From Chrysaora quinquecirrha (taxonomy: Eukaryota > Cnidaria > Scyphozoa > Semaeostomeae > Pelagiidae), in NCBI GenBank assembly GCA_014526335.1, contig JACTAT010000223.1, positions 124,001 through 188,000 of the forward strand: DNA of 64,000 nt, in the 5' to 3' direction. Positions 1 through 64,000 of the stretch are shown piece after piece (position 1 is the first letter of the stretch; each line of letters starts with the position of its first letter). The notes below the pieces were generated by a model. The model worked only from the letters and a program-made list of their open reading frames with translations. It had not been told where the DNA came from and searched no databases. Both the position numbers and the translations under genes were made by a program.

Positions 1-945
1 TAAGGGTGGTGCAGTTGTAGATATCACTTTACCCAATAGTAACATCTGGGTCACAGGAAGACTTTTAGGGCATGGCATTGCTTGTGGTGTTGCATTATGA
101 GCTTTTCTTTTCTTTGGAACAATACAGAATGATTTTGGAGGAACAGCCAGGGCTGATTTCTTAACACTAAATGAGTCTGTGTTTGTGCTTTCTGTAGTGG
201 AATAGGCAGAATCACTAGCAGCATCACTTAGAAGATGTGATGGAGTGCTGTTCTTTTCTTTTGCTATGAATCGAATGTGGATTCTCTTCAAATTTGGAAG
301 TTGATCTACCCGGCTACAACTAGGGCCACATTCTCCAGCTAGAATATTGCATGTCTTCCTATCAACTACAATGATTGCCAAATGTAGTTGGAACGCCCTA
401 GATTTATTGTACTAATCACTGATATTTTTCTTCAACTTGGCATATTGAAGAGAAAAACCTCCCCTCCCCCCTCAAACAATGATGAAACTATTGAATAATC
501 TGTTAGCAGTCGTGCGCAGCTGGAATTGACAGGATATTATAACCCTACACAACATTGTTCGAGGGGGAGGAGGGGGGAGGTGATGCGATAGCAGACAGCC
601 GAATTCGATTTCAGCGCAAGCATTCCAACACTTTTGGCAGCCATTGTAGCTCTTGAAATGTGTATTGCATGCTTTAATGATATTTGCAACAGTGACATCG
701 TCAAAAGGAAAAGGCACAAACTCTTGTGGTCCTTTTCTCTTGAACCTCTGAGCTTTACCAGTGGCTTCAGTTGCAAGTAATTGAACGGTTAGTTCTTTCT
801 TGCTGAGAATGGTGTTGGAATTTGAAGCTGGGTTTGCTTTCTGCTTTCCTGGCTGAGCACATGCAGTTTTCTTCATTCTTTTCTCTTTCATCTCTTCAGC
901 ATACTTCTGCCATTTCGTAAACTCATTTTTCTTGGGGGCAGACAT
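1..945 (-). CDS. Unrecognised gene, 5' exons, cut by the window edge
   Basis: I do not recognise this gene. A first exon starts at an ATG at 945 and reads a lysine-rich, charged stretch (starts MSAPKKNEFTKWQ), then a hydrophobic patch near residues 74-95 (FVPFPFDDVTVANIIKACN). The frame stays open to 472, but the proline-rich tail after about residue 105 looks like intron read-through; a possible GT donor lies near 625. A second open stretch runs from about 411 to base 1 and contains VVDRKTCNILAGECGPSC followed by a basic and then serine/threonine-rich region, so it looks like a further exon running out of the window. Codon composition of both pieces is protein-like. It could be a transposon-borne gene or a host gene. 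Confidence 0.4.
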
Positions 946-2189
946 TGATGTTCAATTATAGAAGAAGAATAAATCAGTTATTCAGCTCCCACAGCTCCCA
1001 TACGTGTTGGCATTGCTCTTATTTTCCCGCCAAAAAGCACAGCCTCAATTGCATAAAATATGGCGGCTCTCGGCCATGATAATTCATTATACGTAAATGG
1101 CGGTTATTGGCCACATGGAAGGAACAGTATTCTCGTAAATCTCGTTTCATTTAAATCTGAATTTAGTTATTTAATTACATTTTCATGTAATTTTGATTTC
1201 AAACTCAATTTGATTAAATTTGAAAATCAAATTGAATTATTAATTTTAAATTTTTTAAAAAGTAACTTTCTTATAACATTAAAAACAGAAAATTCTGTAA
1301 CGGCGGTTCTCTGCCACCATAGGATGTAAAATGTTTCTTCAATATAAAAGTTTTTTAAAACTAAGTGATGGGCCAAAGGATAAGGAAGCATCAGAAATAT
1401 TGGAGTATACCTTGATTAATGGTTGGATCTTTTTGAAGATTTGAGAGAATTTAACCTAGAAAAATTTCCTTCCCTCAATGTTTAACGTTCAAAATTGTGA
1501 AAGCAAATGGGTTGAATGTTCAAAATTTCGAACATTGGCAAAAACAAAATAAGTGAAGGCGAAATACCCAAAAAAAACCAAACCCTAATTAATTTCCTTT
1601 AAAAAATGATTACTTTTCTCATTGGAAATTGCCACCACCAAATCCTGTTGTTATATCAGCTCTAATCATCATTGCATCAGCCCTAACACTCATTCTTACC
1701 ATAATACCCTTTCCTCACAATAACCCTACAATTTGATAATGTGGTTTATAGAATATTAGACAATTCAAACTGGTATAATATTTATTTTTATTCTTTTTTG
1801 TTCTAACATAACCCTACATCCCTGACAGGCTGAAACCCTATAAACCTAAAACCCCGCTCTCAATTCAAAACCCTATAGCCTTGTCCTAATCCTCAAACCC
1901 GGACCTCAACCTAAAATGACACTAAGTATCAATTTGTAATATTTTATAATATTGCCCAAGTTTGAAGTGAATAGACCTCATAATAATTTCAACGTTATTT
2001 TGGTTTTCTTCACTGTTTGGGAACTGTGAAGATTGCAGTCTGAATAAAATTGACCTCAGTTACTGTGTCTGCCACAATTCAACATGCTGTTAGGCCTTAT
2101 TTCAGGATGTGGTCAAAGTACAAAAAAACACGCATGCTGGAAATGGATAACCAACATTAGCTCCCTACAGATAATTCGGTTTTTCTAAT
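946..2189. other. AT-rich stretch without a recognisable gene
   Basis: I see no supportable coding region. Around 1060-1330 two short segments resemble each other (GGCGGYTMTYGGCCA-like). Between about 1575 and 1880 the motif ACCCTA recurs in a degenerate, irregular way, too scattered to call a repeat array. Confidence 0.5.
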
Positions 2190-3870
2190 TATGCCTCGCC
2201 ATGTTGAGAAAAACAGGAGATCAGTGAAAAATCCTTGTTCTGTCTGTGGAAAGGACATTGTTTCAAACCATAGAGAATTGGCATGTAACAATTGTTCGAA
2301 GAAATGCAATATCAGCTCTAAATGTGGAAATGTAAATGCTAAGTAATACAGTGATTATATTGCAAGCTAAACATGGATTTGCCCAGTTTATCAGCTTGGT
2401 GAACTAATTAATCAGAAAAAGCAGCCTAGAAACAATGGGTCACCTGGTAGAAAATATCTTGCATATGATCCTGCTTTCAAATTTCCTGGGAGAGGTTTTG
2501 GATTTTTCCATTTAAATACACATAACGTATTCCAAAAATAGATGAAATAAGAAAATCCATTCCATTTGCTCGCTTTCTCTAAAACATGGCTAATGAGGAT
2601 ATTGCAGACACAGAAATTAGTCTTGCGGGTTATTCTGATTCAGTTAGAGGCAGTATGGTGAACATCATGGGAGAGGTTTATTTCAAAAATTCAGTTCAGC
2701 ATAACAAAATACATACTATGAGCTGTGAAAACGTGGAAGCTGTTGCTATTAAAGTATTGCCATGTAGCTCTCCTATATTTATTTTAGTTGCAGTGTACAG
2801 ACCTTATAGTCTTTTTGCCCTTAAGCATCCTATCAAGCATCCTTGAAGCAGTTGTTGACAAATCTGCTGACATGGATGATCTTGTAGTCATTGGGGACTT
2901 CAATATAAATTTATTGGATGTAAATAATTCTTTGACAACAATGGATGGCATATGTCAGTCATTTGATCTACATCAGCTGGTTGATTAGCTTACAAGGTTT
3001 ACTGAAAGAACAAGGACACTCATTGACCTTATCTATGTCTCTGAACCAGCTTTGTTAACAACATCAGGTGTTATTCTGTTGAGCATAAGTGACCACTTTG
3101 GGCTGTTTTTGGCACAAGATTAGCCAGAAACTCAACCGGGGCTATGAACAAACATCTTTATATAGATCATAAATATTATAAGGCCTTTAACTAAAATAAT
3201 TTCCTTGATGAAGTCAGTAGTACACCATGGCAGCTCATTGATGTGTTTGTTACAATGTACCATCTTTTGTATCAGTTGATAAATTGCCCTGCTGCGAAAA
3301 ATAAAAACACATCGGAAAGGACTCTTACCCATGAATAAACAGTGATAACATCAAGCTTATTCATAAGAAATAATATGTGCACCCTATGTTTTTCTAGAGA
3401 TGACAGAGCTAGCTGAAACTCAATACAACAAGCTAGAAATGATGTAACTGCTTCTATCAGAGATTCAAAGTGTGAATATTTTACTGCTTGTATAGAGGAC
3501 AATAGAAGTAATCTAAAGGGAATTTGGAACAACTCAAAAAGTTGCTGCCTTCAAAAAAATAACAAATCCCTGACGTTATCCACCATGAAGGCAGAAAGTA
3601 TAGCCCATCTTTAACAGGGCTTATTGTTTCAACAACTTTTTCAACAATGCAGTTAAAAAACCGACCTCAGATTTACCATCCCCATCTAATCTCACTGCGC
3701 ATAACGTTATTAATTTTCTTCAAATTGAAAACATAGTAAGTCAAAGTCCAGGTAAAATTGTCAATTATCTACCAATATATAGACATTAACTGAAAGCTGC
3801 ATTATTCCTCGTATGAATATATTATTGAAGAAAATGTTGTTTACGTTTTCTAGCTACCCATGGTGGAAAC
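2190..3870 (+). pseudogene. Degenerate non-LTR retrotransposon (PHD-like ORF plus AP-type endonuclease)
   Basis: Reading the plus strand across several frameshifts and stops gives a cysteine-rich PHD/zinc-finger-like start (about 2190-2340, motif CSVCGKDI) and then an apurinic-type endonuclease. Visible endonuclease signatures are VAVYRP near 2790, VIGDFNIN near 2890, LIDLIYVS near 3025 and ISDHFGLF near 3090, the usual order in CR1/L2-type LINE endonucleases. Beyond it, fragments such as NFFNNAVKKP and HNVINFLQIEN at 3635-3735 match the linker before reverse transcriptase, after which the copy is lost. At least five stops or shifts break it, so it is a dead 5' fragment. Family assignment below non-LTR level is uncertain. 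Confidence 0.7.
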
Positions 3871-5884
3871 ACTATACTTACTTTTTCACTTTAATTTGAT
3901 CACTCTATATATCATCTTCTGGGTTTAGGGCAATAAGGTGAATTGGCGACAAACAAAGCAGCAAATTTTCATGAAAAGGAAACACTGGCTGAACTCAGCC
4001 ATTACTTTTTCTTAAAATTTAAAATATATATACAGAAAAATGTTACCTAGCTTAAACCTAATTTAACTAAATATTTTTATCTGATACAAGAGTGAAATAA
4101 GCTATATGCGTATTAACAGATATTTCCAAAACCAGGTCCAGAATCTGCGTAAAATCTACGAGCAGATCAAGAAAAGGTTCTGTTCGTGCCAGAAACTCAA
4201 TTTTACTGCAAAAACACACCTAAATGACTGAAAAAGAGGCTGCGTGATGAAGTGGAGAGGCTGTTGTTCCAAGATGGTACTCAGCAGAGACAAAAACATT
4301 TTGAACTGATAGGCCGTTTTGGCCAAGTGCGGAGAGATTTAATCGGAAGTTTTTTCCTCTTGCTTGTTTGAAATGAAAAAGGCATAAGCTTCTTGGAACT
4401 TTTTAACAATATGAACCTGTTATTCATTAAGTAGTCTTTGGGGTTTAATTTTGTGTTTGAAGTGTAATATTAAATCAACCATATCGTCTAAAAATTAGAT
4501 TTTTTTTTAAATTTACAACAATTTTTGGACAGTTCCGCATTGTTTACTGAGGTGTCCAATTTACATAATAAAACGAGCGCTCATTTCTTGTTATGTCCCT
4601 CTAACAATTGTCTGTGTGAATTTGGCTTTGCATTGCTGAACATCGCATCTGAAGAGATTTCCTTCAAAATTTTTTGCCTCCTTGTGATGAGCTAGGCTAT
4701 CCTTCGAGAAAAGATTTTTTCCACATTTGGCTGCATTGCTATGAAAATACTGACTGTCAAGGTGGTTAGTGACATTTTTTTAAGGAAGCTTTGTTCCGGA
4801 AAAGTTTGCTATACTGTGGGCGCGATATTTCCATCCCTTTATGCACACTATTAAGGTGTCTTTGAAGGGCATCCTTCTTTTAAAATTCCTTATTGAATCC
4901 TGGTTTAGTGCAGCTTAATCCACTATTCTGTCTTTCCTTTGTGCTGTCATCCTTTTCTCTGCCGTAGTGGTGAGTGATGGTAGAGTTTTCTACCGTAAAT
5001 GATGTTTGAGGAGCAGCACCAGCATTTTGCAATGCTTGGAGGGTTTTCATACTGCTGAACAATGTTTCGTCATTGTCTCTGCTTTGGCTAAACTCTAAAA
5101 AAACTGCCATTCTCTGGGTGAGTTAAATAGCTTTGGAAGAGTTAGTGGCTGTTTGCAAAACATTGATGAGTCCAGTTCTTGATTAGAACAGTCCTATTTT
5201 GGAATCCGGGTTGAGGGCTCCGAAATAGCGATTTCTGTTGGTGCTAAGGCCTACTGTTCTTTGACATGATGATATCTGTGAGTTCAATGAGTATTTATGT
5301 TATTATCCTGGTTGATAATGGATGTATTATCTTCTACCATGTTTCTGGTGTTAGAAGTCAAACGAAGTGGTGCAATTATGCCCATCACTGGTTGGTTTGA
5401 AAAGCCTATTTTCAACTACACTATTTGTTTAGCAATTTATTTCCAGGAAGTCAATAACCGTTATCCACCATTCATTTCACTTCACAAGATTATTAATTAG
5501 AAATGTAATTACAGAAATGCAAGTGTACTTTTTTCTTTAGTCGTGAATACGCTATGCCGCTCTGCTCATTCATTGAATTGCACTGTGTTTGTTCATATGT
5601 TTCTCCCATTCAAAACTTTTTTTGCTTTCTTTTGTTGTATACTGACATCATATCAAGTCATTCGTCATTGCATCACGCAACCAAATAGCAATTATTTCAT
5701 TCTTTGTTGATTTTCCAGTTATATAACATTGAGTGTCCTTTAATTGAATAATAAAAATATAAACATCTATCAACATAGAAATTAGGAGAAAAACTCAGAA
5801 CACACCTCTATTCAAAATGAGTGTTGAGCTGCTTTTTTCCAGATATAAGTCTTACGTGACGCATCACTGTCTGCCTAAATATAC
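3871..5884. other. No gene recognised
   Basis: About 2 kb of AT-rich sequence with only short open frames lacking any family motif. I see no repeats, RNA genes or transposon ends that I can support. Confidence 0.5.
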
Positions 5885-6325
5885 TTCCTTTCATACAACA
5901 CTGTGGCAATTTCTGTAATGAATTGCACACCCACCACTGTACTGATGGTATTCCTCAACTGTACTGAACATCCACCTCTGTACTGATGGTATCCCTCCAC
6001 TGTACTGAACATCCACCACAGTACTCATGGTATCCCTCCACTGTACTGATAGTATCTCTCCACCCAACTCATGGTATCCCTTAACTGTACTGAACATCCA
6101 CCACTGTACTCATGGTATCCCTCCACTGTACTTGTGGTATCCCTCCACTGTACTGAACAATCACCACTGTACTCGTGGTATCCCTCCATTCAACTCAAGG
6201 TATCGCTCCACTTGTACTGAACATCCACCACTGTACTCATGGTATCCCTCCACTGTACTGAACATCCACCACTGTACTACACACCCACCACTGTACTGCG
6301 GGTATCCCTCCACTGTACTGTATGT
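5885..6325. repeat. Minisatellite with a ~41-bp unit built from two ~20-bp half-units
   Basis: The block GGTATCCCTCCACTGTACTG followed by AACATCCACCACTGTACTCA is repeated in tandem with substitutions and occasional loss or duplication of one half-unit. The two halves are themselves related (both contain CCACTGTACT), so the array seems to have grown from a ~20-bp ancestor. Open reading frames exist on both strands here only because the repeat lacks stops; I do not regard them as genes. Confidence 0.9.
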
Positions 6326-6780
6326 AATGTGGGTTGAATCTTGAGACAAATGATAACCTAACAGACTGCATGCTTGATATACCTGCTGTTGATCACCTTA
6401 TGATTGATAGAATTATCAAGAAATTGAAAAATGCTAAGGGTACAGTAGCTTCAAATTGTTTCAAATCTATGAAAAATGACCAGGAAAAATTTGTAAGAGT
6501 GCAAGAAGCAGCTTATGGCACAAAATACAATGGAGTCTTAAGTGGAGCATCATGCGAAAATCATTCCATGCAGTATTGAACGACAACACTTCAAGAAAAA
6601 AATATGTTGACAATCAGAGGGAAAAACTACAATAATCTTACAGAAGAAATGGCAATGAAGGAATAGGTGAAGATAAATTAAGATTACGATTAAAGAGATT
6701 AGGACAAAGATAGATTAAGACAGATGTTACACATCTGATTCTCACAACCAGTAGTGTGTCTCTTAGCAACTAGATAACAT
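6326..6780. other. Short gap without a supported gene
   Basis: A plus-strand open frame starts in the end of the minisatellite and runs to about 6579, but it has no recognisable motif. No transposon ends seen. Confidence 0.4.
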
Positions 6781-6813
6781 GGCATGCATTCCTATGCAAA
6801 CAGGAGAAAATAT

Positions 6814-9316
6814 TTACATAAAAAAGGAGGAAGCTACCTCACAAAAAGCTGGACGTCCCTTTACATGCCTCATACCAATAGAAGGAGTTTGGGACATGTA
6901 TAATTCAATATCATGTTTTCTAAGCCACTTTGGGTATCGGCAAGCTACATCACTAAAATAAAATGTAGCATTTAGGGTAATATTCTTCTGCAGATGATAT
7001 GCGTAGCCCAAGATATTCACTGCTTTTACAGCTGAACATCTCAATACCTGTCTGATCTCAAGTGCATCCATGTTGGGATACATTTTTTTGCTACCGGCAA
7101 TTGAGTGGTTCCACACAGGCTTGCATCAGTTTCCTACATTGAAGAAACTACGACACTATCTTGATTGACTTGACATAGCTAAGTACTAACAACAGTCCCA
7201 CGATGGGCACATTACACAAAGACAATACAAAAAGATGCAAATAGTTGTCATAACAGATATTCCTTCTGCGCAATTCAAGAATTTGGATGGCTTAACAAAC
7301 AGTTCACTTAATTTAGTGCTATACTGCTAGCTATGATACATTGACATTTGACTATGTGGAAGTACAATAGGTCGAAAGAAACAAGAAGCTGTTACACAGA
7401 CAGCATGGATGAAGTTGCATGTTGTAAATTTCATCCGCAACTGATTCTATGTTTTTGTTATCACAAATAAGAGACTTACAAGAGTTAAATACCTAATAAT
7501 GGTGCTAATTTTTCGCCCTTACATTCAAGGCTTCTTCAGAGCAAAACTAATTTTTAAATTTTACAAGGATTGGCTATATACAAATGATTGATGGTGGCTA
7601 TATATTCAAATTCAAATCATCAACAAGGGTTTTACCTGTGGTAACATTTAATTGAAGTCAATCTGCCCCACATCTGATTGGCTGAAGTAAACAAGAGGTG
7701 GTTAATCATGAAATTCCAGCAATATGCCCTTTATTCTATGGCTGTGGAAATTTGTAAAAAGTCCATTTAACTTTGGATTTACTCTTACTACTATTTATAC
7801 TGGATTGCCAAGAACAGACATTGGGGTCCAACCAGGAAGGGGAAAGACTTCCTGAAGTAGAACTCTAGCTTATGTACCAAATCATATATGATAGAAAAAC
7901 AACTACTGAAATTCATGCTTTCTGCACTTTTGTATTTCATCATAAAATTGCCATCAAAGACAGCAGTGTGCTGACTTACACTGCATGGTGGGCTTTCAAA
8001 GGCATATATCGATGACTTTTTTTAATTCAGACATTAAGAACTTTTATTTTTAAAGGCCTGAGAAAAGTATCGCTTTGTATTTAATCAACAACCTGAGGAG
8101 GTTATAAAAAGACAAATAGTGTCAGAATGTGTAGATATTCACCTGTAAGATTTGTTGATGGAGTTTTGAGAATAGATATAGACTTTATAAAAGCATGTTT
8201 TAATAAAAGCATGCAAGCGATAGTAAAGTATGTAACAGATGGTACGACCAAAAGATATCTGTCAAAAAGGATTCCGTTGTAAAGGTAGCATTTCTTCATA
8301 CTTGAAACACACAATCATTTTTGAAATCACTCAGTTCTCCGTTTTCTCAAGGCTTAATGTAGCTTGTTAAATTCTATGTTTCAGCAGTTTAAACATTCAA
8401 CATTTCCATCAGTAATGGTATAATAACAAAATATCATAATTGCAATCACAATGAAAAAAGCCAATGAATAAATCTACTATAAGAGAGAACAAACATTAAT
8501 ATTCAGCATGCTATTACATAACAAAATGTCTTCTAAGCTACCCAGAAATCCATGTTCAGAGGAGCCAGGCATTCTCAAGATATACCTGTTCCATGTCTTG
8601 AACAAATCTTCATCGAAAAGATATGTTATGCGGCCAACAGTTCCTGACCAATATCTGTAGGCAGTCAATCCAGTAACATCATTGAACATATCAAAGCAGA
8701 CACCACAATGACTGCATTCTATTTTGAATTTATTTACATCAAACCCGCATAAAGTGTAATGGAGAGGTTCTTTTTCTTAAAATAAATTGTCAAATTAAAA
8801 TAAAGCTACCGGAAGAATAGATTATAATAAACAATTCATGAAGAAAAATGAGCAGACCATGAAAAAGAAAAGTTACTGTAAATGCATAAAATCTAGACTT
8901 TCTAGAGCTTTGACCAATATACGCTGTTTACACATCTACATAACAGCATGTTTTTTTCTCTCTACCAGGGTAGTTATGTTGTTTTTCATGGCAAAAGTAA
9001 GGGAAAAGGTGCAACTGTTTCTTCTTGAGCTACTCCTTGAACAGGGGTAAATATTTGAAAATGATTGTTGCAAAAGATTCTTTTGTCATGCAGAGGGTCT
9101 ATTGAGTGAATAATGCCATCACATACAGAGCAGAGATATTTATAATTTCTGAATTGTTTGCAGATTAAAATAACAAGTCTGCTGTTACAATAGAAACATG
9201 TTACATCCTTCACTGCTTAAGCAAGATTTATTGCTTCTAGAAGCTGACGACTGCAAGACTCCCATCTAATCAATGCAGCATCTCGTCTTTAAAACCAAGT
9301 CTGTCTTTGCTGCCAT
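6814..9316 (-). pseudogene. KDZ (Zisupton-like) transposase gene remnant, several exons
   Basis: Three minus-strand blocks fit the CxC/KDZ transposase superfamily in the expected order. Block one (about 9213-8995) has a double CxxC module (TCFYCNSR ... CSVCDGIIHSIDPLHDK). Block two (about 8780-8500) reads CSHCGVCFD ... YWSGTVGRITYLFDEDLFKTW ... MPGSSEHGFLGSLEDI. Block three (7116-6814) contains FYFSDVACRYPKWL, where the Asp of DVAC is the likely second catalytic residue of KDZ enzymes. A possible start ATG lies at 9316, but that first exon meets a stop after about 15 codons. The catalytic core is incomplete, so this copy cannot be autonomous. The neighbouring divergent gene at 10324 probably belongs to the same element. 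Assignment rests on remembered family motifs, not on a search. Confidence 0.5.
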
Positions 9317-10726
9317 CTTCTATCTAATTCACATTCTGTTATGAGAGCATCACAGCTCTGTAATATCTCAAATACACCCTAAAAAGATAAGACAAGGCTG
9401 GTGTTTCCTATAATTCGAAAATTCCAAATGCTGACAGGATATAATAACAAAACAAGCAGTTTTTCCATATTTGAATTCAATTGAAAATAAATGTTCTATC
9501 AACAATTGGCAAAGTGACTTCTAACAAGTTTTAAACAAAAACACCTAAAAAGCTGACAAGCAAAATTAACAAATAATTATTGTACATTAACACTGTTGGA
9601 CCATCATTAATGTATGTACATGCAAAAAAGGAGAAAATTTAGAATATTGCAAGACACGCACAAAATCAGTTTACATCAAAGAAAGCAATGAAGTGATCAT
9701 GAAAAGTTACTTCTAAAAATTGGATTCAATTATAAGGAAAATTTTAACGACAAACCATTGTCAGAACTAATGCAAGCTTCTGGAAGTTATGTTGATGCAG
9801 AAGAATCAGAGTTCACAAAATCTACACCACAAGAAATGGATCTAATCTAAAAAATTAGCAACAATACTGTTAAGCCTACAGTATTCAACAGCTATAGCAT
9901 GCAACCACAATTGCTCCTCTATTAGATGACTTAACTGCTGGCTACAACAAATAAGTTATGATGAATGCTCAAACATGACAAATCCTCATTAATGCTTGAA
10001 GAAGTTTGATCCTGATTATTTAGCTAATTGACAAATCAATGCTTAAAGTGCCTATGAACTGAAAATCTCAAAATTAATAAAAATTCTGCTCTGGGGTAAT
10101 TGAACATCGCTGTTTTCAAATATGGCAACAATTTGTTTATTTTATTCAATTTTCTTTGACGTTTTGGGGGTTTTTGAGGGGGTGCTTGTTCGACAAGAGC
10201 CTAAGAATGAGTGTGACGTATTCAGGTGTACACAATTTCGACAGATCAGTTGCTCCATGCTGATTTTAGGTGTTGGTTGCTTTGCTGTCTGTCATAAAAA
10301 AACTAGCAATCGGTTCCCTAAAAATGTCTGATATCAGCGAATTATCTGTATCAGCATCGAATCCAGGGAGTGATGAAGATCTTTTATCTAACGAAGAAGA
10401 AGATGAACATGTAATTAGCAATGCGGATATCAATTTTGAGCCATATGAAGACAATCCCTTTGTTAGTCTTCTGACGAAGAGCATACTGACAATGACCAGG
10501 TGGATGATGATGGGATTTCCCGCTAATAAGTTTGCTAATAAGGTTTGAGGGAAGGGATTCCTGTAAATTCATGGTAACTTATTTTTGTTCAGAGATCGAA
10601 GATTTAATTCTTATTTTTTTTATTAGTATCACTATTGGTGTCTGGCATGGCAAGGCGTAGGCCTAGGAAAAACTTGCTCTAACTAGCTGCTGTTTTCTGC
10701 CCATGAATCTGTTCTTTTTTTTCTCT
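9292..10726. repeat. ~1.4-kb dispersed repeat, copy 1 (other copy 24935-26316)
   Basis: The segment from the start of a minus-strand gene (near 9316), through a non-coding stretch, to the end of an intron in a plus-strand gene is repeated at 24935-26316 with many small differences. It therefore looks like the central, divergent-promoter part of a two-gene transposon. Similarity stops at the intron 3' end: here sequence changes to a Helitron fragment, whereas the other copy continues into a P2X7-C-like exon. Confidence 0.85.
10324..10548 (+). pseudogene. First exon of the P2X7-C-like transposon gene, copy 1
   Basis: An ATG at 10324 opens an acidic, serine-rich N-terminus (MSDISELSVSASNPGSDEDL) ending with NFEPYEDNPF. 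In the second copy (25914) the same exon is followed by a cysteine-rich P2X7-C-like exon at 26318. Here that next exon is missing, replaced by an opposing Helitron fragment, so the gene is truncated. The acidic leader followed by a P2X7-C domain is a common arrangement in invertebrate transposon proteins (remembered, not searched). Confidence 0.5.
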
Positions 10727-11460
10727 CGGGGCTGCAAGGTGATTCTTGGTATTAGGGCAGATTGTCCAGCAAAAGAGCTGTCTATGATTTCAGCAACGAT
10801 GAGGTGATCTTTTAGCTGCCCTACAATGAGACAGGTGGCATGGCATAGTCCTTTCTTTTGACTGAGATTTCTTAGCAGTATAATGGTGGTTCCTTTTTTC
10901 AGATCAAGTTTGTGGAGTGGCATCCCACTGGGATTGAGACTGTTAAGAAACTCAATTGGGTAGGCTGCTGCTTCTTGCTCGTCTTTGGTGACAATGCTGT
11001 CCAAACTGAAGTATGTTCTAGTATCGCTTTCTAGTTTGTGAAGAACCAGGTCCTTGATGACATGAGAGTCTGTGTTCTTTGGTGTAAGGCAGCAGCAGGT
11101 TGCCATGTAGTGAGAATTAGCATTTGGTCCTTGTGGAAAGACAAAAGCAATCAATTCGTGAAGAGAATTGTTTGGTAGCCTTGTTCCTCCAGGAGTTTGA
11201 ATGCAGTCCTGTGCGTCCACGGGCTCTGTTCCATCTCTGATGGAAAGTAAGAGATCAGCGAATTGTTGATTTCCTGGATCATTAGCTGCTCTCATGTTTC
11301 TTAGGAGATTAAAGATGTGGAAATGCTGCCACAATTGTGATCTTTTTTAGCATATGTTGCCAATTTGTTCTCTGCTAGCCCTCTTTTTCACAGGAAGAAG
11401 TTGTCAGAAGTCTCCACCAAGGAAGATATATTTGCCTCCGAATGGTAAATAATAGGAAAT
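10663..11460 (-). pseudogene. Helitron helicase C-terminal fragment
   Basis: The minus strand encodes the C-terminal half of a PIF1-family helicase as found in Helitron Rep-Hel proteins. About 11460-11390 reads FGGKYIFLGGDF followed by QLLPV, the helicase motif GDFxQxLPV. After a frameshift the frame 11334-10663 contains FNLLRNMRA, LHELIAFVFP, TPKN, YFSLDSIV, YPIEFLNSLNPSGMPLHKL and GTTIILLRNL, all characteristic in order. The Rep nuclease and helicase motifs I-II are absent, so this is a 3' coding fragment. The last ~20 codons read into sequence shared with the repeat at 24935-26316, so the element or fragment ends at about 10726. Confidence 0.75.
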
Positions 11461-11797
11461 AATAACCTCTCCTTTAAGAGTCAGAATTAATGTATGAGAA
11501 TAGGAAACATTTAACAAATCAACAAAACATGTATATCCATACTCACTCAATACAATACACTTAATGTGAATGTGAAAAGAACAATGAATGTAAGTTATTA
11601 ATAAGTAATTAATAAACAATTATAAATGAAAATTTTTTTTTAAATATTCATTTCATTCTCAATAAAAATCGATTATAATATACAATAAAAACATAAAAGG
11701 GCAAATATGTAAAAAGTTAAAATAATTAAAAATAAAAAAAAGCGTTAAAATAGCGTTCAAATTTAAAAGACTGTCCTAGATCCTCGGATACATAAAA
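11461..11797. other. AT-rich gap
   Basis: Very AT-rich (11640-11760 is almost only A and T); it lies between the Helitron fragment and the 3' end of the LINE to the right and may include the LINE 3' untranslated region. No gene seen. Confidence 0.5.
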
Positions 11798-12286
11798 TCA
11801 TAGATTTAAGTAGTTTAAAGAAATTTTAGTTCTAATGTCCGAAATGATTTCATGATATTTCTTCCCTTGTTTCTCTGCGATTTTGGCTGCCAGTTTTTTA
11901 TGAAAAGTTGTGCATTCTTTTGACATTGCTCCATTTGATCCGAATACCAACGGGGTAAACGAGCCATGCTCCACTTCAATTATTCTTTGGTTACATGAAC
12001 GTTTTTTTTCTTTTTCAGCATTTTTCAAAACGGTTTCTGTTGCCTTGTTTTCGTACGATGGAGCTCGAAGATTCGCTATGCAAACATCAAAATAGGCCGT
12101 TTGCCCTTCCCTGAAGAAACCTCGAGCTTTAATATCTAGGCGAGCGTTATCCTCAGTATTGGCAGACGATAATGATAACACTTCACCTGAGAGTGGCAAA
12201 AGCCTTGGTTCTATGGCTACGTTTCTGCAGATTTCATTTAACAGTTCAGCTTCAAAGTTATATGTATGAAACCTCCTTTTTTGCAT
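11798..12286 (-). pseudogene. Restriction-like endonuclease (PD-(D/E)XK) end of the LINE ORF, frameshifted
   Basis: This frame is the direct continuation of the reverse transcriptase at 12238-14625. It contains FEAELLNEICRNV, then LDIKARGFF and YFDVCIAN, an Asp and Asp/x/Lys-type nuclease core, followed by NQRIIEVEHGSFTPLVFG. In related elements the segment between the Cys-His module and this domain reads through; here about 10-15 bp are missing and the frame shifts, so the nuclease is separated from the polymerase. In the family the domain nicks target DNA to prime reverse transcription. Ends shortly before an AT-rich stretch. Confidence 0.7.
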
Positions 12287-14625
12287 GTCATGGCGTGTGG
12301 TACATTAAAAGGCTGATTACATGGGCATTTGCTTGGCAAATTTTGCAGAGGAAAGTCATATCTCAGATAGAGAGCGTCCCGAAATTCTTCTTTGTTCAAG
12401 ACATACCCCTCTTCCTCCAAAGGGAGCGCCACCAGCCAATTAGAAGCACCTTTATCTTTAGCTAATGATATTGTTTTTTTTAAGGAGGGCAATATTTCGT
12501 TTTCAATTTCAGTAGCCCTGTTCTTCCCCTGTATAATTCTTTCAATCTTACAGTTTTTAACAATTTGATCTGTCTTATTTGAGTCTGGTATTTCGCACAT
12601 TCTTTGTTGGACTATCAAGGCTGCTAATGGGGCACTAATCATTTTCGATGCTTGGAACTCCCTCGTTGATTCTTCCACTATGTTTCCTACTCCCAAACCT
12701 CCAAGACGTGTAGGCATGCTAAAAATGTCCTCAAGATCTGGGGGGATGTCGCATCCAAATATTGTTGGTATGAGCTTGTCAAATATGTATTCCAAAAGGG
12801 GTCTCAATAGGAGGTCAATGTCCGGAATCGTTCTGATGTAATAAGTGAATTTATGTTTGTACCCATGTATATATGCACTGTATGCAGCTTGAGGCTGGGT
12901 TTCGGCAATGCTACATAAATTCTCTAACTCTTTAATCCAGTTTTTGACCTTATCTCCCACATATTTTTCTTTAAAGCTTTTTGTTCCAAGAGCTGCCCCC
13001 AAATGCCGCTGACCTTCTGTTGTTATCTGAATGGCAAAATTTTTAAAAATCACATTTGCTTCGTCTAGATCATGTTCGTTTCTCAAAATCAGCCATGACT
13101 TTACTTCATTTACAAAATATCCATATTTTAATCCTTCTTTCGATAAATATTGGAAAAAACTGGCAAGTGATTTCAGTTTTCCTGCTGCAGAGGCATCGTC
13201 AGCCAGCCATACTTGTTTCACATCTTTGAAAGAATTTCTAAGTGTTGAAATGATTGAAGAAATTGCAACTGTATAAAAAGGCACAGCCAACGGATCTCCC
13301 TGTGTTGTGCCCTCCTGAGAGAGAATTTCTCCTCCCCCAGAGATAAATAGCCGAGAAGGTTGTCTGTAAGTGTTTATCAGAATGATAGATGCTCTCGGGC
13401 AAAGTACTTGGATGTTATGCAGAGCAACGTTCCTATTCAAAGAGTTAAAGGCATTGGACGCATCAATTAGCAAGACGCCTTGAGTATTTTCTTCCTGAAA
13501 TATGTCTTGCATGGCATGAATAGCGGCTTCTGCTCCGGCTTTGTGCCCTGCACATACCTGCAAAGGACCTGCTGACTCTTTAAAATCCTCTTTCAGCTCT
13601 GATGCAATAGCTCTGCCTATTAAACGACGCAGTACTTCACCGATTCCAATGGGCCTTATGCCTGGGTTCTTATCAAGTGGAATCAATCGATTTGCTGTGT
13701 AGGCTTCTAGACACGAGGGGTCTAATACCTCACATGCTAGTTTTTGTGCCAAGGTGGCTATTTCTTCACGCAAGTCCTTCCCTTGTTTTTGAAACTGTTT
13801 AGAGCAGAGTATACGCCTATATTGCATGGAATCCAATTGTGAGGGGCCAGCAGCTCCTTTTAGGGATTTAGCAAGCTGCTCTCTTTTCTGCTCGTTGATA
13901 TCTAATTTGATATTGCTCAAATTTTGAATGGGACCATTCAAAAGAGAATCTGATTTGATTTGCATAGGAACAGGATGTTTTAGATTTGCTGGATGATTTG
14001 CATTCAGTTGCAATACCCCATTGCCTTGTTCATCACTTAGCAATCGTAGTGCTGCGTTTACCTTCCCTTCCATCATCAGTTTCGCAAAGGTTTTGCTGAA
14101 GTTTCCACTCTGTTTCTTCTTTTTCATGTTTCGCTGTATACTTTTGCATTCTGATATGATCTGGTCGAAGTTTCCTTTCTTCAGATTGTCAATTCGCTTT
14201 GCAAGAGCCTCACTATTGTCTTTAGCTTTTGAAGAGCTGAATGGCTTTTGTAGTAATAATATTGGCAACACCATGAAGAATTTCAGGGCTATTCCTTGGC
14301 TATCAGAGTTGCAATTAAATTTTCTTAGCCATTCTGTCAATAGATTAATAAATTCTTTTCCTGCTTTTCCTGATGGTAATTTGAAAATATTTTTCCTCCA
14401 GAAGACTCCTTCTTCATAAGCCTGATTCACTAGTTCAAAAAATCTTTCACCATTTATGTTGTATATAGATTTTGTCGGTATGGAGTGAATTGGCCTAAAT
14501 TTAGGAAGGTTAGCAAGTGGAATATGGACATGTGAATGTGATTTTATCGACCAAGTACCTGAGCGACTATCTCTTTGTAGTACTATTTTAATATCATCTT
14601 TGGCATATACTTTCTTCGTCGCCAT
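12238..14625 (-). CDS. Reverse transcriptase of an RLE-type non-LTR retrotransposon
   Basis: A 795-residue frame begins at ATG 14625. The first ~280 residues are a lysine-rich region with no domain I recognise. The reverse transcriptase follows: RPIGIGEVLRRLIGRAIA (motif 1/2 area), LLIDASNAFNSLNR with the first catalytic Asp, TTQGDPLAVPFYTVA, and VWLADDASA, the variant of the YADD box carrying the catalytic Asp pair. Near the end a Cys-His module (CPCNQPFNVPHAMTC) precedes the nuclease domain, as in LINEs with a restriction-like endonuclease instead of an AP endonuclease. The frame is then broken by a small deletion or frameshift near 12285; the nuclease continues in another frame at 11798-12286. 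Apart from that lesion the gene appears complete, so the copy is comparatively young. Clade (R2, R4, NeSL or relative) not determined. Confidence 0.85.
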   Translation of the reverse strand: MATKKVYAKDDIKIVLQRDSRSGTWSIKSHSHVHIPLANLPKFRPIHSIPTKSIYNINGERFFELVNQAYEEGVFWRKNIFKLPSGKAGKEFINLLTEWLRKFNCNSDSQGIALKFFMVLPILLLQKPFSSSKAKDNSEALAKRIDNLKKGNFDQIISECKSIQRNMKKKKQSGNFSKTFAKLMMEGKVNAALRLLSDEQGNGVLQLNANHPANLKHPVPMQIKSDSLLNGPIQNLSNIKLDINEQKREQLAKSLKGAAGPSQLDSMQYRRILCSKQFQKQGKDLREEIATLAQKLACEVLDPSCLEAYTANRLIPLDKNPGIRPIGIGEVLRRLIGRAIASELKEDFKESAGPLQVCAGHKAGAEAAIHAMQDIFQEENTQGVLLIDASNAFNSLNRNVALHNIQVLCPRASIILINTYRQPSRLFISGGGEILSQEGTTQGDPLAVPFYTVAISSIISTLRNSFKDVKQVWLADDASAAGKLKSLASFFQYLSKEGLKYGYFVNEVKSWLILRNEHDLDEANVIFKNFAIQITTEGQRHLGAALGTKSFKEKYVGDKVKNWIKELENLCSIAETQPQAAYSAYIHGYKHKFTYYIRTIPDIDLLLRPLLEYIFDKLIPTIFGCDIPPDLEDIFSMPTRLGGLGVGNIVEESTREFQASKMISAPLAALIVQQRMCEIPDSNKTDQIVKNCKIERIIQGKNRATEIENEILPSLKKTISLAKDKGASNWLVALPLEEEGYVLNKEEFRDALYLRYDFPLQNLPSKCPCNQPFNVPHAMTCKKGGFIHITLKLNC

Positions 14626-15971
14626 CTTGGGCCTAGACTGTAGAATGGCCTAAAAGGGGCCTAAACGTGGCGTGGTGGTAGATGGCCGGAATTGATTCAC
14701 ATTCGATTCCAGCAAGATCTTCTGTCTTTTCAGTCAGCTTCATCCGTTTCTTGCGATTCCATGATATTTCTTCAACATATTTAATCAATCCTTAAGCAAG
14801 AAGGTAATCAGAAGAATCAATTTGAGGAACAGAAGGAACAGTCAAGAGCTGTGAGAGCCGCGTGATTTATCGAAATTTTGAAATGAAAATCTCAAGTACC
14901 AATGAAGGGCAAGCCTTAAAAATGGAACAAAGCATATTGTTGATGATTCATTTATTAGTCCACAGGAGGACAAAATTAAAACATGCTACTGTAGATATAG
15001 TAATACACTGTGTTTATTTGGGGATGGAATTATGGGAAGTTTTTACAAAATTTTTGGAAGTTAAGAAAGCAAAGTTGCCTATTTGGTACTTCAGAGTATG
15101 TAACAACAGAACAAAGTTTCGAGTTAAATTTATGTTTAGTTAAGATTATAGAAATAAGAGAAAAATCAACAGTTTTCATACATTTTGGTTATAACTTTTC
15201 TAGGATGATATCCCAAATCTATTGGTTTTTCTACCAAGTCATCAATTTTTATTGGTATTCTGCCATAATATCTTGTTTGAAAAACTCAACAGCAACTTCA
15301 AGTAGTACACTTTTTTTAAATAAGCAACTGGAATTTGGTCCAGCCCTCAAGAGTTGCTTAACACATCTGGTATTTTAGCTCTCGCAGAATGACTGGTACC
15401 CCCCGCTCCCCCAAAATCCCTTATTTTGGCTCTTTTCTGGCTTTTCAATATACGGGACAAATTTGCAAGGATGTAAATTATCAAAAAAGTTTTTTCACCA
15501 AAAATTTAAAAAACATCTCAGCCTAGTTGCTTTTTGACCAGTTGCTTATTAAAAAAAGTGTAGTATCAATTCAACACCATCACAGTAAAGAACAGCTTCA
15601 AACAATTTTTAGGGTTCATTCTTCGTGAACAGTTTGAACATCTGACCAGTTTTTCACCTGTCATGCCTCAAGAATAAGGGGTGATGCACACGAGCACTGC
15701 AATTTTCTTAAAACAGCAGGCAACATTCCTCTAAATTCTAAATTCTTCAGTTTCTGTCTTACTTATAGCTGTACTTTTTTTCAACAGCTGTCAATAAACG
15801 TAATCCATGTTGACTGATTCTCTAACATGTGTTGATTTGATGTTTTCTATTTTTTGCTCTACATTTTCTGATAAATTGTGAAGCAACCTCTAAAAAAATC
15901 ATATGCATTTCATTGTTCTTCGTTACTTTCATTCATTCGTGTATTTGTAAATCAAAACAAGAAAGTACAGA
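14626..15971. other. LINE 5' flank and non-coding gap
   Basis: Short frames at 14862-15378 have no recognisable motif. The section holds one clear structure, the inverted repeat at 15303-15565 listed separately. Confidence 0.4.
15303..15565. repeat. Inverted repeat, ~28-bp arms around a ~207-bp loop
   Basis: The arm at 15303-15331 (contains TTTTTTTAAATAAGCAACTGG) is almost the exact reverse complement of 15538-15565 (CCAGTTGCTTATTAAAAAAA). It could be the ends of a small MITE or a decayed inverted duplication. No target-site duplication found. Confidence 0.6.
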
Positions 15972-16983
15972 ATGGCTGGCTTCAGACGATTTGTGAAGAA
16001 GTACTGCTCGGAAAATGAAGAGTCTGCTGCACAGAATACAGAATACTATGAAGATTCACAGGATACTCTTTTGTTTGAGTCAGAATCAGAATCTCTTCTT
16101 ATGCCAAGGTATAGTAGAACAAGCACTCCATTACCAAATATTTATGCACCTCCACCACCTCGTTTTCCTGCAACACATGTCTTTCAAACCCTTTTTATCA
16201 GGCCAATCACGAGACCAGCACCAACACAGAGGGAACATTCTTTTCAGCCTTTGTTTCTTGAGGGCCAATACACTGCTGGTCAGATTATTCAATCTCAGTT
16301 ACAAGAAAACCGGTACCAGGCAGCAGCTGTGACAGAAAACTCGCAAAAAGGGAGGAACACATGGAGTAAGGAGAGGACGGACACACTTGTTAATGCATGG
16401 AAGGAGGCATTTGTGGACCTTGAAAGTCACAAGAATCCAACTGCGTGGAAAAGAATTCTGCAAAGGGTAAACTCAAAAGGTGATGCAAAACACTTGAACA
16501 GATAAAGAAAAAGCTGAGTAATCTAAAAGATAGGTACAAAGAAGCAAAGGAGAAAAATAAGAGAAGCGGAGAAGCAAGAAACTCTCCAAAATATTACAAA
16601 CATTTTGATGAAGTTCTGGGAACAAGAAGTTTAGTCCAGCTTGGGGAAGTGCGGGAGACAATACTGACTTTAGAGGGAAAAGAAGGAGAACAGGGGGTGA
16701 TAGTGTTGAACTGGCTGAAGAAACAAGAAACAACAAAGAAGAGCTTGCCCAGCCAAGAAGAACAAAGAAAAGAAAACCTTCAAAGGCTGCTCCAGCAAAT
16801 CAGCTTGTAGACAGCTTAACGAAAATGCAACAACAGCAAGAAACAATGAATAAATTTTTGGAAGGAATGAAGGAGATAGAAGAATGCAGCCGTAGACGCA
16901 CCAGTGAAACACTTGAAAGTTGGTCAAATTTTTGCAAACAGCAAAGAAAGAGGGATGATGAACTTGACAATGAAAGCGAATAA
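15972..16983 (+). pseudogene. PIF/Harbinger accessory Myb/SANT-like protein, frameshifted
   Basis: From ATG 15972 the protein begins with an acidic, proline-rich leader and then a Myb/SANT-like DNA-binding domain (RNTWSKERTDTLVNAWKEAF, W-type helices) at about residues 128-175. A frameshift near 16495 and another near 16650 separate it from a continuing coiled-coil tail (LKDRYKEAKEKNKRSG, then KMQQQQETMNKFLEGMKEIEE) that ends at 16983. In PIF/Harbinger elements this second protein binds the transposon ends and helps import the transposase. It faces the transposase gene at 17118-18238 tail to tail, the usual layout. Confidence 0.75.
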
Positions 16984-17117
16984 TGATAAATCTATTAAAG
17001 TCTATTTTGCTTAAAAAACCATTATACCGTTTCTTGTTCTTGTTCGGTTGTCTCAGTCTAAGTATATTTTTACTATTTGCAACAAAGGTTGTAGATTTAA
17101 TTTTTTCATTGAAGTGT

Positions 17118-18238
17118 TCATAACGAGTTTAGGATTATTATTTTTATTTCTACTATTAATATTGTAGTATCACTATAATGTTCATGATGATGTAGATGTT
17201 CATGATGATTTTCCACTGAATCTTCATGGTAAGGGTCAATGATTTCTTCAACAGGCTCCTTACGTTCCTGGCAAATGTAAAGTAAAACACAACATGCCAT
17301 AACTACATCTGCAGCATAAGATGGCTCCAAGCTCAATTTTCCAAGTAGATTCCTCCATCGTCCTTTTAAAACCCCAAAATGCTCTTTCTATGGATACTCT
17401 GGCTTGTGATAGAGCCAAATTGAAAACTCGATCTTCAAGTCATGTCTGCACAGTAACTAAAAGGCTTTATCAACCAATCGGTAAGTGGGTAGGCCGCATC
17501 ACCAACAAGGATAGGTTTCGCACGTTTGGTTGCATTCAGCTGGAAACTGGCGCTTGCATGATCTTTCCATCATTAGCTGCATGATAAAGCGCTATTTTCT
17601 GAGGCTATGATTTCAATGTGAGTCCCATCAATTGTCCCCAAAAACATTGGGAAGAGGAGACAAATTTTCGAAAGACTTGATTGAATTCAAACATTGTTCT
17701 TGTAACTGAGGCCATATTAGAAAGTTATTTCTAATAGAAACCAAAGCACCAATATAGTCCTTAGTGATATACCCAACAATGGAAGGAGATATCCCAAAAG
17801 TCTGACCAGCTGATCTGTATGACTCACCATTTGCGAGCCACCAAATCGCAACAGAAACCCTTTTTGGTACGGGAATAGATTCTCTCATATTAGACTGCTC
17901 CTTCATCATGAATGTATCAACAAGACTGCAAATATAATAAAAAATATCTCGACTTATCCTATAATTCACCAGCCAATAATTTGGATCAAGATCTTTGCTT
18001 AAGTTTTAATCAGCGTTATAATATACATTGAACTCGTTGTACTGTTTGTGAAATACCCAAGCCCCTCTATTTGGGTATGCATTTTCAAAAACCAAATCGC
18101 TGCTTGCTGCATCTCAAGACTTCTGATTGCCATAAATGTTGACACAAAGGACATAATTCTCTGCAAAGTATGCTGTCGATCTTGTTCCATCAAATAAACA
18201 CAGATAAGCAAAAACATGAAGAATTCTTCATCAGACAT
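17118..18238 (-). pseudogene. PIF/Harbinger DDE transposase, internally deleted
   Basis: ATG at 18238 opens a short N-terminal frame; the homeodomain-like helix-turn-helix follows at about 17900-17720 (VSVAIWWLANGESYRSAGQTFGIS). The three acidic residues are visible in different frames: IDGTHIEI near 17625-17600, VGDAAYPLTDWLIKPF near 17505-17460 and SIERAF/GVLKGRWR near 17400-17360. Between the first and second Asp about 60 residues normally present are missing, and there are at least three frameshifts, so the enzyme is dead. Pairing with the Myb/SANT gene on the left makes the family clear. I did not find convincing terminal inverted repeats. Confidence 0.8.
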
Positions 18239-18541
18239 TTTGATTTGTTTTCATGTAATTGTGAACACTAATGAGAGAATGAATGAAAAAATCAAGCTTG
18301 GTTAGTGTCTGATGCAAGGAGGTTGATAATCTTGTAGTGACAGATGATATGAAAAAACAATGGACTTGAGAAAATCAAGGACCTTCTAGAGGTCCTCAAT
18401 TTAATTAGTCAGCACTTCTCATCCGTTCTTGAAACTTTCTTGAGAAAATCAACCAAAATTGACCATGCACACGGGGCACTGAGGTGATAATTTGTTTATT
18501 CCATACAAGAATGTAAGAAATTTGCCCATGTGCATCGCTTC

Positions 18542-18717
18542 TAAGCTAGACAATAGAATCCATTGTAAGAAGCTTTTGTTCCTGCAGAAAATACACGTCT
18601 CAGGACGCCAATTTGTCATGCGCCAAGAATAAGCTAGACAATAGAATTGAATGCATGATGACTTTGTTCCTGCGAAAATTCACGTCCCAGGACGCCAATT
18701 TGCAATGAGCAAGAAAA
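18542..18717. repeat. Tandem duplication, two ~88-bp units
   Basis: Both units contain AAGCTAGACAATAGAAT and CAGGACGCCAATTTG in the same order, with about 15 differences and an indel between the copies. No function suggested. Confidence 0.75.
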
Positions 18718-19411
18718 CCACGAGCTACAAAACCATGGAAACTATTGTATTGAGGGCGGGGCTCTACCTTTTGGGCGCAGTTCAACTTTTCGATCCAGCT
18801 GGTTTTAAACACATTATCAAATGATGTTGCTACCATGAACAATAATGCCAGGCTAAAACAAATTGAGAAGAAATTGTTAGTGTGAGACTTAGATTTTGAT
18901 ATGATGAGTTTTAGGTTTAGATATATATATAAACAAAGTTCAGAAGCCATATATTGCAGTGTATCTTGTGGTATGAAATGGAAATGCTTGTACTGGCATA
19001 CCTTTGTATTATATGAAATCACTTTGGCCTAATGGAGTAGGTTTAAAGGTGGAAAATGGAAGGAATGAAACCACGACAAATTGACTCTTCAGAGTAAATA
19101 TTAAGTAGTCTAAAAGAAATAGAGAGAAGACGTAGTTAGTGTGATAGCATGAAATAGTGACTTGTAGAATGTAAGTATTACTATACATAGATGAAATGGG
19201 GATATATGAAGACATACCTGCGATGTAAGGCTCTAGTATAAATAACTTTGATTTCTTCTTTTGAATTACCACAAGACTTTGGTGGCTGTGGGAGTTCTGC
19301 ACGGAAGTTCGCAAATCTTAATTTCTGACTAAAGGTCATGGTGCAAAGCTGTCAAGGTCACAAGGATGCGTTGAAGATCACGAGGTGGTCAGGAAGTAAA
19401 TTAGATGTCTT
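18718..19411. other. No gene recognised
   Basis: Short minus-strand open frames only, AT-rich, none with motifs. Confidence 0.4.
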
Positions 19412-20203
19412 AATATTGATAACAAAGAATGGGATAAATGTGAAAATAAGAAGATTCATACACAATTCCTCAAACATCTTCTCGATCTCAATAGATCAAC
19501 CACGAATGCATTAGTCCAAGCTGAGCTGGGTTGTTATCCTCTGAGCATACAAGCAAATTGTAGAGTAGATAGCTTTATCAATCATATAGCACACTACTCA
19601 GAAACAGACTCCTTTGTAGCACTGGCTCTTGATTATGAGTAATGTGTCAACAACCACAATACTATTATGTAATATATAGATAAGTTTACAAATAGACAAA
19701 ATACTAATACATCTTTTACCCCATGAAAAAAAGATACCAAACGATTATTATCAATAAACTATAGTAAGCATTAACCTATAAAGCTCATAAGAATCGCATC
19801 TTTCTTGAACCATACCTTCAAATAATAACAAACAGGAAATCTAGAAGAATGCTTGCGAAATTAAGACTTAGCGACCATTGCTTAGAAATAGAAAAAGGAA
19901 GACATTGTACACCCCCAATAGATCGAGATCGACGTATTTGCAAGTCCTGCACAAATAGAGTAGAAAATTAAGTACATTTCCTCTTACACTGTAAGCTATG
20001 AGATTGAACGAATGCAATTTCTAAATCAAACCGATAATCTATACCCCAATTTCAATAATATCCCAACTTTAGAACAACAATACATATATCTTGTGACAAA
20101 TGAAGACAAAATTTCCTTAGAAATTTTAGGAAAATTCGTTTCTGATATTTACAATAATCGTATTGGTAATACAAATAACATATATCTTAGGATATGGCGT
20201 TGA
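19412..20203 (+). pseudogene. LINE 3' coding remnant (post-RT region with Cys-His finger)
   Basis: Across frameshifts the plus strand reads HTQFLKHLLDL near 19460, LVQAELGCYPLSIQANCRV near 19515, then LAKLRLSDHCLEIEKGRH and RRICKSCTNRVENEVHFLLHCKLYE near 19850-20000, and an extension to about 20203. The order 'AELG-PL' followed by a C-x2-C ... H-x-LLHC module is the signature of the C-terminus of non-LTR reverse transcriptases. The polymerase itself is not present. Both a stop at 19639 and a shift near 19970 break it. Confidence 0.7.
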
Positions 20204-20437
20204 ATTATATAAAAAAAGGATGGTGGAGTTCAATTTTTTTGTGGAAATGCGACATTTCAAATTTCTGATGGTGGAAATGTATTTAAGGCACTGCTCTCGC
20301 TATCTGGGAAGCATTATCTACTTTGAATTCGAAGTAAGAAATCTAGAAACGTAGATCCAAGGCAGATAAAGAACGGAGAAATGTATCAATGATTTTGATA
20401 CTAAGACGAGTGAGGCAAAGTTTGTCTTGAAAAAGGT

Positions 20438-20755
20438 GTGGAGGAGCTGGAACACGAGATTGACGGGGCGATGTACAAGTTTGTGGTGAAGAGGAGTAAT
20501 AAAGAATGGACAGAGAGGACAGAGGGTGCTCTCCGGAGGATGAAGGCAGCGGTAAAGACATAGACGTTCGAGATAAATGAAGTGAAGAAGCTGATGTGCA
20601 GCAAAGTGCAAAAGTGCGAAAGAGAAGAGCAAAGAAAGGAAAATGAGCTGGAGCTCAGTCTTGCTGCTGATGAGGTTGAATTGGAGGAGGCACGGAAAAA
20701 GAAGAAGATGGACAACGAAGAGGTACAAACCAAATACGAAAATGAACAGCAGTGA
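20438..20755 (+). pseudogene. Coiled-coil coding fragment
   Basis: A single frame with one in-frame TAG (about 20557) encodes a highly charged helical segment including WTERTEGALRRMKAAVK and ENELELSLAADEVELEEARK, ending at a stop at 20753-20755. Heptad-like spacing suggests a coiled coil. It may be the tail of an accessory transposon protein or a retrocopied exon; I cannot name the family. Confidence 0.35.
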
Positions 20756-23119
20756 ACAGGTGTTTGTTGTATTCCTTGCCTTTAAATGTTTTTTATAATT
20801 TCTATTGAAATGTTGTTATAATTTTTATTATTAGGAAAGTGTCATTGCAGTTTGATTTAAGTAAACAATGTTTTGTTGTTTGGTCGTAGCTGTTTTTATT
20901 ATGGAATACAATTGGAAATCTTATTACCTTTTAAGTTGCTGCGATTCTTTATTTATGCAATGCTCTGCTTATTTATTAAGTAAAATGTGTGATTTGGGGA
21001 ATGAAATGGCATAACTAAAGTATTAAAGGGAATAGAGCACCATTGTACATTTTTTGTTGTTCGGCGCTAGTGTTGGGGGAAGAGATTCATGTAATTTTGG
21101 TATGGGAAAGTGCAGCGTATAGCAATAATGAGGCATAGGAAATGTTATTACACTTATTCGTACTCATAGTGTAAGGCCCGTTTCTCGTTTCAGCATAGCT
21201 CTGCTTTCTAAGTGGGTGGGCATAGGTGGCACATGCCTCTGTGGCAGTGGCAGAGCTGGGTAGCACAAAAGTCGTGGCCCAGGGAGTTTGTAGGAACAGT
21301 TTAATGCGCATGCTTGAAGAGAAAACAGAACAATAAACAGACAGAACTTGCATGAAAATATCTTGAAGCCTTCAAAAAAAGAAGCCACACAGATATGGAA
21401 CATAGGGCTTCTGAAATGGCGAACTGGTAGCCCTGGATTATGATGATGATGATGATGATGAGGATAATGATAATGAACTGGTAACCCCGGATGAGAAGAT
21501 TTGTTGACCTACTTTGATTTAATGAAGGTCCTGAAATGTTAGCTGAAAAGGGAGGCACGCAGGAAGTGAAGATTGGCAAAGTTTGATAGAAAAAAGTAAT
21601 TTGATTTGAGAGATTGCAAAAGTGTACATTCGAGCATGTGTACTGAGTGTTTTGTGTAAATAAAAATAGAAATTGTGGCGCTGGTCAAATGCGAAAGTTG
21701 ACTGATAATCTTATCAGGCTGTCATTGATGTTGTTGTGATTGCAAGGGTAATAAACTGCCGCCTATAAGGGTATCGTTATTCATGAGTTGGGCGTAAGCA
21801 TGGCTCTTAATTAGCTGAAAATCTGTATATATTAAGGGTATTGACGTCTGGATAAATGGGTATAAACTTTCAAAGTTTTTTTTCGCTTGCTGTCACTTTT
21901 ATTGGTGTGCACATTTCTTGGGTTTTTAAAAAATTTTTCCGAATGGGATACTAAAATGCTGTATTGGTCATGATGATATTGGCATAATTTTGGTTCTACT
22001 ATAAAAAAATGGAATTTCACAAGGGGAGGAAGGGACTTGAAGAACAACAACAGAAAGGCTGTCGATGACGAATGACTGGAAGTATTTACAAATATGGCTA
22101 TGTACAAGTTCATTTATTAGCTTTCTCTAAATTTACTAAGACTTGCAGTACATCCTGTAAGGGTCTTGCAGCATTGTCCATGCCAAATACCGTTGATGAA
22201 GTGCTCCCCTGCAAGGGTTGCTGTTGTTATTGCTGTTGTTGTTGATGTTGTTTCCTCCTCCGTTGATGGCGTCGATGGTTTCGCGGCTGTGGCTGGTTTG
22301 TAGTGACAACGACTATATCTTCACTATCGCTGATAAGAGAAGAATAGAATGAAATAAAACATTGGCTAAAATTATTTGAGTTGGATATCACTTAGTGATG
22401 GTAGCAATAGTAGTAGATCTTATCGAATTTGCTCTTTGGTAAGAACTGCCCTTTCTTGATTGGTGAAATGGAACCAGTTATTCACGTTTAGATGGAATTG
22501 AGCAGTGACTTGTTTCTTGAATTGCTTTAAATTTTAGAAGGATATAAGCTGTAATTAGAATAAGCAGAAAAGTAAGTTGGAAACCCGAAGCTGTTATGTA
22601 GGAAATCCAGAAAACCTGACATATGGACAACAAACTGAGAAAATAATAACGATAGAAGAATATTACCTTTGTGTCCTGATCATAATGTACGAATTTGCCA
22701 GTATTTGCCACTTGGTTAGCCATGTCAAATAGTTTCTTTTGAACAGGTAAACATAAGCAGAACCCAGGAAACTTGCAAAAAAAATCATAAACCGTGCGTC
22801 GATGCGAGGCTATAAGGCTCTGCGTTAGATACGGAAAATGACAGTCAAGCTGAGCATGTGCATTTGTTGTTGTTCATGTAAACCCACCAAAATACATTGT
22901 AAGGGTGAGATTTGCTGGAAGTATAACTTCAAAATAGGCAGATGTAAGACTAAGATAATTGGATTTGAAACATTGTGAAACTGTTGTGTTGTGCATGTGT
23001 ACTGTAAGAAGCTAGAAATATGTCAACATTAGATTGAATTAGAAGTTGCAGGGGTGGTTGCAAGTAGTGAAGCTGAATTCGATAATGTGATAACAGGGGA
23101 CCAGAGGATTATGGCTTTA
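20756..23119. other. Non-coding stretch with short simple repeats
   Basis: No gene recognised in about 2.3 kb. A GAT/GAG/AAT trinucleotide patch lies at 21438-21474 and a GTT/GCT-rich patch at 22211-22256; both generate artificial open frames. Confidence 0.5.
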
Positions 23120-23245
23120 GGATTTATGGATTAGTTATAAGAGACAATGCCATTGGCAGCCTGTATTTATCATTACCTAAGGGTAAAGTATCCTACCAAT
23201 GCCACTGAAGGATACAAAACAGTCCAAGAGAGAGAAAATCAACAA
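23120..23245 (+). pseudogene. Last exon of the P2X7-C-like gene, degenerate copy
   Basis: The plus strand from about 23140 matches the last exon of the gene at 25914-26986 (the part reading PLTACVYHYLREKYPTN there) with substitutions that break the frame. It ends at the same position (...AATCAACAATAG). Its presence immediately before a block repeated at 34528 shows that this locus contains tandem copies of one unit. Confidence 0.6.
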
Positions 23246-24730
23246 TAGAAAGATACATGTTTTGGCAGGTACTTATGTTAGGTTATTTACTACAATGAAT
23301 ACACATTACAATATAAACATCATCATCATTCATAAGCCATACATTTGCCAAACTATTCAGTTCCACCACACCCACTTCTTGGATGACCTCTTCAAGGTTT
23401 TCCACACTGCTTACATGATCTTGGTGCACTATGTTTTTTGTTTTGATTGTTTAGCTGACTCATTTGCAGAATTTCGTGGGTCTAGTTGCGGTGATGGAAC
23501 CATAAGGATATCTTGTTCAAAAAATTGCAAAAAATAATTAGTAAAGGTGTCACATTCTATAAAATTGTCGATAAAAATTATAGAGAAATAACATTTTGAT
23601 AAATGTCATATTTTTCTACACTTTGTTGTTACAATTTATATTAATACTAACATAAATATTTTTCACACTTTTTTGTTGTTACTTTCATCATTGTGCCATA
23701 CTTTTTCATTGCAAGCCTGGGGTTACTTTGCTTGCAGTTAAAACAGAACATTGAGAATAGGGTTATTAACATCGAATGGAATACAATGAACTTCTGGTCA
23801 TCCTGTGTTGCAGGTCTTTTACTTGTACTGTTGAAGAAAATATTTGAGTGTGACTTTGGTCAGCAATTTTTCATATCAAGCTTGAGTGATTAAGATTCAA
23901 GTTTCTCAATGTACGATGATAAATTTGGGGCCTGGTTTCTACACAGCAGCACTGCAAAGTGGTTAGCAGATGAAGTGCATTGCATGAAATTATTCAATTA
24001 TTGACATGATACTTAATTTGCAGTATTTCTTGTTACTTTAACTTTTTTTGATTCTGACTCTGTGTCGGTTTGCTGAAACAATTCAAATTTCTCATCCTCA
24101 GAGTCAAAATCTGAATTTGCCTTTTCCTCCCAGGTATCATAGTGCACCACATCCTCATCCTCGTCAGTCATTTCAAATTCAACCTCATCTTCACCTTGAT
24201 CATCACTCTCTGATTCGTCCTTAGAAACTATTGGATCTTGCAAAAACAATAAATTGGAAATTGGGAAATTTGTTCGGGATATAAGCATGATTATATAAAT
24301 TTGCATTTGTGGGAAGTTTATAATCTTTAGAGACTTGTGTCATTTTGAAAATACAATTTGGAAGAGGTTTGATGTTTGATCCTTTTGAAACTTCTAATAT
24401 GATATTTCCTTACTCAATGTTATAAACGATAGCCTCACTCTGTCAAAAAAATTACACCCTTAGAACACATGTATTTTTTATAAGAAACTAAAAAACTCGC
24501 CCAGTTCTCAAAGTTTCCGAAGATGTAAAGATTATGAGGGCTGGAAGTTTCTCATGGATTGTTGTATACTCTTGGCCATCCGAGAGTCTGTGTTTCTACC
24601 TAATGAGTTTGATATAAAAAATACGTATACTACAAGCTACCCTTCCATGAGCTTGAAAATGTTTATAAGTTAATGGGGGATACAACCCGGCTAGGGATGT
24701 AATGGATTGCTATCAATTCATGCAATGTAC
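23140..24730. repeat. Tandem-unit segment, copy A (empty target site of HI-1)
   Basis: This block matches 26882-27015 joined to 34528-36010 (copy B) at high identity. Copy B is interrupted by HI-1 exactly at CTTATG, which occurs once here (within GTACTTATGTTAGG near 23270) and on both sides of HI-1. The block spans the end of the P2X7-C-like gene, a convergent 3' region and an opposing acidic exon. Confidence 0.9.
24013..24236 (-). CDS. Acidic C-terminal exon of the tandem-unit minus-strand gene, copy A
   Basis: After a good 3' splice site (TTTTTGCAAG at 24237-24246) the exon reads a strongly acidic tail (contains SESDDQGEDEVEFEMTDEDE) and ends KKVKVTRNTAN at a stop. The identical exon is at 35282-35505, with conserved frame in both copies. 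The 5' exon at 24734-24955 may belong to the same gene. The function is unknown; acidic tails occur at the end of several transposase families. Confidence 0.5.
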
Positions 24731-24733
24731 TAA

Positions 24734-24955
24734 CTAGCCTTGTGTTATTAACTTTTGGATATCTAAACGAGCTTTCAAGTCTCTGATCTCTATTTTCAAC
24801 CTGCTATGATCTTTTTGATAATATCCGATTCTCTTTTTCAGATCATCGCACTTTTTACAGCGGCCTTTGTGAGTGGCAGGTGGTGGCTCAAGGCTTGATT
24901 CAGGCTCAGGGGCTGGTGTGAAATCCATTGGCAAAACCAAGTCTGTCTTTGCCAA
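24734..24955 (-). CDS. N-terminal exon: CxxC plus coiled coil, tandem-unit minus-strand gene
   Basis: The frame encodes a proline/glutamate-rich start (KTDLVLPMDFTPAPEPE), a single CKKC pair and then a leucine/lysine heptad-like helix (YYQKDHSRLKIEIRDLKARLD). The corresponding point in the copy at 9316 has an ATG two codons earlier; here that ATG is mutated, so the first in-frame Met is at about 24934. Arrangement suggests the start of a KDZ-like or related transposase whose core has been deleted between this exon and the acidic exon, leaving a non-autonomous derivative. That link is inference. Confidence 0.4.
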   Translation of the reverse strand: MAKTDLVLPMDFTPAPEPESSLEPPPATHKGRCKKCDDLKKRIGYYQKDHSRLKIEIRDLKARLDIQKLITQG

Positions 24956-26316
24956 TGTCTTCTATCTAATTCACATTCTTTTATGAGAGCATCACAGCTC
25001 TGTAATATCTCAAGTACACCTAAAAAGATAACACAAGGCTAGTGTTTCCTATAATTCAAAATTTCCAAATGCTGACAGGATATAATAACAAAACAAGCAG
25101 TTTTTCTATATTTGAATTCAATTGAAAATAATGTTCTATCAACAATTGGCAATGTGACTTCTTACAAGTTTTAAACAAAAACACCTAAAAAAGCTGACAA
25201 GCAAAATCAACAAATAATTATTGTACATTAACACTGTTGGACCATCACTAATGTATGCGCATGCAAAAGAGGAGAAAATTTAGAATATTGCAAGACACGA
25301 ACAAAATTAGTTTACATCAAAGGAAACAATGAAGTGATCATGAAAAATTACATCTAAAAATTCTCAGAACTAATGCCAGTTTCTGGAAATGATGCTGATG
25401 CAGAAGAATCAGAGTTGGCAAAATCTTCACCAAAAGAACAGGATATAATCTAAAAATTTAGCAACAATTGTGGTGAGCCTACAGTATTCAACAGCTATAA
25501 CATGCAACCACAATTTGTCCTCTATTAGACGACTAAACCGCTGGCTACAAGAAATGAGTTATGATGAATGCTCGAACATGGAAAATCGTGATTAATGCTT
25601 GAAGAAGTTTCATCCTGATTATTTAGCTAATTGACTAATCAATGCTTAAAGTGCCTATGAACTGAAAATCTCAAAATTAAAAAAAATTCTGCTCTGGGTT
25701 AATTGAACATCGCTGATTTCGAAAATGGCAACAATTTGATTATTTGATGCAATTTTCTTTGACCTCTTGGGGGTTTTTGAGGGGGTGAGCCTAAGAACGA
25801 GTGTGACGTGTTCAGGTGTACACAATTTCGACAGACCAGTTGCTGAATGCTGATTTTATGTGTTGGTTGCTTTGCTGTCTGTCATAAAAAAACTAGCAAT
25901 TGGTTACCTAAAAATGTCTGATATCAGCGAGCTATCTGTATCAGTATCAAATCCAGGGAGTGATTAAGATCTTTTATCTTACAAAGAAGAAGTTGAAAAT
26001 GTAATCGGCAATGCGGAGATCAATTTTGAGCCATAGCAAGACAATCACTTGGCTAGTCTTTTGACGAAGAGCATGCTAACAGCGACGAGCTGGATGATGA
26101 TGGGATTTCCCACAAAGTTTTGCTAAGAATGTTCGAGGGAAGAGATCCTGTGAATTCATGGTAACTTATTTTTTTTCAGAAATCAAAGATTTAATTCTTA
26201 TGTTTTTGATAAGTATCACTATCGGTGTCTGCCATGACAAGGCGTAGGCCTACGAAAAACTAACTCTAACTAGCCACTGTTTTCTGCCCATGAATCTGTT
26301 CATTTTTTTTCTCTAA
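24935..26316. repeat. ~1.4-kb dispersed repeat, copy 2 (other copy 9292-10726)
   Basis: Divergent-promoter segment between the minus-strand exon at 24955 and the plus-strand gene at 25914. Differs from copy 1 by scattered substitutions, small deletions and a lost GTTCGACAAGA-like segment near 25785. Confidence 0.85.
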
Positions 26317-26986
26317 GTGCAGTTGTGGGAAATGTAATGTAACCCATCTCACAGTTTCCCAAGAGTACAGGTGCTGTTGGGAAGTTAACCAGGCAATTGG
26401 GAAACTTACATACGAGGGTTTGGATGTTGGAACATACCATTGCATCACAAATCATCCCGATGTTCCTGCACTGGTCAACAAAACTGTCTTGTTGATGTTT
26501 GGTCCACTTTTTAAGACAAGAGAAGGATGGTGTTATAGAAAAAGAAATAATGAACCAGAAAATCAGTAAGACATGTACTGTGAGATTCTTTTCTGGGCTC
26601 AGCTAAAAGCTTCTGTAGCAGCAGAAGCTATAAAGCTTTTTATATTGTTTTAATTTATTGAAATTGTCAGAACCCTCTAGTTAATTTGCCTAAAAAAATG
26701 CATCTCTGTCATACTATGCTGTTAGAAATTGTATGTCACATGCAAGTGATAAGGGTGAGAAGACCTTTGAGGAAAATATTCTCCCTAGAATTGAGTATGT
26801 GTTTCTTCATACAGTTATGTAAGATCAGTTGCCTACAGATGGCTAATTCGCTGGCTCTTTGACTTCCTGGGTTATGATAATACAAGGCCATTGACAGCCT
26901 GTGTTTATCATTACCTAAGGGAAAAGTATCCTACCAATGCCACTGAAGGATGCAAAACAGTGCAAGAAAGAGAAAATCAACAATAG
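25914..26986 (+). pseudogene. P2X7-C-like zinc-binding transposon protein
   Basis: Three exons can be placed. Exon 1 begins at ATG 25914 (MSDISELSVS) but meets a stop after 17 codons where copy 1 reads on. Exon 2 (26318-26565, after CTCTAAG and before GTAAGA) contains CSCGKCNV, CCWEV and YHCITNHPDVPAL. Exon 3 (26815-26986) reads YRWLIRWLFDFLGYDNTRPLTACV. This succession is the intracellular C-terminal ballast domain of P2X7 receptors, a cysteine-rich zinc-binding fold that also occurs in many invertebrate transposon proteins without any channel. Here no membrane segments exist, so it is not a receptor. HI-1 is inserted about 24 bp after the stop codon. Confidence 0.65.
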
Positions 26987-27015
26987 AAAGATACATGTTT
27001 TGTTAGGTACTTATG

Positions 27016-27380
27016 TATGGAGTTACACCGTGGACAAAAATCGATGCCCTCAAATGATGTCGTAAATCGTGGATTGAATTGTGATAGTCAGACGATATCG
27101 TAAAGCAAGATTGGGGTCATGCAGATCATGATATCATTACTCATGGATTGAATGATGAAGTTGAGAAGATCGTGAATGTTAGAATATCGTCTCGCATGGA
27201 TGGAGTCATCAATTCCAGAACACGATATCGTGAATATTAGAACACGATATCATTAATAATACACAATGTCACCAAACTAAAATCATGACTTGATTACCGT
27301 TTCATCATTTCTATCATGAATGATTTAATGTGATTCTTACTTTGTTGCACATCATCTCAACATTTTTTCCTGGACGGGGG
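27016..27380 (+). repeat. HI-1 left terminal inverted repeat
   Basis: Reverse complement of 34162-34527. Contains repeated GATATC-centred palindromes (ACGATATCGT, ATGATATCAT, CACGATATCGTG, CACGATATCATT), which may be transposase-binding sites. Confidence 0.95.
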
Positions 27381-27636
27381 TTGTGCAACATAAAACAGAC
27401 AAACTCGGAAAAGAAAGGGAAAGTGGCCTCAGGGGCGATTTACCATGGACAGATGGGACAAACGAATCCTTCATTGGGGCGATGGGGCGACTCCGAATAT
27501 ACTTTTTGAGGACTTTTCCTGGGTGGTTGCGTTACGGGGCGTCTTTCAAGGGCAATTTGAAGGGAGACCTTTTTAGGACTAGGCTACACCACTCATATCC
27601 TGTGACCACTCGAACTTCGTTTTCGTGCTGAGCAAA

Positions 27637-29133
27637 ATGGCAACTCCTCAAGCAACTCCTCAAGAAAACATTCGGGAATTTATTATCTCTGTTTTAAGGG
27701 AGATTACTCACAACCTCGAGGATTTTAACCAGTGGTCAGATACAAATTTAATCGATTACTCTGCCTACAAGCTGCAGCAAGTATTAATACTGTGTTTGCA
27801 ATGTAGGGCAAGATCAGACCATTTTGTGGGTGATGACGTGATTTTTGCCCTTGTCAGAGCACATGATTTTCTCGAAGAGAGCTTTAATAACGCTGATGGT
27901 AACACTGCAACTGTACAAACAAGTGGCACAATTGGAAGACCATGGATAGAAATTCCTAAAGAGACACTAAAGTTGTATCTGCGCTATGGTTTCACATATT
28001 CGAGGATCGCTACCATATTTGGTGTAAGCTCAAAAACCATCAGAAGAAGAGTTGATTTGTTTAATCTGTCTGATGAAGTTAAGAAGTATGCTGAATTGAG
28101 TGATGAAGATCTTGTTGAGATAGTTAAAGATATATCGAGGCATTTTCCAAATTGCGGGATACGGCGAATGGTAGGATTTTTGAAAGCAAGAGGATTGATG
28201 GTACAATGGCGCAGGGTTCGATCCGCAATGTGGCAGGCAGATCCTGATGGCCTGATCTTAAGAGCTATACAGTTGAATACGGTTTACAGACGGCATTACT
28301 ACGTTCCAGGGTCACTAGCACTTTGGCACCATGACGGAAATCACAAACTTATTAGATGGAGGTTCGTTATCCACGGCTGCGTAGACGGGTACTCCAGGAA
28401 AATTATGTATCTTCGTTGTGCAACTAATAACAAAGCCCAAACTGTGCTTCATTTATTCTTGGAAGCTGCCCAGAAATACGGACTTCCGTCAAGGGTTAGA
28501 GGAGACCAAGGTGTGGAAAACGTAGATGTCGCATCCTATATGTTTAGTCACCCTCTTAGGGGCCCTGGAAGAGGCAGCTATATTTCCGGCAAGAGTTGTC
28601 ACAACCAAAGAATAGAGCGGTTTTGGCGCGACCTCTTCCATGGCTGCCTATTTCTGTTTTATTACATTTTTTGTTACCTCGAGGAGAATGGCTATTTAAT
28701 GATTGACGAGGAGGCTGATTTATTCTGCCTCGAGTACGTTTTTTTGCCACGAATAAACAAACTCTTGGAAATGTTCTTGGAAGGGTACGACAACCACCCG
28801 ATCAGAAGTGAATCGAACATGAGTCCGAACCAGCTATGGCTCTATGGTCTACATCAACACGTTCCACCAGAGCAAACAAGCAGCGAAACAAACTGGAGTG
28901 TTTATGGTGTAGACTGGGAAGGTCCACTACCGTCCAATAACTATAACAGAGTCGAGGAAGATGGTTCAGCTATTGTTGTTCCCACACTAAACAGTCCTAA
29001 CACAAACGGTTATGGAGAAGTCCTTAGTCGGGCTTTAGATCCATTGTCGGATTCTGAGTCCCATGGTATTGACTTGTTCTTGAACGCCAAAGACTTGCTA
29101 CGGCAGTTTTCTGCACAAAACTTTAACACTTAA
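27637..29133 (+). CDS. HI-1 DDE integrase-type transposase, intact
   Basis: The start chosen is ATG 27637 (context AAAATGG), giving 498 residues without interruption. An N-terminal helical region is followed by a helix-turn-helix at about residues 120-150 (YGFTYSRIATIFGVSSKTIRRR) and a second HTH-like segment near 170-205 (GIRRMVGFLKARGLMVQWRRVR), as in IS3/retroviral-like integrases. The RNase-H-fold core has Asp233 (HHDGNHKLIRW), VDGYSR, Asp290 (VRGDQGVEN) and Glu327 (NQRIERFWRD), with 36 residues between the second Asp and the Glu. The C-terminus is acidic with an LDPLSDSESHGID motif shared with HI-2. It should cut and join the element ends. Unlike HI-2 and HI-3 it has no intron before the first catalytic Asp. 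The HECT gene converges from the right. Confidence 0.93.
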   Translation: MATPQATPQENIREFIISVLREITHNLEDFNQWSDTNLIDYSAYKLQQVLILCLQCRARSDHFVGDDVIFALVRAHDFLEESFNNADGNTATVQTSGTIGRPWIEIPKETLKLYLRYGFTYSRIATIFGVSSKTIRRRVDLFNLSDEVKKYAELSDEDLVEIVKDISRHFPNCGIRRMVGFLKARGLMVQWRRVRSAMWQADPDGLILRAIQLNTVYRRHYYVPGSLALWHHDGNHKLIRWRFVIHGCVDGYSRKIMYLRCATNNKAQTVLHLFLEAAQKYGLPSRVRGDQGVENVDVASYMFSHPLRGPGRGSYISGKSCHNQRIERFWRDLFHGCLFLFYYIFCYLEENGYLMIDEEADLFCLEYVFLPRINKLLEMFLEGYDNHPIRSESNMSPNQLWLYGLHQHVPPEQTSSETNWSVYGVDWEGPLPSNNYNRVEEDGSAIVVPTLNSPNTNGYGEVLSRALDPLSDSESHGIDLFLNAKDLLRQFSAQNFNT

Positions 29134-29989
29134 CTAGCTAGGTACAGATGTGTAAAGCAAGAAACATGTTTTAATCATATTTCAATTCATACTTCTGAGT
29201 ACGAGTAACAACATAACAAAACTTGTTAAGAGAATAAAAAAAAAAAACAACATTGACAATCATTTCACTACAGTGAACGTATTGATTTAGCAACAAAACT
29301 TCTGAAAAAAAACAACAAACAAGGTAATACAACTTTAAAACAAAAAGCATTTTATGTAAAACAATGCGATTTCAGCAAATGAGGGTCGTATAGGGGGGGG
29401 GGGGTCCTTGTTCCCCTGTTCCCTTAGAAAATTATAATTTGTTCCATTGAGATTTGTGGAATTTTCAGAGTGTTCCCTGAAAAGTATGTGCAAAATGCTC
29501 CCTTGTTCCCCTAACTTCATGCAAATGTTCCCTGTTCCCTAAGACATTTTGGGGCTTGTTCCCATGTTCCCAAGAACCCCTATACGACCCTGCAAATGAT
29601 ATGTAAACATCACACGAAAGAATCTTTCAAGAAAGAATCTTTAATGTAGAAGACATGAACGTCGGCCAAATATGAACAACAATTGAAATTTGCATTTATA
29701 GCAAGATACAGCATATGATGTTTTTAAGACAATGTGCAAATTAGTGTGCAACATTAAAATCTTAAATACATTAAAATCTTAAAATCTTAAATACTGTGCA
29801 TATGCATAACATTTTGCTAGTTGTTTCAGGTAATCAAGAAAAATTCTTAGACAACATGTAACTAGGAAACAATGCCGACACTTCTCCCCCACATGAAAAT
29901 TTCTTTCTTATTAAACATAACGAAACAATATAAGTCATCACTTCTAACTTCTACGTACCGTTGATGTTCAAGGTTGCTGTTACATAAGT
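29134..29989. other. HI-1 convergent 3' interval
   Basis: Tail-to-tail non-coding interval between the transposase stop and the HECT stop, holding the MITE at 29382-29591. No further gene seen. Confidence 0.6.
29382..29591. mobile_element. 210-bp MITE with 15-bp perfect inverted ends
   Basis: Starts AGGGTCGTATAGGGG and ends CCCCTATACGACCCT, flanked by GCAAATG at 29375-29381 and 29592-29598. The interior is rich in the motif GTTCCC/TTCCCT. The 7-bp duplication (8 bp if the adjacent A is counted) would suit a hAT-like or related mobiliser. Non-coding. Confidence 0.88.
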
Positions 29990-30816
29990 TCAGGGATTCG
30001 GAAAGCCAAATGCTTCAAATTTTAAGACTGTTGTCATTGCACTGGAGAATTCATCCTCAGTGTTATGAACTGTAGGCAGGCGTAGAATGGACAGACATGC
30101 TGTAGCTGTTGGCAGTTTTTGAGCACCAATACCATCTGCCAAAAATCGAATTTGAAACTTCTTAGTAAGTCCTGCTGCTACAGGATATTTGTTTCCAGAC
30201 CAAAACTGTAGCAATGTTTTCATTCGTGTCCCACAAGGAAGATCATCTGTCAGATGAGGCTGTGAAAGATAAGAATAGAGCCAATCCAAGGCTTGTTGTT
30301 CACGATCACTCTCTGGTGCAACATCACACACTGCTTTCAAGTCATCGACTGAGAACTCTCTTCGCAAAAACTCATTGTAACAGAGAATTTCCTTGATGAA
30401 TGCAGCATGCTTCTTTGCATAATCAAGGAAACCAAGTGCATCAAGCCCTTGCCAATCTCTCCAATTTCTTCACGACGAGATGAGACAACTTCATTATAAA
30501 TCAAATCTTGGATCAACAGATTTTTATTAATGCTGTTGATGCTTGCTGATGCTGGCCAGTGACAGCTGCCTATCAGTACCCAGAAAACATCTTTATTTTC
30601 ATTCTCAAACAGTAAACTTTGAATTTCTTCCTCTGTCTTGGCTTTATCTAACTCTTCTATAAGATCATGCAGTGCTTCTGTTGCAGCATTCAATGGCACA
30701 TGATGCTTTGACAGAGATGTAGATGCAGTTTCTTTACTTTCTCCTGTGAGGGAGTCCACAATACTAGGTGCCAAGGGTGGTATGGAGTAAAGTGGACCAC
30801 CCTGTAATATAACATG

Positions 30817-31813
30817 CAGGGGCGCAACTAGGAATTTTGGAGGGCAGGGGTTGTTGAGTCAAGAAAGGGCACAATGTACTGGAATGTATAAAGCGTATAA
30901 AGCCTGCCGCAGGCACGCAAGCAATGACCGTAGCCATATTTTTCCTCGTCATTAAGGCTTGAAATACTTTTTCTTTCCATAAGGATATCAGCAAGGTCGT
31001 AAATCCTTTGTTCATGTTCAACATTTTCATGAAGGCTGGTAGTGCTTAGAGTGTCCTCTTCACAATCAACAGCATCGGAAAGAAACTCTGTTCGTTCAGG
31101 ACTTTTATCTATCTCCTCGACTGCATCTTTACCTTTTTCTTCTTGTACAACCTTAAAATAAATTTGTATATCATTTTATATTTGGGATCTATGTGGTTTT
31201 CAATTGGAATTTAAAACTTTTTCGAAATTTTGCTAATGCTGGGGTAAACCACGGGTACACGCATTTTTATGTCATGTTTACAAAGTGCACCATTTCTATT
31301 GACATTTTACGTTGCGTTTTATTAATGATCTATTAAGGGATATAAATTCATCAATTTGATAAGGCAAAAACATACCTCGCCCTCGCCACAAAGAGTATCG
31401 ATTTCATGGTTAGGCTCAGGCCCAGAACTTCTGCTTTCCTCCACACAGGGTTTCTTCGCAAATGACAACTTCGTTTGCCCTTTTGCGTTTGCAACACGAC
31501 GAAGATCTCCCCTCTTGCGCTTTGTAGTTGGCATTTTTAAATATTTTGCTATATTCGTGCTAAATTTACCGTTTTGTTTTGTAAAATCATCAGATACACA
31601 GAGTACTCATTAGTAGATAGCCATATGGCGTCAGCAGATGAGAAGGCGCCAAACAGCTTGCGCACGCGCAATTCTCAACTGCCGCTGCGATGTGCCATAG
31701 TTAATTTGTAGCGACAGTTCTGATGAAAATAGGGCAAAATTGCTTCTTTGTCAAAAAGGGCAGGGGTTGCAACCCCCACAACCCCCCCCCCCCCCCCCTA
31801 AGATGCGCCCCTG
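30817..31813. mobile_element. 997-bp hAT-like insertion in the HI-1 HECT gene
   Basis: Ends are CAGGGGCGCA and TGCGCCCCTG, flanked by ACATG at 30812-30816 and 31814-31818. Removing it with one ACATG copy restores the HECT frame as IVHVILQGGP. The CAGGGGCG end and a remnant transposase N-terminus at 31534 suggest a hAT deletion derivative; a 5-bp duplication is unusual for classic hAT (8 bp) but known for a hAT subgroup. A G/C homopolymer lies at about 31782-31798 near one end. Confidence 0.88.
31322..31534 (-). pseudogene. hAT-type transposase N-terminal remnant
   Basis: ATG 31534 opens a basic leader (MPTTKRKRGDLRRVANAKG) followed by QTKLSF, reminiscent of the basic/TTF-type starts of hAT transposases. 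Coding potential continues in pieces toward 30900, but the catalytic part is absent. It lies inside the 997-bp insertion and is best seen as what was left after internal deletion. Confidence 0.45.
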
Positions 31814-34161
31814 ACATGGACAATAATCATTCCCAAGATGCGAAAGAGAAAAAGTTTGGATGAATCCTTTACTGGCACAAGCCTCCACTCGTCACCTTCA
31901 AATAACTTTTTTTGTGCCTCTGCCATCAAGAGTTGGAAAAATTCATTTCTCATTGCCCCTCCATCCAGACCCTCTTCATCTTTAAAAGTTACTTCAAGAT
32001 TCTTTGCTAATCCACTGGGATCACCAACTTTGCGTTTGTAGTATTTTAGTGAATCAAGCCATATAGAGTCACGGGAAACTGTGATTTCTTCAAATCCAGG
32101 AACCTTTGTCTTTCCAATGAAATCTGACAGGAACATTAGCAAATTAGATGGACTTTAACTTGGGGCGAACTCTTGCCTATATCTGTGACCAGTGGAAGTT
32201 CCGGCAATTCACTGCAACCAATATCAGTCAGGTCCGCAAGGGTGTTTGCTGCATCTTCCACAGATGTTGCACTTGCTATGCACTCATCTAGTTGCTGCTT
32301 TGTAGCATCTGGAAAAAGGTCCTGTAGTCGAAACTTCCAGTTGTCTTCTTGCTGTCCTTTTGCTGCAGTGGACAATGTACTTGTTGAAGGAAGTGTTTGA
32401 TTGCTAGACAATTGTTGATTGATACTCTTCATTGAGTTCACTTTGGAAACCAACTCCTCCCCATCTGAGTCTTCAAGATATCCATCATCTTCATCACTTT
32501 TGGATTGTTCAGCTAATTCAGAACAATTAGCAATGTGACCTCGTATCAGACTGATAGGTATATTTCTATGGAAATGCTGACACTCAGAATTTACACCCTC
32601 TTCAACATTGATGGGTATATGTGTCATGGAGAGATTACTCTGAATTGGCCGAATATAGATAATAGTACCAGCACCAGTACTTTCTTTTATATGCTCAATT
32701 GTATAACCTCTTGACGACAATGGAATAACTGTCAAAGGACATTGTTTACCCCCACGTGCTGCTTTAAGGAACTCAAATGCCCCTCCTTGAGACTTTAACT
32801 TGGGATACACAATTTCCAATTTGTTACGGACCCCAGCATGATCCATTGTCTTACTCTCAAAGGTTATCCGTTTCTTTCCGAGACCCGCAAGTTGCAGATC
32901 ATTCACCCGATTGAAAGCAGGAACATGAGATTCTGATGTTTTAGCTAAGAGGCAGAAATCTCGTGTGCAGGTTTCTTTGTGAGGGTTGAAGGAATTGTTT
33001 TTTCTTTGTTTCTTTGCTGGTGGATTGAATCTTCTTCCACCACCACCCATGCTTGGAAAAGCATTCCTACAAAGAAAAAAATGATCTCAATTTTTATTAC
33101 TGATTCAAATCAAATCTTATTTTAAAAAACCGGTTATTAGAAGAAGAAAGCATTAGAATTGATGATACATTGTCTCCACATTTGCAGTTCAGATGGGATA
33201 AGCCAGGATTAGCCATAGTAGGAATGGTAGATTAGGCTTAAACAACATTGAAACATATGAAAACAAACATCAGAAATAAAGGAGGTTCCAATAGTAAAAT
33301 AGAAAATAAAATGTAGTTTTTAAATTAATTAAGTCTTGCTGTTCTTCTTTAACCAAATGTGTTGCAAACGATTAGACTTGAGAAGCCTGTTGATAAATTT
33401 TGGATGTTTCCAAAAATCATAGTAGGGCTAGTTTTTCAACACAAGAAAACCCCTTGGGATGGGAGGGTACCTACTATGTGCTGTATGTGCTACCCATAAT
33501 GGGTGGATATTTTGCTCTTAAATTCTCTAAACATAAAATAAATTCAACATACCATCACTATCAGCATTTTCAAATTACAAAACTACCTGTCTATCAAAAT
33601 TTCTCCGAATACAGTATCCAACGAAAAGAACAACGAGGATTTAGGCCTAAACAACTCTCAAGTTTGGAAGTGTGACATGCCAATTTAAACGTACCTGAAA
33701 TCTCTTGCAATTGCTGCTGAATGTGAAATCTGAGTTCTTGAGGTAAATAAACCAAACCGCGTGGCATCTGGAGCATGACTAGAACTTGGAGCAAAAGTAG
33801 AAGTAGGACAAGGAGCACCAGTAGACGCATAAGTGGTAGGGCTGGGAGCATACGTGGAACTATTAGTTCTGCTGCTGGTGGAAGCCTCCAGCTCTCTGCT
33901 TTCGGTCGTCTCGTTTCTGTTGCTAGATGAACCAGCAATATTTCGATTTCTATTATTGCCCTCCAAACGCTGCAAAGCTGAGCGTAAAATGTCGGCAACT
34001 TCCTCCGCTTTTCTACTCTCCATCACCAAGATACCCAGATCACAGCTCAAGGACGAGATGAGATTGACAATCACATCTAGGACAGCAAGACCTGCTGACC
34101 GACCACGTGTACTAAAACAACACAACCACTGAATAGGAGGGGTTGCTGTGACGCAACATAT

Positions 34162-34527
34162 CCCCCGTCCAGGAAAAAAATGTTGAGATGATGTGCAACA
34201 AAGTAAGAATCACATTAAATCATTCATGATAGAAATGATGAAACGGTAATCAAGTCATGATTTTAGTTTGGTGACATTGTGTATTATTAATGATATCGTG
34301 TTCTAATATTCACGATATCGTGTTCTGGAATTGATGACTCCATCCATGCGAGACGATATTCTAACATTCACGATCTTCTCAAATTCATCATTCAATCCAT
34401 GAGTAATGATATCATGATCTGCATGACGCCAATCTTGCTTTACGATATCGTCTGACTATCACGATTCAATCCACGATTTACGACATCATTTGAGTGCATC
34501 GATTTTTGTCCACGGTGTAACTCCATA
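34162..34527 (-). repeat. HI-1 right terminal inverted repeat
   Basis: Mate of 27016-27380, almost identical. The HECT gene start lies 139 bp inside its inner edge. Confidence 0.95.
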
Positions 34528-36010
34528 CTTATGTTAGGTTATTTACTACAATGAATACACATTACAATATAAACATCATCATCATTCATAAGCCATACAT
34601 TTGCCAAACTATTCAGTCCCACCACACCCACTTCTTGGATGACCTCTTCAAGGTTTTCCACACTGCTTACATGATCCTGGTGCACTATGTTTTTTGTTTT
34701 GATTGTTTAGCTGACTCATTTGCAGAATTTTGTGGGTCTAGTTGCGGTGATGGAGCCATAAGGATATCTTGTTCAAAAAATAAAAAGTCCAGGTTTCACA
34801 TTCTATGTAATGGTATATGCGAATGGCAATGTCAATAAAAATTATAGAAAAAATAACATATTTTTGATAAATATCATATTTTTCTACACTTGGTTGTTAC
34901 AATTTATATAAATATTAATATAAACATTTTTCTACACTTTGTTGTTGTTACTTTCATCATTGTGCCATATTTTTTCATTGCAAGTCTGGGATTTCTGTGC
35001 TTGCAGTTAAAACAGAACATTGAGAATAGGGTTATTAACATCGAATGGAATACAATGAACTTCTGGTCATCCTGTGTTGCAGGTCTTTTACTTGTACTTT
35101 TGAAGAAAATATTTGAGTGTGACTTTGGTCAGCAATTTTTCATATCAAGCTTGAGTGATTAAGATTCAAGTTTCTCAATGTACGATGATAAATTTGGGGC
35201 CTGGTTTCTACACAGCAGTACTGCAAAGTGGTTAGCAGATGAAGTGCATTGTATGAAATTATTCAATTATTGACATGATACTTAATTTGCAGTATTTCTT
35301 GTTACTTTAACTTTTTTTGATTCTGACTCTGTGTCGGTTTGCTGAAACAATTCAAATTTCTCATCCTCAGAGTCAAAATCTGAATTTGCCTTTTCCTCCC
35401 AGGTATCATAGTGCACCACATCCTCATCCTCGTCAGTCATTTCAAATTCAACCTCATCTTCACCTTGATCATCACTCTCTGATTCGTCCTTAGAAACTAT
35501 TGGATCTTGCAAAAACAATAAATTGGAAATTGGGAAATTTGTTCGGGATATAAGCATGATTATATAAATTTGCATTTGTGGGAAGTTTATAAACTTTAGA
35601 GACTTGTGTCATTTTGAAAATACAATTTGGAAGAGGTTTGATGTTTGATCCTTTTGAAACTTCTAATATGATATTTCCTTACTCAATGTTATAAACGATA
35701 GTCTAACTCTGTCAAAAAAATTTACACCCTTAGAACACATGTATTTTTTATAAGAAACTAAAAAACTCACCCAGTTCTCAAAGTTTCTTAAGATGTAAAG
35801 ATTATGAGTGCTGGAAGTTTCTCATGGATTATTGCATACCCTTGGCTATCTGAGATTCTGTGTTTCTACCTAACGAGTTTGATATAAAAATTACGTATAC
35901 TGCAAGCTACCCTTCCATGAAGTTTGAAAATGTTTATGGGTTAATGGGGGATACAACCCAGCTAGGGATGTAATGTATTGCTATCAATTCACGCAATGTA
36001 CTAACCTTTT
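34528..36010. repeat. Tandem-unit segment, copy B (right of HI-1)
   Basis: Continues the block begun at 26882-27015 on the other side of HI-1 and matches copy A (about 23270-24760) closely. Similarity to copy A ends near 36010, before the N-terminal exon found at 24734-24955. Confidence 0.9.
35282..35505 (-). CDS. Acidic C-terminal exon of the tandem-unit gene, copy B
   Basis: Identical in protein to the exon at 24013-24236, with the same splice acceptor. Its upstream exon is missing in this copy. Perfect protein identity while neighbouring non-coding DNA has diverged slightly could reflect recent duplication or constraint. Confidence 0.5.
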
Positions 36011-36530
36011 GGATATCGTCAAGCAAGATGACACACTTTGATAAAAATTCTATTATAGCCGCTTAACCATTTGCCTGCCTCGAATTCATTTCAGTCCACA
36101 TGTTCCTTCCTTTCTTTGTCTTCGATGTCATCTTGGTTTGGATTGACTTGAGTGCCGTGCGCTTTCACGGAGACGAATTTTAAGAGGTCAGTATGCCCTT
36201 CTTCACCATTGAGCCTTTTGTTATTAGTGTAGGCCATAGATGTTATGAAATTTCTAAAGCATTATTTACTCTTCTACTAAGACCTTTAAATGTAAACGAC
36301 TACTTGAATTATCAACCTTTACTGCCCTGCCAAGAATTTTGGCAGCCATTTTCTTTTTATGTTAAAGAAATACCTTTCTTGATTTTTGGTGTTGTGGGGC
36401 AAGATGCGACATCGTCTAACAGGGCAAGATGCAACATCATCAAAGCCCTGTCAGGCCGGTGTTTGCTGCATGTTTGTAAGTCAAATATTAAGTTTCTGAG
36501 CAGATTAACAACAGCTAATGTTATTTTCAG
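36011..36530. other. 5' flank of the pogo-like element
   Basis: No gene recognised; ends with a typical 3' splice site (TTATTTTCAG) directly before the ATG at 36531, so it may contain a 5' untranslated exon or intron of the pogo-like transposase. Confidence 0.4.
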
Positions 36531-37571
36531 ATGGTGAGAAACTGTGTCAAAAAGACAACAAGAGGAAACTGGGATGAGCCTCAAATGAAGTCTGCAATTG
36601 AAGCAGTTCGTGACAAAAAGATGAGCATTAGAAAAGCTGCAGTTATGTTTTTAGTTTTAAAAGATTCTCTGTATCGGAGGATTAAAGGGAAATTGAAAAC
36701 AATATAAGGAGATGACCTCCATCAAAAGTTCCAGTCTCCGGCAAGGAATGTTCTTTCAGATAAGCAAGGGAAAGAACTGGCTGCTTATATAAAACAGATG
36801 GACTTGTCATTTTATGGTCTCTCTATTAATGAAATACGCAGAATTGTTTTTCAATTTGCAGAAAAAAACAAAATTCCAAATCCATTCAATAAAGCAAAGC
36901 AAATGGCTGGGAGAGACTTTGTTGAAGGTTTCCTTAAAAGGCAGAAAACACTGTCATTGAGGAAACCAGAGGCAGTGGCATTGAAGAGAGTTTTTGGTTT
37001 AAATAAAACTTCTGTTCAAAATTATTTTACTAACCTGAAAAAGCTGTTGGACACCCGTGATTTTGAGGCAAACTAAATATTCAATTGCGATGAGACTGGG
37101 CTAACATGTGTGCACAAGCCAGTCAAAGTGATAGCACAAGAGGGAAAAAGAGTAGTGGCATCTATTACTAGTGGTGAGCGAGGACAGACAACAACAATTG
37201 TCTGTGCAATGAGTGCAACTGGAACCTATGTTCCCCCACTGATGATTTTTAAGAGGAAACAGATCAATCCAGAGCTACTTGATCTTGCTCCACCTGCAAC
37301 AATTGGTGGTGTTTCGGACAGTGGCTGGATTGATTCTGATCTGTTTTTCACATACATCAAACATTTTGTGAAGCACACTAAGTGCAGAAAAGAATCAAAA
37401 GTCCTGCAGATTTTGGATGGGCATAAGTCTCATACCAAAAACATTCATCTAATCGATTTTGCAAGAAATAATGGCTTATTCTTGCTTTCATTAGCACCAC
37501 ACACATCACATAAGCTTCAGCCACTAGACAGAAGCTCTTTTAAGTCACTAAAGTCAGCTGTCAGTTTTTAG
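36531..37571 (+). pseudogene. pogo-type (Tc1/mariner) DDD transposase
   Basis: ATG 36531 opens MVRNCVKKTTRGNWDEPQMK, a psq-type helix-turn-helix (IEAVRDKKMSIRKAAVMF) and then a CENP-B-like second DNA-binding region (FVEGFLKRQKTLSLRKPEA). The DDD core shows FNCDETGL near 37085, QILDGHKSHTKN near 37415 and LQPLDRSSF near 37520. In-frame stops at about 36705 (after KLKTI) and 37074 (DFEAN-stop) inactivate it; otherwise the frame is well kept. The PHD finger at 38163-38387 is probably its last exon, a combination seen in pogo-like genes of fish and invertebrates. It lies immediately right of the HI-1 host repeat. Confidence 0.85.
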
Positions 37572-38162
37572 TTTATAATTAATTTGATAGCTAATGACTA
37601 TGCTCATTTGCTAGTTTTTTTGTCTTATGAAATGTAACATGTAAAATGATAAAGATTAGCCAGTATTTATGACCGTGAAAAATGACTTAAATCTTACATT
37701 TACTGGCTTGTCACTTAAAATGTTGACCAATGGAGAGGCTTTGAACTTCCAAAAGGACAGAGACGCTATTTAAAATAAGGATGAAATCTTCAAAGCAAAC
37801 AGACGAAACGCAAGCATGAAAAATAAAGTGCGTGTCTTTACTAACTTCAAACCTGAGATCGATAATAAATACATAATGTTGTTGCTGAACTAAAGAAGAA
37901 AGGACACTTTCGCTATTTATTGCGGAAAGAGTAAGAGTTTGGACCCCCAAGGCCATTCCTTGTGTTCCCTAAGATTCACCAAGTAACCAATAAGAATTCT
38001 TATCAAGGTTCATAAGAAACCCACAGGTAACCAACAGGTAACCAATAAAAACTATCAGTAACACTATTAAAATATTGCTATTTGTGACAGGTAACCAGAG
38101 GTAACCACTACTTTTTTAAAAAGGGAAATTTATAGCTTAATTCATTTTGGGAGATAAATATT
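37572..38162. other. Interval between pogo core and PHD exon
   Basis: Probably an intron or 3' region; contains a short tandem theme GGTAACCAA/AGGTAACCA between 37981 and 38115. No other gene seen. Confidence 0.45.
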
Positions 38163-38387
38163 CCTCCTGCATTGTTGGCCAGCAAAAATAAAGGTGATCT
38201 TATGGATAATAATGAGCTTTTCTGCAAATGCCAGCAACTTAAAGATGACAACATGGTTGGATGTGACAATGAAGAGTGCAAATTTAAGTGGTTCCACTAC
38301 AGCTGTGTTGGACTAAAGACTGGACCAAGGAAGTCAGTTTGGTATTGTAGCAAAAAATGCAAGAATGCCATCAAGAATAAAAAATAG
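38163..38387 (+). pseudogene. PHD finger exon, probably the C-terminus of the pogo-like gene
   Basis: The frame reads FCKCQQLKDDNMVGCDNEEC, then KWFHYSCVGL and WYCSKKCKN, the C4HC3 pattern of an ING-type PHD finger, which in other proteins binds histone H3 tails. It ends at a stop at 38387. Same strand and spacing as expected for a last exon of the transposase at 36531-37571, so it might direct integration or binding to chromatin; that is inference. Confidence 0.65.
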
Positions 38388-38492
38388 AAATGTATACAAG
38401 CACTGGCGTATTTTAAATAATCAAATACCTATATAAGATACAAGTAAACTTTAGATATATTTTAAAAAGAACTGCTTTGTCATTTTGTTTTA

Positions 38493-39730
38493 TTACTTAG
38501 ATTTTTCATTGCAAATAACACTTTTCTCCACATTTACAAGAGCAGAACGAACGTTGACAAACTTGTCTATGACTGAAATATTGCAATCTCCTTGAGCCTC
38601 ATCTTTCAGAGATTGAATAAAACTTATTGGCATGGGTCCATCTAAAATACGAAATCTATTTTTCAATATACCTATAATGCGTTCAATATGAATTCTAATG
38701 TTAGAGTTCATTCTTAAGTGTTCAACTTCTTTGCTGGTAGCTGGTCTCTCTCTGATGAATGCAAGGGTTTTAAGTTAGCACTTGTCTGAACAGCAAAGTT
38801 ATCATGCAGAGTGAATCCTCTGTCTGCCAAAATCTGATCACGAGGCGAGAAATTATTGTATGAAATAAAACCTGACTTTCTTATCTCTACATCTGAGGCT
38901 CTTCCACCCCATGCTCGACTCAAATACGCTATGCTTCCTGAATGATGACATGCAATAAAGAATTGTACGGTTGTTGACTTCTCATAATTGGAGTAGGTCT
39001 GTGCTTTGTGTGTTGTTGGGTACACAATGTTAATCTACAAGCAATCTACAATGAAAGTAAGCCTTGGGAATTCTGCCTTGAAATGAGGTGGGACTGTCAT
39101 CTGGATGGTTTCTTAATCTGGCCAGCGAACCAGAAAAATTATCTTACCATATAGCAATTTTGGCCATCTTCTGGTCATATCTAAAAATGTAGATTTCGCA
39201 ATGGCAAGAATGTGGGATAAGAGTACAGATGATGGATTTGAGGGAGTTGGATGATGGTTATAATCAGCTGATCTTTATATGGTAATTTACATTTGCTTGC
39301 TTTTGGTATGAATTGTCTCAGATATATATGTAATGTTGAAAAGTTGTCCAATCGTTTTTGTCCAGCATGTTTTTTCTTGCTCTGAAAGCAATTTTTTGTA
39401 ATGATAGTTTTATCAGGTATAGAAACATCTAAGTTTACAAAGCTTTCATCATCAACTTCTGGCATATTCATCAACTTCATTGAATTCAATTCTGATCTTC
39501 CGTTGATCATTTTCCATAGCAACTTTCTTGTTTTTTTTTAAGATTATGTTCAACTCTTCTCTAACTTGATTATGTTTCTTTTTCCTTTCAAACCAATTCA
39601 TCATTATAGAATTCTTGTCTTCTTTGACAACGTTTGGAAGAAAAATTGTTGGCACATAATCTGAATGCTTTTTATCATTTGACCTTTTGGCTGCAAAGAA
39701 ATGTACATAAACGACCATAAGCATACAACA
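38493..39730 (-). pseudogene. ISL2EU-like THAP/DDE transposase fragment
   Basis: Minus-strand pieces match the intact transposase at 51991-53490: the tail of a THAP domain (KKHSDYVPTIFLP) near 39680-39640, then AQTYSNYEKSTTVQFFIA near 39000, SRAWGGRASD near 38920, ILADRGFTLHDNF (second Asp) near 38840 and NIRIHIERIIGILKNRFRIL (the Glu) near 38690. The first catalytic block and part of the linker are missing between about 39180 and 39025, and several frameshifts exist. It is an independent, older copy of the same superfamily. Confidence 0.8.
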
Positions 39731-39950
39731 TCAAAAAAATCACTTTATAATTTGCTTTCAAGCAAGAGAATCTAACTGGCTATGTTATATTGAAACTAGG
39801 AGAAACACTAAGGGCAATGTTATATTTATGATGTTACGAGTTCAAAACTCTACTTCTGCACATATTGCTCCTGCATTAGCAGCGAAAAGGTGGCTTTCCA
39901 CAAAGTTTGCCATCTTGTGTAATTCAGGCTTAAAAATAAATCAAATGTTA

Positions 39951-40053
39951 TGAGTGTAAAACATGCTTGTGTGCAAACTTTAATGAAGGATATGGTTCAA
40001 TGCCCTTTCTCATTTGTTCATTGTGGCAGCCATAACTTGAATCTAGTCATAAA
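39951..40053 (+). pseudogene. hAT-type transposase fragment, left half (split by HI-2)
   Basis: Reads VKHACVQTLMKDM, then CPFSFVHCGSHNLNLVIN, the 'HCxxHxLNL' signature of hAT/DUF4371-type transposases. The frame continues directly at 48022 once HI-2 and one CATAAA copy are removed. Sequence left of 39951 is too decayed to read. Confidence 0.75.
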
Positions 40054-40523
40054 TATGGCGCGCCAAAAGCAGCAAAAATACTTGTTAGAAATAAGAGCTG
40101 CTTGTTTAAATTTTTAAATACTTATTAGACTTTTGTGATACATATTTTTTATGGAAAACTAAAGTTTTTTTCGACTTGAGTAATTGAAGTCATAGGAACC
40201 TTCCTCTTCTTTTTAAAATCACGTACTCTGCATATTTTTTGGTGATCCCTTTGTTTTCTGAGATACCAATTATACTTTTTTCTAGAAGTTATTAATTTTT
40301 TAGATACTTCTTTTTTAAATACTTATTTTTCTCAATATTTATTTTTTTCGATACTTATTTTTTTCAATACTTATTTTTTTCGATACTTCTTTTTTTAAAT
40401 ACTTATTTTTCTCGATACTTATTTTTTTAAATACTTATTTTTTTCGATACTTCTTTTTTCGATACTTCTTTTTTCGATACTTCTTTTTCGATACTTCTCT
40501 CTTTTTCGATACGAGGCTCCCGC
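40054..40523 (+). repeat. HI-2 left terminal inverted repeat
   Basis: The inner half is a tandem array of a 15-19-bp unit around TCGATACTTATTTTT / AAATACTTATTTTT (about 40300-40515). The outer half is unique sequence starting with an AscI-like palindrome GGCGCGCC. Confidence 0.95.
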
Positions 40524-40574
40524 ACAAATCAAAATGAAATAGCAAACAAAACATGGCCGATCTTGTTGGCGTGC

Positions 40575-42484
40575 ATGATGGCTGAATTTGACGAGAATTC
40601 AGAATTAGAAATTTTTGAAAATTTTTTGTCCTCTCTGCCAGAAATCCTTGAGAGCTTGACTGAAGGACGTTTTGAAAGGCCCGTGTTGGAGGAGATAGCT
40701 TGCAGACAGCTGTACCACGAGGCCGTTGACTGCTGTTATTTGTTGCAGAATTTCCTTTTTTATTTGTCTGCTATTCCACCATGTCCTACTGTTGAAGATA
40801 TAGAAGAAGGACTTTCCACATTGTATGCAAAGGTATACGATCTTTCCAATTTTTACAGCGAAAGACTTAATATTTTAACGCAAGATGCGACTTCCATTCA
40901 ATGCCCAATAGATACCTTTCACAGCGGTGAAAATGATATCTCTAGAGGTCGAGGTCGTCCTAGGTTTCGAATCAAGAAAGAACAGCTGCAGGGTTTAATT
41001 GAGATTGGATTTAGTTGGGTACAAATTGCAAATTTAATTGGTGTTAGTGTGGATACGTTAAGACGGCGAAGGAGAAGTTATGGAATGGATGTTGGGACTG
41101 GCACAGGTTCGCAAACAACTGATGCTTCATTGGATGCTGCAGTGCTCTCAATCCTTACGGTCTCTCCAAATTCTGGAGAGCGAATGGTCATCGGAGCATT
41201 GATGTCTAGAGGAATCAGAGTTCAACGTTCAAGGATACGCAGCTCAATATGCAGGGTAGACCCAGTTGGTAGAAACCTGAGGAAGAAAAGAGCAGCGATA
41301 AAGCGAAGAAGATACAATGTGGCAACTCCAAACACTTTGTGGTAGGTTCGACTTCTTAGTTCATTTGTTACCTACCTTCTGTTACTGCACCCTAAATGTA
41401 TACCGTAAATCCTCGAATAACAATCTAGGGGATTTTGATCTTTCTTGTTCCTGTAAAAAAAATACTGTTTCTACAGACAATCATGATTTAAGCCAGGTTT
41501 ACACGAGAAGAATTTTTTTGTGCGAAGCGACTTATTTGCTGCGAATGCGTGAAGAACGTGTGCAGAAGTAGAGTTTAGAAAGTTTTCTGCAAATTCGCAG
41601 CGAATAATTCGCTTCGCAAAAAGTAGAAACCATTCCTGTTGCAAAATTCGCAAGCGAGTCTTGCCTTATTGATCTCATAATAGAATTTGCTCTTTTATAG
41701 GCACATGGATGGGCACCACAAGTTAATCAGATGGAGAATGGTTGTGCATGGATGCATTGATGGCTATTCTCGAATGATTACATTCATGCACTGTTCAACA
41801 AGCAATAAGGCACAAACTGTATATAATTTATTCACTGAAGCAATCAGTAAATATGGAATACCAAGAAGAGTGAGAACCGATCATGGGACAGAAAATGTTA
41901 CAGTGGCAAGATGGATGCTCCAACATTTTGGTGTCTACAATAAACCAGTCCTCACCGGTTTGTCTGTCCATAATCAGCGCATTGAGCACCTGTGGCGGGA
42001 TGTGCACAATTATGTTGTTTCTATTTTTAGTGACTTGTTCTACTTCTTGGAAGGAAATAATTTACTTGATCCACTAGATGAGGAGCATATTTTTGCACTC
42101 CATTATATCTATCTACCACGAATAAATCAATCCATCAAACAATTTTCACAACAGTGGAATGCCCACCCAATTAGAACAGAGAGTAATTTGTCTCCGCATC
42201 AACTATGGACCCAGGGTTGTTATCAATTTGCTGCATCTCAGAATACTGCTGTGCATGATTTGGTAAGTGGGGATGGTGATGGTGTTCTGAATTCATATGG
42301 TATTGATAATGAAGGCCCTTTCAGTGACCTGCAAACAAATAATAATGTCCAGGTACCCCAGGTTGCAGTTACACTATCAAATGAGCAATGGGAATTGTTG
42401 TCAACAATAGATCCACTCGCAGAAGACAATAACTATGGAATAGATAATTATATAAAGACTCTAGAAATGCTCCAAAGTTTTTAA
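40575..42484 (+). CDS. HI-2 DDE integrase-type transposase, two exons
   Basis: Exon 1 is 40575-41341 and exon 2 is 41701-42484, joined by a canonical GT-AG intron in phase 2; the spliced frame is 516 residues. Start at ATG 40575 (or the next codon, 40578). Two helix-turn-helix segments: FSWVQIANLIGVSVDTLRRRR and GERMVIGALMSRGIRVQRSRIR. Core residues Asp259 (HMDGHHKLIRW, first codons of exon 2), Asp316 (VRTDHGTEN) and Glu351 (NQRIEHLWRD) give a 34-residue Asp-Glu spacing typical of integrases. The C-terminus repeats the acidic 'IDPLAEDNNYGIDN' theme of HI-1. An upstream ATG at 40553 opens a 10-codon frame that overlaps the start. Family: IS3EU-like (inference). Confidence 0.92.
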
Positions 42485-42771
42485 AACAGAACACAACAAA
42501 TAATATTTTTGATTAAAGTATTCATAGCTTAGTACTGAGATCACATGCTGAGATTGGCAATCTGCCAATATACATATAAATAACTAAAAATAAGTTAACT
42601 ACAGGGCCCTGAGTGTCTCCGTTACGCCACTGTTTTCTTTTTGAGTCTTATCAAATGATATAAAATAACAAAACAGTGTTCAGCAAAGCAAAATAAATTT
42701 TCCGAATCGATTCAGTCTTTAATGAGTTTAGCTCTTTAGCTCTTTCCTGTTCATCGGATATAATTATTTTC
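42485..42771. other. HI-2 convergent 3' interval
   Basis: Short non-coding gap between the two stops; AATAAA at 42692-42697 may serve as polyadenylation signal for the transposase transcript. Confidence 0.5.
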
Positions 42772-45700
42772 TTATAAGAGGCCATACCCTTGACCCTCAA
42801 TGAAACAGGACAACAGCATTTCTCTCATGTTTTCATATGACTGAATGTGAACAGGTAGCACAATTGAGAGGCTGCAGGTTGACGATGTTGGCCTGCATTG
42901 GCAGTTGTGCTTACATTCATGCTTGAATTCTACTGTGATGCTTTCAGGCAATTTCAATGGTGGCACAGATGGACTTCCAACGGCGTACAAATACAGCTTG
43001 GCAAGACTTGCGCCAAACTGGGTTGCTGTAAAACAAAAAACATCATTTGTTAGTCGATACAGCTCTTGAGAAAAGTACCAAACACTCCCAATGTTTGAAA
43101 TATGAAAGAATACTCCGTCCCCCCAGCAAAGCAACAGTTTTTTATGGAAGTAGGATAATTACTCAGAAAATATAAGCAAATCATACAACCAACAACTGCA
43201 CCTCACCCTTAAAGGGAAAATAAAAATGTCTTGTGAATTCTTCATTGCCGTGTCTATGCGTAATTTCTAACAATATCTGCAAGTTTCTTTTCAAACAAAT
43301 CAGTTCTGAAGTCTACTTAGTGCATTTCTACTGCTGCTGCATGAATTATTTAAAAAAATCTGTCACCCTGGATGCTCGAAAGTAGAAACCACAGTGCATA
43401 TATGCTGCTTAAAACCTCGCCTGCATTTACAATTAAATAGTGCTTGGTTGAGCTTGCTTGGATTCTTCTCCATGAATTTAACCAGACCTGATGTGATGCT
43501 TCACAGAATATACATTTTCACTTCTGCAAGGAAACTGACGCTGACGCAGGTGATGTTACACAGGATTCTAATACAGTTAATCTAATACAGTTAAAGGCAA
43601 TCTTACACGAAGCTTTCCTGTAAACAAACAGAATGGTGGCAATGCAACAAGAAATGGAGCTAGGGGAGCATAACTAGCATATGTTAATACACTAAAATAC
43701 TCACAATCATGGGCCATAGACTGCACACAGTCAGAGAAAGCCTTGTATGTGTTTATTTCTTTTCACATTTATTACTACCTGCATCACTATACATGGGTAT
43801 GACATTATCCAGAAAGGTGTCTCCATCAATTGAAAAAGTATCACTTGGTGTAAAAATTGGCTGCCAGTTGACTCGGTCTTCTTTTAAAATTTCCACAATA
43901 CCATGAAGTTCAAGCCCTTCCCTAATCTGATCCACCATTGGTATCAAAGGGGCAACACCTGAATTCATGAAGATTGATCTGAATATCAAAATAAAAATTT
44001 GGTTAAACCAGATGATAATACAAGAGCAAAAAATATTCCTAAATATAAAGAAAATTCAAAAATTACTACCAACTCTTAACTGTTGTGATAACATCAAATG
44101 AGATTAAATTAATAAAACCTTTCAAAGCAAATTTCAACTCAAATTTCATTATTCTTATATAAAACGTGTATTTTCTATAATCAAAAAATCGTTTTTTTGG
44201 GGGGGCTTTGGCTATCATAATACAAAATTTATGCAAGAGTACACATAAAGGGAAAACTTACAACTTGGACACTCTGGGATTTACAAATGCGTCTAACCGT
44301 AAGTTATTGAAAATGAAGAAAGAGTTCTTCTGTTCCAAAAGCTTCTTTTACTTCTGTCAACTGATAGATTCTTTTATCCAATTTTGGGGGTCACTGGTTT
44401 TATTTATTAATTAGTTATAACTAGTGATATTGTTACATAACCTAAGAGCTGATAAACTATTTCGGGCCATGACGGCCCAACAAACTCATTCCTAAGTTAC
44501 ATTTTGCCATTGGAAAAGTCAATATCCCCAAAATCCCAATCCAGATACAAAAATGTCTTATATTTACAGTATATACTGTAAGAATACCTGACAATATCAT
44601 TCCTTGCTCCCAATTTTTCTCGTGCAGGAATTCCACGATAACCAATTTCGGATAAGATATCAATTGCTTCATCATCCATTAATAACTCTTGTAATTCTTT
44701 ATCAGTATTGGCAGATTGAAGCTATAGACAAGAACCATTGAAATAATGTAGCATTTCCTTAAAAATACTGAATTACACACCCTAGGCCCAGGGGGCACTT
44801 AGTATGATTGAGGGGTATGGGTATCCTACCCTAGGACTGAAAGGAGACCCATGTCTATCCTAAATTATGACCCATTTCTATACCCATTTCTATACCAAAT
44901 ATGGAAAATTTGCAAAAGATATTTATTGTATCGCTTGAAGCCAACATCATGTGATATTTCCTACCCGGTATTGCAAAATGCACTTATCAAAAATTAATCG
45001 CCAAGGAAGCAATTATGTGTCTTATTTTTTTTTTTATACTCTGCAAGTCTTTTTGCCAATGCAAATTCCCTTAAAACAATTTTCAAAAAATCCCATTAAA
45101 AAAAGAAAATTACACAATCAAGATAATACAATTTTCTCACCTTTGTTATTGTATTTTTATGGCTTTGGTTTCTGATAAGACTGACATCAACAGGAATACT
45201 ATGGATGGATGCTGGATTGACAATAGCATCATATACCCATGTTGCCATAAAATTCGGAGCAGGACCACCTTGAACAAGGCTTTTTGCCATTAGCTCACCA
45301 AGATGGAGAAACTTGGAAGAAGTTAAAGCCATGGCATTGTTAACAGGTACTTTTCCACCACAGCCTGTGGTAAACAACTCTGATTGTGCTTGATTAAGTG
45401 CCACTGGAAAGCAAAACACACATTGTACACATATGAAATGATAAAGATGGTTTCCCAGCTAATAATCCAATTCTTAAGTGATAAAACGTTCTGTGTTCTT
45501 AAAGAATTTGATATAAATTTCATACAGCCAGGTGTAACTTAACATCAAAAAAATTCTTGAGAACTTGGAAAGAATTCTTTGCGCAAGAAAAAGAATTCTT
45601 TGAGCAAGAAAAAGAATTCTTTATCAGCAAGAATTATTTTCCTCAAGAACGAAAAGGCAGAAAAAACAGGTTAAGTTACATGTGACTTGTACTTTAGTAA

Positions 45701-47472
45701 GTCAATATTTTACCAAAAGATGCTTAGCCTAAAGCCTAAAATACTCTTCTTTTATAGCAACGAGCAGCCCAAATTAATTCCTTTTTTCATGGAGCCAATT
45801 CATTATCTGTGAAGGTGTGTTTGTTCAAAAAATTTATTAACTAGAACTTTGAGTACCAAAATCGACCAGATAATATACATATGCTGTAATGCAAGTATAA
45901 AAATCTTACCACTGAAAAACTCCTCTTTGGTCCTCCACCATCAACTCCCACTTCTCCAACAAACCTAACATTGAAGGAGGAGGTAATCTTGAACCAGGGT
46001 TTCTTTCTTAGTACGAGAAAATCTTGCCATGCAACCTTCCTTCTTATTTCAACCCTACTTTGTGGCAGCGTTAGTGTTTGTGAGGCCTTTTCAAGGGTAG
46101 AGCTCCAGAGAGGTATCAATTTTACATCATCCATTCTTGTTGCAGGTGTGGATATGGAGGAGGAGACATCTTCTGCAGTATCAAATACACTGGTTGAAGG
46201 ATTTAAGGCTTCTTCATTATCAAAGTTGAAAATTTCATTGCTGTCATCAAATAGGTTATCATAAGCTGACTCATAGCTTGGGAAGCCAGTCTCTGTTTCT
46301 GCACACATGTCGGCATGTTGAGCAATCTGTGTTTTCCCAAATAGCCGATGACATATTGGGCATGAGACTTTTGCTTCACTTGACTCCATTTTTGCGAACA
46401 CAGTAGTGGGAACATTTTGCTCCATTGCACTCAATAATGTAGGAGAAGTTGTGGCTGTACTTGAGGCAGACAGGTTGTTGCTGTACTTGAAGTTTGCAAT
46501 CGCACTCCTTGGCTCTTTCTCTGTAATCGTTACACTCCTTTGCTTAGAATTTACTTCAGTATCTGATGTATTATCTGTATCTGAATCGTCAGAAGAGACA
46601 TGATTCACAGCTAGGCTGGTTTTTAAATATCTTCTCATGTCACCAGAGAAGCGGATGTACAGAGGCCCTGCTCCAGCCACATGCCTGACCATTTTCAGGT
46701 TCCATCTAAGTGAGGGATTTAGTATAGTGAGATCATCATCTATTGCCTTAACAAACTCAAAATTATAAGACGATGCTATGCCAAGATGTCTTCCAATCTC
46801 CGGTACAAATGAAAATGCATCCAGAATAGCTTGAATTATGTCCCAATGTTCCATCAAAATGTTAAATTCAACACCAGTGGCAACAAGGGAGTTGGTATAC
46901 ATTTCCTTCCTTTTCTTTCCTCTTGGTACAGTAGATAAATCTTTGCTTGGTATCAAAAATACATCTTTGATAATGCTGTCAGTTTTCTTAATCTTATTGA
47001 AGCATGACTTACCAGCATCATCCCTTGTTTTTCCAGTGCCGACATCTGTTTTAAGCATTTTGCTAGGCCTGCCCTTCCTCTGGAATAACTTGCTTCTTTG
47101 ACTTTGGTACCGTTTTCCGTTTCCAGGTTGATAGGCTATGGAATCATCCTGTGGCGTCAGTGATGCAGGTCTCCGAGGTGCTACTTGTCCCCGTGCTGCT
47201 GCATCACTTGTCTTAATAGGCCTAGGCGTAGTGTCAATTCTCAATGATGATGAGGCTGCTTCTTCGGAATGCGAAGCCAAAGAAGAAGGCCGATATGGGT
47301 TTGATACACATGTCGCAGAAAATTGTTGCACACCACCTCGTGTGCTTGGGTATAAATTCTTGACTTCGTCTTCTACATCTTCCGTTCTTTGAGTGTCAAC
47401 ATGCTCCTCACTATCCTTCAGCGTCGACACCAAGCTTGTGAGCCGATCTATCAATTTGCGATGATCGGCCAT
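42772..47472 (-). CDS. HI-2 HECT E3 ubiquitin ligase with UBZ-like finger, five exons
   Basis: Proposed exons: 47472-45910, 45403-45141, 44721-44588, 43978-43779, 43025-42772. All later junctions keep phase with GT-AG signals; the first is one base out of phase, so either a 1-bp lesion exists in exon 1 or its donor is misplaced. Exon 1 holds a Ser-rich start, KDVFLIPSKDLSTVPRGK (a block shared with HI-3), and a UBZ/Rad18-type finger (CPICHRLF ... HADMC). The HECT domain begins at VRFVGEVGVDGGGPKR and ends with catalytic Cys at 42874-42876 in SSTCSLSIVLP and a YG(L) C-terminus. Such proteins resemble G2E3-like ligases. ATG 47472 lies 69 bp inside the right inverted repeat, which probably supplies the promoter. 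Confidence 0.87.
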
Positions 47473-47540
47473 GTTTGCTGTTCAGTTGATTTGGGGTGCA
47501 TGTGGTTGCAGGGCATTGAAGGCGCAGGCGCATGGGAATT

Positions 47541-48015
47541 GGCGGGAGCCTCGTATCGAAAAAGAGAGAAGTATCGAAAAAAAGAAGTATCGAAAAAAAG
47601 AAGTATCGAAAAAAAGAAGTATCGAAAAAAATAAGTATTTAAAAAAATAAGTATCGAGAAAAATAAGTATTTAAAAAAAGAAGTATCGAAAAAAATAAGT
47701 ATTGAAAAAAATAAGTATCGAAAAAAATAAGTATTGAGAAAAATAAGTATTTAAAAAAGAAGTATCTAAAAAATTAATAACTTCTAGAAAAAAGTATAAT
47801 TGGTATCTCAGAAAACAAAGGGATCACCAAAAAATATGCAGAGTACGTGATTTTAAAAAGAAGAGGAAGGTTCCTATGACTTCAATTACTCAAGTGGAAA
47901 AAAACTTTAGTTTTCCATAAAAAATATGTATCACAAAAGTCTAATAAGTATTTAAAAGTTTAAACAAGCAGCTCTTATTTCTAACAAGTATTTTTGCTGC
48001 TTTTGGCGCGCCATA
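47541..48015 (-). repeat. HI-2 right terminal inverted repeat
   Basis: Mate of 40054-40523, with the same TCGATACTT tandem array in reverse; the number of units differs slightly between the ends. Confidence 0.95.
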
Positions 48016-48021
48016 CATAAA

Positions 48022-48124
48022 TGAATCTATTGGTGCAGTAGTAGAAAATGATTCTTGGGTTTGGACATTGAAAAATAGTATTAATTCCTTTATCAAAAAT
48101 GCTGTTTGCCAACTAGGTTTTTAA
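48022..48124 (+). pseudogene. hAT-type transposase fragment, right half
   Basis: Continues the frame from 40053 as ESIGAVVENDSWVWTLKNSI to a stop near 48122. Together with the left half it proves that HI-2 landed in an older transposon. Confidence 0.75.
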
Positions 48125-48797
48125 GTAGTCAAAAGAGAAAGTACAGCTGCAGACCTTATACAGCTTTCAACAACCAATGCTTGAATTGTGGGGGTTTTAG
48201 ATGAGAATTTTGGTGTGAAAATATTTTTGAGGCTTGATTCTGCTCTTTGGCTCATTGCGAATCATTTGTTTTGTTTGTTTCTCTGATTGATATTCTTCTT
48301 AACACTAAGGGTACACTTTTTGAAATATTAAAATGCAGAAACAGAATATTTTGGTACAGTTAGTATTATTCTACAATGCGTGAACTTTCAAATGATGGCT
48401 AAACCACATGAATATCACATGTATGTATTTTTCAGGATGATCTTAAAGTTTTAAATTATTTTATGTAAAAATATACATTTTTTTCTTTATTTTCTAAGTG
48501 ACAATTAATTAAGCTATGAAAACTATTTTTTCATTTCTAATGTGTTTTTGGATCTGTAATGGGAATCGTTTTAATTAATAATTAATAATATTTAATAATA
48601 ATAATATGGAAACTTTTTATTCCCTACAAAATACTTCTACATGATGACACCCATCACTCTCAATTTAGGCATGATGGGGAAAGTTACAGCTAGTTCTAAA
48701 GTATGATTAAAAATGTTCTTAAGGTAAATAAATTGATGATTTACAGCTAAAACGTCCAAAAATATAAGATTTGACCATATATGAATAGGAAAAGAGT
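48125..48797. other. No gene recognised
   Basis: AT-rich; TAAT/AATAATA runs at 48575-48606 only. May include the 3' untranslated region of the LINE that ends at 48798. Confidence 0.5.
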
Positions 48798-50479
48798 TTA
48801 AAATGTTAAGATTTCTTGACTCCTCCACTCACTGTCCTTCTTAAAAAATATATAGTATGTGCAACGTATACAGATGGTTATTATTTTCTTTTCTATGTAA
48901 AGTTGCTCTTGCTTGTTACTTGATAATTGTTCCTGCATGTTCATAAATGCTTTGTGTCCGTTGATACCGATTGTTCCTATTGCTCCCATCGATAGATTTA
49001 TGTATTTGACAAGCAAGTACGAGGATGAAAGGTCTTTCAAAAGATGCTCGTAGCGCCTATTTTTATGAGCTTCATTTTTTCCAATGTTCGTTTCGAACCC
49101 AACAGACAGTTCGAGAACATATAATGCACCCTCTTTGAAGGGTAACAAGTAACATCACTGGTAACAACACGCTTGCTGTTACCAGTGATAGAAGCTGACG
49201 GTCTGAAGCCTGGAATGTCATCGGCATAGACTGTGATATTTCTTATTCCTGATAAGAAGTTGCCAATCGTCAAGAGGACAGAGTTGTGATGCCAAGTATA
49301 TCTTTTCCCTTCAAGCATGGATTTGCAACCAGAGACGACGTGAAGAAGGGTTTGTGGGAGTTTGCAGAAGTTGCACGACTCGCTTTCGAGTCTTCCCCAA
49401 AGTTTCATATTTTTCTTTGTAGGCAAACTGTTATTCAGATAACGCACAGAGAAATTGAGGATGTTCTTAGGTAGAAGTTTTTGCGCCTCACTCCATATGC
49501 TTGTTATTTTATTTGTCGTGTGTTCAAGGATTGCCTTTAGTATAAGGCCTTGTGATGACAATTCCTGTGTGATCCTATGGACTTTCTTCTTTCTATTTTC
49601 TTTGATTACCTCTTTCCCATTAGCGTATGTGTCATATTGCACATTTTTATCGTGACTAGTTACTTTATGTAGTGACTGTATGTCTTCATTTGGGGACTTC
49701 TTTAAGCACTTTCTACGCGAAACTTGGCACTGGGAAAATTTCGTCGACGGATCAATGATTCCTAGCCTGCATTTTTCTTTCGTAAGACCAATTATATCCA
49801 GTGTTCCACTGATAGGAATCTCGAGCCATAATCTTATGTACCTGTGCGCTAGTGAGTCTAGGTTTTGTTTGACCCATTTGATCTCCTAATCGGCAATTTT
49901 TAAATCCCAAGAGACTTTGGACATGAAGTACGTGGAATATAGAAGAATCTTGTTCTTTTGATGAAGTGGTAGCCTACTTATTGCTTCGAGCAGCAAATTA
50001 GATGTCTCCAGTAACTTTTTCTTATGCTCTTCGTTGTCCATTTTAAAGTTGAAACTTCTACCAAGGTAAGTGAATGAATTAGTAGATGAAACCAGAGGGA
50101 TTCGCTGGTTTGAGACAAACACCTTTGGACTGACTTCACTACAATTTGTATTGACTTTTGTCATGCCGAATGCTTTACATTTGTCTGGCCTTGCTTCCAT
50201 ATTTGCCCAAGAGCAGAAAGCTGTAAAACAAATTAGAAGAATCTGATTTTCATATTCTTGGCCTGTTACAACACATGCGTCGTCCGCGAATTGGAGCCAA
50301 TTGCTGGGCCTTAAGAATGCATCATGTTTGTATCCTAGTTGAGTGTACTCTTCCTTTACTATCAATTGAATGAAAATGTTAAATATCATGTTGAACGTAA
50401 GGGGGCTTAAACAGTCACCCTGAAGAACACCTTTAGTCACTGGAATAAAGGGTGTTGCATAACCTGCGGTAATGATGGA
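48798..50479 (-). pseudogene. RLE-type LINE, 3' half (split by HI-3)
   Basis: The frame from 50479 reads SIITAGYATPFIPVTKGVLQ and then LSPLTFN, LQFADDACVV (the catalytic Asp pair), and the thumb to 49886. After a stop at 49886-49888 it continues through RKKKVHRITQEL, a finger CNFCKLPQTLLHVVSGC near 49395, GKRYTWHHNSVLL, and a restriction-like nuclease: LYVLELSVGFETNIGKN near 49120 and YINLSMGAIGTIG near 48985, ending at 48798. One frameshift near 49150 separates finger and nuclease frames. It is the downstream part of the gene whose 5' half is at 61735-63281. Confidence 0.85.
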
Positions 50480-51022
50480 TATGGCACGCTGTTGCGGCCA
50501 AAAATAACAATAAATTGTGTGTCGATTTAATAAAAAAATTAAACGCCAAATTATTTTTTTGTGTATATACCTCGAAACATTTGTGTATACATGATTTAAA
50601 TTTTGAGTGACATAGTAAATATTCTTGTGTGTACACGTGCATAGTAAAACTTGTGGGTCTGTTATGTCAAAGATCTGAGTGCTAAAATATTTTTAGTGAA
50701 CATGTTTTAAACCTTTGTGACTGTAGAAATTAAAACCTGAGTCAACTTAAGGTTCGTGTGTGTTATTATAATATTTGTGTGCGTTGGCTTTCATGATTTC
50801 TGCGTGTCAGAAGCAAAAAACTTGTGTGTGTATTCAATTTCGTGTGTGTGTGTGTGTAGTGTCTTTTGTGTGTGTATCAAATTTTAGAGCACTGTGGTTT
50901 CGTTTTTAATTCGATACATCTATCATCTGGATCCCTGTCCTCAGTCCACATGTTTGCATTCGTTGAAAGGACCATCTTTCTTTTAACCATGGACGAAGAA
51001 AGAAGAGAACGGTATCTTGTCG
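50480..51022 (+). repeat. HI-3 left terminal inverted repeat
   Basis: Matches the reverse complement of 61218-61731 with roughly ten substitutions. GTGTGT-rich tracts and TGTGTATA motifs recur. The HECT start codon (ATG 50989) lies inside it. Confidence 0.93.
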
Positions 51023-51214
51023 AAGATTTAATCCGCGCTGCTAATATAATTCAGTCCTTGAACAGAAGGACATCGCAGTCTGAACAAGATCGTGCAAGGC
51101 AAATCAGTACAACAGAATATATTGGCAATGCGTTTCCAACAGCAAGAAGTCGCAGTTCAACTTCAAGCATGTCAAAGCCATCCAAAACAACTTCTATGCC
51201 AGGGCCTAAGTTGT
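50989..51214 (+). pseudogene. HI-3 HECT gene, first exon
   Basis: ATG 50989 (context ACCATGG) opens MDEERRERYLVEDLIRAANI and a Ser/Arg-rich tail, corresponding to the short charged and Ser-rich N-termini of the HI-1 and HI-2 ligases. The frame stops at 51212-51214; no clear GT donor is visible near its end, so splicing to the exon at 57281 may have been damaged by the nested insertion. The first eleven codons are part of the terminal inverted repeat. Confidence 0.6.
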
Positions 51215-51990
51215 AGTTCTTCCTGAATTTTTGCAATGATATCGTCATTACTATCTTCAATAGTACAGTATGTTGCATTATTTAACATATGTATCGTTGT
51301 ATATGTATATGTATATGTATGCTTGATGTGGTGGGTTATTATGCTTGTTGTGGTGGTGTTTTTTGCGTACTTTGGTGGATAAGCACTGCTGTGGTGGGTT
51401 ATTATGCTTGATGCGGTGGCGTTCTTTTGCTGTCTGTGGTTGATACTCACTATTTGGGTGGTTTTTTCCCTTCAAATTGTTTGGATATGGCTGTGCTAAA
51501 AACATATCCCCAGAACATACAGATAGTCTTATTTTTTTCTGAGCCTGGTTTTTAGAAAGAAAACGTTGCATATTATGAATTTTCAAAGATTGTAAACAAT
51601 CTCAGATAAATTGAAAAAATACTTTCGATGTGGTTCGGGCCTGCCCGCATTATTCCAAACGTGTTAAGTATTAGAGAAGAGGAATATTTTTAGAATAAAA
51701 ACCAAGGCTAAGCAATAAGACTTTCTGTATGTTTTTGGGATATGCTTTTAGCTAGGACTGTCATCAATTTCCTACAGTTGGTCAAATTTTCAAATTTCGA
51801 ATTTAAAAGGTCAAATCATCTGTTTGTAGTTGGTCGTCCGCCATTACAGTGTTCCAAACAGGATAGTAACAAATCGAATACCTGTGTGCGTAAGTGCCTA
51901 CTACCACTGCTTTCTGACTTTTAACTCACAATTCTCGTTGCTTCTTGTATCGAAGGCTAATTTGGATTGATTTGCAGAGAAGGTAAAGAA
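51215..51990. other. Non-coding interval with short repeats
   Basis: Holds a TATATG microsatellite (51297-51322) and a ~64-bp imperfect direct repeat around GTGGTGGGTTATTATGCTTG (51329 and 51390). It should contain the left end of the nested ISL2EU-like element, which I could not define. Confidence 0.5.
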
Positions 51991-53490
51991 ATGGTGCTTT
52001 GTTTGGTGGTTAATTGTGGTAGAAAATCGGGAAAACGTGGTAAAAAGACAGATAAGGAAGAAGACAAAGGGCCTAACCAGAAGGAGGACGAAGAAAAATC
52101 CGGCCTGAGTTTTTCTAGAGTTCCCACCATCATTACAAATGAGGGTGAGGCTATGGAAGAACTAACAAGAGAGAGAAGAAGACGGTGGATTTCGGCATTA
52201 AGTAGAGATGATTTGACGGAAAAGAAGCTAGCAAATGATCGAGTTTGTAACCTACATTTTGTGTCTGGCAGGGCTGCCAAGAACTGGGACAGATACAGTG
52301 TTGACTGGGTACCAACTCTAAGGCTTGGACACTCAAAGAAACAAAAGGACCATTCTCATGTTGAAGAAAGAGCTAGAAGGGTTGCAAGCAGACGTAAACG
52401 TGCAAATGATAGTTGCAAACATGAAATTGAAGAGAAGCGAATGAGGGAAGATGACAGCATGCCCATTGAAATCCAAGATGGTCCGATTCCAAAAACGGGA
52501 GAGATAGCATCGAATGATCCTGGACAATGCTTTCAACCCGCTGAAGAAATTCGATTTTGTGATGCTGAAACAAATACTGATGAGCTCAACTATTTGTTCC
52601 AAGGCCTAGCCATAAAAACAGAACCATTCACACAAGAGTGCTTCATTGATGATGATGCCAAAGTGAGGTTCTACACTGGACTGCCCTCATATGATATCCT
52701 GCAGACAACTTTTGATTTTGTAAAGCCTGATGTTGATGGAAAATCAACTACATTGCAGAGCTTCCAGCAGTTCATACTAGTTTTGATGAAATTGAGGTTA
52801 AATGTACCCCATCAGGATCTTGCCTACAGATTTTGTATATCTGCACCAACAGTTTCAAGAATATTCAAGAAATGGATAAACATTCTTGATAGGAAATTAA
52901 GTCCAATTATTTCATGGCCTGAGAGGGAAGATTTATGGCGCACTATGCCCAAATGCTTTCAGTATTCTTTTGATAAGAGGGTAACAGTGATCATTGACTG
53001 TTTTGAAGTGTTTATTGAAAGACCATCAAATCTGTTGGCAAGAGCACAGACATATTCCAATTATAAGAGCCATAATACAATTAAAGTGCTGATTGGTATT
53101 ACTCCACAGGGTACTATCAGTTTTGTATCTGAAGCATGGGGTGGGCGTACTTCAGACAAGTTTCTGACGGATAATTGTGGAATTCTGAGGCTACTTAAAC
53201 AAGGAGACTTGGTGATGGCAGATAGGGGCTTCATGATACAAGAAAGTTTGATCTTCTATCAAGCAAAATTGGCTATCCCAGCATTTACACGTGGTAAAGA
53301 TCAACTTGACCCCATTGATGTTGAGAAAACTAGGGGTATTGCAAACGTAAGGATACATGTGGAACGAGTGATAGGACTGTTGTGCAGAAAGTACAAAATC
53401 CTGCAGAGTACACTACCAATTGACTATCTTATTTGTTCAAGTGGAAGTCAAAGCCCTCTTATTGATAAAATATTACGAGTGACAGTTTGA
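51991..53490 (+). CDS. THAP-domain DDE transposase, ISL2EU-like, intact
   Basis: ATG 51991 gives 499 residues. Residues 1-110 form a THAP zinc finger ([15 protein letters not shown], then [15 protein letters not shown], and a C-terminal DWVPTL), a C2CH DNA-binding module. A basic linker and a helical region with an HTH ([19 protein letters not shown]) follow. The DDE_4-type core has Asp336 ([13 protein letters not shown]), Asp411 ([10 protein letters not shown]) and Glu458 ([11 protein letters not shown]) with the AWGGRTSD motif between. The last residues end shortly after the Glu helix. No stop or shift, so it could still be active although its partner gene is broken. Two-base upstream context suggests a 3' splice site (TTTGCAG at 51971-51977) before the ATG. 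Confidence 0.92.
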
Positions 53491-53835
53491 CTAAACAAAA
53501 ACAGCCAAACATATTTTATTTTATTTTTTAAGAATCTTGAGAATGGGAAATAAAGAGTATTTTTGAAAATTTTTATGCAAACTTACTGTAGTTTCAAACA
53601 CCTGATGTTGAAGTTTGGGGAAAACTTGGAAAGCAACTATTAGATGAGGGGTCTACAGTATAATGTGTCTGCAATAAATTGCAGTCTAATATGTCTATGG
53701 ACAGATCATAATATTTTTTGACCCTTTCCCTCATTTATAAAGAATTTCTCGATATGAAGTGAGAATCATCAAATTTTTTCATATTTGTACAAAAATATGG
53801 GAAGGAAAGTTAAAATGTTTCATCTCAATGTTCTT

Positions 53836-54282
53836 CAAAGTTTCAAAATTGCGATGAACAGCGGAATCATTTTCGGGCATACTTAAAAGCTTTTTTCGTC
53901 TGACACAGCGAGGATTTTTTCAGAATCATTGGCAAAGCAAGATCTTTGTTTCACTTAGGAGTTTTGGAATCTGTCTACATCAAAACCAAAAGGCCGGTTC
54001 TGTGTAGACAGAAAGAGTTCGTTTTCTCACTTGGGCTCTTCAAATAATTCATTGGTCCTCCCGCTGTATCCGACCAGCTGATTGGTGTTTAAAACACAAT
54101 GCCAATTCAGCTTTTCGTTCTTTCTGATTGGTGCATTTCGAGCCGCATCTGGGTATAAATTCCGCCTTAGTCTATTGTTTCGGTCTGTTTCTGACGTTCA
54201 TACTCTGAGGAGTGTCAGACGAAAAAAGCTTTTAAGTATGCCCGAAAATGATTCCGCTGTTCATCGCAATTTTGAAATTTTG
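53836..54282. repeat. Foldback with 71-bp arms
   Basis: 53836-53906 is the reverse complement of 54212-54282 with one mismatch. The 305-bp loop is GC-richer than the surroundings. No duplication of flanking bases found, so whether it moved as a unit is open. Confidence 0.92.
54045..54165 (+). promoter_or_regulatory. Promoter-like cluster: four CCAAT boxes and a TATA box
   Basis: ATTGG at 54051, 54081 and 54127 and CCAAT at 54102 precede TATAAA at 54154-54159, spacing typical of a strong animal promoter. A transcript would run rightward through the foldback arm and open with ATG 54238 (MPENDSAVHRNFEIL), antisense to the end of the nuclease gene. Function not demonstrated. Confidence 0.45.
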
Positions 54283-54364
54283 TACAACTCAAAGACTGTT
54301 CTTCAAAGTATAAGATGTGCTCAAACCTTTAACAAAAACAAGTTTTTGAATAAAAAAGCAGTCT

Positions 54365-57120
54365 TCACATTGTTGGGAACAATTCCATCTTTCCAACTTT
54401 CAAACATTTAAACAAATGTTTTCTCAACTGAGCCACATCAAATTCAACTGTTTCTGGTGGTATATAGTTTACTAGACAGGTTGCAAAGGCTGTTGCAAAG
54501 ACACCACAGTCATACCCATTTTCTTGTTGCTAGACTGAAACAACATTAATTCCTTTATAGATATCTGCTCCAATAAGGCTCTTTATTTGTTCCTCGATTT
54601 CATCTGATACAACATGGTTATACAGGCTGTCATACAAGCTAACCATCCCTGGTAAACATCCAATTGAGCTTGTGCATACCCAGTGACTGTTTCCAGTGTG
54701 AAGTATCTGGACAAACTCCCCTCCAACTATGTCAAAGTTTCTAGATGGTCCTAAGGTTGGCCTTTGAAAGCCCTCAATAGCTGGATTACTGTTTCTTAGG
54801 TAAACATGTACCTGGTGAATTATATCACAGTCAAGCCAACCTTTTGGAGACATAACCAATTCAAAATGTATTTCACTTAATGTTTCTAATTGTGCAAAAC
54901 GCTCTGCTTGTCCAGTTGTTTCTTTGGTCATCCATTTCCAGGTCTGAACTATCCCTGTTTAAGATAGAAATTTCCTTCACTCTAGACTGCTGCGGCAGTG
55001 TTACCTTTCCAACTTTTGACTCTGGCTGACTGTGTGGATTTGCTTTGCACTTGTCACATTGCCAGGTGGTCTTACTGTTGTTTGGTTTCCTTTTGTAGCC
55101 CAGACAACTAATGTGGAAGAATTTTCCATTTTCACAAAAGGGATTATGGCATTCAATTATTTTCTCATCAATTTTTGCCTTTTGTTGGCAAATGCAAACA
55201 CTTTCCAGTGCTAGTGCTTTTGTTGTGGTAATGTCTTTTGTTTTGGGCTGCGTTTTTCTTTTGAACTCAGGTAGCCTTTGACAGTGGGGACAATACCAAT
55301 TATTGGAAACTTGTGTCACTTTAAGACACACAGGATGATACAATGAAATTGGACAGTCTGTATTCTGACATTTCACTGTAGGCTCCCTGTTTCTTCAGCA
55401 CAAAACATACTTTCATTTCACCAATCTTTTGTGGTTTTGACAAGTAACACTTGCGTGTGTACCATCTACCAAGAATTTCTGGGAGTACGCAATATTGCCA
55501 AAATTGAGACAGCTTTGGCAAAACTCTGTCCCAGTGTTCTTGGTCAGGGGTTATCCTTTCTTGAAGGAAAGCAGACTGTGATGCTGCAAAACCAAAGACA
55601 ACAAAATCACAAAATCGAAGCTCTGTGGTGAACATCTGCTGTTGTACTTGGTAATAATATTGGTGGTTTCTTTTCAGAATCACTTTACCATCTAGATCTT
55701 TCGTTAAACAGCTGCTAGGTTTTCCCAAGTATCCATCCATATCAATTCCGTCAATACAATAAGGACATTTAACTTCCCCACATCCAATTCCACAGCAGTC
55801 ACATGAGGATAAAAAATCAGGTGTTGCATGAATGAAAGTGCTGTGTTTGTTGATAAACATGCCACATTCGATTGCTTTGTAATTCACATGCTTCTTCTTC
55901 ATATCAATATCAAAAACGCTTAATTGCTGATTCCTCGTGTTGACATCCATATTCAGTGGCGGCATTAGTGAACTTGAAAATTTCTGGGTAGCAGATTGAT
56001 TTTATTAGTGATTGAGATGGCTGGCTGGGATCTGTGTGGCTTGCAGACTTACTCATTGATGCACCAATTCTTCCAGCTCGATGATGGAAAAATCCACTGC
56101 CCTTGGCCTGGCTTCTTGTATCCAGCTCAATTTGTCTTGCATCTTCATCTGAAATTTTAGCATGGATGTCTGAGCAGGCTTTTATGAGATCATGGTACTC
56201 ATAGGCAAGGTACTTCTCATCAAAAAGCTCAGAGATTGTTGCAATGCTACTGCTCCTGGAAATAAATGAATTGGCATAAGGGTATACAAGACTCAGTGCT
56301 GCAGGCTTTACTTTGCATTTACTCAGTGCTTCATGAAAGGATTTTAGGCCTATATCATCCTCACTTCTGACAGGGGTGTCTCCTTTTGTTGAACCATAAT
56401 GTCTGAGGGCCACATTCATTCTTTCCTCTGGATCTTGATTAACATTGCTGACTGCTTGATCTAAGTCCTTCTTTAGTTTCTTTGCTGATGTAAAGTTAAT
56501 ATCTCTGACAGGAGAATATGATATTTCTTTTACATAAGAAGGGAGAATCCAGGTACATTTTACTTGGGTACAGGCTAATTTTCCATTCAGTCTTGTCCAT
56601 ACTTCAAGATAAGATAGCACGCTTGCAACATGAGAACAGCATTCTCCTAGACCAGCCATGCAGCCAATGCAATGTGCAGAAAGAATAGTCCCATCATTCT
56701 CTGTAATTATCCAGACTTGCACTGGGTTGACTTTCATCCTTTGCGAATGCCGCAGTTTCCCCAGGACAACAAATCTTTTATCATTGACTATCTTACCTTG
56801 TACCGAGGTGATGAAGCCGGATACCATTTGATTGTATGCCTGCAAACTTCTGAAAGCCTTGAATTGGGTCTTCGTGTAATAACTTGTATCGAGTACGAGA
56901 TACGATAGCAAGTTGGTGGATTCTACAGGAGGCAAACATTCTGGATCGAAACTGCTTTCTGGAACAGCTGATCAACGCCGATATACGAGATCTTTTCCCC
57001 GTAACGCTTGAAAACATGACTTTTTAGCTTCTTGGCATAGTCGGACAACAATATCGTAAACTTTTCTTCAATTTTGGACTTCGAAATGACAGATAAATCT
57101 TTGTTGCTATGTGTCGCCAT
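54365..57120 (-). pseudogene. SWIM finger - YqaJ nuclease - two PHD fingers - Ulp1-like protease, frameshifted
   Basis: ATG 57120. Read across shifts near 56955, 55918, 55370 and 54930 and a TAG at 54532, the product has, in order: a SWIM zinc finger (CIGCMAGLGECCSHVASVL, near 56660-56605); a YqaJ-type exonuclease (RAGRIGASMSKSA, GCQHEESAI, HATPDFLSSCDCCGIGCGEVKCPYC, then HQYYYQVQQQM); two PHD fingers (CQNTDCPISLYHPVCLKV ... WYCPHC; VCICQQKAK ... HISCLGY ... WQCDKC); and a C48/Ulp1-like cysteine protease with His (NSHWVC), Asp (SLYDSLYN) and Cys (QQENGYDCGVFATAF). YqaJ nucleases belong to the lambda-exonuclease fold. Partner of the transposase at 51991. Five lesions make it non-functional here. 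Confidence 0.8.
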
Positions 57121-57280
57121 TGAACATGTGGTATAATAAAAAGAAAAGTGGAACACCAACATGGCGGAAGCCTCGTTTTGAATATTGTCGTGACGTCACG
57201 TGAAAACGGTCTATATGTTTTGACATGTAGGCATAACTTGTGAATAGCAAAGGAACTGAATTCAATCCTTTTGTTTTTAG

Positions 57281-59117
57281 CAGCTTTCCGCTCAACACAA
57301 AATGCGGTGTTCCAGTCTAATCATTTCGGTAGCCAACGATTTCAGGGCCGCCAATGTGGGGGGACAAAGCGCAAAGCTGCTGAGCAAGGACACAGGAAGA
57401 AACAGCCTCCTGAAAAAATTTGGATAAAAGACTTAATTTTGCTACCTAGTCCAAAAATTGTCAAGGTACCAAAAGGGCCTGCACGGGAGACCCTGTACAC
57501 TGATGGCTTTGTGGTCTCAGGCTTCAAATTGCACTCCACCTCTACGGAGAATGAATTAAAAAAAGTCATCGAAGAACAATTTGCGTCCGTGTTGAGTGGT
57601 GTAACAGCACCAGTGAAATTTACATTTGTATGTGCAGTTGAACGGTCAATTGTGGCAATAAAGAGCAATGAAGAAATTACAGGAGATGTACTGAAACATC
57701 TTTCAGGGAACAGGGACCGTCCAATATACATCTGCTCCTCCGAAGATCTGATGCACCTGATAAGTTGTGCCGAGCATTTCAGTCTAGAAGAAGGCGATGA
57801 AGACGATGATCGGGAAGAAGATGAATTGCCACCCTTTTCAACATTTCTTGAAAAACATCCAAATCCTACTCCTGCCACACAAGGAACACAAAAATTGATC
57901 GATGACTATTTTCAAGATGAAAACAAAGTGGAAATAGAACAAAGTGACCCAGCCTTCACAGCTACAACTTTTGATTCCCACCCAAGCATTGTAGATCTTG
58001 GACAAAATGAAGCCAACACTATATGTCTAATTTGCGAGAAAGTCGTCGCATTCAGGATGATAGAGGAACATGTAGAACTATGCTTAGAGTCTAAACAGTC
58101 ACAGTCAAAAGGCACTTTTTCCAAAGAAAACCAGGCATTTGCATCATTGAAAGAACATTTGTCTAGTATGAGAAACGAATTTGCCTGCGGAAAGGAGCCT
58201 GTGAGTTTTGTCATGCGCAGAAGCCATGTTGTAAGAGACGTGCTAAAAAAGATGGAGTTGTTCTTCAAAAATGATCCACTTAGACCAATACCAGTTGAAT
58301 TCGTAGGGGAAGCGGCCGTGGACGAGGGAGGGCCACTCCGAGAATTATTCTCTTCTTTTTATGATGGGATTGTACAATTTCTCATGTATGGCCAAGAGAA
58401 ACGGTACACGTTTCAACATGATATACATAAGCTAGAGAATAATTTGTTCTTTCTTTTCGGAAAGTTCACCGCGCTTGGGTTCCTCATGGGAGCGGCAGGG
58501 CCGCATAATTTTTGCGAGCCGTTGGCTTCCTACATTTTAATGACAGGGTCTTCAAGATTTTTGTCGAAGGATGTTCCTTGTTATGATGCTAAACAAAAGG
58601 TTGAAAAAATAGAAGCAAGCCAAACGCAAGCAGATTTGGATGTGATCGTCGAGAATTTCGAAGAGCGCTTTGAGGCTGGATACAACAAGGCCTTCGTAAC
58701 ACTAGCTGACAAAGATGATTTGGTAAAAAAGGTTGCCATTGGTGAAGATGAAGCCTTAAAGAATAAGGAACTAGATATTGCTTATAATTGGTGCAACTTT
58801 TTAGATGAATTGGAACAGCATGCTGTCAATGATGTGATTGTTGCAGATTTTATGTCCGAAGGAAATGAAGAAAGAAAAGTGTCCATGAAGCTAGAAGATG
58901 TTCTTCTATTTCTAACCGGATCAAAATTTCTTCCTGCTATAAGTTTTGGCTCTGGGAAGATCGTTTTTGATCACAATGCCCAACATGAAAGAAGGATCTC
59001 AGTCAGCCATGTACTTTGAGGGTAAGTTTTCCTGTGAATAAAAGATACTTGGAAGAATCATTTACAGAAAATGTAATGGAAGATATACTATCAGCACCTG
59101 ATTTTGGCTTGATTTAA
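57281..59117 (+). pseudogene. HI-3 HECT E3 ubiquitin ligase, main exon, one frameshift
   Basis: Starts at a 3' splice site (TTTTTAG ending 57280). It contains KDLILLPSPKIVKVPKGPAR (the block shared with HI-2), an acidic stretch, a UBZ/Rad18-like finger (CLICEKVV ... HVELC) near 58024-58085, and the HECT domain from VEFVGEAAVDEGGPLRELF onward, through FGKFTALGFLMG and FEERFEAGYNKAF. The main frame ends at 59019, but the family's C-terminus continues in the +1 frame: CTLRVSFPVNKRYLEES and FGLI, stop at 59115-59117. A single missing base just before the catalytic Cys codon (59010-59012) explains this. Otherwise 580 codons are open, so decay looks recent. Confidence 0.87.
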
Positions 59118-59425
59118 AATATGGACAATATACTGATTACTTCTAATCATTTGAACCATTTTGACCTGAGAAACTAAAGAGATTTCTTATATGCTAGAAC
59201 AATAAGAACGAATTTCTTGAAATCGACTTATATTATTCTTATCGCGTTTTGTTTTCACCATTTTAGGAGTTTTTTGTTGCTAATATTGAAGAGTTTTGTG
59301 TTGAAAAGAGTGAATCCTTTCAGTGACGATGCCTGCTTGCAAGGATTCCAAAACGGCGAAGGCCGGAGCTGAAATTGAATTTGATAATGGCTATTTTTAC
59401 AAGATGATATGTCCGACAAATCTCG
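59118..59425. other. HI-3 convergent 3' interval
   Basis: Non-coding gap between the HECT stop and the transposase stop. A 39-codon frame at 59329 (MPACKDSKTAKAGAE) is noted without assigning it. Confidence 0.45.
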
Positions 59426-61123
59426 TCATTTCCTGTCATGTTCTTTGAATGGATGCCGTGGAATAACTACATTGTTATCTGTTTGTATTCCAGAGGGCGT
59501 GTTATCGTCAAGGTCGATCCCATACTGCAAAGGGTTGAATTGTTCTATGTTTATCATTTCTCTCACTGTATCGCCATCCAGTCGCTTGTATATATCTTCC
59601 ACCCACAACTGCATTTTTTGTCTTTGAATGCTCTGTCCTGAGTGGATGATTATTCCAATGAATTAGAAATGCCGTCAAAGCTTTGTTTAATCTAGGAATG
59701 AAAACAATTTGAAGCGCTAGTAAGTGCACTTCATTCAGAGGATCCAAGTCATCAATTTCTTCCATTTGGTAAAACAGGTCTCTGAAATGACCAACAACAT
59801 AATTTACAACATCCCGCCATAACCTGTCTACACGCTGATTGTGAACAGAGAGACCAGTAATGTGGGGAGCGGCTTCAGTACCATACTTTTCTACCATTAG
59901 TCTTGCGATGCCAATATTTTCCATTCCGTGATCAGACCGTACACTTCTTGGCCAGTAAAAATCCTCTGTAGACTGTGAGAATAGCTCAGCGACAGTATCC
60001 GAACAGTTATTGTGACATCCGTGGAGGTAGATTATTTGACGGGAATAGCCATCGATGCAGCCATGAATCACGATTCTCCAACGTATCAGTTTGTGATGGC
60101 TGTCTATATGCCTATTGGGAAATCGAAGGTGTAGAAAATCAATTCTACAAAGAGATATTCTATGCATACTCTTTCGCTATATTCTTACCTAGAGTCAACA
60201 AAACCAATGCCTTTACCCCCCGTTTACACGGGATCGTATCGGTGCGGATCCCATCTCTAACTGATACGGATAGGCCTTGCGTTTACACGGGACGTAAACC
60301 AGCGGTAATAAAAAACTTAAGTGCCAGCAATATATTAACAGAGTTGCAAGGCTGGATTTCGGGGGTTTCTAGTTCCATTCAATAACAATTGGCAGGATGA
60401 AATCCTTGGTGACCCTTGTTTGTGAATTTTTAGAATCAGTAAGACAAGACAAAATAGCATCAAATCATTGAGTTTTCACCACAAAGCATTTGCTCCTTCC
60501 ACCTGCTATTGTCTTCTCTTAAGATTTCTAAGTCTTCGTAGAATTTTACCAAGTGGGTCTACCCTAGTAATTGACTCCCGCAATCTTCTTCTTTGAATAC
60601 GAAGGCCTCTCGCTCTTAAGGCACCCGAAAGCAGCCTCTCTCCCACATTAGGAGATTCTGATAGTAGATCTGCTACTACTTCATCGATTTGACCATCCAA
60701 TAAAGGTGTAAACTCGTCCCTAATATCTAACTCCCTTCTCCTCTCTCTCAGCGTACGCTCTGATATCATGAGCATATCGTAAATCGCTTTCCAAGTGAAT
60801 CCAAGGCTTCTTAGACCTTTCACTTGTTCTGGGTCTACCAAGTAACGTGGTCGCCCTTTTTCGCCAGTGAACTTCTTAGGGCAATGAAAACCTGGTCTTT
60901 CTGGTGATGAAGATGTGGTCTGACGACTGTATTGGCAAAATAGGTGATTCAATGAATTACTTTTCCTTTGAAGGCATTCCTGCAAAGACGAGATACCATG
61001 AGGAAAATCGCCAGGCAAAACATAATAATCTAGAATTTCATCCAAAATTGATATTGTCCGGCGTATTTCTTCCATGGTTGTTTCCAGGTAACAGAATCGC
61101 TGCTCTAATGTCAAGCCAGGCAT
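59426..61123 (-). pseudogene. HI-3 DDE integrase-type transposase, mutated
   Basis: Exon 1 is 61123-60480 and exon 2 begins at 60111; the phase-2 GT-AG intron is at the same codon as in HI-2 (before the first catalytic Asp). Helix-turn-helix segments (FTWKAIYDMLMISERTLRERR; GERLLSGALRARGLRIQRRR) are intact. Lesions: a TAG at 60506-60508 where relatives have a sense codon, a Glu-to-Asp change at the third catalytic position (59826-59828, NQRVDRLWRD), and a one-base shift near 59620, after which the frame continues as QLWVEDIYKRLDGD to 59426. The first two Asp residues remain (60102-60104; 59931-59933). Dead as read. Confidence 0.88.
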
Positions 61124-61217
61124 TCCTGCGTTTTACATTAAAATTTTGGATTTCTCCGCAAGGTCCTTAGAAAATAACAAAATTTTTTTCTTAGAATGAT
61201 GACTGAATCGTGTTCTG

Positions 61218-61731
61218 CGACAAGATGCCGTTCTCTTCTTTCTTTGTCCGTGGTTAAAAGAAAGATGGTCCTTTCAACGAATGCAAACACGTGGACTGAG
61301 GACAGGGATCCAGATGATAGATGTATCGAATTACAAACGAAACCACAGCGCTCTAAAATTTGATACACACACAAAATACACTACACACACACACACACGA
61401 AATTGAATACACACACAAGTTTTTTGCTTCTGACACGCAGAAATCATGAAAACCAACGCACACAAATATTATAATAACACACACGAACCTTAAATTGACT
61501 CGAGTTTTAAATTCTACAGTCACAAAGGTTTAAAACATGTTCACTAAAAATATTTTAGCACTCAGATCTTTGACATAACAGACCCACAAGTTTTACTATG
61601 CACGTGTACACACAAGAATATTTACTATGTCACTCACAATTTAAATCATGTATACACAAATGTTTTGAGGTATATACACAAAAAAATGATTTGGCGTTTA
61701 ATTTTTTTATTAAATCGACACACAATTTATT
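61218..61731 (-). repeat. HI-3 right terminal inverted repeat, outer ~29 bp missing
   Basis: Mate of 50509-51022. At the position equivalent to the HECT start codon it reads ACG rather than ATG (change at 61250). Confidence 0.93.
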
Positions 61732-61734
61732 GGT

Positions 61735-63281
61735 AGTTTTAAAATCTGTGTACAAATCCCTTATTAGGCTTTGGATTTCAACGGGAACATGGTGGAATCT
61801 GAGTGTTTCTTGTATAAGATTGTGATGGACCTCTCCGAAGGCGTTACGAAGATCGAGTAGTGTGATAAATAGAGATCGTTGCTTCAATCTAGCTTGATTG
61901 ATAAGAAAAGCCATTTGTGCTGTATGCTCGTACGTTCCCGACAGTTTTGGTATGAAGCCTTTTTGAATGTCATGTTCAAGATATTTGTTTTTGAGAAGGA
62001 AGTCAAACATTCTGTTACGAATCAGGGATGTAAATACTTTCAGAGGCACAGACTCAAGTGTTATTGGTCTGAAGTTTGCAGGAACATGGGGATCACCCTT
62101 TTTGTGAATTAGCACCGTTACCGCCTTTTTCCATGTTGAAGGAACTGAGCCAGCCTTCCACGCCTCCAACAAAATACGGTGGATGTATGTTCTGAGATAG
62201 GGCATCCTCTGTAAACAGATTATGGATATCTGCTCTAAAGGGCAGGGGGAACCCGAGGTTTTCATTCTGCGAATAATTCTAGTTACTTCTTGATATGTTG
62301 GATCCTTTAAATCAAATTCAGTGGATGGCTTATCAAATTTTGGTATATGATCAGGTACCCTGAAGAGTTTTCTGGGATTAATGACACTGAAGGTCTTTTT
62401 GAAGTATTCAATGCAATCAATTTTTGGAAATGTGGGTGAAATCTCTAATCGTTTTGTGATAAATTTCTTCGCGTAGTTCCAAACATTTTTCTGTACAAGG
62501 ATATTGTGATCTTCTGATGTCGAGAAAGGGATTTTATTTTCCGCATTATCCTTAATTTTTTGTCGAAGTAGTTTCGCGACGTATTTAATCTCAGCAGAAT
62601 CGACATTTTCTGGAGGGGAATTTTTCAATGTTTTCAGAATCCTTTGAGATCATTTTTTGTTTTGTCTTTGTACCGCTCTGCAAGTTATTTGTTGTTTTCT
62701 TTCCCGTATTTTCTCGCGAAGTAATCATAAAGGGATCTATTCATTTCTTCTAAATTTTCACTCAAGCAATTTGGCGATATCTCCCTAGATGCCAGGGATC
62801 CTCTAAAATGGTCTTCTGCAGCTTTCCATTGTTGTGCAGATTTTGGTAGTTTCACACCAGCCTTTAATATAGGCTCGTTATTTTCGTCATAAATCTGCCC
62901 CTCCGTGTCCGATACAGTGGCATGATCTTTCTTGTTTTCTGCGTCGATAATTGCATCGGTTATTTCTTGTCCTAGTCCCAAAATCACCCGACAGCTCCGT
63001 TGATGAATTTTCAAGCCTCGTAGGCCCTTGCAAACTTTCCCGCAACAACACTTTGTTATTGTTTGATGGTTTTGCGATGTAATAGAATTATTGTCAGAGA
63101 TTGAATAGCTAGCTTCACGTATGACTGATTCATAACCGTTGCCATGGTTATCGCCTTGTCTGCTATTGTTTAGTTATCCTCTGCATCTCCATCGATGTCG
63201 TCCTAAAACTTGGAAATCTTTCCCGCAATAACCGCAAATAGTGAGCACCAGGACGAGTCCAAGAACTGTTAGCGCTTTCAT
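61735..63281 (-). pseudogene. RLE-type LINE, 5' half (split by HI-3)
   Basis: ATG 63281 opens a frame with two C2H2-type fingers, ICGYCGKDFQVLGRHRWRC and CCCGKVCKGLRGLKIHQRSC, typical of the N-terminus of R2/NeSL-like elements. An in-frame TAA at 63174 and a frameshift near 62650 interrupt it. The reverse transcriptase then runs to the HI-3 junction: PANFRPITLESVPLKVF, FITLLDLRNAFGEVHHNL (first catalytic Asp) and IRDLYTDFKT. The sentence resumes as SIIT at 50479, the expected 'FKTSIIT' continuity for this family. The finger-RT-finger-RLE architecture differs from the LINE at 11798-14625. Confidence 0.87.
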
Positions 63282-63409
63282 AATGTCTTTCCCAGTAGCG
63301 TGTAAGTCGGTAGTAAAAATATAAATAAATAATTTAAGTAAACAGCCTTGATTTAAAAAAAAGTTTAACCAGAGCTTAGTAGAAGCACATCCGTCCTTCC
63401 TCATAAGCC
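63282..63409. other. LINE 5' flank
   Basis: Short AT-rich sequence upstream of the LINE start codon at 63281; no further feature. Confidence 0.3.

Positions 63410-63472
<63 letters not shown>
63410..63472. repeat. (TAA)n microsatellite
   Basis: About 20 uninterrupted AAT/TAA triplets directly upstream of the LINE 5' half. Confidence 0.97.
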
Positions 63473-63474
<2 letters not shown>

Positions 63475-64000
63475 TTATATTATAATGGTTGGAAAAAACT
63501 TCAAAAGGATGCATTGGAAAACAGTTTTACCAAAAAGACTACGAGGAGTTTTGTTCTCAGATAAAAAAGACTATGATGGAATTCCCCATTGATCTGATTG
63601 ACAGAACAGTAGAGTCAATGCCAAGGTAAATAAAGATGGTCATTAAATGTCAAGGTAACAGAATAGAATGTTAGGTGAAAACCTTCCAGTTCTTTCAACT
63701 CTCCATAAGTATGCTTTGTTAGGCGCATATAATTTTTTTGGTTAAAGTATTTGCCATGTATGTTAGTTGGTAGGTGTCCAATCCAGTGTCACAGCCTGGA
63801 GAAGTACCACTGTTCTCACTTCAATGGGCTCCCATTTTGTCTGGTAGCCCTTGTAAGATCACTGGTAAGTTGGGAGAGGGTGCCCCTGTTCAAACTGTAA
63901 TTATGCAAGATGGGTATTCAGGAGGCACCATAAAAATTTTGGTCAAAAATTATAATCCACTAAGATAAACAAAACAATGGCACCAAGCTAACAGAACAAT
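63473..64000. other. No gene recognised
   Basis: Short open frames only; no transposon ends, RNA genes or motifs that I can support. Confidence 0.5.

What the first reader, a model, noticed from the sequence alone, without database searches (positions are those of the whole stretch)
27016..61731. Three DNA transposons that each pair an integrase-type transposase with a HECT ubiquitin ligase
HI-1, HI-2 and HI-3 share TATGG termini, long inverted repeats, 6-bp target duplications and two inward-facing genes (DDE integrase, HECT E3 ligase with a UBZ-like finger), although their end sequences and proteins have diverged strongly. Keeping the same pair in three diverged lineages argues that the ligase is a working part of the element, not passing cargo. 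This may also explain the many G2E3-like HECT genes annotated in invertebrate and fish genomes. The transposase looks IS3EU-like; I am not aware of a description of the HECT partner but cannot rule one out.
Basis: partly seen in the sequence, partly recalled or inferred. Interest (0 to 1): 0.93.

Follow-up and report, generated by a model that had tools for sequence, protein, structure and literature searches.

The report
Jumping genes carrying a ubiquitin ligase
In this genome, most of the examined members of one group of cut-and-paste jumping genes carry, besides the enzyme that moves them, a second conserved gene for a protein-tagging enzyme (a HECT ubiquitin ligase) that appears to be a working part of the element.

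Summary
HI-1 (27016-34527) and HI-2 (40054-48015) are complete TATGG..CCATA elements with 350-400 bp inverted repeats, 6-bp target duplications, and convergent transposase and HECT genes. HI-3 (50480-61731) has the same plan but lacks its right tip, so no duplication can be verified; both its genes are broken and another transposon sits inside it. Of 20 fetched best hits, 19 carry it, as do 3 of 3 loci that first looked HECT-less. A side lineage (11 of the 150) showed none. The genes diverged together (8 of 12 tree splits shared). Amino-acid change is constrained in both, HECT evolving faster, and the catalytic cysteine motif is kept. By termini, duplication and transposase these are IS3EU-type. 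No HECT partner turned up in the papers searchable here; Repbase and Dfam could not be searched. The ligase's target is unknown; host silencing or post-insertion repair is inferred.

The parts
27016..34527 (+). HI-1, complete IS3EU-type element, TATGG..CCATA, TSD CTTATG on both sides (27010-27015 and 34528-34533)
27016..27368 (+). HI-1 left TIR (349/353 identical to the right TIR 34175-34527)
34175..34527 (-). HI-1 right TIR
27583..29133 (+). HI-1 transposase, single open frame, D-56-D-36-E, PF24764 integrase core, weak HTH matches near residues 129-161
29990..33086 (-). HI-1 HECT gene in at least four open pieces (broken copy); C-lobe LPTATACLSILRLP with the catalytic Cys at about 30.1 kb; zinc finger lacks one Cys
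40054..48015 (+). HI-2, complete element, TSD CATAAA on both sides (40048-40053 and 48016-48021); TIRs 403/406 identical
40431..41345 (+). HI-2 transposase, first open stretch (N-terminal part)
41684..42484 (+). HI-2 transposase, second open stretch (integrase core)
45841..47481 (-). HI-2 HECT gene, first long open stretch (N-terminal domain, C2HC finger CPICHRLFGKTQIAQHADMC, start of HECT)
42775..43158 (-). HI-2 HECT gene, open stretch with the C-lobe and catalytic motif TSSTCSLSIVLP
50480..61731 (+). HI-3, degraded element with the same plan; right tip missing, TSD not verifiable; lies within a reverse transcriptase gene
57244..59016 (+). HI-3 HECT gene, long open stretch with C2HC finger CLICEKVVAFRMIEEHVELC; frame breaks at the catalytic motif
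60506..61132 (-). HI-3 transposase, N-terminal part
59508..60176 (-). HI-3 transposase, integrase core; catalytic E reads D (NQRVD)
51961..56971 (.). Unrelated transposon genes nested in HI-3: THAP + DDE_Tnp_4 transposase on +, YqaJ-like and PHD pieces on -

Best explanation
These are IS3EU/GingerRoot-type cut-and-paste DNA transposons whose usual second gene in this genome encodes a HECT ubiquitin ligase. Shown here by sequence: TIR-bounded units hold a DDE integrase-type transposase and a convergent HECT gene; the pair is common in this genome; the two genes diverge largely together under amino-acid constraint; the HECT profile and catalytic Cys motif are kept. Inferred: the transposase cuts and pastes the element with a 6-bp stagger, and the ligase, which carries a UBZ-like C2HC finger and in one relative a CUE domain, ubiquitinates a nuclear protein that limits transposition. 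My first choice of target is a host silencing or genome-defence factor at the element (about 0.4); second, the transposase-DNA complex or repair factors at the new insertion (about 0.3). The confidence below is for the ligase being a working part, not for the target.
For: Intact ends and duplications in HI-1 and HI-2 and in L012, L016, L021, L022, L024. Co-occurrence 107 of 150 against a random mean of 5.15, maximum 11 in 300 draws; divergent 2, same-strand downstream 2, same-strand upstream 6. 19 of 20 fetched best-hit loci; 3 of 3 apparent exceptions carry a diverged HECT. Co-divergence: 8 of 12 splits shared against a permuted mean of 0.25, maximum 3 of 2000; distance correlation 0.96 for 15 families. 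Constraint: in 8 between-family pairs synonymous differences are saturated (pS 0.76-0.88) while pN is 0.21-0.36 for transposase and 0.22-0.53 for HECT. HECT: profile to E6AP HECT (1c4z) E 1.1e-24 with the catalytic Cys aligned; Cys motif in 18 of 19 stitched rows that reach it. Other species: HECT and transposase relatives on contigs of identical length, in Rhopilema esculentum with close gene numbers (neighbourhood inferred).
Against: The transposase lineage of L036/L037 (11 of the 150 listed) has no HECT hit, and 2 of 2 fetched members show none in about 5 kb downstream. 146 of 268 partner-HECT clusters have no listed transposase nearby. Six of 11 TIR-paired fetched copies lack a perfect 6-bp TSD. 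Four of 12 splits differ between the two trees. HI-3 is broken and so is HI-1's HECT gene. One recent HECT pair has a ratio of 1.0. No ligase activity, expression or target is shown.
Confidence: 0.8

Rival explanations
1. The ligase is an internal tool of transposition: it ubiquitinates the transposase or the strand-transfer complex so that it is taken apart and the gaps are repaired, or it adjusts transposase dose.
For: Largely congruent trees of the two proteins (8 of 12 splits); C2HC finger CxxC-x11-HxxxC in 13 of 20 rows, which recalls the Rad18-type UBZ finger (likeness recalled; zf_UBZ reached only E 0.078 for P0001).
Against: Co-divergence is also expected from linkage alone. A transposase lineage without detected HECT exists, so the reaction may not always need it.
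Confidence: 0.3
2. The HECT gene is passenger cargo picked up once and carried along without function.
For: Some copies are broken (HI-1, HI-3); HECT-domain genes are also found widely in the genome.
Against: Saturated synonymous change with constrained amino-acid change, conserved catalytic motif, same position and orientation in 107 of 150 hits.
Confidence: 0.05
3. The HECT gene serves mainly the host (domesticated ligases) and sits beside transposase genes for other reasons.
For: 146 of 268 partner-HECT clusters have no listed transposase; relatives are annotated as ordinary or uncharacterized genes.
Against: In 13 units both genes lie between paired TATGG..CCATA TIRs (HI-1 and HI-2; 11 fetched loci), and nearly identical two-gene copies lie on different contigs (L012/L022, L025/L026).
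Confidence: 0.05

Closest known systems
IS3EU / GingerRoot superfamily (PMC10045372; passages and section 3.3 seen)
   Same: TA..TA termini, usually 6-bp TSD, DDE core related to IS3/IS481, no HHCC family called upstream of the core
   Different: The parts seen mention no second gene; here a HECT ligase gene is the usual partner
Fungal IS3EU with TET/JBP and alpha-kinase genes (PMC12730594; passages seen)
   Same: TAYGG..CCRTA ends, TIRs over 30 bp, 6-bp TSD; transposase and a protein-modifying enzyme gene in opposite orientations
   Different: Partner is an alpha-kinase (plus TET/JBP), not a HECT ligase; fungal hosts
DNA transposons with chromatin enzymes, e.g. HarbingerS with a SET methyltransferase (title seen in the reference list of PMC12730594 only)
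   Same: A transposon carrying an enzyme that may counter silencing
   Different: Other superfamily and other enzyme
Kolobok lineages with varied accessory nucleases and helicases (PMC9587614; passages seen)
   Same: One superfamily split into lineages by accessory gene
   Different: Accessories named there are nucleases, helicases and KolX; the transposase class differs
UBE3A/E6AP-type HECT E3 ligases
   Same: Whole HECT domain and catalytic Cys align
   Different: The match covers the HECT part only; the N-terminal half (own domain, C2HC finger, CUE in one relative) is not matched; encoded by a transposon

Membership tests
IS3EU/GingerRoot DNA transposons | TA..TA termini (TAYGG..CCRTA in fungal members) | tested here: met
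   TATGG..CCATA in HI-1 and HI-2 and in 11 of 20 fetched loci; HI-3 left end only; ends not found or degraded in the other 9
IS3EU/GingerRoot DNA transposons | usually 6-bp target duplication | tested here: met
   Perfect in HI-1, HI-2, L012, L016, L021, L022, L024; absent in L009, L010, L011, L025, L026; five bases offset by one in L027; not verifiable in HI-3
IS3EU/GingerRoot DNA transposons | DDE core related to IS3/IS481 transposases | tested here: met
   PF24764 and PF00665; for L016, NCBIfam IS481 E 5e-11 and IS3 E 3e-8, both far below their curated cut-offs; D-56/58-D-34/36-E spacing in 15 of 20 rows, one of them (HI-3) with D in place of E; L011 has spacing 61 at a stitched break; L021, L022, L023 and L027 not read in full by the pattern
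IS3EU/GingerRoot DNA transposons | no HHCC motif upstream of the core | tested here: inconclusive
   Pfam gives only HTH-type or sigma-factor-like matches upstream in HI-1 and no integrase zinc-binding family in any of the three; the motif itself was not scanned for
IS3EU/GingerRoot DNA transposons | transposase clusters with Repbase IS3EU in a tree | not testable with these tools
   No Repbase or Dfam sequences available
HECT E3 ubiquitin ligases | complete HECT domain by profile | tested here: met
   Profile A2 to 1c4z over positions 328-675, E 1.1e-24. Pfam HECT above cut-off in L021, L035, P0001, P0010 and P0009, P0011, P0012, P0017, P0022, P0038, P0046; below cut-off in L032; not reported for L016's and L033's single stretches, P0006, P0015, P0057 and P0059
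HECT E3 ubiquitin ligases | catalytic cysteine in the C-lobe | tested here: met
   18 of 19 stitched rows that reach the motif; in HI-3 the frame breaks there; L022's row ends before it
HECT E3 ubiquitin ligases | ubiquitin transfer activity | not testable with these tools
   needs biochemistry
G2E3 orthologues | N-terminal PHD/RING-type fingers (recalled) | tested here: not met
   No PHD family reported for the 18 proteins or pieces scanned; matches there are C2HC/UBZ-like fingers, one CUE and weak others

The most novel reading that the evidence does not exclude
A HECT ubiquitin ligase is a core gene of an animal-wide clade of IS3EU transposons, used by the element to destroy or re-mark host defence proteins or the transposition complex, and the source of large sets of HECT ligase genes annotated in cnidarian, other invertebrate and fish genomes.
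Probability: 0.4. Interest if true: 0.85.

Novelty: new variant of a known kind. Interest (0 to 1): 0.65.

Why it matters
Many DNA transposons are known for a transposase alone. A ubiquitin ligase kept as the usual second gene over deep divergence points to a protein-level manipulation of the host, or of the transposition complex, that can be tested by a single cysteine mutation. It would also give a simple origin for part of the HECT 'genes' in animal genome annotations, which should then be masked as transposon genes. Together with the alpha-kinase partner of fungal IS3EU (PMC12730594), it suggests that this superfamily may repeatedly pair its transposase with a protein-modifying enzyme.

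Tried and rejected
Passenger cargo: rejected because of constraint, co-divergence and gene order. G2E3 orthology: not supported. HECT-less copies as the norm: not borne out by the listed hits (107 of 150 paired). Three loci with intact-looking transposases that first looked HECT-less had a very diverged HECT, but the L036/L037 lineage has none within about 5 kb. L019 cannot be judged: other transposase pieces and an N stretch follow its transposase.

Led nowhere: no relative of the transposase in viral contigs (records of the window's own or a very near genome may be left out there). HI-1's last HECT piece alone found no solved structure.

Paper searches bearing on the HECT partner: 0 papers; 4; 13; 1,064 hold at least three terms, 25 listed, none of those 25 with 'HECT domain'; 3, 2 listed; 1; 0; 5; also IS3EU and GingerRoot. 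Opened: PMC10045372, PMC12730594, PMC9587614, PMC4255032 and PMC5638112, passages only (plus one section of PMC10045372); the others were seen as listings. None of what I saw describes a HECT-carrying IS3EU element. One fish study lists a G2E3 match among unclassified repeats (PMC5638112). Repbase and Dfam could not be searched, the library lacks most subscription journals, and the original GingerRoot paper did not appear.

Rows dropped: L017 and L028 were left out of the 20-row trees (fragmentary); L013, L019, L020 and L026 were not in the list given to them; L009, L010, L011, L022 and L027 were left out of the 15-family trees as near-copies. Of the HECT tables, 65 of 86 rows, 93 of 135, 112 of 126, 30 of 37, 48 of 67 and 61 of 85 were pasted into the tally, leaving out mostly further exons of genes already listed; this can only lower the count. 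The transposase table gave 150 listed rows of 151 matches (738 candidates, 150 scored). The random relocation took the largest hit coordinate as contig length.
Full report
What is in the window. HI-1 and HI-2 are complete elements: 27016-34527 and 40054-48015, TATGG..CCATA, flanked by CTTATG and CATAAA duplications, with TIR arms identical at 349/353 and 403/406 positions. HI-3 has 527-bp arms at 97%. It begins TATGG at 50480, but about 28 bp of its right tip are gone, so its duplication cannot be verified. It lies in a reverse transcriptase gene: the right flank matches RVT_1 profile positions 1-107 and the left flank 106-202. HI-3 also holds a nested transposon (THAP + DDE_Tnp_4 at 51961-53490, YqaJ-like and PHD pieces at 54873-56971; the ISL2EU label is recalled). 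Apart from the tips the three TIRs share no significant similarity.

The two genes. The transposases match the PF24764 integrase core at E 2e-73, 3e-76 and 2e-63; that of L016 also matches IS481 and IS3 models, far below their cut-offs. The triad is D-56-D-36-E in HI-1 and D-56-D-34-E in HI-2; HI-3 reads D for E. The HECT proteins of HI-1, HI-2 and HI-3 are only 18-23% identical to each other, while the transposases are 39-46% identical. Pfam recognises HECT in HI-1's C-terminal piece but gives no family for the long stretches of HI-2 and HI-3. A profile of 20 partner proteins, HI-3 among them, matches E6AP HECT over the whole domain at E 1.1e-24 with the catalytic Cys aligned. HI-2 matches HI-3 (E 1e-11) and the partner profile, and its C-lobe stretch carries TSSTCSLSIVLP. 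A C2HC finger CxxC-x11-HxxxC is present in 13 of 20 stitched rows; among the 7 without it are HI-1's window copy and the divergent L033-L035. One relative scores for CUE (P0038).

The window lies in a 328-Mb genome that could be searched by position; it is unnamed, and that it is an animal is inferred from its closest named relatives. Stretches of 10 kb (one of 6 kb) around 20 of the best HI-1-type transposase hits were fetched, so they are not a random sample: 19 of 20 have a HECT gene downstream on the opposite strand. The exception, L019, runs into other transposase pieces and Ns. In 11 of the 20 both genes lie between paired TATGG..CCATA repeats, and 5 of these 11 have a perfect 6-bp duplication (L012, L016, L021, L022, L024). 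For a wider count, the 150 listed PF24764 hits (738 candidates, so not all copies) were compared with HECT positions from six searches: 107 have a convergent HECT hit within 12 kb, against 2 divergent, 2 same-strand downstream and 6 same-strand upstream; random relocation gives a mean of 5.15 and a maximum of 11 in 300 draws. The count rose as more diverged HECT queries were added (79, 83, 99, 107), so it is a lower bound. Three loci chosen because they first looked HECT-less though their transposases looked intact (L033-L035) hold a diverged HECT.

Results against. A lineage around L036 (11 of the 150) shows no HECT hit, and 2 of 2 fetched members have none in about 5 kb downstream. It may be a HECT-less branch or a different unit. 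The other 32 unpaired hits were not resolved, apart from L019. Seen from the other side, 122 of 268 partner-HECT clusters have a listed transposase nearby (179 places). Six of 11 TIR-paired copies lack a perfect duplication, including three near-identical HI-1-type copies with perfect tips.

Selection and co-divergence. In eight comparisons between families, synonymous differences are saturated (pS 0.76-0.88), while nonsynonymous differences are 0.21-0.36 for the transposase and 0.22-0.53 for HECT, so HECT is constrained but mostly evolves faster. In twelve recent pairs the ratio, where defined, is 0.18-0.83, with one HECT pair at 1.0; the numbers are small. Trees of 15 family representatives share 8 of 12 splits (permuted mean 0.25, maximum 3 of 2000), with distance correlation 0.96; the permuted maximum is 0.894, because a few deep families dominate it. 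Four splits per tree differ, some with high local support, so rare swaps are not excluded. The catalytic Cys motif is present in 18 of 19 stitched HECT rows that reach it; in the exception, HI-3, the frame breaks there.

Other species. HECT relatives (51, 8) and transposase relatives (2256, of which 120 listed) were found. Named transposase hosts among the 120 include cnidarians (Rhopilema, Hydractinia, Clytia, Dendronephthya, Acropora, Porites, Montipora and others), hemichordates, a sponge and fish; the three HECT hits that show an organism name are cnidarian (Rhopilema, Oculina, Paramuricea). Comparing the tables by eye, six contig lengths occur in both (1861808, 15264025, 4392, 1605955, 5151, 10225), covering 7 of the 51 HECT entries and none of the 8; an eighth pair has neighbouring gene numbers (gene21006/gene21007). 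In Rhopilema the pair is LOC135686279/LOC135686290. That these pairs are neighbours is inferred, not seen. One HECT relative is annotated as a G2/M phase-specific E3 (P0006).

What it is and how it may work. By termini, duplication and transposase these are IS3EU/GingerRoot-type elements as described in PMC10045372 (passages and one section). Fungal IS3EU elements share TAYGG..CCRTA ends and carry an alpha-kinase gene opposite the transposase (PMC12730594, passages), a telling parallel. No HECT partner is described in what I saw of the papers searched; databases of repeats were out of reach. I take the ligase to be a working part (0.8). Its target is open: host silencing factors first (about 0.4), transposition complex or repair second (about 0.3), others after that. 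No activity has been shown.

Noticed in passing
L009, L010, L011 (own genome) and L025, L026: Copies with perfect or near-perfect TIR tips have no matching target duplication, while several other families do; recombination between copies, an odd insertion mode or assembly joins could explain it.
   Followed up: partly
L036 (C442:1209173) and L037 (C387:2549073), with nine further hits among the 150 listed: A diverged IS3EU-like transposase lineage, mostly at 43-54% identity, several with open frames, with no HECT hit nearby.
   Followed up: partly
window 51961-56971: A THAP + DDE_Tnp_4 transposase facing YqaJ-like and PHD-finger pieces, nested in HI-3 (looks ISL2EU-like, recalled).
   Followed up: partly
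window 49886-50692 and 61732-62649: The two halves of one reverse transcriptase domain flank HI-3; the element interrupted a retroelement.
   Followed up: partly
window 40311-40523 and 47542-47758: HI-2 inverted repeats hold arrays of roughly 16-bp repeats; some other families also show shifted self-matches in their TIRs.
   Followed up: no
window 12238-14649; 37077-37571: A long RVT_1 reading frame and a DDE_1 transposase piece lie outside the three elements.
   Followed up: no
L020, L022: Second transposase and HECT fragments lie beside the main element, so copies of this group cluster or nest.
   Followed up: no
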